A stretch of DNA of 64,000 nucleotides, from assembly GCA_963969595.1 (NCBI GenBank), contig OZ018410.1:3100001-3164000 (forward strand), written 5' to 3'. This document shows, piece after piece, positions 1 through 64,000 of this stretch (position 1 is the stretch's first letter; every line of letters starts with the position of its first letter). This DNA is from Neckera pumila. Taxonomy: Eukaryota > Streptophyta > Bryopsida > Hypnales > Neckeraceae. Under the pieces are notes generated by a model, which was not told where the DNA came from, did not search any database, and saw only the letters and a list, made by a program, of their open reading frames with translations. The position numbers and the translations under genes are program-made.

Positions 1-552
1 AAGTTATAGACAATGTTGTTTTTCGGGCACTTAGAGCATCTTCTAGAAAAAAATAACTTGTAGGATTCATTTCTAAATGCAATTTTTCAAATTTTTCAAA
101 TTTTTTTATTTATGTGGTTTAGTTTTTTTGCTAGAGCAATCTCACCATTTGGGATTAGTGCTTTTCAATTCCATCTAAAAGATATAAATATTTTTGATTT
201 TCCTTCTATCTTGTACCTACTTTTATTTGACAATTTTTTTAATAATGAAAATTGAGTTTTTTTTAATTTTTTTTTTGCTAGATTCTCAATTCAATTCTCC
301 ACTATTAAAATTTAAAGCTCAAAACCCACAATGTATTGAAAAATTTGTTTTTTTCACTTTAAACGCAGATATCTTGCAATCTGTGCGGTCAAAAATTCTG
401 AAAATTTTTCCACAAATTCTCATACTAGTTAGGTGTAAGATCTTATGGTAACATATGTAAAGAAACAATTTTCAAATTTTTTTACTCTTTGCTATAGAAA
501 TGGCAATTTTGAGTGTTTTTTTTGCAGAAGAAAGGCCTTGGATCTTTAGGGG
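1..552 (+). mobile_element. TTAA-flanked element, copy A (right part only)
   Basis: The window opens inside this copy, so its left end is not seen. It ends in CTTTAGGGG directly before TTAA at 553-556. The family core motif (TATCTTGCAATCTGTGCGG followed by TCAAAAATTCTGAAA) lies at about 369-405, and the subterminal block around AAATGGCA is near 499. An 85-codon frame at 194-451 crosses the core, but it has no recognisable domain and is not kept intact in other copies, so I treat the element as non-coding. Confidence 0.8.
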
Positions 553-556
553 TTAA

Positions 557-771
557 CCCCTAGATGTTGAGGCGGACGTTTTGTGGCCGATGAATGACAG
601 GGAATTTCCTATTTAGGACAGAGGTACAACTATTCATCTTTGGAATTTTGTTGTGAAAAGGGGAGGTATTCTACAGTACTTTGACTTCCAATGAGTGCTT
701 TTGCTATTTCTTAAGCCAATGATTCACACTGTAATGAAAAAAGATGATTTCCAAGGTCACCCCTCTATCCT
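557..771. repeat. Flank of copy B, shared with the flank of copy F
   Basis: The stretch around 670-771 (TTTGACTTCCAATGAGTGC onward) matches 20075-20183, immediately left of copy F. So the DNA next to copies B and F is itself repeated. No gene is visible. Confidence 0.5.
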
Positions 772-775
772 TTAA

Positions 776-1681
776 CCCCTAAAGGACCAAGGCCTTTTTT
801 TTGCCCAAGAACTCTCAAAACTGCCATTTCTAGAGCAAAGAGTAAAAAAATCTGAAATTGTTTTTTTTGCACATCCAACCATTAGATCTTATACTTAACT
901 AGTATGAGAATGTGTGGAAAAATCTTCAAAATTTTTGACCGCACAGATTGCAAGATATCTACGTTCAAAGTGAAAAAAACAAGATTTCCAGCACATTGCG
1001 GGACTAGATTTTTTGACTTTGAACATTTTTAACTTAAATTTTTTGCACTATAGAGTTTTGAGCTTTAAATCTTTAAAGTGGAGAATTGAGTTGAGAGTCT
1101 AGGGAAAAAAAAAGAAATTCAAAAAAACTTAATTTTCATTCTTAAGAAAATTGTTAAGTAGAAGATAGTACAAGATAGAAGGAAAATCTAAAATATTAAT
1201 ATCTTTTAGATGGAATTAAAATGCACTAATCCCAATGGTGAGATCGTTCTAGCACAAAAACTAAACCATGTGAAACTTTTCTTCTTGAAAAATTGCAAAA
1301 ATTGCATTCCAAAATGAATCCTATAAGTTATTTTTTTCAAGAAGATGCTCTAATTGCCCAAAAAACAAGATTGTCCATAACTTTCTCATAACAAATCCAA
1401 ATGAAATGAATCAAAGCTTCCCAAATAGGCAAAAATATAATCTATAAGGGAAAAAAAAAATTAATTAAATTTTTTGCAAGAAAATTTTGTTGCCCCCTCT
1501 CCCTTGTTTTGAGCTTATTTGGGCATAACTCTCGTTCTCAGGCACAAATTGAAAAAAAAATTATATTCCCACGAAGCTTATCAATTTTTCTATCTTCAAA
1601 AAAAGTTACAAAAAATCACAACAAAAATTCAGCCCGTAGGTATCTCATTTGTCCCCCCAACGGACAATGGTCCTTTAGGGG
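776..1681 (-). mobile_element. TTAA-flanked element, copy B, complete (906 bp)
   Basis: Complete copy between TTAA at 772-775 and TTAA at 1682-1685. The ends are CCCCTAAAGGACCA and its exact inverse TGGTCCTTTAGGGG, a 14-bp terminal inverted repeat. The core motif lies on the minus strand at about 928-960. No open frame long enough for a transposase is present, so the copy is non-autonomous. Confidence 0.88.
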
Positions 1682-1685
1682 TTAA

Positions 1686-2092
1686 GGGTTAAGGGTTAAA
1701 CAAATGAAATGAATTGAGGTCCCTCTTCAAAGATGTAAAAGGGACCCTTGCCTTATTGGTAACCAATGTTACGAGAATGTGGGGGAGCCAGGGTGACCAG
1801 AAGCAATAAAATAAATTACTCCACTCACTTCGCCTTCCGTTCAGGTCATCATGAGAAGGACTTGAACAAGCTGTCCAGTGTTTGACTTCTGTGCCCCTAC
1901 TGTACAATCTCGGAAGGAAAGATATAACAACTTTATTTTAGGTCCAAATGATACCTTCTGTGCTGGGGTCTTGAAAATCTGTCCTCAGTGCTCGTCGTCA
2001 GTGGACAGAATTTCAACAAAGTTGACGAGTGCCACACGTTCCATAAATCATACAAATGACGTTTCTGCATGGCCTCCATATTCCATGGGGTG
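1686..2092. other. Intergenic, no gene seen
   Basis: Starts with three GGGTTAA units (about 1680-1698) beside copy B, then unique-looking sequence. Short overlapping open frames on both strands show no domain. Confidence 0.4.
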
Positions 2093-2945
2093 AGGTAGTC
2101 TGCTCTTAAAGCAACCTTGTAAGAGTTGAGGGGAAGGTAAAATCTATGAAACAATTTTCAGTAAATTTTTATAGGAAAGAAAAATGCAATTGGGTCAATT
2201 CTCCTTGAAGTCAATTGCACAAAATATCAGTTCCTTTTGGAGAGGCAGTCTTCAACTACCCAATAAAATAATATCAGAATGGGGTCAATTCTCCCATATG
2301 TAAAGGCCTTGAGGCCAAGAAGCCGGGGCGATTCAATAAAACCTAAAAGAGAAAGAGAGAGAGAGAGAAAGAGAGAAGTGCTAAAATTTTTAGGTCCACT
2401 TTACACCTCAAGGCCAAGACAATCCTCCTTGAGGCTGATTGCACAAAATCCAAAGGCAATGATTTGTTGAAAAAAAACTCCATAATATTTTATAATAAAA
2501 GGTTTTTAAAATGAAATCTGACATTGATCCCAAGGCCAAGAATTGGCCTCCCATTTTTGGTGCACCAAATTCAGCGAGTTTGGGCCATATCAACTCATGC
2601 CTTTTTTTAATAAAAAACTCATTCCACCAAATTTGCCTAGTCTCTAGGTGTAAAGGGATTGGGGCTAATTTCAGCGTTTTGTTCAATCCCAAGTGAGGAT
2701 TTTTGACCTCTAACACAACAAATTGGCCTGGCTTCTATGTGTACAATGGGACTAACCCAAGTCATTTCATATTTTTTGGACTTATATGGAATTACTTAGG
2801 AATCTTTGAAATTCAAATGTAGTGGTCACTAAAATTAGTCACCTCCTAAAATGTACACTATTGGTACATTGAAACAAGCAACATTTACCTCTATGTTAGT
2901 GGTCTTTTTAGAACAGAGTCACTTTTAGAGCACCTTACTTTACCT
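2093..2945. mobile_element. AGGTAGTCTGCTC-type MITE, split by a nested element
   Basis: The left end AGGTAGTCTGCTCTTAAAGC and an approximate right-end inverse near 2925-2945 match the complete 307-bp copy at 31553-31859. The interior is also shared (for example ATTGGTACATTGAAA near 2862). About 555 bp of unrelated sequence interrupts it between roughly 2187 and 2745. Confidence 0.6.
2187..2745. mobile_element. Nested dispersed element shared with 33.36-33.89 kb
   Basis: Segments such as GGTCAATTCTCC, CCCAAGGCCAAGAATTGGCC and TTTTTGGTGCACCAAATTCAG recur in the same order at 33373-33880. Its insertion point is inferred by comparison with the uninterrupted MITE at 31553-31859. It contains a (GA)n run at about 2350-2378. 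No coding potential is visible. Confidence 0.55.
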
Positions 2946-3027
2946 ACCATTCTTTGTACTAGATGGTTTGTGTGAGGCCAGTAAATAAAACTAACTTTGG
3001 AAGGACAGGCCCTTGACCACAGATTTT

Positions 3028-3308
3028 CAATAGATGGAATTCGGGGGCCTTGGAGGGTTGTTTCAAGCCCATTTGCCAATCTGGCGAGATTTAGTGAACT
3101 ACGATATGGACTGTCGGAATTGTTTTTTTCCATTTTTATTTTTATTTTATTTTTCAAATATCATTTTAAACAAAAAAAAATTTCAAAAATGACATGGCAG
3201 TTGCTATACCACGTCAACAAGCTACTGCAGTGCGTTCCCGCAGTCTGAAAACGCAAAGGAACGCAGAGGAACTGGCAACCTTCCAAAGCCCCCAAATCCC
3301 TTCTAATG
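3028..3308. mobile_element. CATTAG-ended MITE, copy 1
   Basis: The left end (CAATAGATGGAATTCGGGGG) is a diverged inverse of the right end (CCCCCAAATCCCTTCTAATG). The interior carries ATGACATGGCA and CCACGTCAACAAGC, which recur in the copies at 4300, 52771 and 56035. No coding sequence. Confidence 0.6.
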
Positions 3309-4280
3309 AGGCTCCAATGTCCATCACTCGATTTGTTGCCATTTTGCAACTAGATAGGAATGAAAAAACTTAAATTTAATTTTCAGACATGGAATTCTAT
3401 GTCTACTATGAGTCATAAAATTTTCAAAAATTTAGACTTTTTTTGAAATTATAGTGAATTTTTTAAGAAAAAAGTGAAAAAAAAATTCATATTGACTACA
3501 AAATATGCTCAAATGGTTAGAAATTTCACCATAGATGTATATTATAGTATATAACATCATGGTATAAACCAAAGTTATTGGATCATTCTAAACTTAGAAA
3601 ATCAGCAAGCCATGGTTATTAGCCCAAAGTTCATATCACTATAAAATATTGAAATTTACAAAATATTTAAAAAGTTTCAAATAGATAGAAATTAAACTTC
3701 ATAAACTTCATTTCATTGGTTGGACTCAATATCAAAAAAAATTATTATTTTTATGACTAAAATTCACATCAAGGATATATAACAAGAAATGGCCAAAATA
3801 CACGACAAGGATGATCTATGGATTATGCATTTTCTTCTTTAGAAAAGTCATTAATACTATAATGAGGAAATTTCCAATACTATTCCCTAGAAATGTACAC
3901 TTACCACTTCTCAAAAATGAATTGAATGAACGAACACTTTTTTTCCATCCTATAATTTTAGGTGAAGTCATCCAAAGGACATTTTGCTTCCTCAACAATG
4001 TTTCAGGGTTAATATAGGTACATCCAATGTGGTTCCCAACCCCATTGCAACCCCTATTGTTTGGCTCTCATGCATTCTAGTGTAGTGAAAACTATAAAAG
4101 ATTGGCATTAGACAACTTCAAAGTGGAATAGGGATTGAAAAAGTCACAGTTTTATAACTTTAAGGAACACTACAATGCAATCTAGATACATGACAAATGA
4201 TTCATTCATTATGCAACCATATAGGAAGTCCAAAGAACCACATTAGAATCCAAATAGACAAGAATAGTTCCCCCTTATAC
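3309..4280. repeat. AT-rich intergenic; right part is a dispersed repeat
   Basis: No gene is visible. The part from about 4130 (AAGTCACAGTTTTATAAC onward) is diverged but collinear with 18715-18860. The match resumes after the inserted transposons at about 5093 (AACAACAATGGGAAGCTATA), corresponding to 18862 onward. Confidence 0.45.
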
Positions 4281-4299
4281 CACTATAAGAAATTTGCGT

Positions 4300-4762
<463 letters not shown>

Positions 4763-4966
4763 TTTGAGTGACTAGCCCTGATTTTTCTTAACGGATTTTA
4801 ATGGACATTCAATGCAACAAACCCATGTTTTTTTGTCAACAAAAATGTCCACCATAACATCAATGTTGATATAAAAATATGGATTTATTGCATAGGACGT
4901 TCACTAAAATCCGTCAAGAAAAATCCGGGCTCGTCACTTAAAATATGGGTTTCTTATAGTGTACGC

Positions 4967-5092
4967 ACTAGTACAAACTTGGGCCGTGTAGACTAGAAAA
5001 CAACCCACACTAAGACCCACATAACAGACTTGACTACTAGTCGGTCTTCTTGTAGTCATTTTTGTAGTCTATACGGCATAAATTTCTTCTAA
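4967..5092. mobile_element. Second small CACTA-like element
   Basis: It starts CACTAGTACAAACTTGGGCC and ends near TTTCTTCTAATA. GCCGTGTAGAC on the left pairs with GTCTATACGGC on the right. It abuts the first CACTA element, and both fall in the gap relative to the related repeat at 18.86 kb. The right boundary is uncertain. Confidence 0.45.
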
Positions 5093-6430
5093 TAACAACA
5101 ATGGGAAGCTATATGTTTTTGTTTTGACTACCTATAATGTATCTTTACTTTAATGAAAATCAAGTTGACTTAAATATGTGGTAAAATTTCTTTAGGTTGT
5201 TGTTCTATTGCAACAAAAAAGTTGTGATTCCAATTAATCTAAATACGTGCATTAATCAAAGGGACAACAATGGGTATACTTACCTCATGATGTCTTGTAG
5301 ATATCACAACCGGTGAGTAGTTCCAGTAGAATTTTGAAGTTTTTTAACAATACTTACATTCAAAGCTCTATTGTTGAATCCAATTTGGTTCAATTGCATT
5401 CTAATGTAGTTTTTATTGCATTGAGTGTGCAATTGGGACTCAAAGTTTTGAAAATGAAGGCAAAAGGGTTGGAATTGGGTTGGAAAGTCACTGTTTCATG
5501 AATCCAATTGACTCACCAATGTAGCTTGAGACTTTGGCCTTTACACCATGAGACTTCACCAAAATTTGCATAAGGTCTAGAACCACCCATAACCAACCGA
5601 ATAAGCAATTTTGACATGATCTGGAGTAGTGCAAGGCAAAACAAATATTTTCAAAGGTGTATCTATAGAAAAGATGGGGATTGCTAAAAATTTGGTCATT
5701 TTATGACTTGAATTGAAATTACGATGAATTTTTTAAAGCCAAAAGTTGGCCTTAACCTATGTCCAATGTATAGAGTCTTTCAATTTTGATCATTTAAGAG
5801 ACTACTTCTTGTTCACTTTGGCACTCCAAACCAAGCACATGTGTCAAAACAAGAATGATGGAATTGATGGTTGGAAACCAAGACTTAATGGTTGGAAATG
5901 AGTGCTAGCCTCTCTTGCATTTAAAAAACCCTATTGAATGACAATGAGACGGTGGTTGGTAATGGAGGGGTTTTACCTTATGTTGTTTTTCATTCACACT
6001 CTAAATCCCAAAAAATTGGAATTAGACCTTAAAATTGGACTTGGAGAAACTGATCATGGAATGTAGTGAGGAATAATCCTTAGACACCATACAATTATAC
6101 CTTGTTGTCACTCCCAAAAAATCATAAAGTTCAATTAAAATTCAAATGTAATCAAGAATAGGAATCAAAGCAAGCATCAAATGAAGGTAACATTTGATGC
6201 CATATAGGGTCACTCAATCTTCTGATGAGAATGAGAAACAAAATAAATAAAAGCAAATTAGCATCACTTTCACAAGTCCTTGTTTCACAATGAGAAGGCT
6301 TGAAATAGGCATATTGTGAGGCATATATTAGAATAAAGCCTAAATGCCCAATACATACAACATAACATTTATAAGTGTTACAAAACTTTATTTTTACTCT
6401 ATCCTTTTGATGTTTGCAAAAAATAAATGA
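5093..6430. other. Intergenic; no gene seen
   Basis: The first 200 bp continue the dispersed repeat matching 18862-19040. Beyond this I see AT-rich DNA with no convincing open frame or terminal repeat. Confidence 0.4.
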
Positions 6431-7287
6431 TATGCATTAAGACTAGAGAATATCCATAAAGTTAAATTTTGAAAAGTATTTATTTCATAAATATCAAATC
6501 AATTTTGAAGAACTTTCCTTTCAAAAATTGATCAATTTTTATTTTTTTCCTTTTGACATCTGTATTTACTATTAGCTGAAGATATAGCTTCAATGGATTT
6601 GCAAGACAAAGAAAAAAGTGAAGAAAACATCAACCCTTTTTACAAGTACTAAAATTAGAACCACATGCAAATATTGACTACTTTGTATTACTTTCCTTAC
6701 AAAAATAATTTGACAATAGTAATTATTAAGATAAATCAAATTTGAATGCATTAAAAAGTTAAAGAAGTCCCATCCGAATGAAATGTCCAAAATTAATCAA
6801 ATTTCCATGCCTATATTATAGATTATTTCATTTTCAATTCAAAAACAAAAAATCATGATTTCTCCAAGTCCTTAAATTTTAAGAGATTTTGAATGTAAGC
6901 TTGAACTTATTGTGATTTTTTTGAGATCAATGGAAAAAAATGAAATCCACAATTTTCAATATACACATATTCAATAATATACGGCATCATTCTATAAATA
7001 GAATGCCTATATATTTCTACATTTAAAACCAAGTTAATAGGCTCTCAATTTCAAATTGCAATGAAATACTTGTTTGCGGAAAAGATAAAAGTTTTCAAGT
7101 AAATTATAAAACTAAACTATGAGAGCTTCAAAAAAAATTCTCAATATTTTGGAAGAAAAATTGGAAGTTTAAATTTTATTTTATCTATTAAAGACAAAAA
7201 TTTGGAAGTGCATGAATAGAATAGACAAGTGCTCAATTGTTTTAAAACTATATCTCCAAAAATGAAAAAACCAACCATATAAATTAA

Positions 7288-8208
7288 CCCCTAAAGGACC
7301 ATTGTCCATTCGGGGGACAAATGGGATTTTGGGTAGGTACCTACAGGCTGAATTTTTGTTGTGATTTTTTGAAATTTTTTTTGAAGATAGAAAAACTGAT
7401 AAGCTTCGTGGGAATATAATTTTTTTTCAATCGGTGCTCGGGAACAAAAGTTATGCCTAAATAAGCTCAAAACAGGGGAGAGGGGGCAACAAAATTTTTC
7501 TGCAAATTACTTAATTTTTATTTTTATTTTTTTTCCTTATAGATTATATTTTTGCCTATTTGGGAAGCTTTGATTCATTTCATTTGGATTTGTTATGAGA
7601 AAGTTATGGACAATCTTGTTTTTTGGGCAATTAAAGCATCTTTTTGAAAAAAATAACTTGTAGGATTCATTTTGGAATGCATTTTTTGCAATTTTTCAAA
7701 AAAAAAAGTTCCACGTGGTTTAGTTTTCTTGCTAGAACAATCTCACCATTGGGATTAGTGCATTTTGATTCCATCTAAAAGCTATTAATATTTTAGATTT
7801 TCCTTTGATCTTGTACTATCTTCTACTTAACAATTTTTTTACAAATGAAAACTAAGTTTTTTTAAATTTCTTTTTTTTCCCTAGACTCTCAACTCAATTC
7901 TCTAATATAAGGATTTAAATCTGAAAACTTTGTAGTGCAAAAAAATAAAGTTAAAAATGTTCAAAGTCAAAAAATCTAGTCCCGCAATGTGCTGAAAATC
8001 TTGTTTTTTTCACTCCAAATGCAAATATCTTGCAATCTATGCGGCCAAAAATTCTGAAATTTTTTCTGCACATTGTCATACTAGTGAGGTATAAGATCCT
8101 ACTATTGGATGTTCAAATAAAACAATTTTCAATTTTTTTTACTCTTTGCTCTAGAAATGACATTTTTGAGAGTTTTTTGGCAGAAAAAAGGCCTTGGTCC
8201 TTTAGGGG
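7288..8208 (+). mobile_element. TTAA-flanked element, copy C, complete (921 bp)
   Basis: Lies between TTAA at 7284-7287 and TTAA at 8209-8212. The ends are CCCCTAAAGGACCATTGTCC and GGCCTTGGTCCTTTAGGGG. The core motif is at about 8021-8060. The partner repeat has a single TTAA at this place (26451-26454), so insertion and target duplication are directly visible. Non-coding. Confidence 0.93.
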
Positions 8209-9009
8209 TTAATAGTGCAAGATTTTGAATACAATAGTATAGGCCTTCTTGCTACTAATAAGGACAAATCTTAGATGATTGTGGTCTACTTTGTATAGAC
8301 ACTTGGTGGAATTTGATGGATCTTTTATGGAATCAAATGAAATTTGGATGAAAATTGGTTGATAATTGGACTATTTGAGATAGTATGAAATCAATACAAT
8401 CCACATCATATTGATTTTTTTCTATGAGGGATAACTTAGTAATCAAATTAATTATTTTGTGTTATATGATTTGAATTCAATTCAAAGATATATACTTTTA
8501 AATAAATAAAAAATTGTCCTTGAATTCACTTAAAGCTAGTATTTGGCAAACAATCCTTTCTCTGCATTACTCTCTTCAACAAGTTTGTTGACAATCTTGT
8601 GCCCTGCCTTTGGAACAAGTAATTCCGTCTATAAGCTTTGGTATCGGCTTCTACCACAATTCTTTTTAATATGACAAGGTGAATGGTTCCTATAGTAATT
8701 GGCTAAATGCATAATATGAATTCTATTTTTATCAAATTTTAAGCAAGAGACCAACAATTTAGCTACACTTGTTTTAACTACACTATTCACAAAAGATGCC
8801 ATTAATCCCCTAAGTCCACCAGGTGACTAAAAAAACTCCAATATTGTTTGGAAGTCTAATTTGAGGTACAAGATCAAAAGTTATAATCTTCCATGTCCCA
8901 TAGTGAATTGTCTTTAAATTTTGCAAGCCACTTTCTAAGTAGGTGTGGCACTATTTTTAATAGTCATTTTTTGTGGATCAAACAAATGGTAGAGATACGA
9001 TGCCTCAAA

Positions 9010-9286
9010 GATTGATGCCACATTTAACTACTTCTAGACTATTTAATGAATTCTGGACAATGCACTTTAGATCTCTGGATGATTATCTCTCGATGTTTGT
9101 ATAGATCTCTCAATGTTTTGTATAGATTTCTTGATGCTCTCTCGATGTTTGTATATATCTCTTGATGTTTTGTATAGATTTTCTGATGCATCAAGAGATC
9201 TCCAGATGATTATTTCTTGATGATTATCTCTTGATGTTAATTCTGGACTTTCAAAAGTCCAAAAGTAGTTAAATGTAGCATATTGG
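9010..9286. mobile_element. MULE-like MITE with 9-bp target duplication (277 bp)
   Basis: Flanked by TGCCTCAAA at 9001-9009 and again at 9287-9295. The partner repeat near 27370 has a single related site. Inverted ends pair CACATTTAACTACTTCTAGAC on the left with the inverse of AAAAGTAGTTAAATGTAGC on the right. The interior is made of short imperfect repeats around CTCTCGATGTTTGTATAGAT. The 9-bp duplication fits the Mutator class; no transposase is present. Confidence 0.7.
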
Positions 9287-9860
9287 TGCCTCAAAAGCAA
9301 ATCATTTGTCCATGAGATTAATACTTGACAAGTGATCCTTTCTCCGCGTCACTTTCTTCAACAAGTTTGGTGACAATCTTGTACTTTGCTTTTGGGACAA
9401 TTAATTTCCTCCATAAATCGGATATTGGCCTCAATCAGTGTCATTTTTGAGGCAAATATCCACCTCTTGTAACAGCTTTGAGCTTGTCGAACTTCTTCCC
9501 TCTATAATTGCGCCAGTGATGTGGAGGTTGTGACAATTTACTATTTAGAAGAAACCCACTGACCTCAATTGCGACTCTCCCTAATATGGAAAGATGAATG
9601 ATTCCTATAGTAAATGGCTAGACACACAATATGAATTCTATTTTTGTCCACTTCTTAACAAGAGACCAAGAAGCTAGCTACACCTGTCTCAACTGCACTA
9701 TTCACAAAAACACCATGACTAATGTTGTGATGTGCTCCAATATATGGAAGGAAATTTTGTGAGCATATTCTAATCCCCAAAACACACTGCTTTGAGAGAC
9801 ACCTTGCATGAATATGACATCCAAAGTTTACACGTAAATATCAGCCTCAAAAGAATCTCC

Positions 9861-12800
9861 CTTTTGACCCAAACAAATAAAATCAGTCTCAAAAGAGTAT
9901 TGACGGATTGTGACAATGAAAAAAACACATAAAATCTGTGCGGAAGACAGCAATGGTGGTGACACCTGTTGACATGTTGAATTAATTGGTATAGAAATTT
10001 GGTGTTTGAGGCAGAGGGGCTTCAGTTATTATGATCATTCCAAAATTTGGCTTGTTAGGATGAAACACTCCCAACCTCACTAGCAACAGGGGTTTCCAAC
10101 TTTAAAAGTATATAAATTCTGCTTAGCACATAGCACCGATCTTGACACCTATCTACGTGTCACGTTTGGACGAGCTTGCTTGCAAAATGGTCCCATCCAT
10201 TAATCATAAATTTTGTGCTTTGTTGAGAATACTGTACAACCCATCCACTTTGTAGCTACCTGTATTTGCTTTGGGCATTTTTTTTCTACAATAGCTTTTG
10301 CTTTGCATTTTCAAAGGTTGATGCAACAGCCTGCTTGTTTCCTTTGGGGGAGATTAGATCTACAGACTACACTTGGTCTGATGTGGCATGATTTGGTTCA
10401 ATATTTTAGGTTCCGTGAGGGGTTCAAAGAACTTGTGTACTGAGCATTATGCATGAATAGACTAGATTATAATCAATTGTTATTTATCTGGGATTGTTGC
10501 CATCTCACCATCGTTCAGTGATACGCACCATCTTTTGAGTAAATTGTAAATTGTGTGAAGATGTGTCAATTTCCAACCAAAATGCTGTGGATTTTCAAAG
10601 GGGGTCCACGTGGCAACATCCCATTCGTTGTTAATTTTTTCAAGTGGGTACAAACTATCACCCAATGACCTACCCACCCGGTCACCCGCCACCTGGTCAC
10701 CCGGTCACCCGGTCACCCACTGAGTTAGCCCCCCCTTCCTTTTATATTTCTGGTAGATAGTTTTGCCACCATTCAATATGGGTTATTTCATTTGTACATT
10801 TTTGTAGCTGTAGCCATAGACATATCCTATATTCTGGATCTATATCTGAAGTTTGTATATGTATCACGTATTCCATATTTGTATCCGCAATCCATATACG
10901 TATATATATCCAATGGCCAAGATTGTTTCCAATGAACGATGGATGTTTTAAAGATTGACGGCATTGGAATAGGGGGAAAATCTTTTCTTGAGATCAACGA
11001 CTCTTGATTTTTCTGGAGAAGGAGAGGGGAGAAAATAGACATTTGCATCTTTTTGGTACATTGTACATTGTGATAGGCAATATAAATTTGACAGGAGTGG
11101 GCTCCAAAAGAATTCTCTCCAATATGCTTTTGGTACTAGTACTAAGGTATGTGTGTCCATGACTCCCACTTAATAAAATAATTGATTGGAATTTGAATAA
11201 AGGAACACTATATGGATCTCATTTTCTTAGCAAATTGAAGTACACAAGTTTGGCTCAAATAGAGAGATTCAATTCCAAATGGTTTATTTTTACCTTTTGT
11301 TGAACTACCACAACTTCAACAACAAATTTGACTTTCTCTCTTTGAAATGTACGGCCTGCTTAGATCCATTCATAGGAAAAATTATGTATGTAAGGAAATC
11401 TTGAGAATTGTATTGTACATGTATATCTACATACACTACAAGGGGCTCTAATACACCTCAATCCTAGCAACCTTTTCAAACTTCTTCACATTCACAATAG
11501 ATGTATTTGTGGTCAATGCAAGGCTTCCTTTTTTATTGGTCTAGAGCCAATAAATGTAATGTAATGCTCTATATCAAATTATTACACCTAATTGTGAGTT
11601 GTTTCTAAACCAACACATATTGAGTTCTTACCTAAATTGTACAACATCTATTCATGAGAGCCAAAGGTCAATTTTAGGTGCACCTATTTTCAATACTTTA
11701 ACAGTTCATAGTTTATTCATATATTTCTATAAAAAGAATTAGTGCTAAAAAATATAGAAATTCATTTTGAACAAGATCCAACAAAAACTTCTGGAGTTCA
11801 ATCCTTTAAAAAGGCAAGCTAATTACTAGGGAACTCATCCTTTTATGTACCGTGTGAATCACCTGCTTCAAAAAACCCAAGAGCATTCATTGGAGGTCAA
11901 ACTTCGGCACAAAACTCTAAAGGATGAACATTTTCTTTTCAATCCTACCAAAAAAGATTCTTTGTCATTTATTGGACAATAAACGTCCATAGTGTTGTTC
12001 AAGGGCTAATAACAAGAACCGGCATGCTCATTCAATTGCTTACTCAGTCAATTTTAGGTGTTTTTACTTCAATTGATGTACGATGGATGGAGATGTAATA
12101 ATTTCAATGCAAGGCCTCCTTCCTTTTGGTATAAAGCCAATATCAGTGCATAAAATCTACTCTGCGTTGTAGTAGCCATATCTGCTGCAAGCCAGATGCA
12201 CGAAATTGGGGCCAAACCCACTATGATGTCAGAATGTTCCCTTTTGTTTTTAAAAAAATAAAAAAATAAAGTTATTCAAAGAAAACCAAGAACATGTCAG
12301 AATGTTCACCGCGAGCTGTTGAGAGTTGAAGTTTCGCTGACCATGCCGCCACCAAAAAGACGAGCAAGTGGTCGAGGAATGTACCTCGCCAATACAACAA
12401 GCAGGGCCTTTTGAGCAAACTTTCCAGTTTCAACTGCATCCAAGACACAAGATGGGGACTTAAAACCTACCAAATAGACCCCCATCACGGACAAGGAGGG
12501 TCTTACATAAGTTGCAAACCCACTGAGTGAACAAGCAGTGGCAATTGTAAAGCCAAAACACCGAAAAATAAGTTAACACGTGGATGTTCACTCAAAATCT
12601 TTAGACCTTGAAGTGTGTTGGGTGGGTCAGTCAATTCCAATTGAAGAATCCAAAACTCTTGTCTCGAAGCCATTCACTGGTTTCATCGAACTTTTATTTA
12701 TTCATTTTGTGCACAAATGAAAAATTTATTCTAATATACCCCTTTGTCTCAAAACAAAATCTGAGATTTCTTGGAAAAGATTAGCTAGATTAATGCGTAA

Positions 12801-13012
12801 GGTGCTCCTATTAGGATGGAAATGCGTAGTTTTTGTAGCTTCTAGTCATTCCTTGCAAGCTTCAAAGTTTTGAAGTATGTGGCTGCGGGATCATGTTGAA
12901 TTGTCAATTTTCTTCTACTTTGCAAATAGCTCTGAAGCATTGAACTGTGTTTGTTTAAGACTTGGAAGTGATCAAACCATTACAAGAAGGACGCAAACCA
13001 TCTTCTGTAACT
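9861..13012. other. Intergenic; no gene established
   Basis: No spliced gene could be built. A GC-richer patch at 12306-12530 has a short minus-strand frame of unknown nature (see rejected items). Sequence at 11634-11870 looks like a very diverged AGGTAACTACACC-type MITE (TTTTAGGTGCACC, TTCATAGTTTATTCAT). GTCAATGCAAGGCTTCCTT at 11513 resembles TTTCAATGCAAGGCCTCCTT at 12102. Confidence 0.35.
10672..10723. repeat. Short tandem repeat GGTCACCC
   Basis: Five to six imperfect units of GGTCACCC and CCACCCGGTCACCC, markedly more GC-rich than the surroundings. Confidence 0.85.
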
Positions 13013-13179
13013 CTTCTACACTAAATAGGGGTATTAAGGGACCCATACTAATTAATCGACATCCCACACTATATAAATATCTACCATGGGTTGTACATCT
13101 TATCTCAAATATGTACAGTTTTTAAAAAAAGATCCCTTTAATTATTTAGTCCGCTTAATACCCCTATTCAGTGTAGAAG
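13013..13179. mobile_element. Small MITE, 167 bp
   Basis: The ends CTTCTACACTAAATAGGGG and CCCCTATTCAGTGTAGAAG form an inverted repeat of about 26 bp with one mismatch. The interior is short and non-coding. Related fragments (CTATACTAAATAGG) occur near 52290. Confidence 0.65.
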
Positions 13180-14834
13180 GGCATTGATTCTTTAATTGAT
13201 ACATCAAAGAAAGCTTTCTGAAACATGAACAAAGAAAAGTTGAACAACATTTTCTTCTCTTGGTAGCAATGCATGGTCCATGCAATTACTATGAGTTGCT
13301 GAACATGGGCAAGGACAAACTATATAGGAAGAGGCTCAAAAATAATTTTAGCATTAACAACTGCCCCTACAAAAGTGCCCAAAACAATCCACACTGGATG
13401 TAGAAATGGAAGTGATTTTATGGGGTGAGAAACTGCCATACCATGTGTGTGGTTTTAAAGTATTGAGCATATGACATGGGTCACCATCATGTGTGATTTT
13501 GCTCATAGTAAAGACCTGAATTTGGTGAGGTCTGCAAAATGGTCTTGAAATGTCAAAAAAAAGCAAGAAAAATTGCAAAAACACATATGAGGTTGAACCT
13601 CCTACTAAAATGCTTCTTAGTCACTCATAACTTCTTGGATTGATGCAAAATTTTAACCACACAAACTAGACTACTATGCAAAACCTTTCTAAATTGTTTT
13701 AATTTTGAAAATGGATACTCTACAAAGAAAAAACAAACCGTCAAAGTTCACTATAATCCAAAAATGTTGGGATTTTGAACTTTGAATTGCTCCCAAACAT
13801 TCAAAACAACTTGGATTGACATGAAAATTTTACCACAATAACTAGACTTCAAAGGAAACATAACCCAATAAATTTTTGTTGAAAAAAAACATTAGACAAA
13901 GGATATATAAGCCCCCAAAGTTGCAGCCATCAAATGCAGTTTGGTGGATTAAAATTGAACTTGTGAACTTTGATTGAATTCTAGAAAGTCATTACATCTT
14001 GGATTGATCTAAAAAATTTACCACACAAACTAGAAAAGAGAACGCAAATTTTTTCCAATAAATATTATTGAATTCAGAGATTGGATGCAAAAGTTACAGC
14101 TCTTTGAATTGAACTTGAAACTATGTGAGGAAACCCTCACTGGGGCGTTTAGGGATTGCAATAAATTTGATTTTACAATGGGGAGTGAATTGAATGGAAG
14201 TTAACTTACAATGGATCATCCTTAGACTCACTGGCTCCATGCAAAGGCATGTTTTGATTCATCCTAGTTGCACCTATGAGCATTACAAGGGACTTAGGTA
14301 CCTCTGACTTAAAAAAATCATATCTTATTCATTGCAAGTTAGAAAATTAAATTTAAAATTTCCATTGCTGTGTTCTTCATTCTCTTTTTCCTACAAAAAT
14401 GCAAAAATGTTTGGGTCCACCCATTTATGCATAGGGGTCTTTTTCCCCTTAGATGAGCACTTTCTGAGCCTTTTACCTTAGCGTCAAGGGGAATTGCCTA
14501 TCATTATGCAGTGACCGGATGACTCCATCAAGCATGCCAAACATTTCATTTTTGCACTTTTGTTGATCATTTTGTTGACCATTTTTTTTCAAATTTGAAT
14601 TGAAAACCAATTTTACAAAACCTAAGATTTATCACTTGAGATAGATGGAGCAGTAAAATATCAATAAGAAGGTAAACTCTTACTCGGTGTTGATTTATGG
14701 TCTTATTTAGCATGGGTGCTAGGATCCAATTCAAATATAAGAAGGGGACAAAATGAATTTCAGTTGAACTTTCCAATTTCCAAATTTCCAATGTTCTATA
14801 AAAGGCATTTTTACAGAGTACATATTAATTTTAA
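13180..14834. other. Intergenic; no gene seen
   Basis: AT-rich. Similar phrases recur within 13600-14130 (AACTTCTTGGATTGATGCAAAAT, ACAACTTGGATTGACATGAAAA, CATCTTGGATTGATCTAAAA), suggesting three or four diverged copies of a unit of about 180 bp. No domain-bearing frame. Confidence 0.4.
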
Positions 14835-16193
14835 CCCCTAAAGTCCCATTGTCCTCTCAGGGAACAAAATGGATTTTGGGCAGGCTCTTACGGTCTCAAT
14901 ATTTGTTGTGATTTTCTGAATTTTTTTGTGAACATAGAAAAACACATTAACCTCCTGAAAATATAATTTCAATCGGTGCCCGGGAGCAAAAGTTATGGCC
15001 CTTAGAGCCCTTTTATTCGTTTGTTGGGCAAAAAAAAAAAAAAAACTTGTAAAAAAATTCATTTTTTTCTCATAGATTATATTTTGGTATACATTTTGAA
15101 ACTTGGATTCATTCTATTTGGAGTAGTAATGAGAAAGATATGGACAATCTTGTTTTTCGGGCAATCTTAGCATCTTCTTGAAAAAATGACTTATAGAATT
15201 CATATTTGAATGCAAATCTTAAATTTTAAATTAAAATTTGCTTGCAAGAAAATCTCACCATTGAGATTATTGTGCTTCAATCTTGTTCCATCTTGGAGCT
15301 ATTCAAGGTTTAGTTTTCCCTTCAATCTTGGACCTACTTCTACTTAACAACCTTTTAATGAATGAAAACTAAGTGTGTGTTTTTAAATTTTTTTTAGAGT
15401 CTCAACTCAATTCTTCAATACATATAATTAGAAATTCAAAATCAATAGAGAAATTCTTTTAAGTTAAGAAGGTTCAAAGTCCCAGAGTGTAGTTGAGCAA
15501 GTTGCAAAAAAAATTTGTTTCCTTCACTTTAAATGCTAATATCTTGCAATCTACATGGTCAAAAATTTTGAAATTTCTTCCACACGTTTTTACACTAGTC
15601 TAATACAAGATCCTATGGTTAGATATGCAAAAAAAAACTTAATGATTAGTAGAAAGAAGTAGAGAATGATTCAAAACACTAAATTGTTAAGAATTTAATT
15701 ATGGATTTATAAAATGCCAATCCCAAGGGTTGTAATGTTGTGATAAACAATATACATCCTAAGATTTTATTTTTCTTGAAAAATACTAAAAAATGGAGTT
15801 AAATAAAGAATTTTAAAGTTTATTTTAGAGTAGGGAATCCATAACTACCCGCAAACTAGAACACCTCATGATTTTCATCTCATAAATCAAAATGGAATGA
15901 TATAAAGCTTTACACGTATATGTAAATCTAGAGGACCAATTTCACAATTTAATTTTTTTTAAAAGTGATTTTTAAAAAAGAAAATTGAGTTGGCCGCCGA
16001 ACATTGAAAATGACATATCATCCAATAACTTTTTAACCATATAATCAAAAGTTCTGAATATTGTTGAACCTTAAAGCTATTCCTTAGGCATATGTTATGT
16101 GAAATTTTCAAAGAAAAAAATTAAAATATCCGTTTGTAGTAATCTGCCTAAAATTGCTATGTTGCCAAAAAACGCCATTTGGTCTTTTAGGGG
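14835..16193 (+). mobile_element. TTAA-flanked element, copy D, chimeric (1359 bp)
   Basis: Lies between TTAA at 14831-14834 and TTAA at 16194-16197, with ends CCCCTAAAGTCCCATTGTCC and TTTGGTCTTTTAGGGG. The first 780 bp resemble copies B, C and P, including the core motif at about 15538-15578. After about 15640 the sequence switches to material shared with the second subfamily and with copy N (GTAGAGAATGATTCAAAACAC, then GCTATGTTGCCAAAAAA). It therefore reads as a junction of two subfamilies. Confidence 0.82.
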
Positions 16194-16525
16194 TTAAATT
16201 TAAAATTTATTTTTATTTCATCCATCAAAAGTCAAACAGCCTTCTTTAGGGCCTAGATTTTTTTTCATGATGTCAATTTCTTTTTCTTTTTGGCTTAATT
16301 ATTTGATTGTAAACAAAAATTCCAAAGAAAGAATCTAAATGTACAATGTTGTAGTGATGGCACATAGCAAGTTTTTTCAAGAAAATAGCTAATAGTACAA
16401 ATGTGAAATCATAAAATATTATTCCAACATATATAGTTGTCAATTGCTAAGGTTTCTTAATTAAAAAATATATAATTTTATTATAAAAAAAATTTAAATC
16501 TACAAAATGTGGTTTAGCTATAATA

Positions 16526-16527
<2 letters not shown>

Positions 16528-16565
<38 letters not shown>

Positions 16566-16566
16566 A
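16528..16566. repeat. (TG)n(TA)n microsatellite
   Basis: An uninterrupted TG run followed directly by a TA run. Confidence 0.95.
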
Positions 16567-16827
16567 TTTTGTATTTGTGTATGTAAGAGTGTATGTAAAG
16601 ATCATTTATAAAGAATTACTATGATAAAAGGAATGCAAAAGAATAATCTTCTTTAAATAAGACCAACAAACTTATACATAAAATTGTAGAGGTTCAACAT
16701 GGAAAACATTTGTTTTTATTCTATATTTTGAAGTTGAGAAAGAATAGTAAGAAAATTATCTCATTTAGATATCAAGAAATTCTACACTTTATAATTTACA
16801 AACTAGGAGGCAAGTGATAGTGTTTAA

Positions 16828-17711
16828 CCTCTAAAAACCCAAGTGTCCCTGTGGGGGTTATTTGGTACTTCGGCAAGCTCATGTGACCTCAATTTTTCAC
16901 ATGTTTTTTTGAAATTTTTTTGGGAGATAGGAAATCTCATTAGCTTTGCGGGAAGATAAATTTCATCAAATTCCGACTTACCCTCCAAAAGTTATGATGG
17001 ATTGAATAAAAATTTCAGTTTGGGAATCTGCTGCCCCTCAGGAATCTGACTTTGACTCCCAAGGGGGCAGCAGAGGTGGCAAGAGAGGAGAGGTGGCAAG
17101 AGGTGGCAAGAGAGGCTACTGTTGTGCCTATTAGGAGGTCATATGAGGCTTTAGGAGCCTATAGATGTTAGAGATTTTGACATTTTTCAAAATTTATTTT
17201 TCCTACTTCTAAATATAAGTGCATTTTTCAATCCACCGTTCAGATTTCCTAGATCAAAAAATGTGTGATGGGATTTTTTTTTTGAAAATGGCCTAGTGTA
17301 TTGTCATTTCTTGGGACACAGTGGCAAATTTTAATTTTTTTGAATATCGGGATTATCTTGGATTGCCTTGAAAATTGGTATGCACATGCCTAACATGTTT
17401 CCCCATAAGAAAAAATTATAAATTGGAGGTCTGTAGTGGGAAAAAATTCAGCAAATGGCGGTCAAAGGCATCTGAAATTTTCGGGCACAGTGGAAAGAAG
17501 AAAAAAAAAAACAGACTTTGAATGCAAATATCTCCCAATCTATACGGTCAAACCTCACGAAATTTTTACCACATGTTTTCACACAAGTTAACTACAAGAT
17601 CCAACGGTTACATTCCCAAAAAATCAAATTTTCCAACTTTTTTGATGAATGCTTTAGAAATGGCAGTTTTGGGTGTTTTTTGAGGTAGAAAAGGCCTTGG
17701 GCTCTTAGGGG
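16828..17711 (+). mobile_element. TTAA-flanked element, copy E (884 bp)
   Basis: Lies between TTAA at 16824-16827 and TTAA at 17712-17715. The left end is CCTCTAAAAACCCAAGTGTCC, the right end GGCCTTGGGCTCTTAGGGG. The core motif is at about 17527-17563. A short tandem of AGGTGGCAAGAG sits inside at about 17072-17117. It is diverged enough to form its own subfamily. Confidence 0.82.
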
Positions 17712-17715
17712 TTAA

Positions 17716-20040
17716 AATCTATACATTCCATTAGATTTTGAAAAAATTCTTGGATATTTTGGACTAAGGTCCGTATTGAATGTGAAATGGTTCTTCTTTG
17801 AGCTAACATGCAAAAGTCAAAATCCTCACAAATTTGAACCTTTTATATGATTTTAATCACTTTTGCATCTAAGAAGTGGTTACTATTGGCTTAAAAAGTT
17901 AATAGTGTTATGTTATTATCTTATGTTGAAATCAAGGTTGTCTCATTGGATGGTTTTGGGCCAATAGGTGAGTCTATACGACAAATTCATATTTTTTAGG
18001 ACTTTGAATATAGGCTTCAGGGAATAAAGTATTAGGTGATCGTAGTTTACTATTCCATGCTTCTAAGAGACATAACAACTTTTTTGTCATTTGTATTTCT
18101 ATACTAGATTTCCAAATGATAATGGGTGAAAGTCGGATGCAAAGAAGAAGGATAGGAACCCATGGTACTAGGAAAAGGGCTCAAACAAGAAGAACAAGTC
18201 AAGGTTGCAAACATGAGGAATATGAGCACTACTAAATAGGACATAAGCATGAACATGAAGAGCAAGGGTGCAAACACGAAGGATGTATATACAAATGGAA
18301 AGGACCTAGGCATGCACAAAAAAGATAGATTGTAATGGGAAGAATCCATAAAATAGAAGAACGAGGTGCAAATGTGACTTATAGGGCACAAATTAGAAGC
18401 CTTGAGAACCATTGGCATCCTACTTCTATTCATTCACTCAATTGTCTTTTCTCTTTGGGCCCTTGCTCTTTGAAGACCTCCGTACCATGTTCTTATCCTT
18501 TCAAACCTTCTACATGCATCGGTCCTTCTGTGTCCATTCTCCTTTAAAGGTGGTTCTTCCTATTCATGTTGTGTTTTTTTCCTTTCACATAATAATGTAT
18601 GTATCCAAAGAGGCACCAATCCAAAATGGCACACAACATTTAAGGCCCAATTGTGCCCCTTTGCATTATAATGTAGTTAAAATTGTTAAGGAGTTGAAAG
18701 GGGTGAAATTGGGTAGAATAGTCACCATTTTATAATTCCATTATAGATTCATTTATTATTCTACCATTTGAAGGGATGCTTTTGGATTATCAAGTGCACT
18801 ATGAAGGAAGTCCAATGAACCCTACTATAGAATCCAAAAGGGCAAAAATAGTCCTCTTTAGGGACAACAATAGGAAGCTATATGTTTTTGCTTTGACCAC
18901 CTGTAATGTGTGTGCTTTAATTGAAAAATGAATTGACCAAACACATGTGAAAAACTCTCAAATTTACCATTCTATTGCAACAAAAAATTGTGAAACCAAT
19001 CAAGTTAAATACATGCAAAGGGACAACAAGGGGGTATACATGCCTTACACGCCTTGGCCCTTTACCTTTGAACCCTTGTCTTTTTCCATTCCCTTTAGAT
19101 GTGGTCCTTCCAGTGCACACGTTATTGTCACCTTTGCACCTCATACATGTCATAGTCCTTCCTGTTTGTACCCAATTCCACTTGTCCTATGTGGTGAATG
19201 TGTAGAACAAAATGTGAGCAAAGTAAGTCCACATATGTATATCTAACAATCAACATGTTGTTGACAACAATGGATAGGAAAAGTCCTAACTGGACAAGTG
19301 TGTTGGATGATTAATTGTGCACATCAAGAGTTGTTATACAACCCTTATTAAAAGGAGGTAGAACTATTCGAGATCCATTGCTTCCTAATTATGTTGTATA
19401 GGAAATCTTTAAAAGCATGGCCAATTTAATTTAAAACCATTATGGGTTTAGGATGTCTTTAGCTTTACATAAAGTGCAACATGGCTGTGAAATAATAGAA
19501 CCTCTAGTGAATGCAATTGAGTCTTTTTGAAGTCATTCCAAAGATTCACCTAAATTGCCATTCTCCCTTAGTATTTGCCTTACCCTTATATACAACGCAA
19601 TCAAATTTTTATAGACAATCCAAGGATGCACCTATACACAAGTGCGTGCAAATCAAATAAGCTTAATCTTGTAATGATGCGGCGGTCGAAAAGTGCTTGA
19701 TAGATAATAGAGAATCCATTTTTGTAAGATACAAGTGCAGATCATTGCCTTTAGGGGGGGCAAAATAGTACCAAATGGCACCAAAAAAATTGGCTAAAAA
19801 ATGGCAACAAACAGTGAAATTTTTCGCCAAAAAACTTCAAAATCAAAAAAAATGTTTGGATGAAATTGCTAAATTGTGGATGATAATAGAATTATGGACA
19901 TGTTATATGTACTAATGTGATATTTTCTATCCAATATGTAGACGAATGTTAAAATTTGGAGCACCAAACCATAAAATTTTCTATTGACACTTGGACACTT
20001 CATTAAAAATTATAAGAAAAATCCCTAATGCAGATGTTCA
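17716..20040. other. Intergenic; includes dispersed repeat matching 4.13-5.29 kb
   Basis: The segment 18715-19045 is collinear with the sequence around the CACTA complex and lacks that insertion. Overlapping short frames at 18104-19246 on both strands show no domain and match nothing I recognise. The rest holds nothing identifiable. Confidence 0.4.
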
Positions 20041-20187
20041 TCTTTGAACTTTTGTGTAGAAAGAGGAGGTCATGCACAATAGTTTGACCTCCAAATGAGT
20101 GCTCTTGGGTTGTTTTTTAAGCAAATAATTCCCACTGTATCCAAATGGATGATTTCCACGATGACTAGCCTGGTGTTCTAGGGTTAA

Positions 20188-21058
20188 CTTCTAAAGGGCT
20201 GAGGCTTTTTTTCTGCCCAAAAACACTGAAAATTGCCATTCTATAGCAAAGAGTAAAAAGAATATTTAATGTTTTTTTTCACATCTAACCGTAGGACCTT
20301 ACACCTAACTGGTAATAAAAAGTTTGGGAAAAATTTCAGAATTTTTGACCGCACAGATTGCAAGACATTTGCGTGTGTAGTGGAAAAAACAAAATTTTTA
20401 GCACATTGCGGGACTGGATTTTCTTGACTTTGAACATTTTTAACATAAATTTTTTGCACTACAAAGTTTTGAGCTTTAAATCTTTGTAGTGGAGAATTGA
20501 GTTAAAAGTCTAGGAAAAAAAAGAAACTCAAAAAAGCTTAATTTGCATTCTTAAGAAAATTGTTAAGCAGAAGTGTATGAGATAGAAGAAAAATCTAAAA
20601 TACTAATATCTTTTAGATGGATTTAACATGCACTAATCCCAATGGTGAGACTGTTCTAGCAAGTAAACTCAACCATACAAAAAAAAAAATTGCAAAAATT
20701 GCTTTTAGAAATGAATCCTACACGTTATTTGTTTCAAAAAGATGCTCAAACTGCCCAAAAAACAAGAATGTCCATAACTTCTTCATAACAAATTCAAATG
20801 AAATGAATCAAAGCTTTTCAGATAAACAAAAATATAATCTATGAGAAAAAAAAATCAGAAAAAAAATTCGAATTTTTGCAAATTTTTTTTGCTACCCCCA
20901 CACCCCCACACCCGTCCCTTGTTTTGAGCTTATTTGATTATAACTCTTGTTTCCAGGCACCGATTGTGAAAAAAAAATTATATTCCCACAAAGCTTATCA
21001 GTTCTTCTATCTTCAAAAAAGTTTCAAAAAATCGCTACAAAAATTCAGCCTGTAGATA
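20188..21058 (-). mobile_element. TTAA-flanked element, copy F, right end lost
   Basis: The left end CTTCTAAAGGGCTGAGGC follows TTAA at 20184-20187. The core motif is on the minus strand at about 20341-20373. Similarity to copy B runs until AAATTCAGCCTGTAGATAC at about 21058, then stops about 50 bp short of the expected end, so the right terminus is deleted or replaced. Confidence 0.75.
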
Positions 21059-21735
21059 CTTTGAGAACCAAACATGAGATTCACAGCCCCATGTGAGTGT
21101 AACTTTCAGTGCATTGTGAAGCATTGTGGGACAGACATGTGCCAGGCCAAAGCATCATTCCACGGCCAAATTGTGGAATTTGTGAGCCTTGTGGGAACCT
21201 GACACATCAATCTCCAAACGCAGGCCGGTAATGTGTGAACTGGGAAAATCATGAAAATTCATTCCTTTGTGTGGACTAAGGTAGGCCAGACTGCCGGAGG
21301 CTCAGAAATGGAGCATCTAATGGCCGGTCCGCCTTTTTCATGTATTTCCTTGGACCGGAATATTTTGAGCTCATTTTTCAGACAAAGAGAAATTGATGAG
21401 GAATCTAACCCAAGTGGTTTCGTATTTTTTCAAGCATTTTTGAATTACTTATGAATTTTCAAACGAGTTGGGTTGTAGGTTCCTATTTGTGAGCCTAGGT
21501 CTTTCATAAATGGTTCACTTGCAATTCTAGATTAAAATGGGGAAAGCAAAGAAAATGATTGGCTCTTAAAATCAATAATGTTTTTTTCCTTGATTCATTC
21601 AATGACTATACTAGTAAATTTCAGAACCAACCCATGTCCATTTCACAGCCATTTATAGGGTCCATTCTTAATGCTCGCTCTATTTTACAGCCTCCTACCT
21701 TAATACCAAATCATGTGAAGTTGTATTGTCTACAC
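21059..21735. other. Intergenic with a MITE fragment
   Basis: No gene is visible. About 21395-21460 (GAATCTAACCCAAGTGGTTTC onward) resembles the interior of the AGGTAG MITE at 31668-31720, so a terminus-less fragment of that family is present. Confidence 0.4.
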
Positions 21736-21737
21736 TA

Positions 21738-22012
21738 AGGTAACTACACCTAAAATCGCACACTAGATATTCTTGCCTAAAATATACTCCTACTATTCAT
21801 ATGAGTATTTGATCACTTTTAGATATCTCTATTTCCAGCACTTTGAAAATTCGTAGTTTATTCATGCAGTGTCCAAAAAATGCATTCTTAGAGAATCTAT
21901 AATCCTGTTTTGACTACCAATGGAACCCTACAATTTTTTTTCAATATCATTGTGAAACCCATGTTGTATCGTGCTAAATTGCTCAATTGTGCAATTTAAG
22001 GTGTAGTTACTT
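21738..22012 (-). mobile_element. AGGTAACTACACC-type MITE, copy 1
   Basis: The left end AGGTAACTACACCTAAAATC lies after TA (21736-21737), and the right end is AAGGTGTAGTTACTT. Internal landmarks (GTAGTTTATTCATGCAGTGTCC, AATGCATTCTTAGAGAATC) match the copies at 43692 and 56352 in inverse orientation. Non-coding. Confidence 0.75.
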
Positions 22013-22250
22013 TACACCTTAAATTCAGTTAATCAATCCAGCATGGTTCCCATTATTATATTGGAAAACTTTTTGTGGAGTCTTATTGGTAGGGGACTTT
22101 TTGGACATGAATAAACTACAAATTTTCAAAAAACTAAAAATAGGTGTTCCTAAAAGCAATCATAGATTCTGATGAATAGTAGGAGTGTATTTTAGGCAAA
22201 AATCTATAGAGTGTGATTTTAAAAAGCGTGCGATTTAGGTGTAGTTACTT
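22013..22250 (+). mobile_element. AGGTAACTACACC-type MITE, copy 2, inverted next to copy 1
   Basis: It begins TACACCTTAAATTCAG, with the first few terminal bases lost at the junction, and ends GCGATTTAGGTGTAGTTACTT before TA. It lies head-on to copy 1 with no spacer. Confidence 0.7.
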
Positions 22251-22251
22251 T

Positions 22252-22534
22252 AAATAGTGAAATTAGGGTGCCTAAATACTTAGATTGCCTTACTCCAAGA
22301 AAGTTACTTTACAAGCCATCAAAGTCAACAGATATTTATACAAATATTTTCATTTGCACACATGGAGGTTCATGAGTCTCAACTACAACAATTTCTAATT
22401 CATAAACAGTGCATGAACTATTATTGACTATTAATATTAGTAATTTAATTTAGAAATAGTACAATAACTATTCGTGTATATTTATATAGTGTTAGATATC
22501 AATTAGTGCGTTGGCAACCTAATTTCACTATTTA
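22252..22534. mobile_element. AAATAGTGAAATTAGG-type MITE, copy 1 (283 bp)
   Basis: The ends AAATAGTGAAATTAGGGTGCC and GGCAACCTAATTTCACTATTT are inverted repeats. The interior motif CATCAAAGTCAACAGATATTT recurs at 46242. It abuts the preceding MITE. Confidence 0.65.
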
Positions 22535-22998
22535 GTGTTGTACTCTACTAAATTTTGTTTAGTATTCCATATTCCATAAATGGAGCCCATAGATGGAACA
22601 CTGCACACTACTCATGCATATTCTCTTTAACTTATGGGAGGCAATCCATTCTTGATCCCCCCCTTTGGCAATGTAGACTACTTTCTTTCCATATAGGAGG
22701 AGATGAACAACGATTAATTATGGCATGGATCTTGGCAAAGTTGTGGCACATTGTGAGAGGCTGCAAGACTCTCAATATTGCAACCAACCCTTGGTGGATT
22801 TTGCAACCAGACCCTTGGTCGAAAATAGTAAGGTCTAAATGACCAGTATGGGTTGAAGAGAATCTTCAGCCAAAAAAATTTCATAGTAATTACGTTTTGA
22901 GAAATAAAAATCTGGAAAATTATATAAACCTTCCAAATTCTATTTCTGCACACGAAAAAATTTCCCCACAAAGATACCTACAGATCCGTGTTGATGAA
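22535..22998. other. Intergenic; no gene seen
   Basis: A 95-codon plus-strand frame (22555-22842) has no recognisable domain and no homologous copy in the window. Confidence 0.35.
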
Positions 22999-23937
22999 CA
23001 CCTAAAGGACCATTGTCTTCAAGGGACAAATGGGAATTTTGGGCAAGTACCTACGGGTTGAAACTTTGTCCTCATTTTTTGAAACTTTTTTAAAAAATAG
23101 AAAAATTATTAGCTTCATGGGAATATAATTTTTTTTCAAATGGTTCCTAAGAACAAAAGTTATGCCCCAAACAGCTTGGAACTTGGAAGGAGGGTAGGGG
23201 AAGAAAGGGTAGCAAAAAAAATTTCAAAAATTTGAATTTGAATTTGAATTTTTGAATTTTTTTTCTCATAGATTATGTTTTTGTCTATCTGGAAAGCTTT
23301 GATTCGTTCCATTTTGATTTGTTATATGAAAGTTATAAAGATGAAATCAGTGAAATCTTATTTTTTGAGCAATTAGAGCATCTTCTTGAAAAAACAACTT
23401 ATAGGATTCATTTCTGAATGCAATTTTTACAATTTTTCAAAAAAAATTCCACATAGTTTAGTTTGCTTGCTAGAACAATCTCAGCAATGGGATTAGTGCC
23501 GTTTAATTTCAGAGATATTAATGATTTAGATTTTCCTTCTATTTTATACCTACGTCTACTTAATAATTTTTTGAAGTTTGAAAAGTAAATTTTTGGATTT
23601 TTTTGGTTGTAGATTCTCAACTCCATTCTCCACCATAAATACCTAAAGTTGAAAACTTTGTAGTGCAAAAAATTTTAAGTTAAGAAGGTTCGAAGTCAAA
23701 TAATCTAGTACCGCAATGTGCTGAAAAACTAGGTTTTTTCACTTTAAACGTAGATATCTTGCAATCTGTGCAGTCAAAAATTCTGAAATTTTTTCACACA
23801 TTCTCATTCTAGTCAACTATAAGATCCTACAACTAGGAGTGCAAAAAATCCAATTTTTAAATTTTTTTACTATTTGCTATAGAAATGGCTGTTTTGAGTG
23901 TTTTTTGACCCCCCAAAAGGCCTCAATTCTTTAGGGG
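22999..23937 (+). mobile_element. TTAA-flanked element, copy G (939 bp)
   Basis: The right end TTCTTTAGGGG abuts TTAA at 23938-23941. The left end CACCTAAAGGACCATTGTC follows TGAA, a one-base change from TTAA. The core motif is at about 23752-23790. Confidence 0.85.
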
Positions 23938-24045
23938 TTAAGTGTTTAGAAATGGGTTGCCTCCCTTACAACCTTCGAAGGCAACGCAGAGCATGTGCTC
24001 ACCTCTAATATCTATTTATGCAAAATTCATGGCTTTTTTTTTTAA

Positions 24046-24690
24046 CCCCTAAATGCCCAAGGCTTGTTTTGAGTTTCTTGGAATTTGGTCTAACTTGAAC
24101 AAAATGCCAACATTTTGACAAGTTGTATCAATTTTTTTTGAAATGTAACCGTACAAATTCAAACTAGACATGTAAGAGATCTCATAGGAAAAGAAAACAC
24201 AACAATACCACTTATAGAGCAAAAGATTCTAATGATTGACCATGAGGGTGTTAAAACTGCAAAAGTGATGTAAAGTCTTTCAACCCTCTTTTCACAAGTC
24301 AAATCTAAAAAGTTGGTGACCAAAAAGATTGAGATTAAAGAGCCTAACTTGTATAACCCCAATCAATTTACGGCTTCTTAAAATCTACTCTATAATTTTT
24401 TTAAATTAATTTTGAATGCGAATTTTCCTCCAAGATCTAGTGTATTTGAGGCTCATTTCCAAGAGCTGTCAACATTACGGGAAGTCAAGATTGCACTGGA
24501 TATCCTTGTACAAAATCATGAATAGAAAAATCACTATCATTTATTTTCAAGATCAGATTTTTGATGCTAAAACTAGACTTCAAGAAAAACTTTCTAAAAT
24601 TATAACCTACTAAAAATAACAACATGGTTAGTTTTATTTAACTTCAAAGTTTTGCAAACACCACATTTGGGTGCCTCGGGCATTTAGGGG
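24046..24690. mobile_element. TTAA-flanked element, copy H, subfamily 3 (645 bp)
   Basis: Lies between TTAA at 24042-24045 and TTAA at 24691-24694. The ends are CCCCTAAATGCCCAAGGC and GCCTCGGGCATTTAGGGG. The interior differs from copies A-G and is shared with the damaged copies at 31503-32372 and 53270-54061 (CCCCAATCAATTTACGGCTT). Confidence 0.85.
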
Positions 24691-24694
24691 TTAA

Positions 24695-25860
24695 AACCAA
24701 CTTCACATGGATCATTTCATCATCTCGTGTCACACAGTCATGCTGAATGCAAGTTCAACAAGAATTGAAATATCACAAGCCAAGGAAGTTTTCCAATACA
24801 GTATATGCCAAATGACCTCCATCGCATGATTCAAGTGCCAGATATTGAAGTGACCTACAGAAAGAGTGGAACTGAAAGAATCCTCATCATCAAGAATTTG
24901 TTCTTTTTTATCATTCAATCCAAAAGTGTTTTTTTTCAGCTTCTAGAAACTGAGCCAGTGCTTGGAATTTTTAAAAGTTTGACTGGCTAATTTCCTTCAA
25001 CTCTCAGATTGAACCGTTTTTTGAAGAACTGAGTTTGGTTATTTTTTCTATTTTTTATTCTAAATAGAAATTTTACAGATTTTTTCATTGGATATTTGTC
25101 AATGTTTTTAAGTTGCAAACATTTTTTCTCCCAATTCTACTAGCTAACTTTGAACTAGCCGCTGATTTTTCCGAACATTTGAACTGAACAATGACTAAAA
25201 GGGAGACAGGAAGAAATTGCACATGAAATTGTTGCCTCCTCAAAATTGCTAAACTTTATTTATTTAGTGTTAGTGATATTAAGGTAGGAAGTTGGAAATC
25301 TACTTGGGCATTAAGAACCGCCCTATAATTAGCATTGAAAGGAACATGGGGTGGTCCTTTAACTTCTATAGTCATTGAGTGGATTGAGAAAAAAAGTATT
25401 ATTTATTGCAAGAGCCAATCATTCTCCTTGTTGTCCCTATTTTCTTTACAAGTTGCACGTGAATAGTTTATGGAGGACCTAGGGTTATAAATAGGTGCCT
25501 ATGACAAAACTCATTTGAAAATTTATGAGTATTTCAATAATGCTTCAAAAAATATGAAACCACTTGTGTTACATTCCGCATCTATTTCTTTTTGTTTGAA
25601 AAATGAGTTAAAAATATTTCCATCCACGAAAACACATGAAAAAGGTAGACCAACCCTTAGATGAAAGATTTTTTAGCCTCCCACTTTAAGTACTAATGGC
25701 TCACATTTAGGACCAAACCACATCCAACACTTCACAAAAAAATAATAATTGATGCATGGCCAAAATATAGTGACTGTATATAAGCTGGGAAAATGACACC
25801 CAAGAATGTACACAACGAGTCTAATTAGCCGACTCATGTGAGTTTTCTAGTAAACCATTT
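24695..25860. other. Intergenic; no gene seen
   Basis: AT-rich DNA with only short open frames, no terminal repeats and no recognised protein. Confidence 0.4.
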
Positions 25861-26489
25861 CTTTGCTCTGTATAAATCATGCTTATTTATAGTGGAAAAA
25901 AAAAGTTGACAAAGTGAAGAAAATATTAACGCTTTTTTTGATTAGTACATTAGAACACTAGCCAAATATTGACCACTTTGTACTATTTTCCTTACAAAAT
26001 AACTTGATATTAGCAATCTAAATTTGAAACAACAATTTATCAAGATAAATCAATCTAGATTGAAATTGAAAAAATTGAAAAGAATCCCCAACCAAATAAA
26101 TTGTCCAAAAATAATTCAATTTTTATTTATGTTCCATATATTATAGACTATTTCATCTTTCTTTCAAAAGTAAAATCATATGTCTTTTGCAAATCAAATT
26201 TTTTCAGTGTAAATTGTAAAGTATAGTAATTTTTCAAAGAATAATGAAAAAAATATGAAATTTTCAATTTTCAATATAGGCGTGTATTCAAAGTTTTGAA
26301 GCAAATTAGAAACTACATTTCAAAGGCCTCAAATTTAAAAAAAAATCTCAACTTTTTGGAAGAAAAATGGAAAGTGCTTAAATATAAGAGACAAGTATTC
26401 TATTTTCTTAAACAATATCCCCTTTGGAATTGAGAAAACAATTGCATAAATTAATGTTCATAGTGCAAGATTTTGAATATGGTAGTGTA

Positions 26490-26610
26490 AGGCCTTGCTA
26501 TTAATTAGGATGAATCTTAGATAATTGCAATCTAATTAGGATGAATCTTAGATAACTTCGGTCTAATTAGGATGAATCTTAGATGATTACGGTCTAATTA
26601 GGATGGGCAC
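26490..26610. repeat. 31-bp tandem repeat, about 3.5 units
   Basis: Units of CTAATTAGGATGAATCTTAG plus about 11 bp. The partner repeat has one unit at the matching position (about 8252-8285), so the expansion is specific to this copy. Confidence 0.85.
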
Positions 26611-27752
26611 TTGGATTTAATTTGATGGAATTTGATGGATTTAGATGGAATTGAATAAAATTTGGTTGACAATTGAACTATTTGAGATAGTATGAAATTA
26701 ATATAACCCACATCATATTGATTTTTTCTAAATTAAAAGTTTGTGAAATCCCTTCTGAATGTACTTAAAGTTCACACAATTTGAGAACTAATGCAAGTTA
26801 GTGTTATAAGTAGTGACTTATCAATCAAATTAATTAATTTGTGTGACATAACTTGAATTCAACTCAAATATGTAAATTTCCAAAAAAAAAATCATTTGTC
26901 CTTAAACTCACTTAAGGCTAGTATTTGGCAAGTAGTCTTTTCTTTGCATTATTGTCTTCAACAAGTTTGTTGACAATCTTGTATTTTGCCCTTGGGCAGG
27001 TAATTCCCTTTGGAGAGAGTTTGGTATTGGCTTCTATCATTATTCTCTTTAATATAGCAAGGTGAATGGTTCCTACACGCATAATATGAATTCTATTTTT
27101 ATCAAATTTTTAACAAGAGACCAATAAATTAACTACGCTTATTTCAACTACTCTGTTTACAGAAGACATCATTAATCCATAGAGTGCCTCGGGTGACCAA
27201 ACGTGCCCCCATATAGTTATGAAGTCCAATTTGAGGCACTAAATCAAAAGTTATGATCTCCCATGTCCCACGGTGAATTGTCTTCAAATTTTGCAAGCCA
27301 CTTTCTAAGTATGGGTGTGATACTATTTTCAATGGTCACTTTCTATGGATCAAACAAATGGTGGAGATATGATGTTTCAAAAGCAAATTGTTTGTCCTTG
27401 AACTCACTTAGAGTCGATACTTGACAAACAATCTTTTCTCTATATCACTCTCTTCAATAAGTTTGTTGACTATCTTGTAATCTGCTTTTGGAATCTTAAA
27501 TCCTCCCTAAGCTTGTTGCTGGCCTCTATTAGTAATTTCATGTGGCAAACTTTTGCCAATCTGCAACTTTGAGCTTGTCAAATTCCTTCCTTCTATAATT
27601 GCGCCAATGATGTAAAAGACTTGTGACAGTTTACTGTTTAGAAGAAACCCACTGAACTCAACCATGACTCTCCCTATTGTGGCAAGGTGAATAGTTTTTG
27701 TAGTAAATAGCTCGACGCACAATATGAATTCTATGTTTTGTCAACATCTTAA

Positions 27753-28667
27753 CCCCTAAAGGACCAATATGCATTTTTTGTCTGTATAGAAATTTTGGGC
27801 AGGTACGTGTGACTAGTCATTTCCGTATTTTAGGCTGAAATTTTAATAGAAGGTGGGCGCAAGGAGTATCTTTCATATGCACTAAATTTCATGACATTTG
27901 GAAATGTGAGGCAAAAGTTATGGCCTAATATGTTACTTTTTTTCATAACTGGGCAGTCCAGGCAAATAAAAAAAAGTCACTTTTTTCAAAAACAAAATCT
28001 TTAATTGTTTCTCTAAAGTCATATATACGTAAAAAAACTTTGAATCATCCCATTTTGATCAATGAGTCAAAAATTATGAAGATTTTGAGTTTGCGGGCAG
28101 TTATGGATTCTCTACTCTAAAATAAACTTTGAAGTCCTTTATCTTACTCAATTTTCAATATTTTTTGAAAAAAATAAAATCCTAGGATATAGATTATTTA
28201 TTACAACATTGCAACCATTTCTATTACTATTTTTCAACTCCATAATTAAATTCATGATAATTTAGTATTTTGGATCATTTTCTACTACTATCTATTTACT
28301 ATTTTTTTCCTATATGTTGTACAATTCCAAATGAAGTGAAATTTTTTAGGCATGTAGCCAACTTATCTTGGAAAAAGAAAATAAAGAAGAACCATCATTT
28401 TGGACATTTTTTCATCAAAAAGTGAGCTTGTGAAGTGCTGCTGCCCTGTTTTTTGTAGGGCCAAAAAAATGATTTTTGTAAATTTGAATACCTATATCTT
28501 GCAATCCACGTGGTGGAAAATTTTACCATATGTTCTGAAGTTGATATACTGCAAGATACTATGATTATATGCATAAAAACAAGTTCTTTTTCAAAAATTG
28601 GGTGCTTGTACTAAAAATGGCAGTTTTTGAGCATTTTGGTGAAAACATAGTCATGGAACTTTAGGGG
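27753..28667 (+). mobile_element. TTAA-flanked element, copy I, subfamily 2 (915 bp)
   Basis: Lies between TTAA at 27749-27752 and TTAA at 28668-28671. The ends are CCCCTAAAGGACCAATATGC and ATGGAACTTTAGGGG. The core motif is at about 28494-28530. The partner repeat has a single TTAA at the equivalent place (9655-9658) with matching flanks. Same length as copy J at 46549. Confidence 0.94.
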
Positions 28668-28800
28668 TTAACTAGAGACTAACAAGCTAGCTACACCTCT
28701 CTCAACTACACTATTCACAAAAGAGACCATTAATAATGTTGTGATGTGCTCTAACATATGGGAGGGAAACTTTTTTGCAAGCGTTAATGGTTTTTTAACT

Positions 28801-30322
28801 TTTTTGACCTTTTTTTTAAATTATAAAAATAATCAATTCATTGGAGTTTGAAGTTGAGGATTTATATTAATGTTTCTAAATATAAAATGATACGGAAATT
28901 TTCATTACACAATAATGTTTTACATTATTATGTTCTTCTATTCTAAAAGCTTTAGCTTTTTTTTAGCATGATTTGTATTTGATATGAATTTTCCTCAAAA
29001 TTTTTTATGGTAATTTAAAATTTCACAAAACATTTTTCAAATTTTAAGATAAATATTAGACATGTGATATCATTCTAATTAACAAAACAAAACAAAATTC
29101 ATGAAAAATTTAAAAGAGATAGAGGATATAAAGTGAAAGACTTTTAAGTCTAACTATATAATCATAGGCTCCATCTTTTAGAGTTAGAAACATTGCTTAA
29201 ATTTATTTTTTTAAAATTTTATTTTTTTGATAATTTGTAATGTTTGAAATTTTTAAAATTTTCTTAAACAAATGCTTACTCTAAAACTTGTTCAATTCTC
29301 ATTGGTTGCTCTTAAAAACTTGTAGTAGTTTTAAGTGGTGCTAGTGAATGGTAACTAGTCAAGGCCCAAATGTAGATAAAAAGATAGGCAAATTAAATGC
29401 TTCCAAAACATTGGTGACCTAAGTTTTGACACTTTTGTTGTCGTGCATTAATTAAAACCTTTATTCATCAAAATAAAAGAATTTCAATACCCACTAATTA
29501 TCAGCTATGATGGATTTGACCTAGGGGTCAACACTAGAATAAAAATCTTAGTGAACAAAAATATGCTTAAAAATATCTTAAAAATATCCAAAAAAAAAAA
29601 AAAAAAAATCTTCCTTCATCCATTTGGTTCAAATTTGTGACCCAATATTGCCTTCCAAACTCCAAATTATTTTTTCAACCTCATTATAAGAAAAGATTCA
29701 CTTCCAAACCTAAAATTATACATCTAATATGGAAAAAATTCCTTATAAACATTTGATTGACTTGCTCCTTGATTGCATAGCAGCAATGTGACTTGTTCAA
29801 TTCCACCAATTTGTTGAAATTCCACCAATTTGTTGAAATTCAGCACTTGACATTTATTAGCAGAGCCTCAAGATTGCTTTCACTATGGCTGTGGGAGCAT
29901 GCTAACATTGCTAAATAATATTTTTTAAATGTCAAAACAAATAAATGCTATTCAGGCTCTAAAAGCATTTTCTAAACTAGTGGTGCATGTCGTTTTCTTC
30001 AATGTACATTTTGTATTCATTAATGCACCAATAGTGAACATATTCAAGAAAGGATGCTTTTAGAGTCCTTTGTGATTTCTGCTTCAAAAAACTAATTCTA
30101 GGAAAGGTGCAAAAAATATTAAAACGACTTTGATTAGATGTCACTTCCATCTGTTTTTCAAGGAAAATTTATTGGAAGATGATTTCAAGAAGTTGAATTC
30201 TTCAAAATTGTAAAAGAGCTGGTAAAAGGGTCTTTATAGTGACATCAACAGTCAAGGAAGAATGTTTTTTGCTAAATTTTGTCTATTTTAAAATGTGAAT
30301 AATTGTGTGAATTTGCATTTAA
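28801..30322. other. Very AT-rich intergenic; no gene seen
   Basis: Long A and T runs and a short direct duplication of AATTCCACCAATTTGTTG at about 29801-29843. Nothing codes convincingly. Confidence 0.4.
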
Positions 30323-31083
30323 TTCCTAAAGGCCCGGGGTTGGGGGTTCAAGGAGGCATTGTCAAAGGGAGGCATTGTCAAAAAATGATTTTTTTGGTAT
30401 GCTATTAAAAAGTAAAAATATTTTTTTTTTTCTGAAATTTCAACATTACAAAACTCAAGTAAAGTGTTTTGCTAGAGTGAAATAATTTCAGCCCATTTGA
30501 CTGTGCGGATTGAAAGATTATAACATTTGAAATGAGATTTTTTTTTTTTTCATTCTTGTAAAACAAGGTCAGCAAACTTCGGGCCCATTTGGAGTAATTC
30601 AAATGGTGAAAAATTTGAGACAAACATTTGGAATATATGTGATTTCAAGAACTTTGACTTCACAGATTGCAAGATAATAAGACTTGAAGTTAGAAGAAAA
30701 TATTTTTTTTCTTGAAATCACCCCAACATAGCTAACAAAGTTTGACTCTTAGAATGTGATTTGAGGATTAAAATTTGTTTTTCCGGGGACAATTGTATGC
30801 CATATAGTATTAGTCACAAACATGGCAAAATTCAAAAGTTGATGAGCTTTTAAATAAAAGATTCCTAAAAGATTCCCAAATTGCCCAAAAATTTAGGGAT
30901 CATGACTTTTGATTTAGGCAGCCGATCCAAAAAACTATTAAATTTTCACCAAGGGGATAACTTATGTGTTTACACATGGTGTCCAAAATTCATGAACATC
31001 CAACCCAAAATGACTTTGTAAGAACCTGCCCAAGATTTTTTGCGTATGTTGAATGGACACTTGGCGACTTGGTCCTTTATGGG
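30323..31083 (-). mobile_element. TTAA-flanked element, copy R, diverged (761 bp)
   Basis: Lies between TTAA at 30319-30322 and TTAA at 31084-31087. The ends TTCCTAAAGGCCC and TTGGTCCTTTATGGG are mutated versions of the family ends. A minus-strand core motif (TTTGACTGTGCGGATTGAAAG) is near 30487-30525. Confidence 0.75.
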
Positions 31084-31087
31084 TTAA

Positions 31088-31500
31088 ATTTCTACTACAG
31101 ACACACCCAGTTTTTTGTACCATAGAAGCCAAACAAGAGGGACACATGAGAAAATTCTGATACAACGAAGTTACAAAGGGCCGTGATCCGGTATGATGGT
31201 GCAGAAGCCGCATGGTCCTACCCGGTCGTTGAATTGAGCATGCTCAAAAATTGTACTGTAAGTACATGGGCTGTCCCTTATCCTCTGTGGAACCCCACCT
31301 GGCAAAATGCAATAACCTAAAAGGCCGGGGGAGCCAGAACAGAGCAGGCAGTTACAATTGAAAATTCTGGAATTGCATAGAACAGTTGACTTGGGAGACA
31401 CCCACAGCGCCAGGCACTCATTTTGAATTATGACACGTCTTCAATTTCTGGTCATGAGACTCTCAGTAGAGAAATTATTCTACAGTTTTAGCCTTTTAGG
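31088..31500. other. Intergenic; no gene established
   Basis: Somewhat GC-richer DNA with overlapping minus-strand frames at 30962-31401. No domain or splice structure is recognised. Confidence 0.35.
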
Positions 31501-31502
31501 AT

Positions 31503-32372
31503 TCTCTCCTTCATGCTCAAGGTCTTTTTTGAGCTTCTTTGAATTTGCTCTAAGGTAGTCTGCTCTTGAAGCAACCTTTTAAGAGCGGATTGCATAGGGG
31601 GAACCTAAAGTCCTTGAAATAATTTTCAAGAAATTTTTGTATGGAAGAAAAATGGAATTGACATCTAACCCAAGTCGTTTCATACTTTTCGGACCTTTGT
31701 GGAATTACTTACGAGTTGTTGAAGGTGAAACACTGGGATCAGTGAGAGCGAGGAGCTTCTCAAATGTACATTGTTGGTACACTGAAAATTTAAGCAAAAT
31801 ATACCTCGGTGTATTAGTGATGACTTTTTAGATAAGGGTGCTTTTAGAGCATGCTACCTTAAATTGAACAAAAAAAACATTTCAATACATTTCATCACTT
31901 TTGTTTTATGTCTAGTTTGAATTTGTACGGTGAGTGGGGTGTTAAATTGTTAAAAATGATTTGAAGTTTTTCAATCCTCTTTTTTGCATGTCACATCTAA
32001 AATTGCGGCCATGAACTCCAAAAATATGAGGTTAAAGGATATAACGTGTGTAACCACAATCAATTTATGGCTTTTCAAAATCTACTCTACAATTTTTTTA
32101 AATGACTTTTTGGTGCAATTTTTCTTCAAAAGCTCATTTCCAAGAGCCCTCAACACTAGAAAATCAAGATTTGCAATGGACACCTTTACACAAAATCTTG
32201 AATTGAAAAATCATATAAAATATTCATTTTCAAAATTTGATTTTTTGATACAAAACTAGACTTCAAAATGAATTCATCTACAAAACACTTTTAAAAATAA
32301 TAACTTGATAAGATTTTATTTAACTTCAAAGTTTTGTCGACACCAAAATACAGTGCCTTGGACATTTAGGTA
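31503..32372. mobile_element. TTAA element, copy T, subfamily 3, interrupted by a MITE
   Basis: The right end GCCTTGGACATTTAGG is near TTAA at 32373-32376, with TAT in place of the last bases. The left end is degenerate (CTCCTTCATGCTCAAGGTC), but the following sequence TTTGAGCTTCTTTGAATTTG matches copy H. The MITE at 31553-31859 splits it. Confidence 0.65.
31553..31859. mobile_element. AGGTAG-type MITE, complete (307 bp)
   Basis: The ends AGGTAGTCTGCTCTTGAAGC and GCTTTTAGAGCATGCTACCT form imperfect inverted repeats of about 25 bp, flanked by TA on both sides (31551-31552 and 31860-31861). Copy H shows the empty version of the host sequence (TTTGGTCTAACTTGAAC). TA duplication points to a Tc1/mariner-like origin. 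Confidence 0.8.
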
Positions 32373-32734
32373 TTAACCTCAAAAGACCTTTCTATCTCCT
32401 TGGGCAATCTAATGTACAATGGAATAATTAGAATAGTTGATGCAATAGCCAATGGTTCTTTGATTGGGCAGGCTTGTTGACTTTGTACTTGCACAAAGTT
32501 CACATATGTTGCATTGGTATAGCACAATTTATTGATTTGTTTGAAAGAGATTGTTTGACCCAAAGGTTAGATCATGTGAAGCTTAAAGACATTATTTGTG
32601 TAGGAAAAGTAACAGTGAACAGTACAATCTCAACTCCCCTTGTTTCCTTGCCTTACTAGGTTGGCCACTTTCATTTATTTGGTTGCTAACCTACTCAATT
32701 ACTCATGGAAATCCATATCCTAAAATTCCTAAAA

Positions 32735-32848
32735 ATAATGAATTTTTCTATCTTCAAAAAAAAATTCATACAATCATGATGAATGTTGAGACTATAGGAG
32801 CCTGCCCAAAATCCATTTATCCCCCAAGAGGACAATGGGACTTTGGGG
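32735..32848 (-). mobile_element. TTAA element, copy Q, right-end fragment
   Basis: Only the last 110 bp of a subfamily-1 element remain: TCTATCTTCAAAAAA, GAGCCTGCCCAAAATCC, and the end GGACAATGGGACTTTGGGG before TTAA at 32849-32852. The DNA between 32377 and 32735 shows nothing identifiable. Confidence 0.6.
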
Positions 32849-33198
32849 TTAAATTCAAGACAAAACCAATCTATACGAACCAATACACAATAGTGAGCTA
32901 CTAAAAGTTTGTCATAAACTTCACCTAGTGAAATACTGAAATTTTTAACAAGAAAACTATGTATTGAAGAGTAGTAAGAAAAAATGTGAAAGGAGTTCCA
33001 ATAGTGTGAGAGATAGACAAGACAGGGCTGTAGTAAAAACCTATAGAGTCTAAACTACATACAACAACTACATCAATCAAAAAATTTGCGCTTGAAAAGA
33101 ATCCCATATCCATGGCCCCCAATGCAGTGCAAAGGAAACACCATTTCTGAATTTTGCAGGTTAGTTTCATCTTTCATCCTTCATGTATCTTGTCGACC

Positions 33199-33918
33199 TA
33201 CAATAGAACCTTCCAAAGTTAATCCACTCTAAACTAATAAAGTATTGATTCCGGTCCCAACTTAACAATATGAAACACATACAAACATCATGACCCTCCC
33301 TAATGTAATAACCTCTCTAATTTGATGTATTAGATCGGTTCCAACTCTATTAGGGTCGCTTTACACCAAGAAGCAGGGCCAATTCTCCTTCAAGCCAATT
33401 GCACAAATTTTCAGCCCCTTTTGGGCTGGAGGCTAGCCTCAACTTCCCATTAGAATAAGATTATAATGGGGGCCAATTTTCCCATACGTAAAGGCCATAA
33501 GGCCAAGAAGCTGGGCCGATTCAATAAAACCTACAAAAGAAAGAGAGAGGAGCTGAAATTTTCAAGGTCGCTTTACACCTAGAGGCCGATTGCACAAAAT
33601 CCAATGGTAATGATTAGTTGAAAAAAATAGTTTTTTATTAAAACGATTTTTTAATTGAAATCTGACATTGGCCCCAAGGCCAAGAATTGGCCTCCCATTT
33701 TTGGTGCACCCAATTCAGCGAGCTCGGGCCATGTCAGATCATGTCTTTTTTGAATAAAAAATTCAATTCACCAAATTGGCCCAGCCTCTTGGTGTAAAGG
33801 GGTTGGGGTTGATTTGAACCTTTTGTCCAATCAGAAGTTAGGATTCTTGGCCTCTGACACAGGAATTGGCCCGACCTCTTGGTGTAAAGCGATTTTAGTT
33901 TAGAGAGGTTCTACTATA
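33199..33918. mobile_element. DNA-transposon-like element with AGAACCT ends
   Basis: The left end TACAATAGAACCTTCCAAAG and the right end TTTAGAGAGGTTCTACTATA are imperfect inverse repeats. The interior from 33356 on (GTCGCTTTACACCAAGAAGC to TTGGTGTAAAGCGATTTTAG) is itself an inverted-repeat-bounded unit shared with 2187-2745. Superfamily not assigned; no transposase seen. Confidence 0.45.
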
Positions 33919-34149
33919 CTCCTACAACAAGGTTTCTGTTTGTGAAGGTGCAAGTGGCCCAATGTTCCAATAGGGCTGGGTAGCATTCCTTGCATTGAAT
34001 TATCAACAATATTCATTTCTTTGAGGTAAGACAAACAACACAATATGTAATGCAAAGTATATTGACAATCATCTTTCAATCCATTAGAGTAAATTTCAGC
34101 TTTGGGAGGGTCGTTTGAATACAATAGGAAAACATGTGAGTCTGAATTG

Positions 34150-34303
34150 GCTCACAGAGAATCTTGCCAGTGACTTGTGTGCCTTGTCAGATTTTCGATT
34201 AATTTAAAAATTATTATTATTATTAAATTAAAAGAAATCCATTGTATATGTACATCCACTGAAAGTCAAATGGCCTTCCAAAGGGTCCAAATTTTCTCTA
34301 ATG
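34150..34303. mobile_element. CATTAG-ended MITE, right-end fragment
   Basis: Ends GGCCTTCCAAAGGGTCC followed by TCTCTAATG, like the right ends of the other copies. No left terminus is found. Confidence 0.35.
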
Positions 34304-34347
34304 CCTCTACATTTCTTAGAAGGACAATTAAAAATTCATTCAATTAA

Positions 34348-35259
34348 CCTCTAAAGGACCAAGACCATTTTCTGCCAAAAATCACTCAAAACTGCCATTT
34401 CTATAGCAAAGAGTAAAAAAAAATTGAAATTTTTTTTCTTTCCACATATAACTGTAGGATTTTATACCTAATTAGTATGAGAATGCGTAGAAAAGATTTC
34501 AGAAGTTTTGACCGCATAGAGTGCAAGGTATTTGCATTTTAAGTGAAAAAAACAAGTTTTTTAGCACATTGTGGAAGAAGATTTTTTGACTTTGAACATT
34601 TTTAACTTTAAATTTTTGCACTATAAAGTTTTGAGTTTTAAGTCTTTATAGTGGAGAATTGAGTTGAGAATCTAGCAAAATAAAATAAAATAAACTTAAT
34701 TTTCATTATTAAAAAAATTGTTAAGTAGAAGTAGGTACGAGGTAGAAGGAAAATCTAAAGTATTAATGTCTTTTATACGGAACAAAAATGCACTAATCCC
34801 AATGGTGAGATTGTTCTAGCAAAAAAACTAAACTATGTGGAACTTCTTTTTTGAAAAATAGTAGAAACTGCATTCAAAAATGAATTCTACAAGTTATTTT
34901 TTTCAGAAAGATGCTCTAAGTGCCCGGAAAATTAGATTGTCCATAACTTTTTCATGACAAATCCAAATGGAATGAATTAAAGCTTTCCAGATAGAAAAAA
35001 TATAATCTATGGAAAAAAAAATTCAAATTTTTTTTTGAAATTTTTGCAAATTTTTTTTTGCTACCGGCTCTCCCCTGTTTTGAGCTTATTTGGGCATAAC
35101 TTTTATTCCCGGCACTGATTGAAAAAAATTCTATTCCCAAGAATCTTATCAATTTTCTAACTTCAAAATAACTTTCAGGAAATCAAGACAAAAATTCAGC
35201 CCATAGGTACCTGCCCCAAATCCCAAATGTCCGCCGAACCAACAATGGTCCTTTAGGGG
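34348..35259 (-). mobile_element. TTAA-flanked element, copy P, complete (912 bp)
   Basis: Lies between TTAA at 34344-34347 and TTAA at 35260-35263. The ends are CCTCTAAAGGACCAAGACC and CAATGGTCCTTTAGGGG. The core motif is on the minus strand at about 34498-34534. Closest in layout to copies B and C. Confidence 0.9.
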
Positions 35260-35263
35260 TTAA

Positions 35264-35936
35264 ATGCACATACATTAGGATTTGAAAGCTCAAAGACTAG
35301 GTATGAAAACAAGGGATAACGTACTTTTAGAATACTTTTAAATTCTATTTTGTCCAATACAACCTCTACTTTCCAAGTGACTCATCTCAATTCTGCCATG
35401 GCTTATGTATGGTATCCAAAGGATACATTCCAAAATGGAAATGTACACCACAAGTCCATGAAGGTGGAATTGGAACAAGGGTGGCAAGAGCAACCCCACA
35501 GCTAATGTGTGCAACAAGGGCGCTAAAGGAGGAAATCTTGTGGTTTGGCTCGCCGTCATTTTGATTGAAGAGTCACGGCCCCGCGGGAAGACTCGCCAAG
35601 TGGTCAAAAGGTGCTCCAAACTTCCTATTTTTATTATTTTGAAAGAATCTCTTCAACTTTTGAAGAGAAGCTTTCAAAAGATGAGACTCAAAACATTATA
35701 TAGTATTTAATAGCTTGGTGAGCATTTAAGACTCTCCATTTGCCCGTGTCCTCTTCATTTTTGGCCATGGCCGAGCATGTTTTTTCACTTGGCATGCGTG
35801 CCATGGGACAATTTCTAAGCCACGGCCCGCTCATTGCCCGTGTTGACTACGTTTGCCGTGTTGCTGTAGGGTTGCTCTAATATAGGCTGGGTAATATAGG
35901 CTGGTTCATCGTAGAGGCTGGATGCTTGTTCACCTG
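35264..35936. other. Intergenic; no gene established
   Basis: A moderately GC-rich patch at 35380-35620 has short open frames on both strands, none with a domain I recognise. Confidence 0.35.
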
Positions 35937-36206
35937 TAAGAGCATCCCTACCCGTCTTGCATATTGGATGACTTGTTAAGAGAGGCTTGCAAAATTGCCC
36001 TACCCGTCTTGCATAATGGATGAACTTGTTAAGAGGCCAAGCCAAAAGCCTCCGGTGGCTTGCAAAATTGGGCTCTTTTGCATGCCACCGGCGGCTTTTG
36101 GCTTGGCCTCTTAACAAGTTCATCCATTATGCAAGACGGGTGGGGCAATTTTGCAAGCCTCTCTTAACAAGTCATCCAATATGCAAGACGGGTGGGGATG
36201 CTCTTA
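35937..36206. mobile_element. 270-bp near-perfect palindrome (foldback element)
   Basis: The arms 35937-36071 and 36072-36206 are reverse complements with only a few mismatches and almost no loop (centre near GGGCTC at 36070-36075). Each arm holds two related units beginning CCCGTCTTGCATA. The outer ends read AAGAGCATCCC, close to the termini of the smaller foldback at 51226-51361. Mirror-image open frames on both strands are a product of the symmetry. Foldback MITE or long hairpin RNA source. Confidence 0.85.
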
Positions 36207-36275
36207 AGAAGCGATCTGAACAGATAGAATCACGATGTGGTATGTTTAGGGTTTACGATTCCAATTGAGGAAGGC

Positions 36276-36410
36276 ACTTTCCTGGTCGTCTGTGGTCCCT
36301 TGTGGTCCCTTGTGTTTCTGTGTTTCCTCTGTTCCTGCCAGGCCACCTGTGGCTGGCAGTCTTGTAATGAAATTTCGTTTCATTTGTGTCAAAAATTAAA
36401 AAAATTAAAA
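36276..36410 (+). mobile_element. Short retroposon with hairpin 3' tail
   Basis: Flanked by direct repeats of AATTGAGGAAGRC (36263-36275 and 36411-36423), about 13 bp as in L1-type target-primed insertion. It contains GCCACCTGTGGCTGGCAGTC and ends TGTAATGAAATTTCGTTTCA, whose AATGAAA/TTTCATT arms pair, followed by an A-rich tail. SINE or 5'-truncated LINE. Confidence 0.7.
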
Positions 36411-36423
36411 AATTGAGGAAGAC

Positions 36424-36476
36424 CCTTTTTCTTTTCCTTTTTGAAATAAATGAAACGAAATTTCACTGCAAGGGGC
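36424..36476 (-). mobile_element. Retroposon tail fragment, inverted
   Basis: A T-rich run followed by AAATGAAACGAAATTTCACTGC, the inverse of the 36276-36410 tail, with GAGGAAGGCAC again at its right edge. It appears to be a second, very short insertion tail-to-tail with the first. Confidence 0.5.
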
Positions 36477-36539
36477 GAGGAAGGCACTTGGAAGGATCGT
36501 TGGCATGACCGATCGAGTAGAGGAGCAAGCAGTGAACTA

Positions 36540-37449
36540 TTCGATCAGATGTAAGCTTACGTTAAAGTCAAGTTATATCTGCCCCTCTGCAGATCAGAAT
36601 CCCAAAGAGTGAAAAGCCTTAACTTCAGCTTACGGTAACAGCAGTCAGTGACTGATATGAAGCTTACTGATATTCTGCAATGTTTAGCTCGGTGTGCATC
36701 CCAAACCGACTGAACTGAACTTGGCGGTAACTCAAGCTAAAGTTAAACTTTCGTAAATGAATATACTGTATGAATCCCTGCAGCTAGTGCACCAATGGAA
36801 GTGGCATGCGTAACAATGTCCTGGACAGTACAGAAGACTTGTCGACCTTGGATCGATCAGTGAGTACTGATCAGTGAGTACTGTCATATTTGTTCCTGCA
36901 GTTCTGCATGCAACAGAGCGCGTCAGTGATCGACTGCCTAGCTAGTTAGCTACTGTAGCTAGCTGATGCATGACTCTATCGATCGTCGTTCTTAACTGAA
37001 CTTTACTGTTCGTTGTTTGCAACTTGCAAGCACCTCCAGCCACGAGGGGCAGCTCGGCAGAGGGCGTCAGTTTCTGAACGTGCAAATCCCCAGTCTGCGC
37101 AACCATTGAAGTTTGAAGGGGTGATGCACTTTGTGTCTCGGTAACAGGGATCCAGCTCGATGGGGGCGCAACTGGCGCAGGGACTTTCGATCGGAAAGAA
37201 ACGGTGAATTGAAGCTAGACGACTCACTCAGGGCGAGCTTAGCTCCTTCCCCAGGCCGACCAGGCGGGAAACCCAACACCACTCGACCTTTGGGTGTAAG
37301 TTAACGTCCATTTGGCACTAATTGGGCACTTTGGCAGTATTCCACGACTTTGGCACTTTCAGGATGTGCGTCCTTGGAACATAAAAGATGTCGATTGTAC
37401 TTTATCAATGGAAACAGAAGGGAGATCGAGGCCCTATTCTTAATTCACA
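36540..37449. other. Unique-looking intergenic DNA; no gene established
   Basis: Higher GC and few repeats. The duplicated phrase TCAGTGAGTACTG occurs at 36856-36880. Minus-strand frames at 37003-37282 show no domain. Confidence 0.35.
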
Positions 37450-37596
37450 AGGAGAACGGAAGGGCGATACCCGGGGTATATAATATTCAACATGTAACTT
37501 CACCTCTGGAATTTCTGTTTTAAGAAAGTTTTGTGTGGGGGGAGGTTACATATTGAATATCATATAACCGGTATCGCACTCCCAATCTTCCTGCGT
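37450..37596. repeat. Foldback with 55-bp arms
   Basis: The left arm (GGAGAACGGAAGGGCGATAC to ATATTCAACATGTAACTTC) pairs with the right arm (GGTTACATATTGAATATCAT to GGTATCGCACTCCCAATCTTC) around a loop of about 35 bp, with scattered mismatches. MITE or hairpin of unknown role. Confidence 0.65.
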
Positions 37597-37919
37597 AAGA
37601 GGAGAGAAACAACAAAACAAACGAATGACAAAGGCAAAAAAAACCAGGTGGAAAGATTGAGAAAGGAATACATCAAGAGCTAATCAAGGTTATGAGGTGG
37701 ACAAATAAGACCCCTATCAAGTGACCTCTTTCCTCAAATAATCTACATACTTTGCCTTCTCTCCAAAATTTTCCTACTAACCCAAACCTTCTCAAATTGT
37801 CTCAAAATCTGAGCATTGATATCTCGTTTTGTTTCATCTTGGCAACTTTCAAGACTTGCGATTTGAACTTTAAATTCATACACATTCATGTTTGTGGCCT
37901 AAAATTAAACCTTTGTAAA

Positions 37920-37956
37920 AAAAAATATATATATATATATATGTGTGTGTGTGTAA
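37920..37956. repeat. (TA)n(TG)n microsatellite
   Basis: A short TA run followed by a TG run after an A-rich stretch. Confidence 0.9.
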
Positions 37957-39522
37957 ATATATTTATCTTACTTTTATGACCAATTTTTAGAACTAACCCT
38001 TACATATTCTTGAATATTAAATATACAACATGTATTATGAGAGCCCAAATTCGATTTTGTTCCGTATCAAGCAATTATCAGCCTTTGGAAAGCCCTTGCG
38101 GAATTTTGAAACATTTGCATGTTGGCTCAAATCAGTTCAAAAGAATCAAATGCATCATTCATAACTCCATACTCACACATCCTTCATCTGCTTTTGAACA
38201 TAGCTTGTAGGTGAGTCCTAGATTTAAAAATCAAGTGTTTGATTGAGTGTTAAATTTTATGGATTTCAGTCTCCAGTGAGAATGCATATCGTGCTCAGCA
38301 AAGACAGAAGAGAAAGTCTAATTTTGGTCCATTTAAGGACTGGCTAGAAGTAAGAGTCTACTCCTTAATTGGAGAAGGGTTCTTCCCCCGCCTACATTCC
38401 CTGAACGAAAAAACTCATCATGTCCTGGCAAGAGAAACAAACTTAGGTCAAATGACCAGGATAGTTTCAACTTTTTGATGCGTACCAAGACATTGACAAC
38501 ATCAAGATAAAATTGTCTGCATAAAATTGTCCAAATAAGCATGGTTCCTACTACACAAGTTAATTCAATTAGTGCATCAGTTCAAATAGCAAGTTCTATT
38601 GTACCAATTAAATAAATTATGGATGAATGTGGTTTATTTAGTGTGGGTTCACATTTGGATGAAAATCACACTATTTGAGATAGTATGAAAATAATATAGA
38701 TCTTATTATATATATCTAATGACAATTAATAACCATAAAAGTGCACCTTGAAAATTTGCATAATTCCCAAATTACTGAAGTTAGTGTTATAAATGTAAGT
38801 GCTCTAGTTCAATTCACTTGTCTATAATTTTAGCTAAGTTTTTACTGGGTCTTGTTGAAAGCCAACATGAAATTCTACATTCATTTAGCAATGTATTCAT
38901 GTTTTTAGACATTGTATGAATAAATTATAAACTCTCAAAAGTGCAAAGGATAAGTGTTTCCACAGAGTCGAGAGTCACCATGAAATGGATACTTCAATTC
39001 TTTTACACGTGTTTGTCATTACAGCGGACTGAGTCAGATAATTATATATACAAGCATTACCTGGGGGGTACAGAGCATGTTCATCCACGTTCTCTCATTT
39101 TGGCCTCTACACAAAAGTTAAGCTAAAATCAAGCTCAGTTGCTCCCCCCAGATTGCCATTATGCATCAATAGTACTTTTCAGCCTCGCTTCTTTTGTGCG
39201 TTCAGCTAGCTCCAAGTCACTGACATGGATGTTCAGGAGCAACACAACATGCTTCCAATGTCACCAAATCCTCTCAGACACTAGCTGTTCAATCATGTAA
39301 AAATCATGTCAAATTACTTTCAAACTGATTCAATGTCACAGGAACCCCAAGGAGATCGATCGTTATACCTGCTGGGTCTGAGTATTTACAACTGTAGGCC
39401 TACGTACCACATGTGTATCTATTCTTCCTACCGATCCAAAATGGGTCTACCTCTGTCTACAATACCAACGAGTCCTTGGCTCCTTTCAGCTGATCGAATA
39501 GATATCCAAATGGGTTCACAAG
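37957..39522. other. Region downstream of the MYB gene
   Basis: It should include the 3' untranslated region of the minus-strand MYB gene next to 39522. The stretch at 38821-38940 resembles a decayed AGGTAACTACACC-type MITE (TGGGTCTTGTTGAAAGCC, ACATTGTATGAATAAATT). No other gene is recognised. Confidence 0.4.
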
Positions 39523-41599
39523 CTAGACCTGGTTTGCTTGATAATGCCCTGCTTCTTGACACAAAGACTCGAACTGGTGGAACTCCGCTTCGTCAAAATG
39601 GAGAGGAATAATCGATTCGAGCCCACTTTCAGAACCAGCATCTCCAAGCAACAAACTCTCAGGTTGCAAGTCTTCCATCAGAGCCGCTTGTTGGCGCTCC
39701 CAAAATGTGTCTGCTGCAGTGCTACAACTCGGCTCAGGCTGATCAAGGATGGCTGGAAACTTCTGGTAACTCGAGCTCTGGTGCAGAATTAAATCAAAAC
39801 AATCGGAAGTAGTACCTGAATTCGTGCTGCCGCACGGGCTGTGCACATCGGTATAGGACTCAGGACCGTGCAAAACGCTGGTAGGCGAGATTTGGTCACC
39901 GAAGACCGAGCCGGAGCAAATGCCGGACCGTCCCTCACCTGAATCCTCCTCGGTACCCATACACACATCTCCTATCATTGTGTCTAGACCCAACAGATCA
40001 TTCTGCGCAGCGAACCCATCTAAGACCGAGCCAGATCGCCCCTCTCCTGACTCTTCGGTCATAAGCACAGTACCGATACCCGAAGCTCCTAAAACCGATC
40101 CCGAGCTCAACACATGATCCAAGCCATCTAAGTCCGAGCATGAGTAACTGCCGGCTATCCCCTCGGTCGTAGGCACAGTACCACCAACAGAGGATTGAGC
40201 TTCTTCCACTGTGCGTGGTCCCTGCAAGTTGGACCCAACACTCTTCAGACTGGGCTCCAGCTTCACAGTCCCGAACTTGGGCCTCAGAGTGTGCTCCACT
40301 TCGGTCTTCCAGGAGCGCATGAAGAAGGCCGAGGGGTGAACTTTCTCCGGAGCTTGGGCCTCAGCAGTGGAGCTCTTGGGCCGCAGTCGGGCTTGGGCCT
40401 CAGCCACAGTGAGGTCCCATTGCGTCATGTGGGTGAGGCGGCTGGGGACCAAGGGCGTCCAGGAGGACGTGAGAAGCTCCTGCAAGTTGCTGGCGAGCTT
40501 GGGAGAGGAGGAGGAGAAGGGACCGATCCCCACTTGGGTCAAGCGTTTCTTCAAATGCGTGTTCCAGTAGTTTTTGATCTCGTTGTCGGTTCGTTTCGGC
40601 AAACGGCTGGCTATGGCGGACCATCTGGTGAAATGTCATCACCGACATGAAAATTAGTTCACAGACTCCACATAAACAGATTGATGGACAGAAAGCCACC
40701 CTTGTAAGCAATTCAGAATGTCCAGACATGGACTCCTTGGTTAATCTAAAGTGAGAAGATTATTACACAAGATGAAACAGGGTCTGCATAGACAAGAAAA
40801 ATGACAGCAAGAAGACCCACAACAATTGGTCTAATTGGTAATGTGAGTTTTCTTATGGGAAATTTCACTCATCTAAGCAGACCAAAGTTCCACTAGTCAT
40901 GTTCGGAATAGCTGATGAGACGGTGGTTAGCTAATGAGACAGGGATACGGTTGCCTTGAACACTGATGAAACTGGCATTACGTAATGCTAGTTTAAAAAT
41001 GGAAGTAACTCTGTTGAGTTCTTTCAGTGAGCGACTGTTCATTAGGGTGGAGACATTTTGAGTTGCCTGTTGAGACATAAGAAAGTTGCAATTCCGACTA
41101 GGGATTTAGTAATGAATTGAATGAATACCTGTTGCCAAGAATTGCGTGAAGCTGGAAAATGGTTTGCTCTTCTTCGTGGGAGAATCGACCTCGCTTAATG
41201 TCAGGCCTCAAATAGTTTGTCCACCTCAACCTGCAGCTCTTGCCGCACCTCGCAAGGCCTAGCCCAAAAACATAACCCAAACGCACAGTATCATAAATAA
41301 AGCAGCATTGTACCACATTAATCGTAACCCATCAATGCAACCATTCTTAATCCTAAATGAATGCCTATGATTCAGAAAGGTAGCACAATGTGGCACTCGC
41401 TGAGTACAGTACATGAATTTAATTTAGAAGCTAGCTGGGTAGGAGGAGGACAATGTGTTGTACCTGCTTTCTCTGGGAGTGCTCGCCAGCTTCCATGACC
41501 GTGTTGTTGAATGTATGCTACCAGCTTCAGATCCTCGTCTGGAGTCCACGGCCCCTTCTTCACTTTCGCCTCCTTGTCACAGCATGGAGCTCTTCCCAT
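39523..41599 (-). CDS. R2R3-MYB transcription factor, MIXTA-like (subgroup 9/10 type)
   Basis: Three coding exons on the minus strand: 41599-41464, 41258-41129 and 40624-39523, giving 455 residues. The introns (205 and 504 bp) are GT/AG and lie at the positions typical of plant R2R3-MYBs; the 130-bp second exon is characteristic. The start ATG has an ACCATGG context, and the protein opens [11 protein letters not shown]2 covers about residues 14-62 (W18, W38, W58). R3 covers about 66-113 (F71 in the usual first-Trp place, W90, W109), with [20 protein letters not shown] at 97-116. The bHLH-contact motif of R3 is absent. Residues 153-169 ([17 protein letters not shown]) match the QW-centred motif of the MIXTA/MYB16/MYB106 group and its relatives. 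Known members control epidermal outgrowth and cuticle or suberin genes in the nucleus. The long acidic Ser/Gly-rich tail repeats SGEGRSG twice. Family certain; subgroup likely; target genes not inferable. Confidence 0.95.
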
Positions 41600-42850
41600 G
41601 GTGAAGAAGATCAACGTAACAGTCCCTTCAGTTTAGACAAGCTAGCAAGCTGATGATGAAATCTAGATCTTTGCTTGTACCGTCAAGAAAAGGTTCAGGA
41701 TTTTTCTTCGCCCAGTCTCTACTCTGACAAATTGTGTGCAAGCAGCTGCTTTGGGAACAGAATCATCAGCTGCTGATATCATGGAATATATCCCCGTGAA
41801 GAACACCAATTTAAAAAAAAAAAATCGGTCAACAACAAACCGCCCTCCCAGTCCTACAGACCACACCCGGTACAGACGCCGACATTTGAGTATTCCAAGT
41901 AGAAATTAAGGCGCAGGCTTCGAAGTCGAAGTGTACTGTACCAACTACAGTAGATGCTAATTCATATCAAGGTCCGTAAGAGAATGCAAGAATCGTGGAG
42001 AGGAATGTGATTTTGCATAGCTGTAGCTAGCTAGCTGTAACTAATGTAAGTCGGTGACTTGAACTCAAAGTATCAAAAAACTTGTAACTGCGAACTATGC
42101 AAAAATCTGCAACTGTTGCTAAATTCCGATGCTAAAGAGAAGACTACCCAGATCAATGTGAGGAGTTGCTAACTGAGAGTACAAGCTTTGGAGAGATCGC
42201 GCAATGTCCGAAAACCTACAGCAGGCCACCTTTTTTCAACACTCAAGGCTACACGATCCAGTGAGAACAATGTGGTTTTCGTATCCTCTCGCTCACTAGA
42301 ATTTTAGTGGCTTGAACTCAAAGCTAACTTGGAATGTACACACTATGCAAATCTGCAAATAATCTGTAATAGCTCTTAACCTAGTTCCACTGCTAAAGAC
42401 ATGCAGTTTGCACAAAGTGCAAGCTTCGGGACGAAGGTGTCTAATAATTTCCGAATTGAAACCTGCAGCAAGCTCGCAGACTACACAATCCCGTAAGATC
42501 GATCAATTTGAGAACTTGCAGCTAGAGAATGCACATTTGCTTTAAGACCATTGTGGATTTGCATGCATCCCCGACTCGAAGGCGGTGGAAGAATTGGGGA
42601 GTAACTTACGTATGCAATTGCAAGCAACGTACTGTGATTGAGGAAGAGACAGGGCAGACAGTCGTCTTTATAGCGATCCGCGTCCCCATTTGTCAAGGGT
42701 CCACGCAAGTCAACACGGGACGGCTCTGCAATTTATGGCACCCGCTTCTGTCTCCAGCCAGACATCATCCGTCTTCCATCAGTTTCTTTTTTTCTTTTCT
42801 TTTTCTTTGCAATTGAATGGACTGGATGTTACTTATTTTACTCTACACTG
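41600..42850 (-). promoter_or_regulatory. Upstream region and leader of the MYB gene
   Basis: Unique-looking DNA 5' of the MYB start codon, expected to hold the promoter and untranslated leader. No start site can be fixed. It includes the imperfect duplication at 42054-42505. No other coding gene is seen. Confidence 0.5.
42054..42505. repeat. Imperfect tandem duplication upstream of MYB (period about 253 bp)
   Basis: Ordered matching blocks in the two units: GTGACTTGAACTCAAAG and GTGGCTTGAACTCAAAG; ACTATGCAAAAATCTGCAA and ACTATGCAAATCTGCAA; GATGCTAAAGAGA and ACTGCTAAAGACA; AAACCTACAGCA and AAACCTGCAGCA; CTACACGATCCAGTGAG and CTACACAATCCCGTAAG. The similarity is old but clear. Confidence 0.7.
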
Positions 42851-43619
42851 ATGAAATGATGTATTTTCTATTGCAGTTAAAAGCTGAAATTGCAAGTACA
42901 TAACACCAGGTAGGACTACTGTAGGCCATTGTTCATGAGATGAGTGGCGTCCTTGGAGCTGTTCTGAGTCTCTGACACCTCATCTAGCTAGAAGTCTGCC
43001 AACTGGGTTCAGCAGGAGGGCAGGAAAGTGAGAGACACACTAATTGCACGACGCTATAGGCGGTATGCATTTAAAAAAGCAATCGTCATTGGGGCCTCAT
43101 GATGGCCCTGGAGTAGATTTATTCATTCAGGAATCCCGGAAGGTAGTGAGGCTCCATTCCGAAATCGGATGTTCAGTTGAATCATTTTTCATTAAATATC
43201 TTTCCTTTTTTCTTCTTTTTTTGACACAAATGAAACGGAATTTCATTGCTCATTCTATGTCTTTGAAATTGTGTGACTCTTCAGTTGTGGTTAGTGATCA
43301 AGAACTAGTTTATGGAATTTTGTGCAATATGCTACCTTCAAGACAAACAGGCATCAAGTTTGGCTACTTTTAGAATGAGTGGCACTAAAAAAATAGAAAA
43401 GAAAGGATTTTGTAAGTTGTAAAGGATGATTGGGAGTACTATAATTGAAAACTGACTAAATAGATGCTAACTCCAATGTAGAGTAAGTAACAAATTGGCT
43501 ATCAAACTCTATTGGTTGCTACAGTCTTGGCAAAAAACTAATTTTTTTGAGGATTTTCTCCGATGTACATTTAGCTACTAAAATATTTAAGTAGCAATGG
43601 AGTGAATTTTAGCTAGTTC
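42851..43619. other. Intergenic with one retroposon tail
   Basis: An inverted retroposon tail lies at 43195-43249: a T-rich run, then GACACAAATGAAACGGAATT. A 109-codon frame at 43044-43373 crosses it and is not considered real. Confidence 0.45.
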
Positions 43620-44012
43620 TATGAATGCTAGTGTGATCTTTGTGGTTCTTTGTGGTTTCCCACCAAGCCACTTGTGGTTGGTGGTCTTGTAAGGTAACTA
43701 CACATTAAATTTCACAATTAAGCAATTCAACATGGTTCCCACTATTATATTGGAATTTTTCTGTAGAAGTTGTGTTGGTAGTCAAAACGGGATTCTAAAT
43801 TCTCTTAGAATGCATTTTTTGGACATTGTGTGAATAAAGTACAAATTTTCAAAGTGTTGAAAATAGGTGTTTCTAAAAGCAATCATAGATTTTCATGAAT
43901 AAAGGGAGTACATTTTAGGCAAGAGTCTGTAGTGAGAGATTTTAGAAAGCATGAGATTTTAGGTGTAGTTATCTTACTTTATTTTTGCAATGAAATTCCA
44001 TTTCATGTATAT
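43620..44012 (+). mobile_element. Retroposon copy interrupted by a MITE
   Basis: TTTGTGGTTTCCCACCAAGCC and ACTTGTGGTTGGTGGTCTTG match the body at 36300-36363. The tail TTGCAATGAAATTCCATTTC resumes after the MITE at 43692-43974. A (TA)n run at 44014-44038 follows. Confidence 0.6.
43692..43974 (+). mobile_element. AGGTAACTACACC-type MITE, copy 3 (283 bp)
   Basis: Flanked by TA at 43690-43691 and 43975-43976. The ends are AGGTAACTACACATTAAA and TTTTAGGTGTAGTTATCT. It sits inside a retroposon whose uninterrupted relative is at 36276-36410. Confidence 0.82.
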
Positions 44013-44038
44013 GTACATATATATATATATATATATAT

Positions 44039-44229
44039 TCAAAAAATCTCAAGATAAGAACAAACATAAGGTTATTAAGGTAGAAAGATGGTCTTTGGAT
44101 AGCAATGATTAACGCTAGAGTAAGGTCTCCAAGGCTCACAGGGGCACCACACTACCTATTATCAATTGGATTCAAGATTGGATTTAGTAACTATATAATG
44201 TAAGGTAGGTACCGTAAAACCGCTACTTT
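44039..44229. other. Short intergenic stretch
   Basis: No gene or repeat terminus recognised. Confidence 0.3.
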
Positions 44230-44887
44230 TTGCTACTATGCCTACTTATTATTATTAGATTGGACAAATTTTCATATTTTCTTGTTAACAAGTGACAAGA
44301 GGTTCTAATACACCAAAGAATATGACATTTGGATGCCATATGCAAAAGCTATGAAGGGTCAAAAAAAAAATTGGTAGAGGTTCTAGAATTGTGTCTTCTA
44401 CATGGGTGCATATTGATTTTAGCAATGCATAAAGAGTGATGATGGCGATTTTAAGCAAAAGTGTGATTTGGGATAATATGAGATGAGAGTTACGAGTAAT
44501 TCTAGTTTGTGGGTAGGTATAGAGTCCTTGGATTCCAAACCTACCCGCAAATTGGAATCCCTCATAATTCTCATTGCATTAAATAAAATGGAGTGATTCA
44601 AACTTCTCTACTTCTAAATATTTCTTTAGAACCACTCTCAATTTTTTATTTTTCAAAAAAAGTGATTTTTAAAGAATCTTTTTGAGCTGCCCGCCGAGTA
44701 ACAAAAACTACATATCATGCAATAACTTTTTAACCATGTAGTCAATATTTTTGAATTTTGTTGGAGCTAAAAGCTACTCCTTGAGCACATGTTGGGTGAA
44801 ATCTCTAAAGAAAAAAATAAACTCCATTCCTAATGAGTTGCCCAAAATCGCTATGTTGCCAAAAAATGGTGTTTGGTCCTTTAGAGG
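44230..44887 (+). mobile_element. TTAA element, copy N, left end lost
   Basis: The right end GTTTGGTCCTTTAGAGG abuts TTAA at 44888-44891. The right half matches the right half of copy D (GCTATGTTGCCAAAAAA, CAATAACTTTTTAACCAT). The left boundary is not recognisable. Confidence 0.65.
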
Positions 44888-45035
44888 TTAATATTTATCT
44901 TTCTCGTAATATGAAATATAAATAATTATTTAGGAATTCATGAAGCAAATATTGACTTGTTGCTTCAATGAAAATAAATATATTAAGGAAGATTTTAAAA
45001 TGTTAAGATAGTTTTTTATTATTAAATATAATTAA

Positions 45036-45493
45036 CACCTAGAGGACCAAGTGATCTTTCTACATACGTAAGAGATCTCAGATAGTTATGCACAAAGTCG
45101 ATTTTTGTCGGATGTTCAGCAAATTTTTATACAAGGTGTGACATGCATGTATCCTCTCAATGGAAATATAATCTTTTTTGATCGGGTGCAGCCTGTATCA
45201 AAAGTTACATTGCCCTGTACTTTTTGGGTAGTCTAGGCAACATTGTGTAGCATGTGCAAAAATCATCTTTTATTTCTGAAATTTGGAAGGTAAGTAACAT
45301 ATATTATATCTTATAGCTTCAAAGTTATAATCTTTTAATCTAAACAATCAAAGTTTACGAATTTTTTCACACATTCCGATTGTAGCCTGGTACAAACTTG
45401 TATGGTTGAGTTTTGAAAAAAAATTATTTTTTTCTCACAACCCTAAGAAGTGATAGCTTTTCACAATTTTTGCCCAAAATGTGCCTCAGTCCT
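45036..45493 (+). mobile_element. TTAA element, copy M, short (about 458 bp)
   Basis: The left end CACCTAGAGGACCAAGTGATC follows TTAA at 45032-45035. The right part keeps GTGCCTCAGTCCTTT but then runs straight into the TTAA and left end of copy L, so its terminal GGGG is missing. A weak core motif is at 45327-45366. Confidence 0.65.
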
Positions 45494-45497
45494 TTAA

Positions 45498-46210
45498 CTC
45501 CTAACGATCCAATGGAGGTGTGCTTTCAAAATAGGCCCAAATTGCCTAGAATTTGAGAAATTCGGTTTCTCATTTTTTCCCTAAAGTTCACATTGAAAGT
45601 GAGAACCCAAAAAAAATTTAGATCATTTGACCACGTAGTTTAGTAGATATTTAAGTTTGTGGTTTTATTTAGGTCAATGGAAAATTGGGAATGCACTTTG
45701 AAAGAGTTCATCTTTATGAGAATGTTTTGAAATGATGCCTTTTTTGTGCTCAATGAAGATAAGAGAGTTGAGAGTGTACGTGTAAAATTTCACAACATTC
45801 CAAGCATTTTTCAAATCATAGTACAGCTTGCAATGCATGACCATGGGCCTTGAAATGAGAGTAATATTTGTAAGAAAACCAAGAATAGGCACACTTATTT
45901 TCTCTTTAAGCTCCTTGAATATGTTCTTTTTGAGGTAGGCAACAATCACATTGGTTGGTTGACTTTTTAGTCCATGCCCAAATTAAACCCAAAAACGTGA
46001 TGAGCTATGAACTACACTACACCACTCAACTTAAGAAAATTCTACAAGACAAAATTTAACTCAAAATTTGATGAAATTCTCAACTATTAGATTCATAACG
46101 CAATCTATTTTTTAGAAATAATACATATTAAAAAAAACTCAAAATTTACAAACAAGAAGCTCAAAAAAGAGGAGCAACAACTAGAAAATGGTCACTTGGG
46201 TCATTAGGGA
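45498..46210 (-). mobile_element. TTAA-flanked element, copy L, subfamily 4 (713 bp)
   Basis: Lies between TTAA at 45494-45497 and TTAA at 46211-46214. The ends are CTCCTAACGATCCAATGG and TTGGGTCATTAGGGA. A minus-strand version of the core (GATCATTTGACCACGTAG) is at 45622-45655. The interior is shared with copies K and S. Confidence 0.8.
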
Positions 46211-46239
46211 TTAATGCACCAATATTCTACATTTTAGTG

Positions 46240-46474
46240 ACCATCAAAGTCAATAGATATTTCTACAATGTTTCCATTTGTACATAGGGATGTCTATGAG
46301 TCCCAATTACAATAAGACCTAATTCAAAAGTAGTACATGTTTGCAATGAAAATCCATTTCATTTGTGTCCCAAAAAAAAAGAAAGTAGAACATTCTTGTA
46401 CAATAACAATAAATATTTATATGATAGAGTCAAATGTTGAGAAATTAGTGAGGGCAACCTAATTTCGCTATTTA
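46240..46474. mobile_element. AAATAGTGAAATTAGG-type MITE, copy 2, interrupted
   Basis: CATCAAAGTCAATAGATATTT and the right end GGCAACCTAATTTCGCTATTT match the copy at 22252-22534. A retroposon tail (TTGCAATGAAAATCCATTTC plus an A run, 46341-46382) is inserted in it. The left terminus is eroded. Confidence 0.55.
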
Positions 46475-46548
46475 GTATAGGTTGTGGACTTCTTTTTACA
46501 AATGAGATATGATTGTGAGGTTATGATGTGGTCCATTCATTTCTTTAA

Positions 46549-47463
46549 CCCCTAAAGAACCAACATGCGTTTTTTGGCATTATAGAAATTTCGGGCAGGT
46601 ACATGTGACTAGAGGTTTAAATATTTTGGGCTAAAATTTTAATAGAACTTGGAGATGAGGAATTTCTTTCATGTGCATCAAATTTCATGGCATTTGGAAA
46701 TACAAGTCAAAAGTTATGGCCTAATATGTTGCTTTTTTCACCGGGCGGGCAGTTTGGGCAACTGTGAAAAAATCAGAAATAAAAATTTGAAACTGGTTTT
46801 CTACAATTATATATATGTAGAAAGGTTTGAATCATTCCATTCCAATCATTGAGTCAAAAGTTATGAGGGCTTTTAGTTTGTGGGCAGTTATAGATTCTCT
46901 ACTATAAAAAAAACTTTGTAATCATTTATTTGACTCAGTTTTCAATATTTTTGGAAAAAAATAAAATCCTAGGATGTAGATTGATTATTACAACATTTCA
47001 ACCGTTGGGATTGGCGCTTTTTTAATTCATAAATCAATTCTTTACAATTTAGTATTTTGAATCATTATCTACTTCTTTCTACTTACTATTTTTTTTCCTA
47101 TATGTTGTACAATTCCAAATGATGCAAAAAATTTCAAGCATATTGCCAATTTATTTAGGAAATTGAATTCAAAGAAGCACCACCATTTTGAACATTTTTT
47201 CATTGAAAAATGAGCTTGTGAAGTGCAGCTACCCGGATTTTTGCAGGATTGAAAAATGGTTTTGGAGACTTTGAATGCTTATATCTTTTGATCTTCACGG
47301 TGGAATTATCTGAAATTTTTACCACATGTTGTAATACATCAAACTACAAGATCCTACGGTTACATGTATCAAAAATTGTTTTTTTCCAAAAATTTGGTAG
47401 TTGTATTAGAAATGGCAGTTCTGGAGCGTTTTTGGTGATTACATAGTCAAGGAACTTTAGGGG
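46549..47463 (+). mobile_element. TTAA-flanked element, copy J, subfamily 2 (915 bp)
   Basis: Lies between TTAA at 46545-46548 and TTAA at 47464-47467. The ends are CCCCTAAAGAACCAACATGC and AAGGAACTTTAGGGG. Collinear with copy I throughout and identical in length. The core motif is at about 47279-47315. Confidence 0.92.
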
Positions 47464-47467
47464 TTAA

Positions 47468-48238
47468 CCTCTACTAATCCAAGGGGAGTATACTATCAAA
47501 CTAGACCACAATTTCCAAGAACTTGAGAAATTTGTTTGCTCATTTTTTCTGGAGATTGGATAGAATGTAACCATAGTATCTTGAAGTTCACATTGAGAGT
47601 GAGCACCTAAAGAAATTTTCAGATTATTTGACCACATGGTTTAGCAAATATTTATGTTTGAAGTTTTAATTGGATCAATGGAAATGTAAGACATTGCCTT
47701 TTGAAGGAGCATATCTTAGCAAGAATGTTTGGAATGATGCTTTTTCTGTGCTCAGTGAAAGTTAAGAGAGTTGAAAATGTACATTTAAAATTTCACAACA
47801 TTCCAAACATTTTTCAATTCATGGTGGAGCTTGCAACATTTGCACGGTGGTCACTAAAATGAGAGTAGTGTTTGTAGGAAAAACAAGAACGGGACACTTG
47901 TCTTCTCCTTGAACTCCTTGGATCTGCTCTTTTTGAGGTGGTCTGACCTTTTTGAGGTGGGCAAGAATCAAATTAGCTGTCTAATTGTTTTTGTCCATGC
48001 CCAAATCAACCCCCCCAAAATGAGCTGTGCGTGAACTACCCTACAGCACTTAACTTTAAAAAATTCCACAAAGTGGAGTGTAACTCAAAATTTGATGAAA
48101 CTACCACCATTGGATTCATAACACAGCCTATTTTCTAGTTTTTTTTTTTTTTATTTTAAACAAAACTCAAAATTTGAGAATGGGAAACTATAAAATTAGG
48201 GGCGTCAACCAGGAAATGGTTGCTTGGGTCAGTAGAGG
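47468..48238 (-). mobile_element. TTAA-flanked element, copy K, subfamily 4 (771 bp)
   Basis: Shares TTAA 47464-47467 with copy J and ends before TTAA at 48239-48242. The ends are CCTCTACTAATCCAAG and CTTGGGTCAGTAGAGG. The core motif is on the minus strand at about 47622-47660. Confidence 0.87.
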
Positions 48239-48242
48239 TTAA

Positions 48243-51225
48243 GTGAGATTGGCTTTGGAGTTGAGCTTTTTTCCCTGCCAAGAAGTCACGCCCTCACGCG
48301 GAAACTGTGAAGCTATCTCTTCCACAGACTCATGAGATAGTCAGTTGGTCGTCCTTTGGGGCCATGCTTGTGATGTGATAGACTAAGTATGCGTCTGAGT
48401 GTTTGCAAATGTTGACCTTCATAAGCTCTGAACTTAGACTGAAGCACTTGGTAGAAAAAAAAGCAAAAAAAATAAATCAGAGTCAAGGTTCAAACAGATG
48501 GTCAGGTCTCAATCACATCATGAACTCCTAAACACCTCAATCCTCTTTTGAATTTCATACACATGAATCCTTTTTTTCTTGAATCTTTGTATGCTTGTAC
48601 TGTGCGTATCGATACATCATTTACAGCAATTTCATGAAATTTGTTACAAAGAAAAGTTGTCTTTGTAAGATTCAAGTACTACATTGGATGAATTGAATGA
48701 GAAGTTCGTTGGACAAACTGAAACAATGCCTTAGAAACTCTCCATTCATCACTCAGAATACAGATGTTGGAGCTCTTTAAGACTGGGTAAGTAAGCAACT
48801 CACACTTGCCAAGGACATGCTTGTTGTGATTCAGAAACTTGTGAATCGAATTTATTGTTATTGTGACAAAAGCCAGCCATCAGCATGGTTTTTCTTCCTT
48901 TTGCAATGAAATTCTGTTTCATTTGTTTAAAAAAACAAAAAAACATGAACACATACTGTTGAATTTGTTACAGACAGACTGTAAAGCATGTGCAGTACAT
49001 CATTGAGTGGTTGTTGCACTTCTTCCATGAGAGTTCCCCTATCATTTGAGAATGCAATCAAAGTGGGGTTCACACTGACTGAGGTTTTCTAATCCTGCTT
49101 CTTCGTGTTCTCAAAACTGAAATTGACGTCAAATTGAAAGAGTTGACAGTTTTTCAAATCAGGGCTTATTTTCATTGTTAATTTATTCATCTCCTCCACG
49201 AGGTTTTAAGTGTTGAGTTTGGTTGCAGCATGATTTCTGGAGCATCCATCAATGCTGCTGATAGTGAAATAGAGTTGCAAGCAAATGCAAAGCTACAGCA
49301 GATTCTGCAGGATTGACTATGAAGTTCTTTTTCGGTTTTATAAACAAATGGGTGATATATTCCACAGCAGGAGTCACAAACCTTACATCAAAATAAGAGC
49401 AGAAGTTTCATTTGTTTAAAACAAGAAAGAAAAAAAAAAGAGCATAACCCTTGCTAAGGAATTCTGGTTTCATTTGACTTTGGAGTTTCCATGATGAATA
49501 TAGGTCGTATGCATGTTTTGGGCACATAGGCATAGTGACAAAAGTGCTATTTTCTATGAAAACAAGACATGAATAATTGAGGGGGTACACGTGTCATTTT
49601 GCCATTGGTTGAGAAAACGAGAGAGGTGCTGTGAAATACCCCCACCCCTACCCCATATTTGTATTTTTCTAAAAGTTGTTTGGACTACAAACAATATGGG
49701 ATATTAGTTATCGTATGTATTTTGTACAGTTCTAGAAGGAAGGTGGTTTGTGTTAGCAAGTTCTCATACTATATCTTGGCGTCCTAAGGTCTCTATTGCA
49801 CGAAGGTAGCTAGGGTCCTCCAAATCAAGATGTACCTTTGAAATGCCAATTTATGAGATGTTCATGTTGTATACATCTCCAAAATCAATATGTATCTATT
49901 CTTGTAGAAATGGTTGTACTGTAGACCATCTACCACAAAACTTTGAGCCTTCATAACTTATGCATATAATATCCAAATGATGATTTCTTTGGTGCATTGA
50001 AATCTCCTAACCACTTACCAATGAGAAAATATAGAAATTTTGTCAATCTAATAATAGAAACTGCCCACCACAGAAAAAGCAGAGAATGGGTGTCTCTCCA
50101 TTATGTACATTATGTAGCAAAGTGTAGTGAAATTTCAGAATATTTTTGCTTTAAGAGTTACAAACGATGGGATATAATTTATGTAAATCAGTGGGTTCCA
50201 TTTGAACAAGTTGTTGCCTGGAGGTCACAGACCTTTTCAAATATTTTCCAGAGAATGTTACACATACTGTACTCACGAGCACAAAATCACGGTGAAGCCT
50301 GTCAACGAACTACAAAAAGAGTTTGCAGCGCCCTTCAAGTTGTATTGGTATCCACAAAGACTGTGTTGCCAGTATTGCGATATTCACCCCCAAATTTGGC
50401 TTATTTGCCAAATAAATGATTGTCACAACAAAGTCAAAACGCCAATAAAGCCTAATAGCATTACTAACAGAATGAATCACAGATTGTATTGGTATTTGAT
50501 CAAAGGATATATCTACATATTAAAAGTATCGCAATCCTTAACAACTACTATAAACTACTTACTTAAGTTGACCTACCTGAGTTGACTTGGAAAGTATAAC
50601 TGTATCTGCAATACCAAGAAATGGTTGTTGGAATTGAAAACTTGACTTTGAGCTAGAATCTCCAGCAAAAAGGCAACACAATCATGCGTATGATGTTTGG
50701 AACATTTGCATTTCAGAAAAATCCTACTTACAGAATCGCAGACAGATATTCTGATTCTTCCAAACATAGCTAGACGAAGATCAAGGCTTCTTCACACACT
50801 GCGGATCTTGTTGTTTTTTGTTTGAGATTCTTGCTCAGACTGGATTCATGTTCCCAGGAAGGCCGGAACTTTTGAAATTCCCAGCAGCCAGATTCTTGTT
50901 GTTGAAGATGTAAGTTGTGCATTGAAAGAGTGAATCTCAGCAATCTCAACTGAGGTAGATCATAGTTTATTGAAGAAGAGAGATTGCCTTGATCAAATAC
51001 CAATACAATAGATTTAAGTCTAGCTACTAGTAGCCTGTGCATACTTGCACTATACTGTACAAAATTTAGAGGAGTAGCGAAAGATCTGTTCTCACTTGGT
51101 GTTACTTACAAGTTGCTTTAGCTCGAGTCTTAAAAATGAGTTTATGTTCTGTACATCTTTGGACTACTGGATTCATTTTGCATGCACTGCATCTAATAGC
51201 ATGTAAGCAATTAGCGAGGATTGAT
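48243..51225. other. Intergenic; two retroposon tails, no gene established
   Basis: Mostly unique-looking DNA. Retroposon tails lie at 48900-48928 (TTGCAATGAAATTCTGTTTC) and 49400-49439 (AGAAGTTTCATTTGTTTAAA), both followed by A-rich runs. Two overlapping plus-strand frames at 49997-50585 have no recognisable domain. Confidence 0.4.
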
Positions 51226-51361
51226 AAGAGCATCCGCACTGCAGCATGTTGAAGCAACACTCTAAAGGTTCTGCATCATTGATCTTCTAAGATTTTCTAA
51301 GACCAATGGTGCATAACTTTTAGAGTGTTGCTTCGGCGTGTTGCAAGGGGGCTGCTCTAGG
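51226..51361. mobile_element. Foldback MITE, 136 bp
   Basis: AAGAGCATCCGCACTGCAGC at the left pairs loosely with GGGGGCTGCTCTA at the right. The inner arms pair well (GAAGCAACACTCTAAAGGTT against the inverse of ATAACTTTTAGAGTGTTGCTTC) up to a small loop near 51293. The outer end AGAGCATCC resembles the palindrome at 35937-36206. Confidence 0.7.
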
Positions 51362-51523
51362 AGACAAGATGAAGCTCCGCAATTCACAAAACAAAGGCGG
51401 AAACCCTAATAATTCCATGAGAGTGGGAATGTGCTTTGGAGCTACAATGTAACTTTGTGGGTGCTAGGATTGTGAAGGCTCAAATTTTGGATGCTTGAAA
51501 TAGAGAGAAAGAGAGAGAATTAA

Positions 51524-52218
51524 CCCCTAAAGTCTTAAGGCCATTTTTTTGTCAAAAATGACTCCAACTGCCAATTTTGCTACGTTCATCCAAGAAAGAG
51601 AAAAAATAATTTTTTTAGAATTTAACCGTAGGATCTTGTACTTAACTTATCTCAAAATATGTGGTAAACATTTCATAGAGTTTGACAGCACAGATTAGAA
51701 GATATTAGTGGAAAAAATTATTTTTTTGAACACTAGAATGCAATTTCAGATGACTTTGACCGCCATTTGAGTGAGATTGTTCTTAGCAAAACAACTAAAC
51801 CACGCGGAACTTTTTTTTTTGAAACATTGTAAAAATTGCATTTAGAAATGAAGCCTTCAAGTTATTTTTTTCAGGAAGATGCTCTATGTGCCCGTAAAAC
51901 AAGATTGTCTATAACTTTCTCATAAAAAATCCAAATGAAACAAATCAAAGCTTTCCAGATAGACAAAAATATAATCTATAAGAAAAAAAATTTTAAAAAA
52001 ATTGCAAAATTTTTTTTGCTACCCTTCAAATGTTATTTTGAGCTTATTTGGGCAAAACATTTTTTTCTGGGCACTGATTGAAAAAAAAGTATTTTCCCAT
52101 GAGGCTTAGCAATTTTTCTATCTTCAATTTTTTTTGGAAAATCATGACAAAAATTCAGCCCATAGGTACTTGCCCTAAATCCCATTTGTCCTTCAAAAAG
52201 ATAATGGGCTTTTAGGGG
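51524..52218 (-). mobile_element. TTAA element, copy O, internally deleted (695 bp)
   Basis: The left end CCCCTAAAGTCTTAAGGCC follows TTAA at 51520-51523. The right end GGGCTTTTAGGGG is followed by TCAT rather than TTAA. About 200 bp of the centre present in B, C and P is missing. The core motif is on the minus strand near 51669-51707. Confidence 0.78.
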
Positions 52219-52314
52219 TCATTTAAGGTCCCACTTTGGGCTCTGAAAAAGCCAGTCTAATTGATTCTTAGACTACATAGCTTTGTATCCTATACTAAAT
52301 AGGTAATTTACACA

Positions 52315-52554
52315 AAATAGTAAAATTAGGTTGCCCACACTAAATTTGCAACATTCTACACTATATAGGTATGAACATTTATTGTAGAAGGATGCAACAA
52401 TATAAGAACCATGTGTGTTGGATGGATTGGTGCACTGGTTCATGGCTTGGGTTTAGAGAATTGTATGCACCGCCATGTGGACAAGCAATGAGTCATGAAG
52501 TAATTTCTCTCTTAAAAGCAATCTAATTGTTAAAGCAATCCAATTTCACTATTT
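52315..52554. mobile_element. AAATAGTGAAATTAGG-type MITE, copy 3
   Basis: The ends AAATAGTAAAATTAGGTTGCC and CAATCCAATTTCACTATTT are inverse. The interior differs from copy 1, so assignment rests on the ends. Confidence 0.45.
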
Positions 52555-52770
52555 GTGTAGAAGAAAGGAAAAGAAGACTGGGAGTTTGTTAGGATGGTCT
52601 AAGATAATTGATTAGGTAGAAAGGGAAGGTTACTAACCGTGGTTTGGATTTTAGAAAGTATTTAAGGTAGGTCATGTTTATTAAAAAGTGTTCAATTGTT
52701 TTCAAGCTTTTGTTTGTAGAGTAGGATGTGGTGTATTTAATGGCGATGTTGTTAACGGTAATGATAATGT

Positions 52771-52989
52771 CATCAGATGACATTGGAAGGAATTGGAGGG
52801 TTGTTTCAGGCATGTTCCCAAATCTGGCCCAATTATGTAAACAACCGTACTGGCTTTTTTTTTTTTTTTTTCAAAAATGACATGGCACGGTGCCGACCAC
52901 ATCAGCTAGCTACATTTCTTGCAGCCTCAAAATGCAGGGAACTTTGCAGGTACTCAAAATCTCCCAATGCCCTCAAATGTCATCTAATG
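52771..52989. mobile_element. CATTAG-ended MITE, copy 3 (219 bp)
   Basis: The ends CATCAGATGACATTGGAAGG and CCCTCAAATGTCATCTAATG are inverse. It contains a long T run, ATGACATGGCACGG and CCACATCAGCTAGC, as in the other copies. Confidence 0.68.
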
Positions 52990-53269
52990 GTTTTACATCA
53001 ATGGATGTGCTTGAATTAATTTATTTTAAATGTACAAAAGTCAAAACTGCTTTGTCTAATATGTGTAGAACTGATTGTGAAAAATATTAACCATTAGAGT
53101 TTGAAATTACAACAATTTTGGATGATCTATTTTATAAGCAAAATTGTAGTTTTGGAAGAAGAAAAATTATAAGAAGATGAATAATGCTTTTTTCCCCCTT
53201 TAAAAATTGTAACAAAAATCTATGGCAAATGCCGTATTTTTTTAATTTAAAAAAACAGAAATAAAAAAC
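52990..53269. other. AT-rich spacer
   Basis: Nothing recognised. Confidence 0.3.
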
Positions 53270-54061
53270 TCTCAAGTCTTTCAAAGCAAAAAGATTAGAA
53301 AGCCAAACCTGACCAAATTGGATCCTACAAAATTAAAAGAATCTATATATGCCGCAGTTTTTGAAATCTAATAAATGATATTATTAGTATACTATTTAGA
53401 ACATCTTCAAAAAACTGATATCATTCTAATTATTTTTTGTTCTTAATCACATTAGATTGAACCATGTATTTTTTAAATTGCTAAATAACAATTTTTATTT
53501 TTATTTTTCTCCACGCCCAATTTGTTTGTGCTAAATAATGACTAGCAATCTAGCAATGTCTAAAAAAAAGTTTTTTTCCATCACTACTATTCCTTTCATT
53601 GGAAAAAGGTTATGTTTACTCTTTTTTTCTATTAGACTACATTTCCTAAATACTTCCTAAATACTTCTCACATTTAAATTTTGAAAACTAGAAAAAACAA
53701 CAAGTTAGTCAACTTATTATTCTGTAAGATCCTACTTTACAAAATACTGAGATTTGTTTCACCCTACCAAGAATTTGTCATTGAAAATTTGAAGAGGATA
53801 CATTGTATTTTCTTAATCCTTGAGCGGATAAAGGTGTATACATTGGCCATATTTTTAAAATTGTTAAAAAAAATATGAACACTGTAAAATGCAACAAAGT
53901 TAGCATGTATTTCTTGCAATCACCCATGAACTGTATCCTGAGATAGACTTTCTAGAATATTCAACTACGAAAGGAAGTACTCAAATTAGTATTTTGGTAA
54001 GATTTTATTTTATTTCAATATTTAGTTGACACCAAAATATAGTATCTTGGGCATCTAGGAG
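53270..54061. mobile_element. TTAA element, copy U, subfamily 3, decayed
   Basis: The right end ATCTTGGGCATCTAGGAG precedes TTAA at 54062-54065 and matches copy H. The preceding 60 bp (GATTTTATTTTATTTCAATA and ACACCAAAATATAG) also match copies H and T. The left end is not found. Confidence 0.55.
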
Positions 54062-54149
54062 TTAATTTATTGCAAGTTTACAAGACATCATGTTTTTCAA
54101 TAGTTTTAAGCAAGACATGTCATAACTTTTGCTTGTCTAGATTTGGAGG

Positions 54150-54960
54150 ACACTTGAAGGTTTAGATAGGTTCCTCTGATCTCAATTTATAGCATGAGTT
54201 TTTTAAAAACTTTTTCGTAAGATAAAAAAATAGATTAGCTTTGGAAAAATATAATTTTTATTTCAATCAGTGATTAGGAACAAAAGTTAAGTCATCCAAA
54301 CTAAAAATAGTTGATCCTATGCAAAAAAACAAACTTGAAGTTTAAATTTATTCTTTATAGATTATAGTTTTGTTTATATAGAAAGATTTATTTCATTCCA
54401 TTTGATTTTGCAATGTAAAAACTATATAACATCTTGTTTGCAAGCAATTGTAGAATTTTTTGAGAAAATAATGTATTATATTTGTTTATAAACTTAAATT
54501 TTATAATTTCCAAAAATAAAATTTAAAGGAGCTTAGGTTGTTTACCTAAAAAATCTTACCTTTAGAATTAGTGTGATTCAGTTCCACCTTAAAACTATTA
54601 ACAATATAGTTTTCACTTCTATATGATGCCTTCTTCCACTTAACATTCTTTTAAAGAATAAAAATTTAAGGTTTTTTTTTAACTAATGTTTACAAATTTG
54701 AACTTCAAAATAAAAAAATCTAATTCAAAATTTGTAATGCAAAAAATTTAAGATAAAATGATTCAAAGTCTTATAATCTAGTACTGAAAGGTGCAAAAAT
54801 ATTCATTTTCTATACTTCAAATTCAAATTTCTTGCAATTTGTCCAATCAAAGATTTTGAAATTTCTTCCACATATTTTTCATATTATTTTAGTACAAGAT
54901 CCTACAATGTGGATACGCAAAAAAGAAAATGCTGAAAAGTTTTGCTCTTTGCCGACTGAT
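54150..54960 (+). mobile_element. TTAA element, copy V, subfamily 1, decayed
   Basis: Collinear landmarks of subfamily 1: GGACACTTGAAGGTTTAG, ATAGGTTCCTCTGATCTC, TAGGAACAAAAGTTA, CTTGCAATTTGTCCAATC (core, 54825-54865) and TTTTGCTCTTTGCC. Both termini are lost. Confidence 0.55.
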
Positions 54961-56034
54961 ATAGTGGTTTCGATTGCTTGATTGTTAATTATAGATTGAT
55001 GAAGAGGAGGCTCTATGTTTACAAAAGCTACATGTAAAGAAGTTTGAATTAGAAACCATACTTGAAATGTGAGTGAATGCTACAAAGATAAATTGAACCT
55101 ATTGTAATGGAATTGCTTATTTTTCAACCAACACATGATGTTCTTTAGTGACTTTGGTAATTAATGTAAAATTTGATTTGATGTGGATAATGTGTGGTAT
55201 TCTTTGGTAATTCCAAATGTTTGGTAGAATCAACTCTAAAAGAATGCTTTGTCATTGTGAGGTGTTGAAAATTCAACCTAGTGGTGAAGTCTATAGAAGA
55301 AACTAACATTGACAAGCTTTTGAAAAGAAAGATTGAGAGATCAACAACAAAATTTAAAAAGAGTTGAGTCATGTAATCACACAAAAAGATGAATTTTAAT
55401 TGCCTTCTATCATGTTTGTTTATCATAAGTGATCTTTTATTATCCCCTTTCATTCAACGCCTCCTTTACCTAATTGTTGAATAATGTAATGTGCTTTTTA
55501 CCAAGTGATTAACTGAAATGAATTGGTCGTATTATATCTATAAATATTTATTTCTATCAATACAAAATAATAGAATCTAGATGGGTCTCTTATATAGCAA
55601 TCAAATAACGACATAAAAACTCCTACTTACAGTATCTTAATTATATTCATTCATTTAGGTTACATAATTTACTTCAATAAAAAAGAATACACTAATAAAT
55701 TTATGAGCTTAATTTCATTTTAGAGAAATATAGACATTTCATTGGTCAAAAACTATAGAGTTTGTGATAGAATATTATCTTTATATATTATTTTTTAATT
55801 TCACTGAAGAAATTATGCTAGTTCTTGTGGTGTTAAATATTACTCCGTAGTATGCAAGCTAATTCAATTAATGTGCCCGTGCTTTAGGAACTTTAGCTTG
55901 CAATAATTTTATTAAAACTATGAAAATTTGCAAGGTAGAGCTGATGTGGTCAACACTATTTCATACAATCTCATATTGGCATTCATCATTCATCCAATTA
56001 TTCACATTAATTAGACCAAATTCATTCCAAAAGT
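54961..56034. other. Intergenic; no gene seen
   Basis: AT-rich. A 102-codon minus-strand frame (55145-55453) has no recognised domain. Confidence 0.35.
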
Positions 56035-56288
56035 CATTAGATGACATTACGGGGGCATTATATGAATGTAAGTTTTCGAAGAGTTCCCCTACGTTTTCAA
56101 ACTTTGGGAATGTAGTTGCAGCAGCTGGCTGATGTAGTACCAATATTGCCACGTCAATTTTATTTTTTTATTTTTTATTTATTTTTGTTATTAATAATAA
56201 ATATTTTTGACAGCCAACACCACTATTCATAGAATCATGCCAAATTGAACAATAGGCCTAAAAGGCCCTCTAATGCCCTCCTCTAATG
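56035..56288. mobile_element. CATTAG-ended MITE, copy 4 (254 bp)
   Basis: The left end CATTAGATGACATTACGGGG and the right end GAGGGCATTAGAGG in inverse (TCTAATGCCCTCCTCTAATG) pair. The interior has GCTGGCTGATGTAG and GCCACGTCA with an AT tract, as in copy 2. Confidence 0.65.
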
Positions 56289-56351
56289 CATTCAATTAGG
56301 GTGTCTCCCTCCATCTAACATTGTTCTTTCCCTCATACTAAATTGATACTA

Positions 56352-56615
56352 AGGCAACTACACCTTAAATTACACAATTAAACAATTCAACATGGCTCCC
56401 ACTATTATATTAGAGTTTTTTTTGTAGGGTCTTGTTTAGTCAAAACAGGATTCTAGAAACTCTTAAAATGCATTTTTTAGACACTATGTGAACAAACTAA
56501 GAATTTTCAAAGTGCAAAAAATAGATGTTCCTAAAAGCGATCATAGATACTCATGAATAATGGAAATATATTTTTGACAAGAATCTCTAGTGTGCAATTT
56601 TGGATGTAGTTACCT
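56352..56615 (+). mobile_element. AGGTAACTACACC-type MITE, copy 4 (264 bp)
   Basis: The ends are AGGCAACTACACCTTAAA and TTTGGATGTAGTTACCT, flanked by TA. Its right edge makes the TTAA (56615-56618) into which copy S is inserted. Confidence 0.78.
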
Positions 56616-56618
56616 TAA

Positions 56619-57374
56619 CTCCTACTAACCCAAGCAACCACTTTCTGGTTGTTGCCCTATTTGTTGAATTGCTCACTTTTAGATTTTGAGTTTTTTGAAA
56701 CATAATATTTATTTCTAAAAAAATAGATTGCAATACAAATCCAATGGCAATGGTTTCATCAATTCCAAGTTAAATTCCACCTTCTGAAAATTTTCAAAGT
56801 TAAGTGGTGTAATATAGTTTATAGCTCGCTTTTTGGGTTCAGTTTGGGTATGAACTAAAAGTTAGCCAACAAATGTGCCTTTTTTCCACCTCATAAAGGT
56901 CAAATCCACCTCAAAAAAGGCAGATCCATAGGGTTCAAGGAGAAGAGAAGTGTCCCATTTTGATTTTCTCTTGCAAACACTACTCAAATTTCAGTGATCA
57001 CCGTGCATTGCAAGCTTGACTAAGAATTGAAAAATTCTTGGAATGTTATGAAATTTTACATATACATTTTCAACGCTCTTATCTTTCACTGAGCACAAAA
57101 AGCCATCATTTCAAAATATTCTCACAAAGATATGCTCCTTCAAAGTGCGCTACCCTATATTTCCATTGACCCAAGAAAAACTTTAAAAATAAATATCTCC
57201 AAAATTGTGGGGTCAAATAATCTGAAATTTTTTGAGGTGATCAATTTCAATGTTAAATTCAAGATTCTATGGTTTCATTCTATCCAATCTCATAAAAAAA
57301 TGAGAAAAAAATTGCTCAAGGTGTTGGCAGTATAGACCCATTTTGAAAGAACACCCCCCTTGGGTTATTAGGGA
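56619..57374 (+). mobile_element. TTAA-flanked element, copy S, subfamily 4 (756 bp)
   Basis: Lies between TTAA at 56615-56618 and TTAA at 57375-57378. The ends are CTCCTACTAACCCAAGC and TTGGGTTATTAGGGA. The core motif is at about 57183-57225 (AAATATCTCCAAAATTGTGG then GTCAAATAATCTGAAA). Confidence 0.85.
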
Positions 57375-57378
57375 TTAA

Positions 57379-59153
57379 CCTCAATTGAGTTCTTATTTTG
57401 GGACACAGCATAAAATATTATTAGTTTCCAAACACACCTGACAGCAAGCCTGACACAAATAGATTTCACTTTCCCTCACGTACCGCAACTCATGCAAATT
57501 CAAATTATAACTACAAAACCACGCTCACCGAATTCCAGTGCTATATTTGGTATGAAAAAGGTCAACCACCAGTGACCGACAACCACGTGGTGTCTCCAAT
57601 TCCAAAAGCCATTATACTCCAGTCCGAAAATACCTTACCCACCAGCCAAATTTCAGCTCAGCTGCTCAAGTAGATCTCCATAAATTTTCGCAATTCAGCG
57701 CCATACAATAAGTTAGTATTCTATTTTTTTTTTTTTTTTTGAACAGAATTCTTATTTTGATTCCCAAATTGTCGTCTTTCCACTGCAAATCTCTGACACT
57801 CTTGGCCCTCATCAGTCCAGTTTACTGCCATTTTCCAACTAAGTTAGCTTTGCAGACATAAACTGTTGTTTTGCACTCCTTGTGTAAGATTGCTCGAAGT
57901 TCAAGCTTGCATTAGTGGTACAATAACCTCCGTTGTAATGTTTTTCTGACAGAGCTTTAATGCAGATTTGCAACGCCAGGATTTGACATCGTGAGTCTAA
58001 GTTGACGGGCATTCAACTAACTTCGAAGAGTTGAATTTTTCAGTTGCCATTGATCGCCGCTGGATTGTAGCTGAGCTGAGGAGTGGTGGCTTTTATGGCT
58101 TTGATGGATTTGGTTGTGGAATTTTATTGCGAGCTCACTGATGGAGGAGCTCGATTGTGAAGCTTCCGGATTATGCGGAACTGGGGGGCATTTTTGCACG
58201 AGTTCGATGTAAGAAAGCAAAACTTCGGGAGCATTTTAAAGAGGTAAGATTGAGACTACCGGTACACTAATTAATAACAATGTGGTGGTGAATCCATTCC
58301 AGTTTGATTTTGAACAGTGCTGTGTTATTAGTCAATTCCAGTTTGATTTTCAGTTGTGATGCTGAGTAGGTTTAGGCGAACAGAGTAAGATTGTGGACAT
58401 AGCTGAAAGGAATTCGGTACACCATGGATTTGTAGACGTAAATTTTTTCTTAAGAGCATCGTATTGAAGCGTGACTTTCTTTTGCTGGTTTTGCGGGATT
58501 CGATGTTGTGAGGAGGGGAGATTCGGTGAGGTTAGAATGCATTGCAGGGGGCTGTTCGTAAACTTAGCATTGTAATGGATTTCTTCACCCTAGGCCTGCT
58601 GGTTTGAAGGCCCTCTGCAAGTGGAAACCTACAATCCCAGCTTCTGGGTGCTCGTTGAAGATCTTCGAAAAACACAAACCTTATGGAGCAGAGTGAGTGG
58701 GGTTTATGATAAGGCTGAACTGCTGATTACTGTGTAATAAGAAATTTATGAAATAGGGGTCTCATTGACCACCAGAGATCTAAGATTTATGACAAGTCAT
58801 TTGATGCCATACCAATACAATACTGTCTATTCTACTTCTGTCCCCAATGTGGACACGAGGCTGAAAATTCATTGTCTTCAGGAAGGTTTAGATCATTCAG
58901 AAACCCTAAATTTCTGTCAATCTTACTTAAGCTAAACCCTAAAAGTTTCGCACTCAATCTCAGCGATTCATATTCAATGTGATGTCTGTACCACCTGCAA
59001 TATGATGTGATGGCTAATATGGAGTGCACAAAGCTTCGACATGGAAAAAGGATTCTCTAATGCATTGTGCGCGTTTCTTCATCACCAGGTATGCACAAGA
59101 TGCGTAGAACCTGAAAGTGTACTTGGGACTTCAAGGTGGGGCGTGGCCAACAA
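57379..59153 (+). promoter_or_regulatory. Upstream region and probable spliced leader of the TBL gene
   Basis: GC content rises from about 57.4 kb. A consensus donor AAGAG/GTAAGATTG at 58242-58243 and a possible acceptor TTCATCACCAG at 59089 would frame a leader intron of about 850 bp. In-frame stop at 59112 means translation must start downstream of it. Inference only; no transcript data. Confidence 0.4.
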
Positions 59154-62100
59154 ATGAGCAGCTTCGATATGGCAGAGCCTGTTGTAATCACCTCCGGGAA
59201 GGACTTTTGCGTTATGAACCGGAGAAAGCTCGTAATCACGTTCGCCATTTTCATGCCTTTAGTAATCACAAGCTCCTACATGTACTTTGCCACTCCTGGT
59301 GACCCAACAGAGTTTTTTAAGGGACGACCTTTGGCGAGTTTTATACCGCTTACGGTATGCTATCTAATCCGCATAGGATGCACTCTACATAACGCCATTA
59401 GACTATTTTATGAGCTATTAGACATTATAAAAGAGAGAGTCATATGGAAACCTTCACATTATGAGTGTGATCATAGGGCGACCTCTTCACGAAGCATGAT
59501 GAAGATTTTCTTCATGTTTAGCACTCTTAATCTTTTTGAACCCTGCTTAAATTTCTTTTATTAAGATCTGCACACAGCAGGCAATTCAAGGCATTCAGCT
59601 GTGAGCCTCATTCGGCATATAGATTTAATGAGCTTTGTTGCCGCGCAGGGAAGTACAAGCGCCACTATAATCGACAGCGGTGCAAATAGAAACGACACCG
59701 AGGTGGTACCAAACTTTGAAGGTACTGGAAACACCACAGACAGCATAAGTCAACAGCCTGTAGAAGAAAGCTTTGACACTGAGGTGGAACCAAGCTTTGA
59801 AGGTAATGGAAACAATACAGAAAGCCTTAATACTCAGCCTGTAGAAGAAAGTATTGACGCTGAGGTAGAACCAAGCTTTGAAGGTACTGGAAACACCACT
59901 GGAAACCAGCCTGTAGAAGAAAGCTTTGACACCGAGATGGAACCAAGCTTTCAAAATACTGGAAATACCACTGAAAACCTTAGTGCAGAACCCGTAGAAG
60001 TAAGTTTAGAATCAGATGCAGTGGCTAAGGATGAGCAGGCCAAAAAGCAGGACCCAATTAGTGTGACATCTGCAAACGAAACAAGACCTGCTCTAGGGTT
60101 CCCAAATCGGGAACTGGCTAACTTGACAGCATCAGACTCGCTTAGGAACTTAACCTCTCAAAATGCGAATGCCTCTATTGATACCTCAAAGCAGAAAATT
60201 CCAGAGGATAATTCCAGCAGTCGTCTGCCGAGCAAGCAAAGCATCATAACAATAGAGGGTCAGGGTCTCTCCACCGAAGCAAGCAAAGGAGGTGATTGCT
60301 GACTTACTGTGTTCTTACACATTTGCTGGCGTGAGTCTTTTCTGGTGTTCATTGTCAGTTTCCGATAAAATTGGCGCAATTCTGGGCACCGAAAATGGGA
60401 CTGATAACGTTGAGGTTATGTCTAATAACGTGAAAGTATAACCCTTGATACATCCTTTGCACTCCCATGCCTCAACATATATTATTTCTCAGAAGGAGAA
60501 GGCTCGATTTTCACGTTACCTAGTTTATATTAATGTGTCTTGGCACAGCTTTGTGAGTTTAGGATACTTAGGGTTTAGGGTTTTAGGGTATAGGAGAATA
60601 CCAACATTGCGTCTTGTCTGGAAGCTCACTTTGCAGAGCACTTGTGCTGTGTGATCTGCAATGCAGGGAGTTGCAACTTGTTGAAAGGGAGTTGGGTGCC
60701 CGACACACGGCCACCGGCGTATACCAACGCAACTTGTGATTTCATTCTGGAAGCCCAGAATTGTATGAAAAATGGACGGCCCGACACTGGGTATTTGTAT
60801 TGGAAGTGGCAACCCGAGCAATGTGACCTGCCTCAAATCCAACCCCGAGCCTTCTTAACCGCCATGCGAAACCGGTCCATGGCTTTTGTGGGCGACTCCA
60901 TTGCACGCAATCAATTCCAATCCCTCCTTTGCCTTTTGTCCCAGGTACTTGTCCTTTGCTCTTGCCATGTCCTCCTGAGTTTTTTCTTTCCATTCCATTT
61001 CAGTTTCATTGCCTTCACTCATAAAATGCCTACCGTACTTAGTTTGAGTTCCAAATAAGAAGGTGTGCATCCTACCTTCCATCGAAGCATTTTATTTTAT
61101 CTCATATTCTCATGCAATGATAGTTTGTCAACTGATCTTTGTTTGTTTGTTGTTTGTATGGGTTTTGTTGTTGTTTGGCATGTGGCAGAGTGAGAGGCCT
61201 GAGAGCACATATAAAGCTCCAGACGATCGAGACAACGTGTTTGTGTTTCGTGAATATAACTTCACAATGGCAGTGTACTGGTCTCCATACCTGGTGCACG
61301 TGGATTACAGACAGATTACGCTGCCCAACAATGCAACAGACACTGGAGTAGACGTTCACCTTGATCGACTCGACGAAGCTTTGCTAAAACGCTTGCCCAG
61401 CATTGACATTCTACAGATCTCTACAGGTTGGTACCTTTTTTTTTCCCTTATATCTTTGTATAATATGCAGTGTCACGAAATCATGCCACGTTTTCATTCA
61501 CGTTTTGGAATCTAAAGAACGAAGCTGTTGCTATAGAGTTTGGTGCTGCAAATTTTGCAACTGGTGGTACTGGTACTTTTGTATAAATATGTTGCTTACC
61601 TCAATCTCATTAGTTGGTCTTAAAAGAAAGGTTGAATTTAGCATTATTTGGATGAATGAGAACTTATTTTGGACGAAACAACACCTTGAAGCACTTTGTA
61701 CACCATCCGCCATCAAGAATATGGCTTTGAAGTGCTTAGCATTTCAATTAGCCTAGTTTTTAAGACTTCAATATTATTTTATTTTATTTCAGATGATCAT
61801 AATCTTCCATATGTATAAACAATTTTTCAAATTTTTGGGCAATTTTTTAATCCTTTGAACATATCTTCATCTGTTTTGGTGAGAGAATCATATTTGTACT
61901 TTCAAACAACTATAATTTATCTTTTCTCAAGACATTTGACATTGACATTCTTAATTAATTTATCTTGATGTAGGGTATTTTCTTCTTGGTTTAGAAGTGC
62001 CCAAACTAGATATAGGGAGCTTACTTTGGATTGTTGAATCACCTTCTTTTGTGGAAGAGTAGAGCATGAAAACTTGAATTCAATGATTTATAGTGGGTAT

Positions 62101-63210
62101 TATAGAAGGAATATCTTATAGAAGAAAGGACCAACACATTGGGGATTCAAGAATGTTTTGTATGATTTCTTCTTTCTATAAATACATTTACATACCTTCA
62201 AAAGCTTTCTTAATGATTTATTCAACTCATTCAGATATGAAAGCAACCATTTTTGAACATTTGGATACTTAGGGTGGCCAATGCCCATCTGCGTTCATGT
62301 TCCCTTATGGTTTTTTGTTGCTTGATGCTCAGGACAATGGTGGTTCAAGTTTGCCTATTATATGCAAAATGGTCAAAACATCGGATGCCACACATGGCCC
62401 GGAATGCCGGAGTGTACAGATTTAGGGTTCACAAACCCATACCGCATGGCCATCCATAACATCTTGCGAGGGTTTTTGTCTGTACCGGGGTTCACGGGTA
62501 CCACAATTTTGCGCTCTTTTGCTCCAGATCATTTTGAGGGGGGGTCATGGAGCAGCAATGGCCAATGTTTGCGCACGGAACCAGGAGGTGTGCCCATATC
62601 AGACATGAATAATGCAATGTATCAAGTTCAAATCCAAGTGTTTCAGAATGTCACGGGTAAGTATGTCAATTTGTGATGATACTAAGTAGCATATCTTCTA
62701 TGGAACCTTCAATTTTTGATGATAATAATTAGCATGTCAACATAACCATTTTTCATTTTTGTAGAGGTGTTAATTCTAGTAGAAACATGGTTTGCATAGA
62801 CTAGAGAAGAGACCACAAGAAGATCCATGATTGGTGAAATTGGCAAGTGGTCATTTTCTTGGTCTACACTGATCATGTTTCCATTCGTGTAGCTAGGCAT
62901 TAGATTTGGGAAGCATGGTTCATAATATGATCAAGCAGATTGGCCAATTGTAAACTACAAAGTGTTGGTAAACCTTGCAGGTGCTTTAAGTGCTTCTGAG
63001 AAACAACGATTGAGGCTACTAGATATCACATACCTTGCGCAAGAGCGACCTGATGGCCACCCAAATGTGTATAGGACCCCGCACCCGTTCTCGAATAAGA
63101 TCACAGGGCAACGGATTCAAAAGGATTGTTTGCATTGGTGCCTTCCTGGGCCCATTGATACATGGAATGAGCTTCTTGTGGAGACCTTGCATGATGTAGG
63201 GTACATCTAA
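59154..63210 (+). CDS. TRICHOME BIREFRINGENCE-LIKE polysaccharide O-acetyltransferase
   Basis: Six coding exons: 59154-59354, 59649-60291, 60667-60944, 61189-61426, 62333-62656 and 62981-63210. All introns are GT/AG, phases agree, and the product is 637 residues. It has a short cytosolic tail (R23-R24-K25) and one membrane segment at about 26-45, giving a type II Golgi orientation. A long polar stem to about 280 holds four repeats, then comes the TBL/PC-esterase domain. Visible hallmarks are [16 protein letters not shown] (314-329), the catalytic GDS box FVGDSIARN with Ser359, and the DxxH motif D610-C-L-H613 in [11 protein letters not shown]. Family members transfer acetyl groups to xyloglucan, xylan, mannan or pectin. 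The region [15 protein letters not shown] looks closest to the AXY4/TBL19-27 side, but the substrate cannot be assigned. ATG 59154 is the only start after the upstream in-frame stop. Exon 2's 3' splice choice is the least certain, because three phase-1 donors exist. Confidence 0.94.
59694..60008 (+). repeat. Four in-frame repeats in the TBL stem
   Basis: Units at 59694-59774, 59775-59855, 59856-59927 and 59928-60008 encode 27, 27, 24 and 27 residues (protein 83-187). The consensus is [15 protein letters not shown] plus QPVEESF. Each unit carries an N-x-T/S sequon and is rich in Glu, so the stem is predicted to be acidic and glycosylated. Confidence 0.93.
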
Positions 63211-63892
63211 ATACGTAGCTATGGTATAAGAGGCTCTTAGCCCACAGGTATTCTTTGGTTCACACCTTGTACAACAAGAGAATAGTCATGTACATCAGCA
63301 ATATAGTCATTGAACTCCTTGTCTTGTAGTGTACACTCTAATTTCCTTACTTTGGTTGAGAATTTGATCAACAATCATATAGTTTGAATTCATGATACTT
63401 CTACAAAAGTCCATGATAATGTGATAGGCTTTGTAGATGTTCCTAGAATATCATTTTAGAGATAATCAAATTAAGAAGATCTAAATGTACTATTGAATGT
63501 AGTATTGAGTAGGTTTTTGAGTTGCAACCTACTCAAACTTCCTTACATTCATTGTAGATGTAGCTTCTATTAATACAAAGCATATTGCTCTTTGGTTCAA
63601 AGCCAACAAACACCACCTGTAGTTTCCACTCCATTTACATAGTGAGTCTAAATTCATTATTTAAAGACCTTGATTGACGTGTTTGAGTTTAGTAGTGAAA
63701 TAAATGATGTGTTAGATTGTATACTAACTACCTTGGTAGAGCATCAATAGATGTTAATATTCTTTGTGATAACGTTCTTTATGATACCAGGTGTAATATA
63801 AACTAAAAGTACTTTCTCTTACAATGTTGTGCATTTTGGTGTGGGGATTTGAATGAATGTACTCTTCGTTCATGCCAATTTTAAAGTGAACT
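63211..63892. other. Region downstream of the TBL gene
   Basis: It should contain the 3' untranslated region; the polyadenylation site cannot be fixed. About 63537-63625 resembles sequences at 11470-11560 and 12100 (CATTGTAGATGTAGC, GGTTCAAAGCCAA), a short dispersed repeat. Confidence 0.4.
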
Positions 63893-64000
63893 AAGGTAGT
63901 ATGCTCTTAAAGCGACCAATTAAGCCGACCTAACTCATCATTGACAATAGAACATACTTCAAGCAACATGTCAGTCCTTCCTAGATAGAGGTCGCAATTA
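63893..64000. mobile_element. AGGTAG-type MITE, left end, runs off the window
   Basis: Begins AGGTAGTATGCTCTTAAAGC after CTA, matching the left ends at 2093 and 31553. The right end is outside the window. Confidence 0.6.

What the first reader, a model, noticed from the sequence alone, without database searches (positions are those of the whole stretch)
776..57374. Abundant TTAA-targeting transposon family with CCCCTAAAGG ends in a land plant
About 20 copies share the terminus CCCCTAAAGG or a close variant and most are bounded on both sides by exactly TTAA (B, C, D, E, H, I, J, K, L, P, R, S). They cover roughly a quarter of the window by hand count. TTAA target duplication with CCY-starting ends is the signature of piggyBac; Sola3 also uses TTAA. 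I know of no well-described piggyBac family in land plants. No copy encodes a transposase, so an autonomous partner should exist or have existed elsewhere in the genome.
Basis: partly seen in the sequence, partly recalled or inferred. Interest (0 to 1): 0.87.

Follow-up and report, generated by a model that had tools for sequence, protein, structure and literature searches.

The report
piggyBac transposons fill moss genome
Short repeated DNA pieces in this plant window look like non-coding members of the piggyBac family of jumping genes, best known from insects and bats, and the same genome, probably a moss, carries many transposase genes of that family, some between matching ends.

Summary
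In the window 24 ends within two mismatches of CCCCTAAAGG abut TTAA; seven clear short elements (0.65-0.93 kb) have TTAA on both sides. The family covers about 19% of the window. Genome-wide, TTAACCCCTAAAGG occurs 18,843 times against 2 for the reversed pattern. The base before TAACCCC is T in 96%.

Four insertions have paralogous empty sites with one TTAA or a decayed TTAA at the junction. The missing partner exists: 116 of 116 scored candidates match the piggyBac transposase (PF13843), 35 without a stop in the match. A 7.3-kb element with the same ends and a 5.6-kb element with a close variant carry it. One end of each has a 19-bp palindrome at bp 15-33; in insect piggyBac the Cys-rich domain binds a palindrome at bp 17-33.

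One gene points to a moss. In 12 spot stretches the family covers 12-13%. The rows that my paper searches listed describe no piggyBac in a moss. I file this as a new, very abundant member of the piggyBac superfamily in a land plant.

The parts
1..556 (.). Right part of a short non-autonomous element, cut by the window edge; ends in TTAA at 553-556
772..1685 (+). Complete 914-bp element including both TTAA, CCAAGGCC end on the left
7284..8212 (+). Complete 929-bp element including both TTAA, palindrome-bearing end on the left; used as the genome query
14831..16197 (.). Probably composite: a left end at 14831 and the right end of another subfamily at 16197, both with TTAA
16824..17715 (+). 892-bp element, TTAA both sides; right 555 bp are 72% identical to the right part of the 5.6-kb element in L029
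20184..21061 (.). Left-end part of an element (TTAACTTCTAAAGG)
22995..23941 (+). 947-bp element, left flank TGAA, right flank TTAA
24042..24694 (+). Complete 653-bp element of the CCCCTAAATG subfamily, TTAA both sides
27749..28671 (+). Complete 923-bp element, TTAA both sides; paralogous empty sites with one TTAA
30319..31087 (.). Possible 769-bp element, TTAA both sides but weak terminal match and not covered by the library
31937..32376 (.). Fragment of the element family
32725..32852 (.). Fragment that matches one end of the L029 and L030 elements
34344..35263 (+). Complete 920-bp element, TTAA both sides
44477..44891 (.). Right part of an element ending in TTAA
46545..47467 (+). Complete 923-bp element, TTAA both sides
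51520..52222 (+). Element with TTAA on the left and TCAT on the right
54142..54952 (.). Fragment of the element family

Best explanation
The window's repeats are short non-autonomous members of the piggyBac superfamily. A piggyBac transposase made by 5-7 kb relatives elsewhere in the genome recognises the 14-bp terminal repeat CCCCTAAAGGACCA or a variant, helped by a palindrome next to it at one end. It excises the element and inserts it into TTAA, duplicating TTAA. Shown here: the shared ends, TTAA at both borders, one TTAA or a decayed TTAA in paralogous empty sites, and piggyBac transposase frames inside elements with the same or closely similar ends. Inferred: that these transposases move the short elements in trans, that the Cys-rich end binds the palindrome, that mobility is recent, and the cut-and-paste route itself.
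For: Exact ends 18,843 genome-wide against 2 in the reversed control. T before TAACCCCTAAAGG in 18,843 of 19,572. 9,941 of 11,486 CCCCTAAAGGACCA preceded by TTAA. Of 40 scored candidates for the 929-bp copy (11,466 at first look), 39 besides the query match at 89-91%, 36 of them over exactly bases 1-929 and 3 within five bases of that. In 12 copies TTAA stands at 12 of 12 right and 11 of 12 left borders. Paralogous empty sites for four elements. PF13843: 116 of 116 scored over the cut-off. L030 and L029 elements enclose it. After TTAA the L030 element and the 12-copy consensus share their first 21 bases at one end and 19 at the other. phmmer against solved structures: only T. ni piggyBac (8.7e-26) and piggyBat (5e-25), T. 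ni Asp 268, 346 and 447 aligned with Asp. Palindrome at bp 15-33 of one end in L029, L030 and the consensus and at bp 15-35 in L031, against bp 17-33 bound by the Cys-rich domain in T. ni (PMC7351741, passages).
Against: The interior of the 929-bp element does not align with the three long elements in hand: only about 100-300 bp at each end align, at roughly 62-78%, so the exact source family is open. Only 2 of 8 window elements tested carry the palindrome at bp 15, and with stems of 6. Stems of 7 or more, as in L029 and the consensus, occur in 253 of 3000 random 80-bp stretches, and L029, L030 and the consensus are related, so only the place and the unrelated L031 palindrome add weight. Half of the empty-site rows for the L029 element have a changed TTAA, one of them by two bases. 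L030's frame has a stop before the Cys-rich end. L032 gave no clean pair of ends. No activity was measured.
Confidence: 0.95

Rival explanations
1. The short elements are piggyBac elements, but moved by an autonomous family not in hand; the 5.6- and 7.3-kb families are cousins.
For: Only the terminal 100-300 bp of the 929-bp element align with L029 and L030. At least 7 transposase lineages were sampled, and both ends were mapped for only three of four long stretches.
Against: First 21 and 19 bases and the palindrome are shared between the L030 element and the consensus.
Confidence: 0.3
2. Tc1/mariner-like or Stowaway-like elements with ACCCC ends and TA target duplication that happen to prefer TTAA.
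For: TTAACCCC...GGGGTTAA can also be parsed as T-TA-ACCCC...GGGGT-TA-A.
Against: T before TAACCCC in 96%; a piggyBac transposase lies between such ends.
Confidence: 0.01
3. Kolobok or Sola3, other superfamilies with TTAA duplication.
For: Same target duplication, recalled for both; the listing of a Kolobok paper (PMC6004289) counts TTAA 23 times, the text was not read.
Against: The elements with matching ends carry PF13843, and their transposase finds only piggyBac and piggyBat among solved structures. The genome was not searched for Kolobok or Sola transposases.
Confidence: 0.02
4. Contamination of the assembly by animal or other DNA.
For: The few named relatives are rotifer, aphid and beetle proteins.
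Against: 18,843 exact ends, family coverage of 2-41% in each of 12 spot stretches on nine long contigs, plant genes in the same window; the named rotifer and aphid relatives are 29% identical.
Confidence: 0.005

Closest known systems
piggyBac (IFP2) of Trichoplusia ni
   Same: TTAA target; CCC-starting ends (T. ni ends recalled); three catalytic Asp aligned; Cys/His-rich C-terminus by eye in L029, L031 and L032 frames; palindrome next to the terminal repeat of one end at about the same distance.
   Different: Elements 5.4-7.3 kb against 2472 bp (PMC10803768, abstract start in the listing); transposase-bearing open frames 478-894 aa, the exon structure not worked out; other terminal and palindrome sequences; host. 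In T. ni both ends carry the palindrome; here none was found within 80 bp of the other end.
piggyBat of Myotis lucifugus
   Same: Relative with a solved structure, E 5e-25.
   Different: Mammalian host; ends not compared here.
MITEs of corals and of the ciliate Blepharisma (PMC2872659, PMC9942856; listing only)
   Same: Abundant short non-autonomous elements in papers that mention piggyBac often; the link is from the listing and recall.
   Different: Not plants; sequences not compared here.
PiggyBac line in the Ceratopteris richardii repeat table (PMC6890710, passage)
   Same: PiggyBac label in a land plant: 1230 copies, 122,417 bp, 0.00% of the assembly.
   Different: The passage describes no element, ends or transposase; trace amount against 12-13% in the stretches sampled here.

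Membership tests
piggyBac superfamily | Insertion at TTAA with duplication of TTAA | tested here: met
   paralogous, not allelic, empty sites
piggyBac superfamily | Terminal repeats beginning CCY/CCC | tested here: met
   CCCCTAAAGGACCA, 14 bp perfect in the L030 element; CCCCTAAAGTCCCA, 14 bp perfect in L029; CCCCTTGGGG and CCCCTTGAGG in L031
piggyBac superfamily | DDE_Tnp_1_7 transposase with DDD triad | tested here: met
   PF13843 at 5.5e-76, 4.9e-81 and 9.7e-78 in frames inside the three mapped elements; T. ni Asp 268, 346, 447 aligned with Asp of the TVDE, TMDN and GVDVADQ stretches
piggyBac superfamily | C-terminal Cys-rich domain | tested here: inconclusive
   Cys/His-rich C-terminus seen by eye in L029, L031, L032 frames; L030 has a stop before it; no profile or structure test of this part
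piggyBac superfamily | Palindromic internal repeat next to the terminal repeat | tested here: inconclusive
   One end only: stems of 7 (L029, consensus), 8 (L030), 9 (L031) starting at bp 15; other ends none; 2 of 8 window elements at that place; random 80-mers reach 7 or more in 253 of 3000 and 8 or more in 113 of 3000
piggyBac superfamily | Seamless excision | not testable with these tools
   needs donor-site or allelic data
Window repeats as non-autonomous relatives of the transposase-bearing elements | Shared ends and subterminal sequence | tested here: met
Window repeats as non-autonomous relatives of the transposase-bearing elements | Interior derived by internal deletion of a known autonomous copy | tested here: inconclusive
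   interior of the 929-bp element without match in the L029, L030, L031 elements
Kolobok / Sola3 | Own transposase between the ends | not tested
   no such profile was searched; piggyBac transposase found instead
Tc1/mariner | TA duplication without constraint on the outer bases | tested here: not met

The most novel reading that the evidence does not exclude
Mosses have hosted several old piggyBac lineages without a described counterpart in other land plants, and in this genome they have grown to more than a tenth of the DNA with recent activity, perhaps one of the heaviest piggyBac loads in any plant. Unnamed environmental relatives, up to 64% identical, interleave with the lineages of this genome in the tree, which would fit long residence in mosses or repeated transfer among them.
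Probability: 0.5. Interest if true: 0.75.

Novelty: new member of a known kind. Interest (0 to 1): 0.62.

Why it matters
piggyBac is a standard gene-delivery tool, known mainly from animals (recalled). A review of land-plant transposable elements does not contain the word (PMC9033089, count in the listing; not read). A probable moss genome with roughly a tenth of its DNA made of piggyBac elements would widen the host range of the superfamily. It would give a natural plant system for studying how TTAA elements spread and how short copies come to outnumber their source, and it may supply transposases adapted to plant cells. If the palindrome works as in the insect element, the asymmetric end recognition seen in the cryo-EM structure is old.

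Tried and rejected
Tc1/mariner parsing of the ends was rejected by the base before TAACCCC. The first 20 transposase loci, 4.1-4.2 kb each, showed no TTAACCCCTAAAGG end within two mismatches, because the elements are longer. Of four 9.9-kb stretches, three showed paired ends and L032 did not. Viral contigs: 71 stretches matched a peptide pattern, none encoded a relative. The one paper that held piggybac, mosses and chromosome-level proved to say 'piggybacking' (PMC10619864). The joined flanks of 22995-23941 matched a repeat without a clean TTAA.
Full report
OBSERVATION. The window is G000:C3:3100001-3164000 of a 339.5-Mb assembly in 18 contigs. CCCCTAAAGG with at most one mismatch occurs 24 times, against 2.64 expected, and no shuffle of 100 reached it. 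TTAA lies directly outside 6 of 7 exact cores, 13 of 17 with one mismatch and 5 of 35 with two. Seven clear short elements have TTAA on both sides, plus one composite-looking pair (14831-16197) and one weak case (30319-31087). Six are 0.89-0.93 kb and one is 0.65 kb. The family covers 19.4% of the window with short elements alone as library, 19.8% with three long elements added, 16.1% with elements from outside the targets, and 0.0% with the reversed library. tblastn of seven transposase queries found nothing in the window.

GENOME-WIDE. TTAACCCCTAAAGG occurs 18,843 times (9,337 forward, 9,506 reverse) against 2 for the pattern read backwards. With A, C or G in place of the first T it occurs 729 times, control 6, so T stands there in 96%. 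CCCCTAAAGGACCA occurs 11,486 times and 9,941 of these have TTAA before them. That is what about 4% decay per site would leave, in line with 5.1% mean divergence of 12 copies from their consensus. A search with the 929-bp copy at 7284-8212 named 11,466 first-look candidates, of which 40 were scored. Besides the query itself 39 match at 89-91% identity, 36 over exactly bases 1-929 and three within five bases of that; six shorter matches lie beside some of them. In 12 spot stretches of 8 kb at round-number positions the family covers 13.4% with the full library, 12.4% with short elements only and 11.7% held out, from 2% to 41% per stretch. There 8 of 8 exact cores follow TTAA, 10 of 14 with one mismatch and 10 of 63 with two. 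The library was picked by requiring at least three of four TTAA bases at both borders. The spot sample is small.

TARGET SITE. I joined the flanks of 23 elements, keeping one TTAA, and compared them with all DNA held. Five gave matches across the junction, 25 rows in all. L043: 8 rows, TTAA kept in all. 27749-28671: 5 rows, TTAA kept in all. 7284-8212: 1 row, TTAA kept, with a 6-base gap beside it. The 5.6-kb element of L029: 10 rows, none with a gap inside the four bases; TTAA exact in 5, changed by one base in 4 and by two in 1. 22995-23941: 1 row, poor alignment and no TTAA. Rows are not independent: L004 overlaps L005, L006 overlaps L007 and L008, and L033 repeats part of the window. The reading is one TTAA in the empty site and two in the filled site.

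AUTONOMOUS PARTNERS. PF13843 has 872 first-look candidates; 116 were scored and all 116 exceed the cut-off, best 4.6e-80; 35 of 116 have no stop in the matched part (my count from the list). The tool's 14 control genomes had none. In L030 a 7,300-bp element (1589-8888) runs from TTAACCCCTAAAGGACCAAGGCC to GGACAATGGTCCTTTAGGGGTTAA. It holds an 844-aa open frame with PF13843 at 5.5e-76, stopped before the Cys-rich end. In L029 a 5,634-bp element (1881-7514) with the variant end CCCCTAAAGTCCCA holds an 894-aa open frame that includes a Cys-rich end. In L031 a 5,371-bp element has CCCCTTGGGG and CCCCTTGAGG ends with TTAA on both sides. L032 gave no clean pair. Comparison with solved structures gave only T. 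ni piggyBac (8.7e-26) and piggyBat (5e-25) at E 0.001. One of the 12 spot stretches, L048, also encodes a transposase-like stretch.

ENDS AND MECHANISM. The terminal repeat is 14 bp and perfect in the L029 and L030 elements. At one end it is followed by a TTGTCCC-GGGACAA type palindrome of 19 bp at bp 15-33 (stems 7 in L029, 8 in L030, 7 in the consensus), and by a different 21-bp one at bp 15-35 (stem 9) in L031. In T. ni the Cys-rich domain dimer binds a palindromic repeat at bp 17-33 of the left end (PMC7351741; passages). I infer a similar role. Against it: none was found within 80 bp of the opposite ends, 2 of 8 window elements tested have it at that place, and random 80-bp stretches reach a stem of 7 or more in 253 of 3000 and of 8 or more in 113 of 3000. 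I gave the agreement in position no probability.

AGE AND DIVERSITY. Some transposase loci on different contigs are 98.6-99.5% identical over more than 4 kb (L009-L011; L015, L016, L019, L025; L021 and L027). These probably spread recently, although the compared stretches lie inside the element and do not show separate flanks. The short copies are about 10% apart. A tree of 49 rows used 7 lineages of this genome, 38 of the 40 proteins and 4 of the 16. The 7 lineages and most environmental proteins fall on one side of a branch (99/98) from the rotifer and aphid proteins, and interleave with the environmental ones. Some branches are long and the root is arbitrary. The sources of the environmental proteins are unknown; that they are mosses is a guess.

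HOST. The window has a MYB-domain frame and a PMR5N/PC-Esterase frame. The best named matches of the MYB frame are Ceratodon purpureus (39% over 94%) and Physcomitrium patens (32% over 90%), above every angiosperm among the 120 rows listed of 1005; five unnamed proteins score higher than the best named one. I call the host probably a moss on this one gene and name no species.

LITERATURE. Nine searches of the held library (38 asked only for two moss genomes) each listed up to 30 rows of sometimes over a thousand. None of the rows listed describes piggyBac in a moss by title, abstract start or the passages I opened. The nearest are a repeat table of the fern Ceratopteris richardii with 1230 PiggyBac-labelled copies, 0.00% (PMC6890710, passage), a statement that piggyBac was isolated from plants among others (PMC10813416, passage), and a plant review that lists the superfamily (PMC10794571, passages). 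The draft genome paper of the moss Pleurozium schreberi has no word beginning with 'piggy' (PMC6723128, find). Subscription papers, Repbase and supplements were not searched, so priority is not established.

VERDICT. It is a new member of a known kind; the surprise is the host and the load.

Noticed in passing
L030 1589-8888 and L029 1881-7514: The transposase runs in the same direction in both, but the ends are swapped: the first 553 bp of the L030 element match the last 564 bp of the L029 element in inverse orientation. The L030 element also carries an inverted second copy (77%) of its own bases 161-569 at 4932-5337, so it may be a composite.
   Followed up: partly
L030, element bases 5469-6152: A 684-bp stretch that is 91.5% identical to its own reverse complement, inside the 7.3-kb element.
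   Followed up: no
window 35937-36206: Inverted repeat with 131-nt arms, 97% complementary, 8 nt apart: a possible hairpin RNA source.
   Followed up: no
window 543-566: Two element ends back to back sharing one TTAA at 553-556; I recognised only one end for the stretch that begins at 557.
   Followed up: no
   Followed up: no
L031 3041-4327: A 428-aa open frame directly upstream of the transposase frame of the 5.4-kb element, perhaps an N-terminal part.
   Followed up: no
window 59694-59979: Tandem repeats of 81 and 72 bp inside an open frame upstream of the PMR5N/PC-Esterase frame.
   Followed up: no
window 4414-4611: (AAAT) microsatellite of 49.5 units, 98% matches.
   Followed up: no
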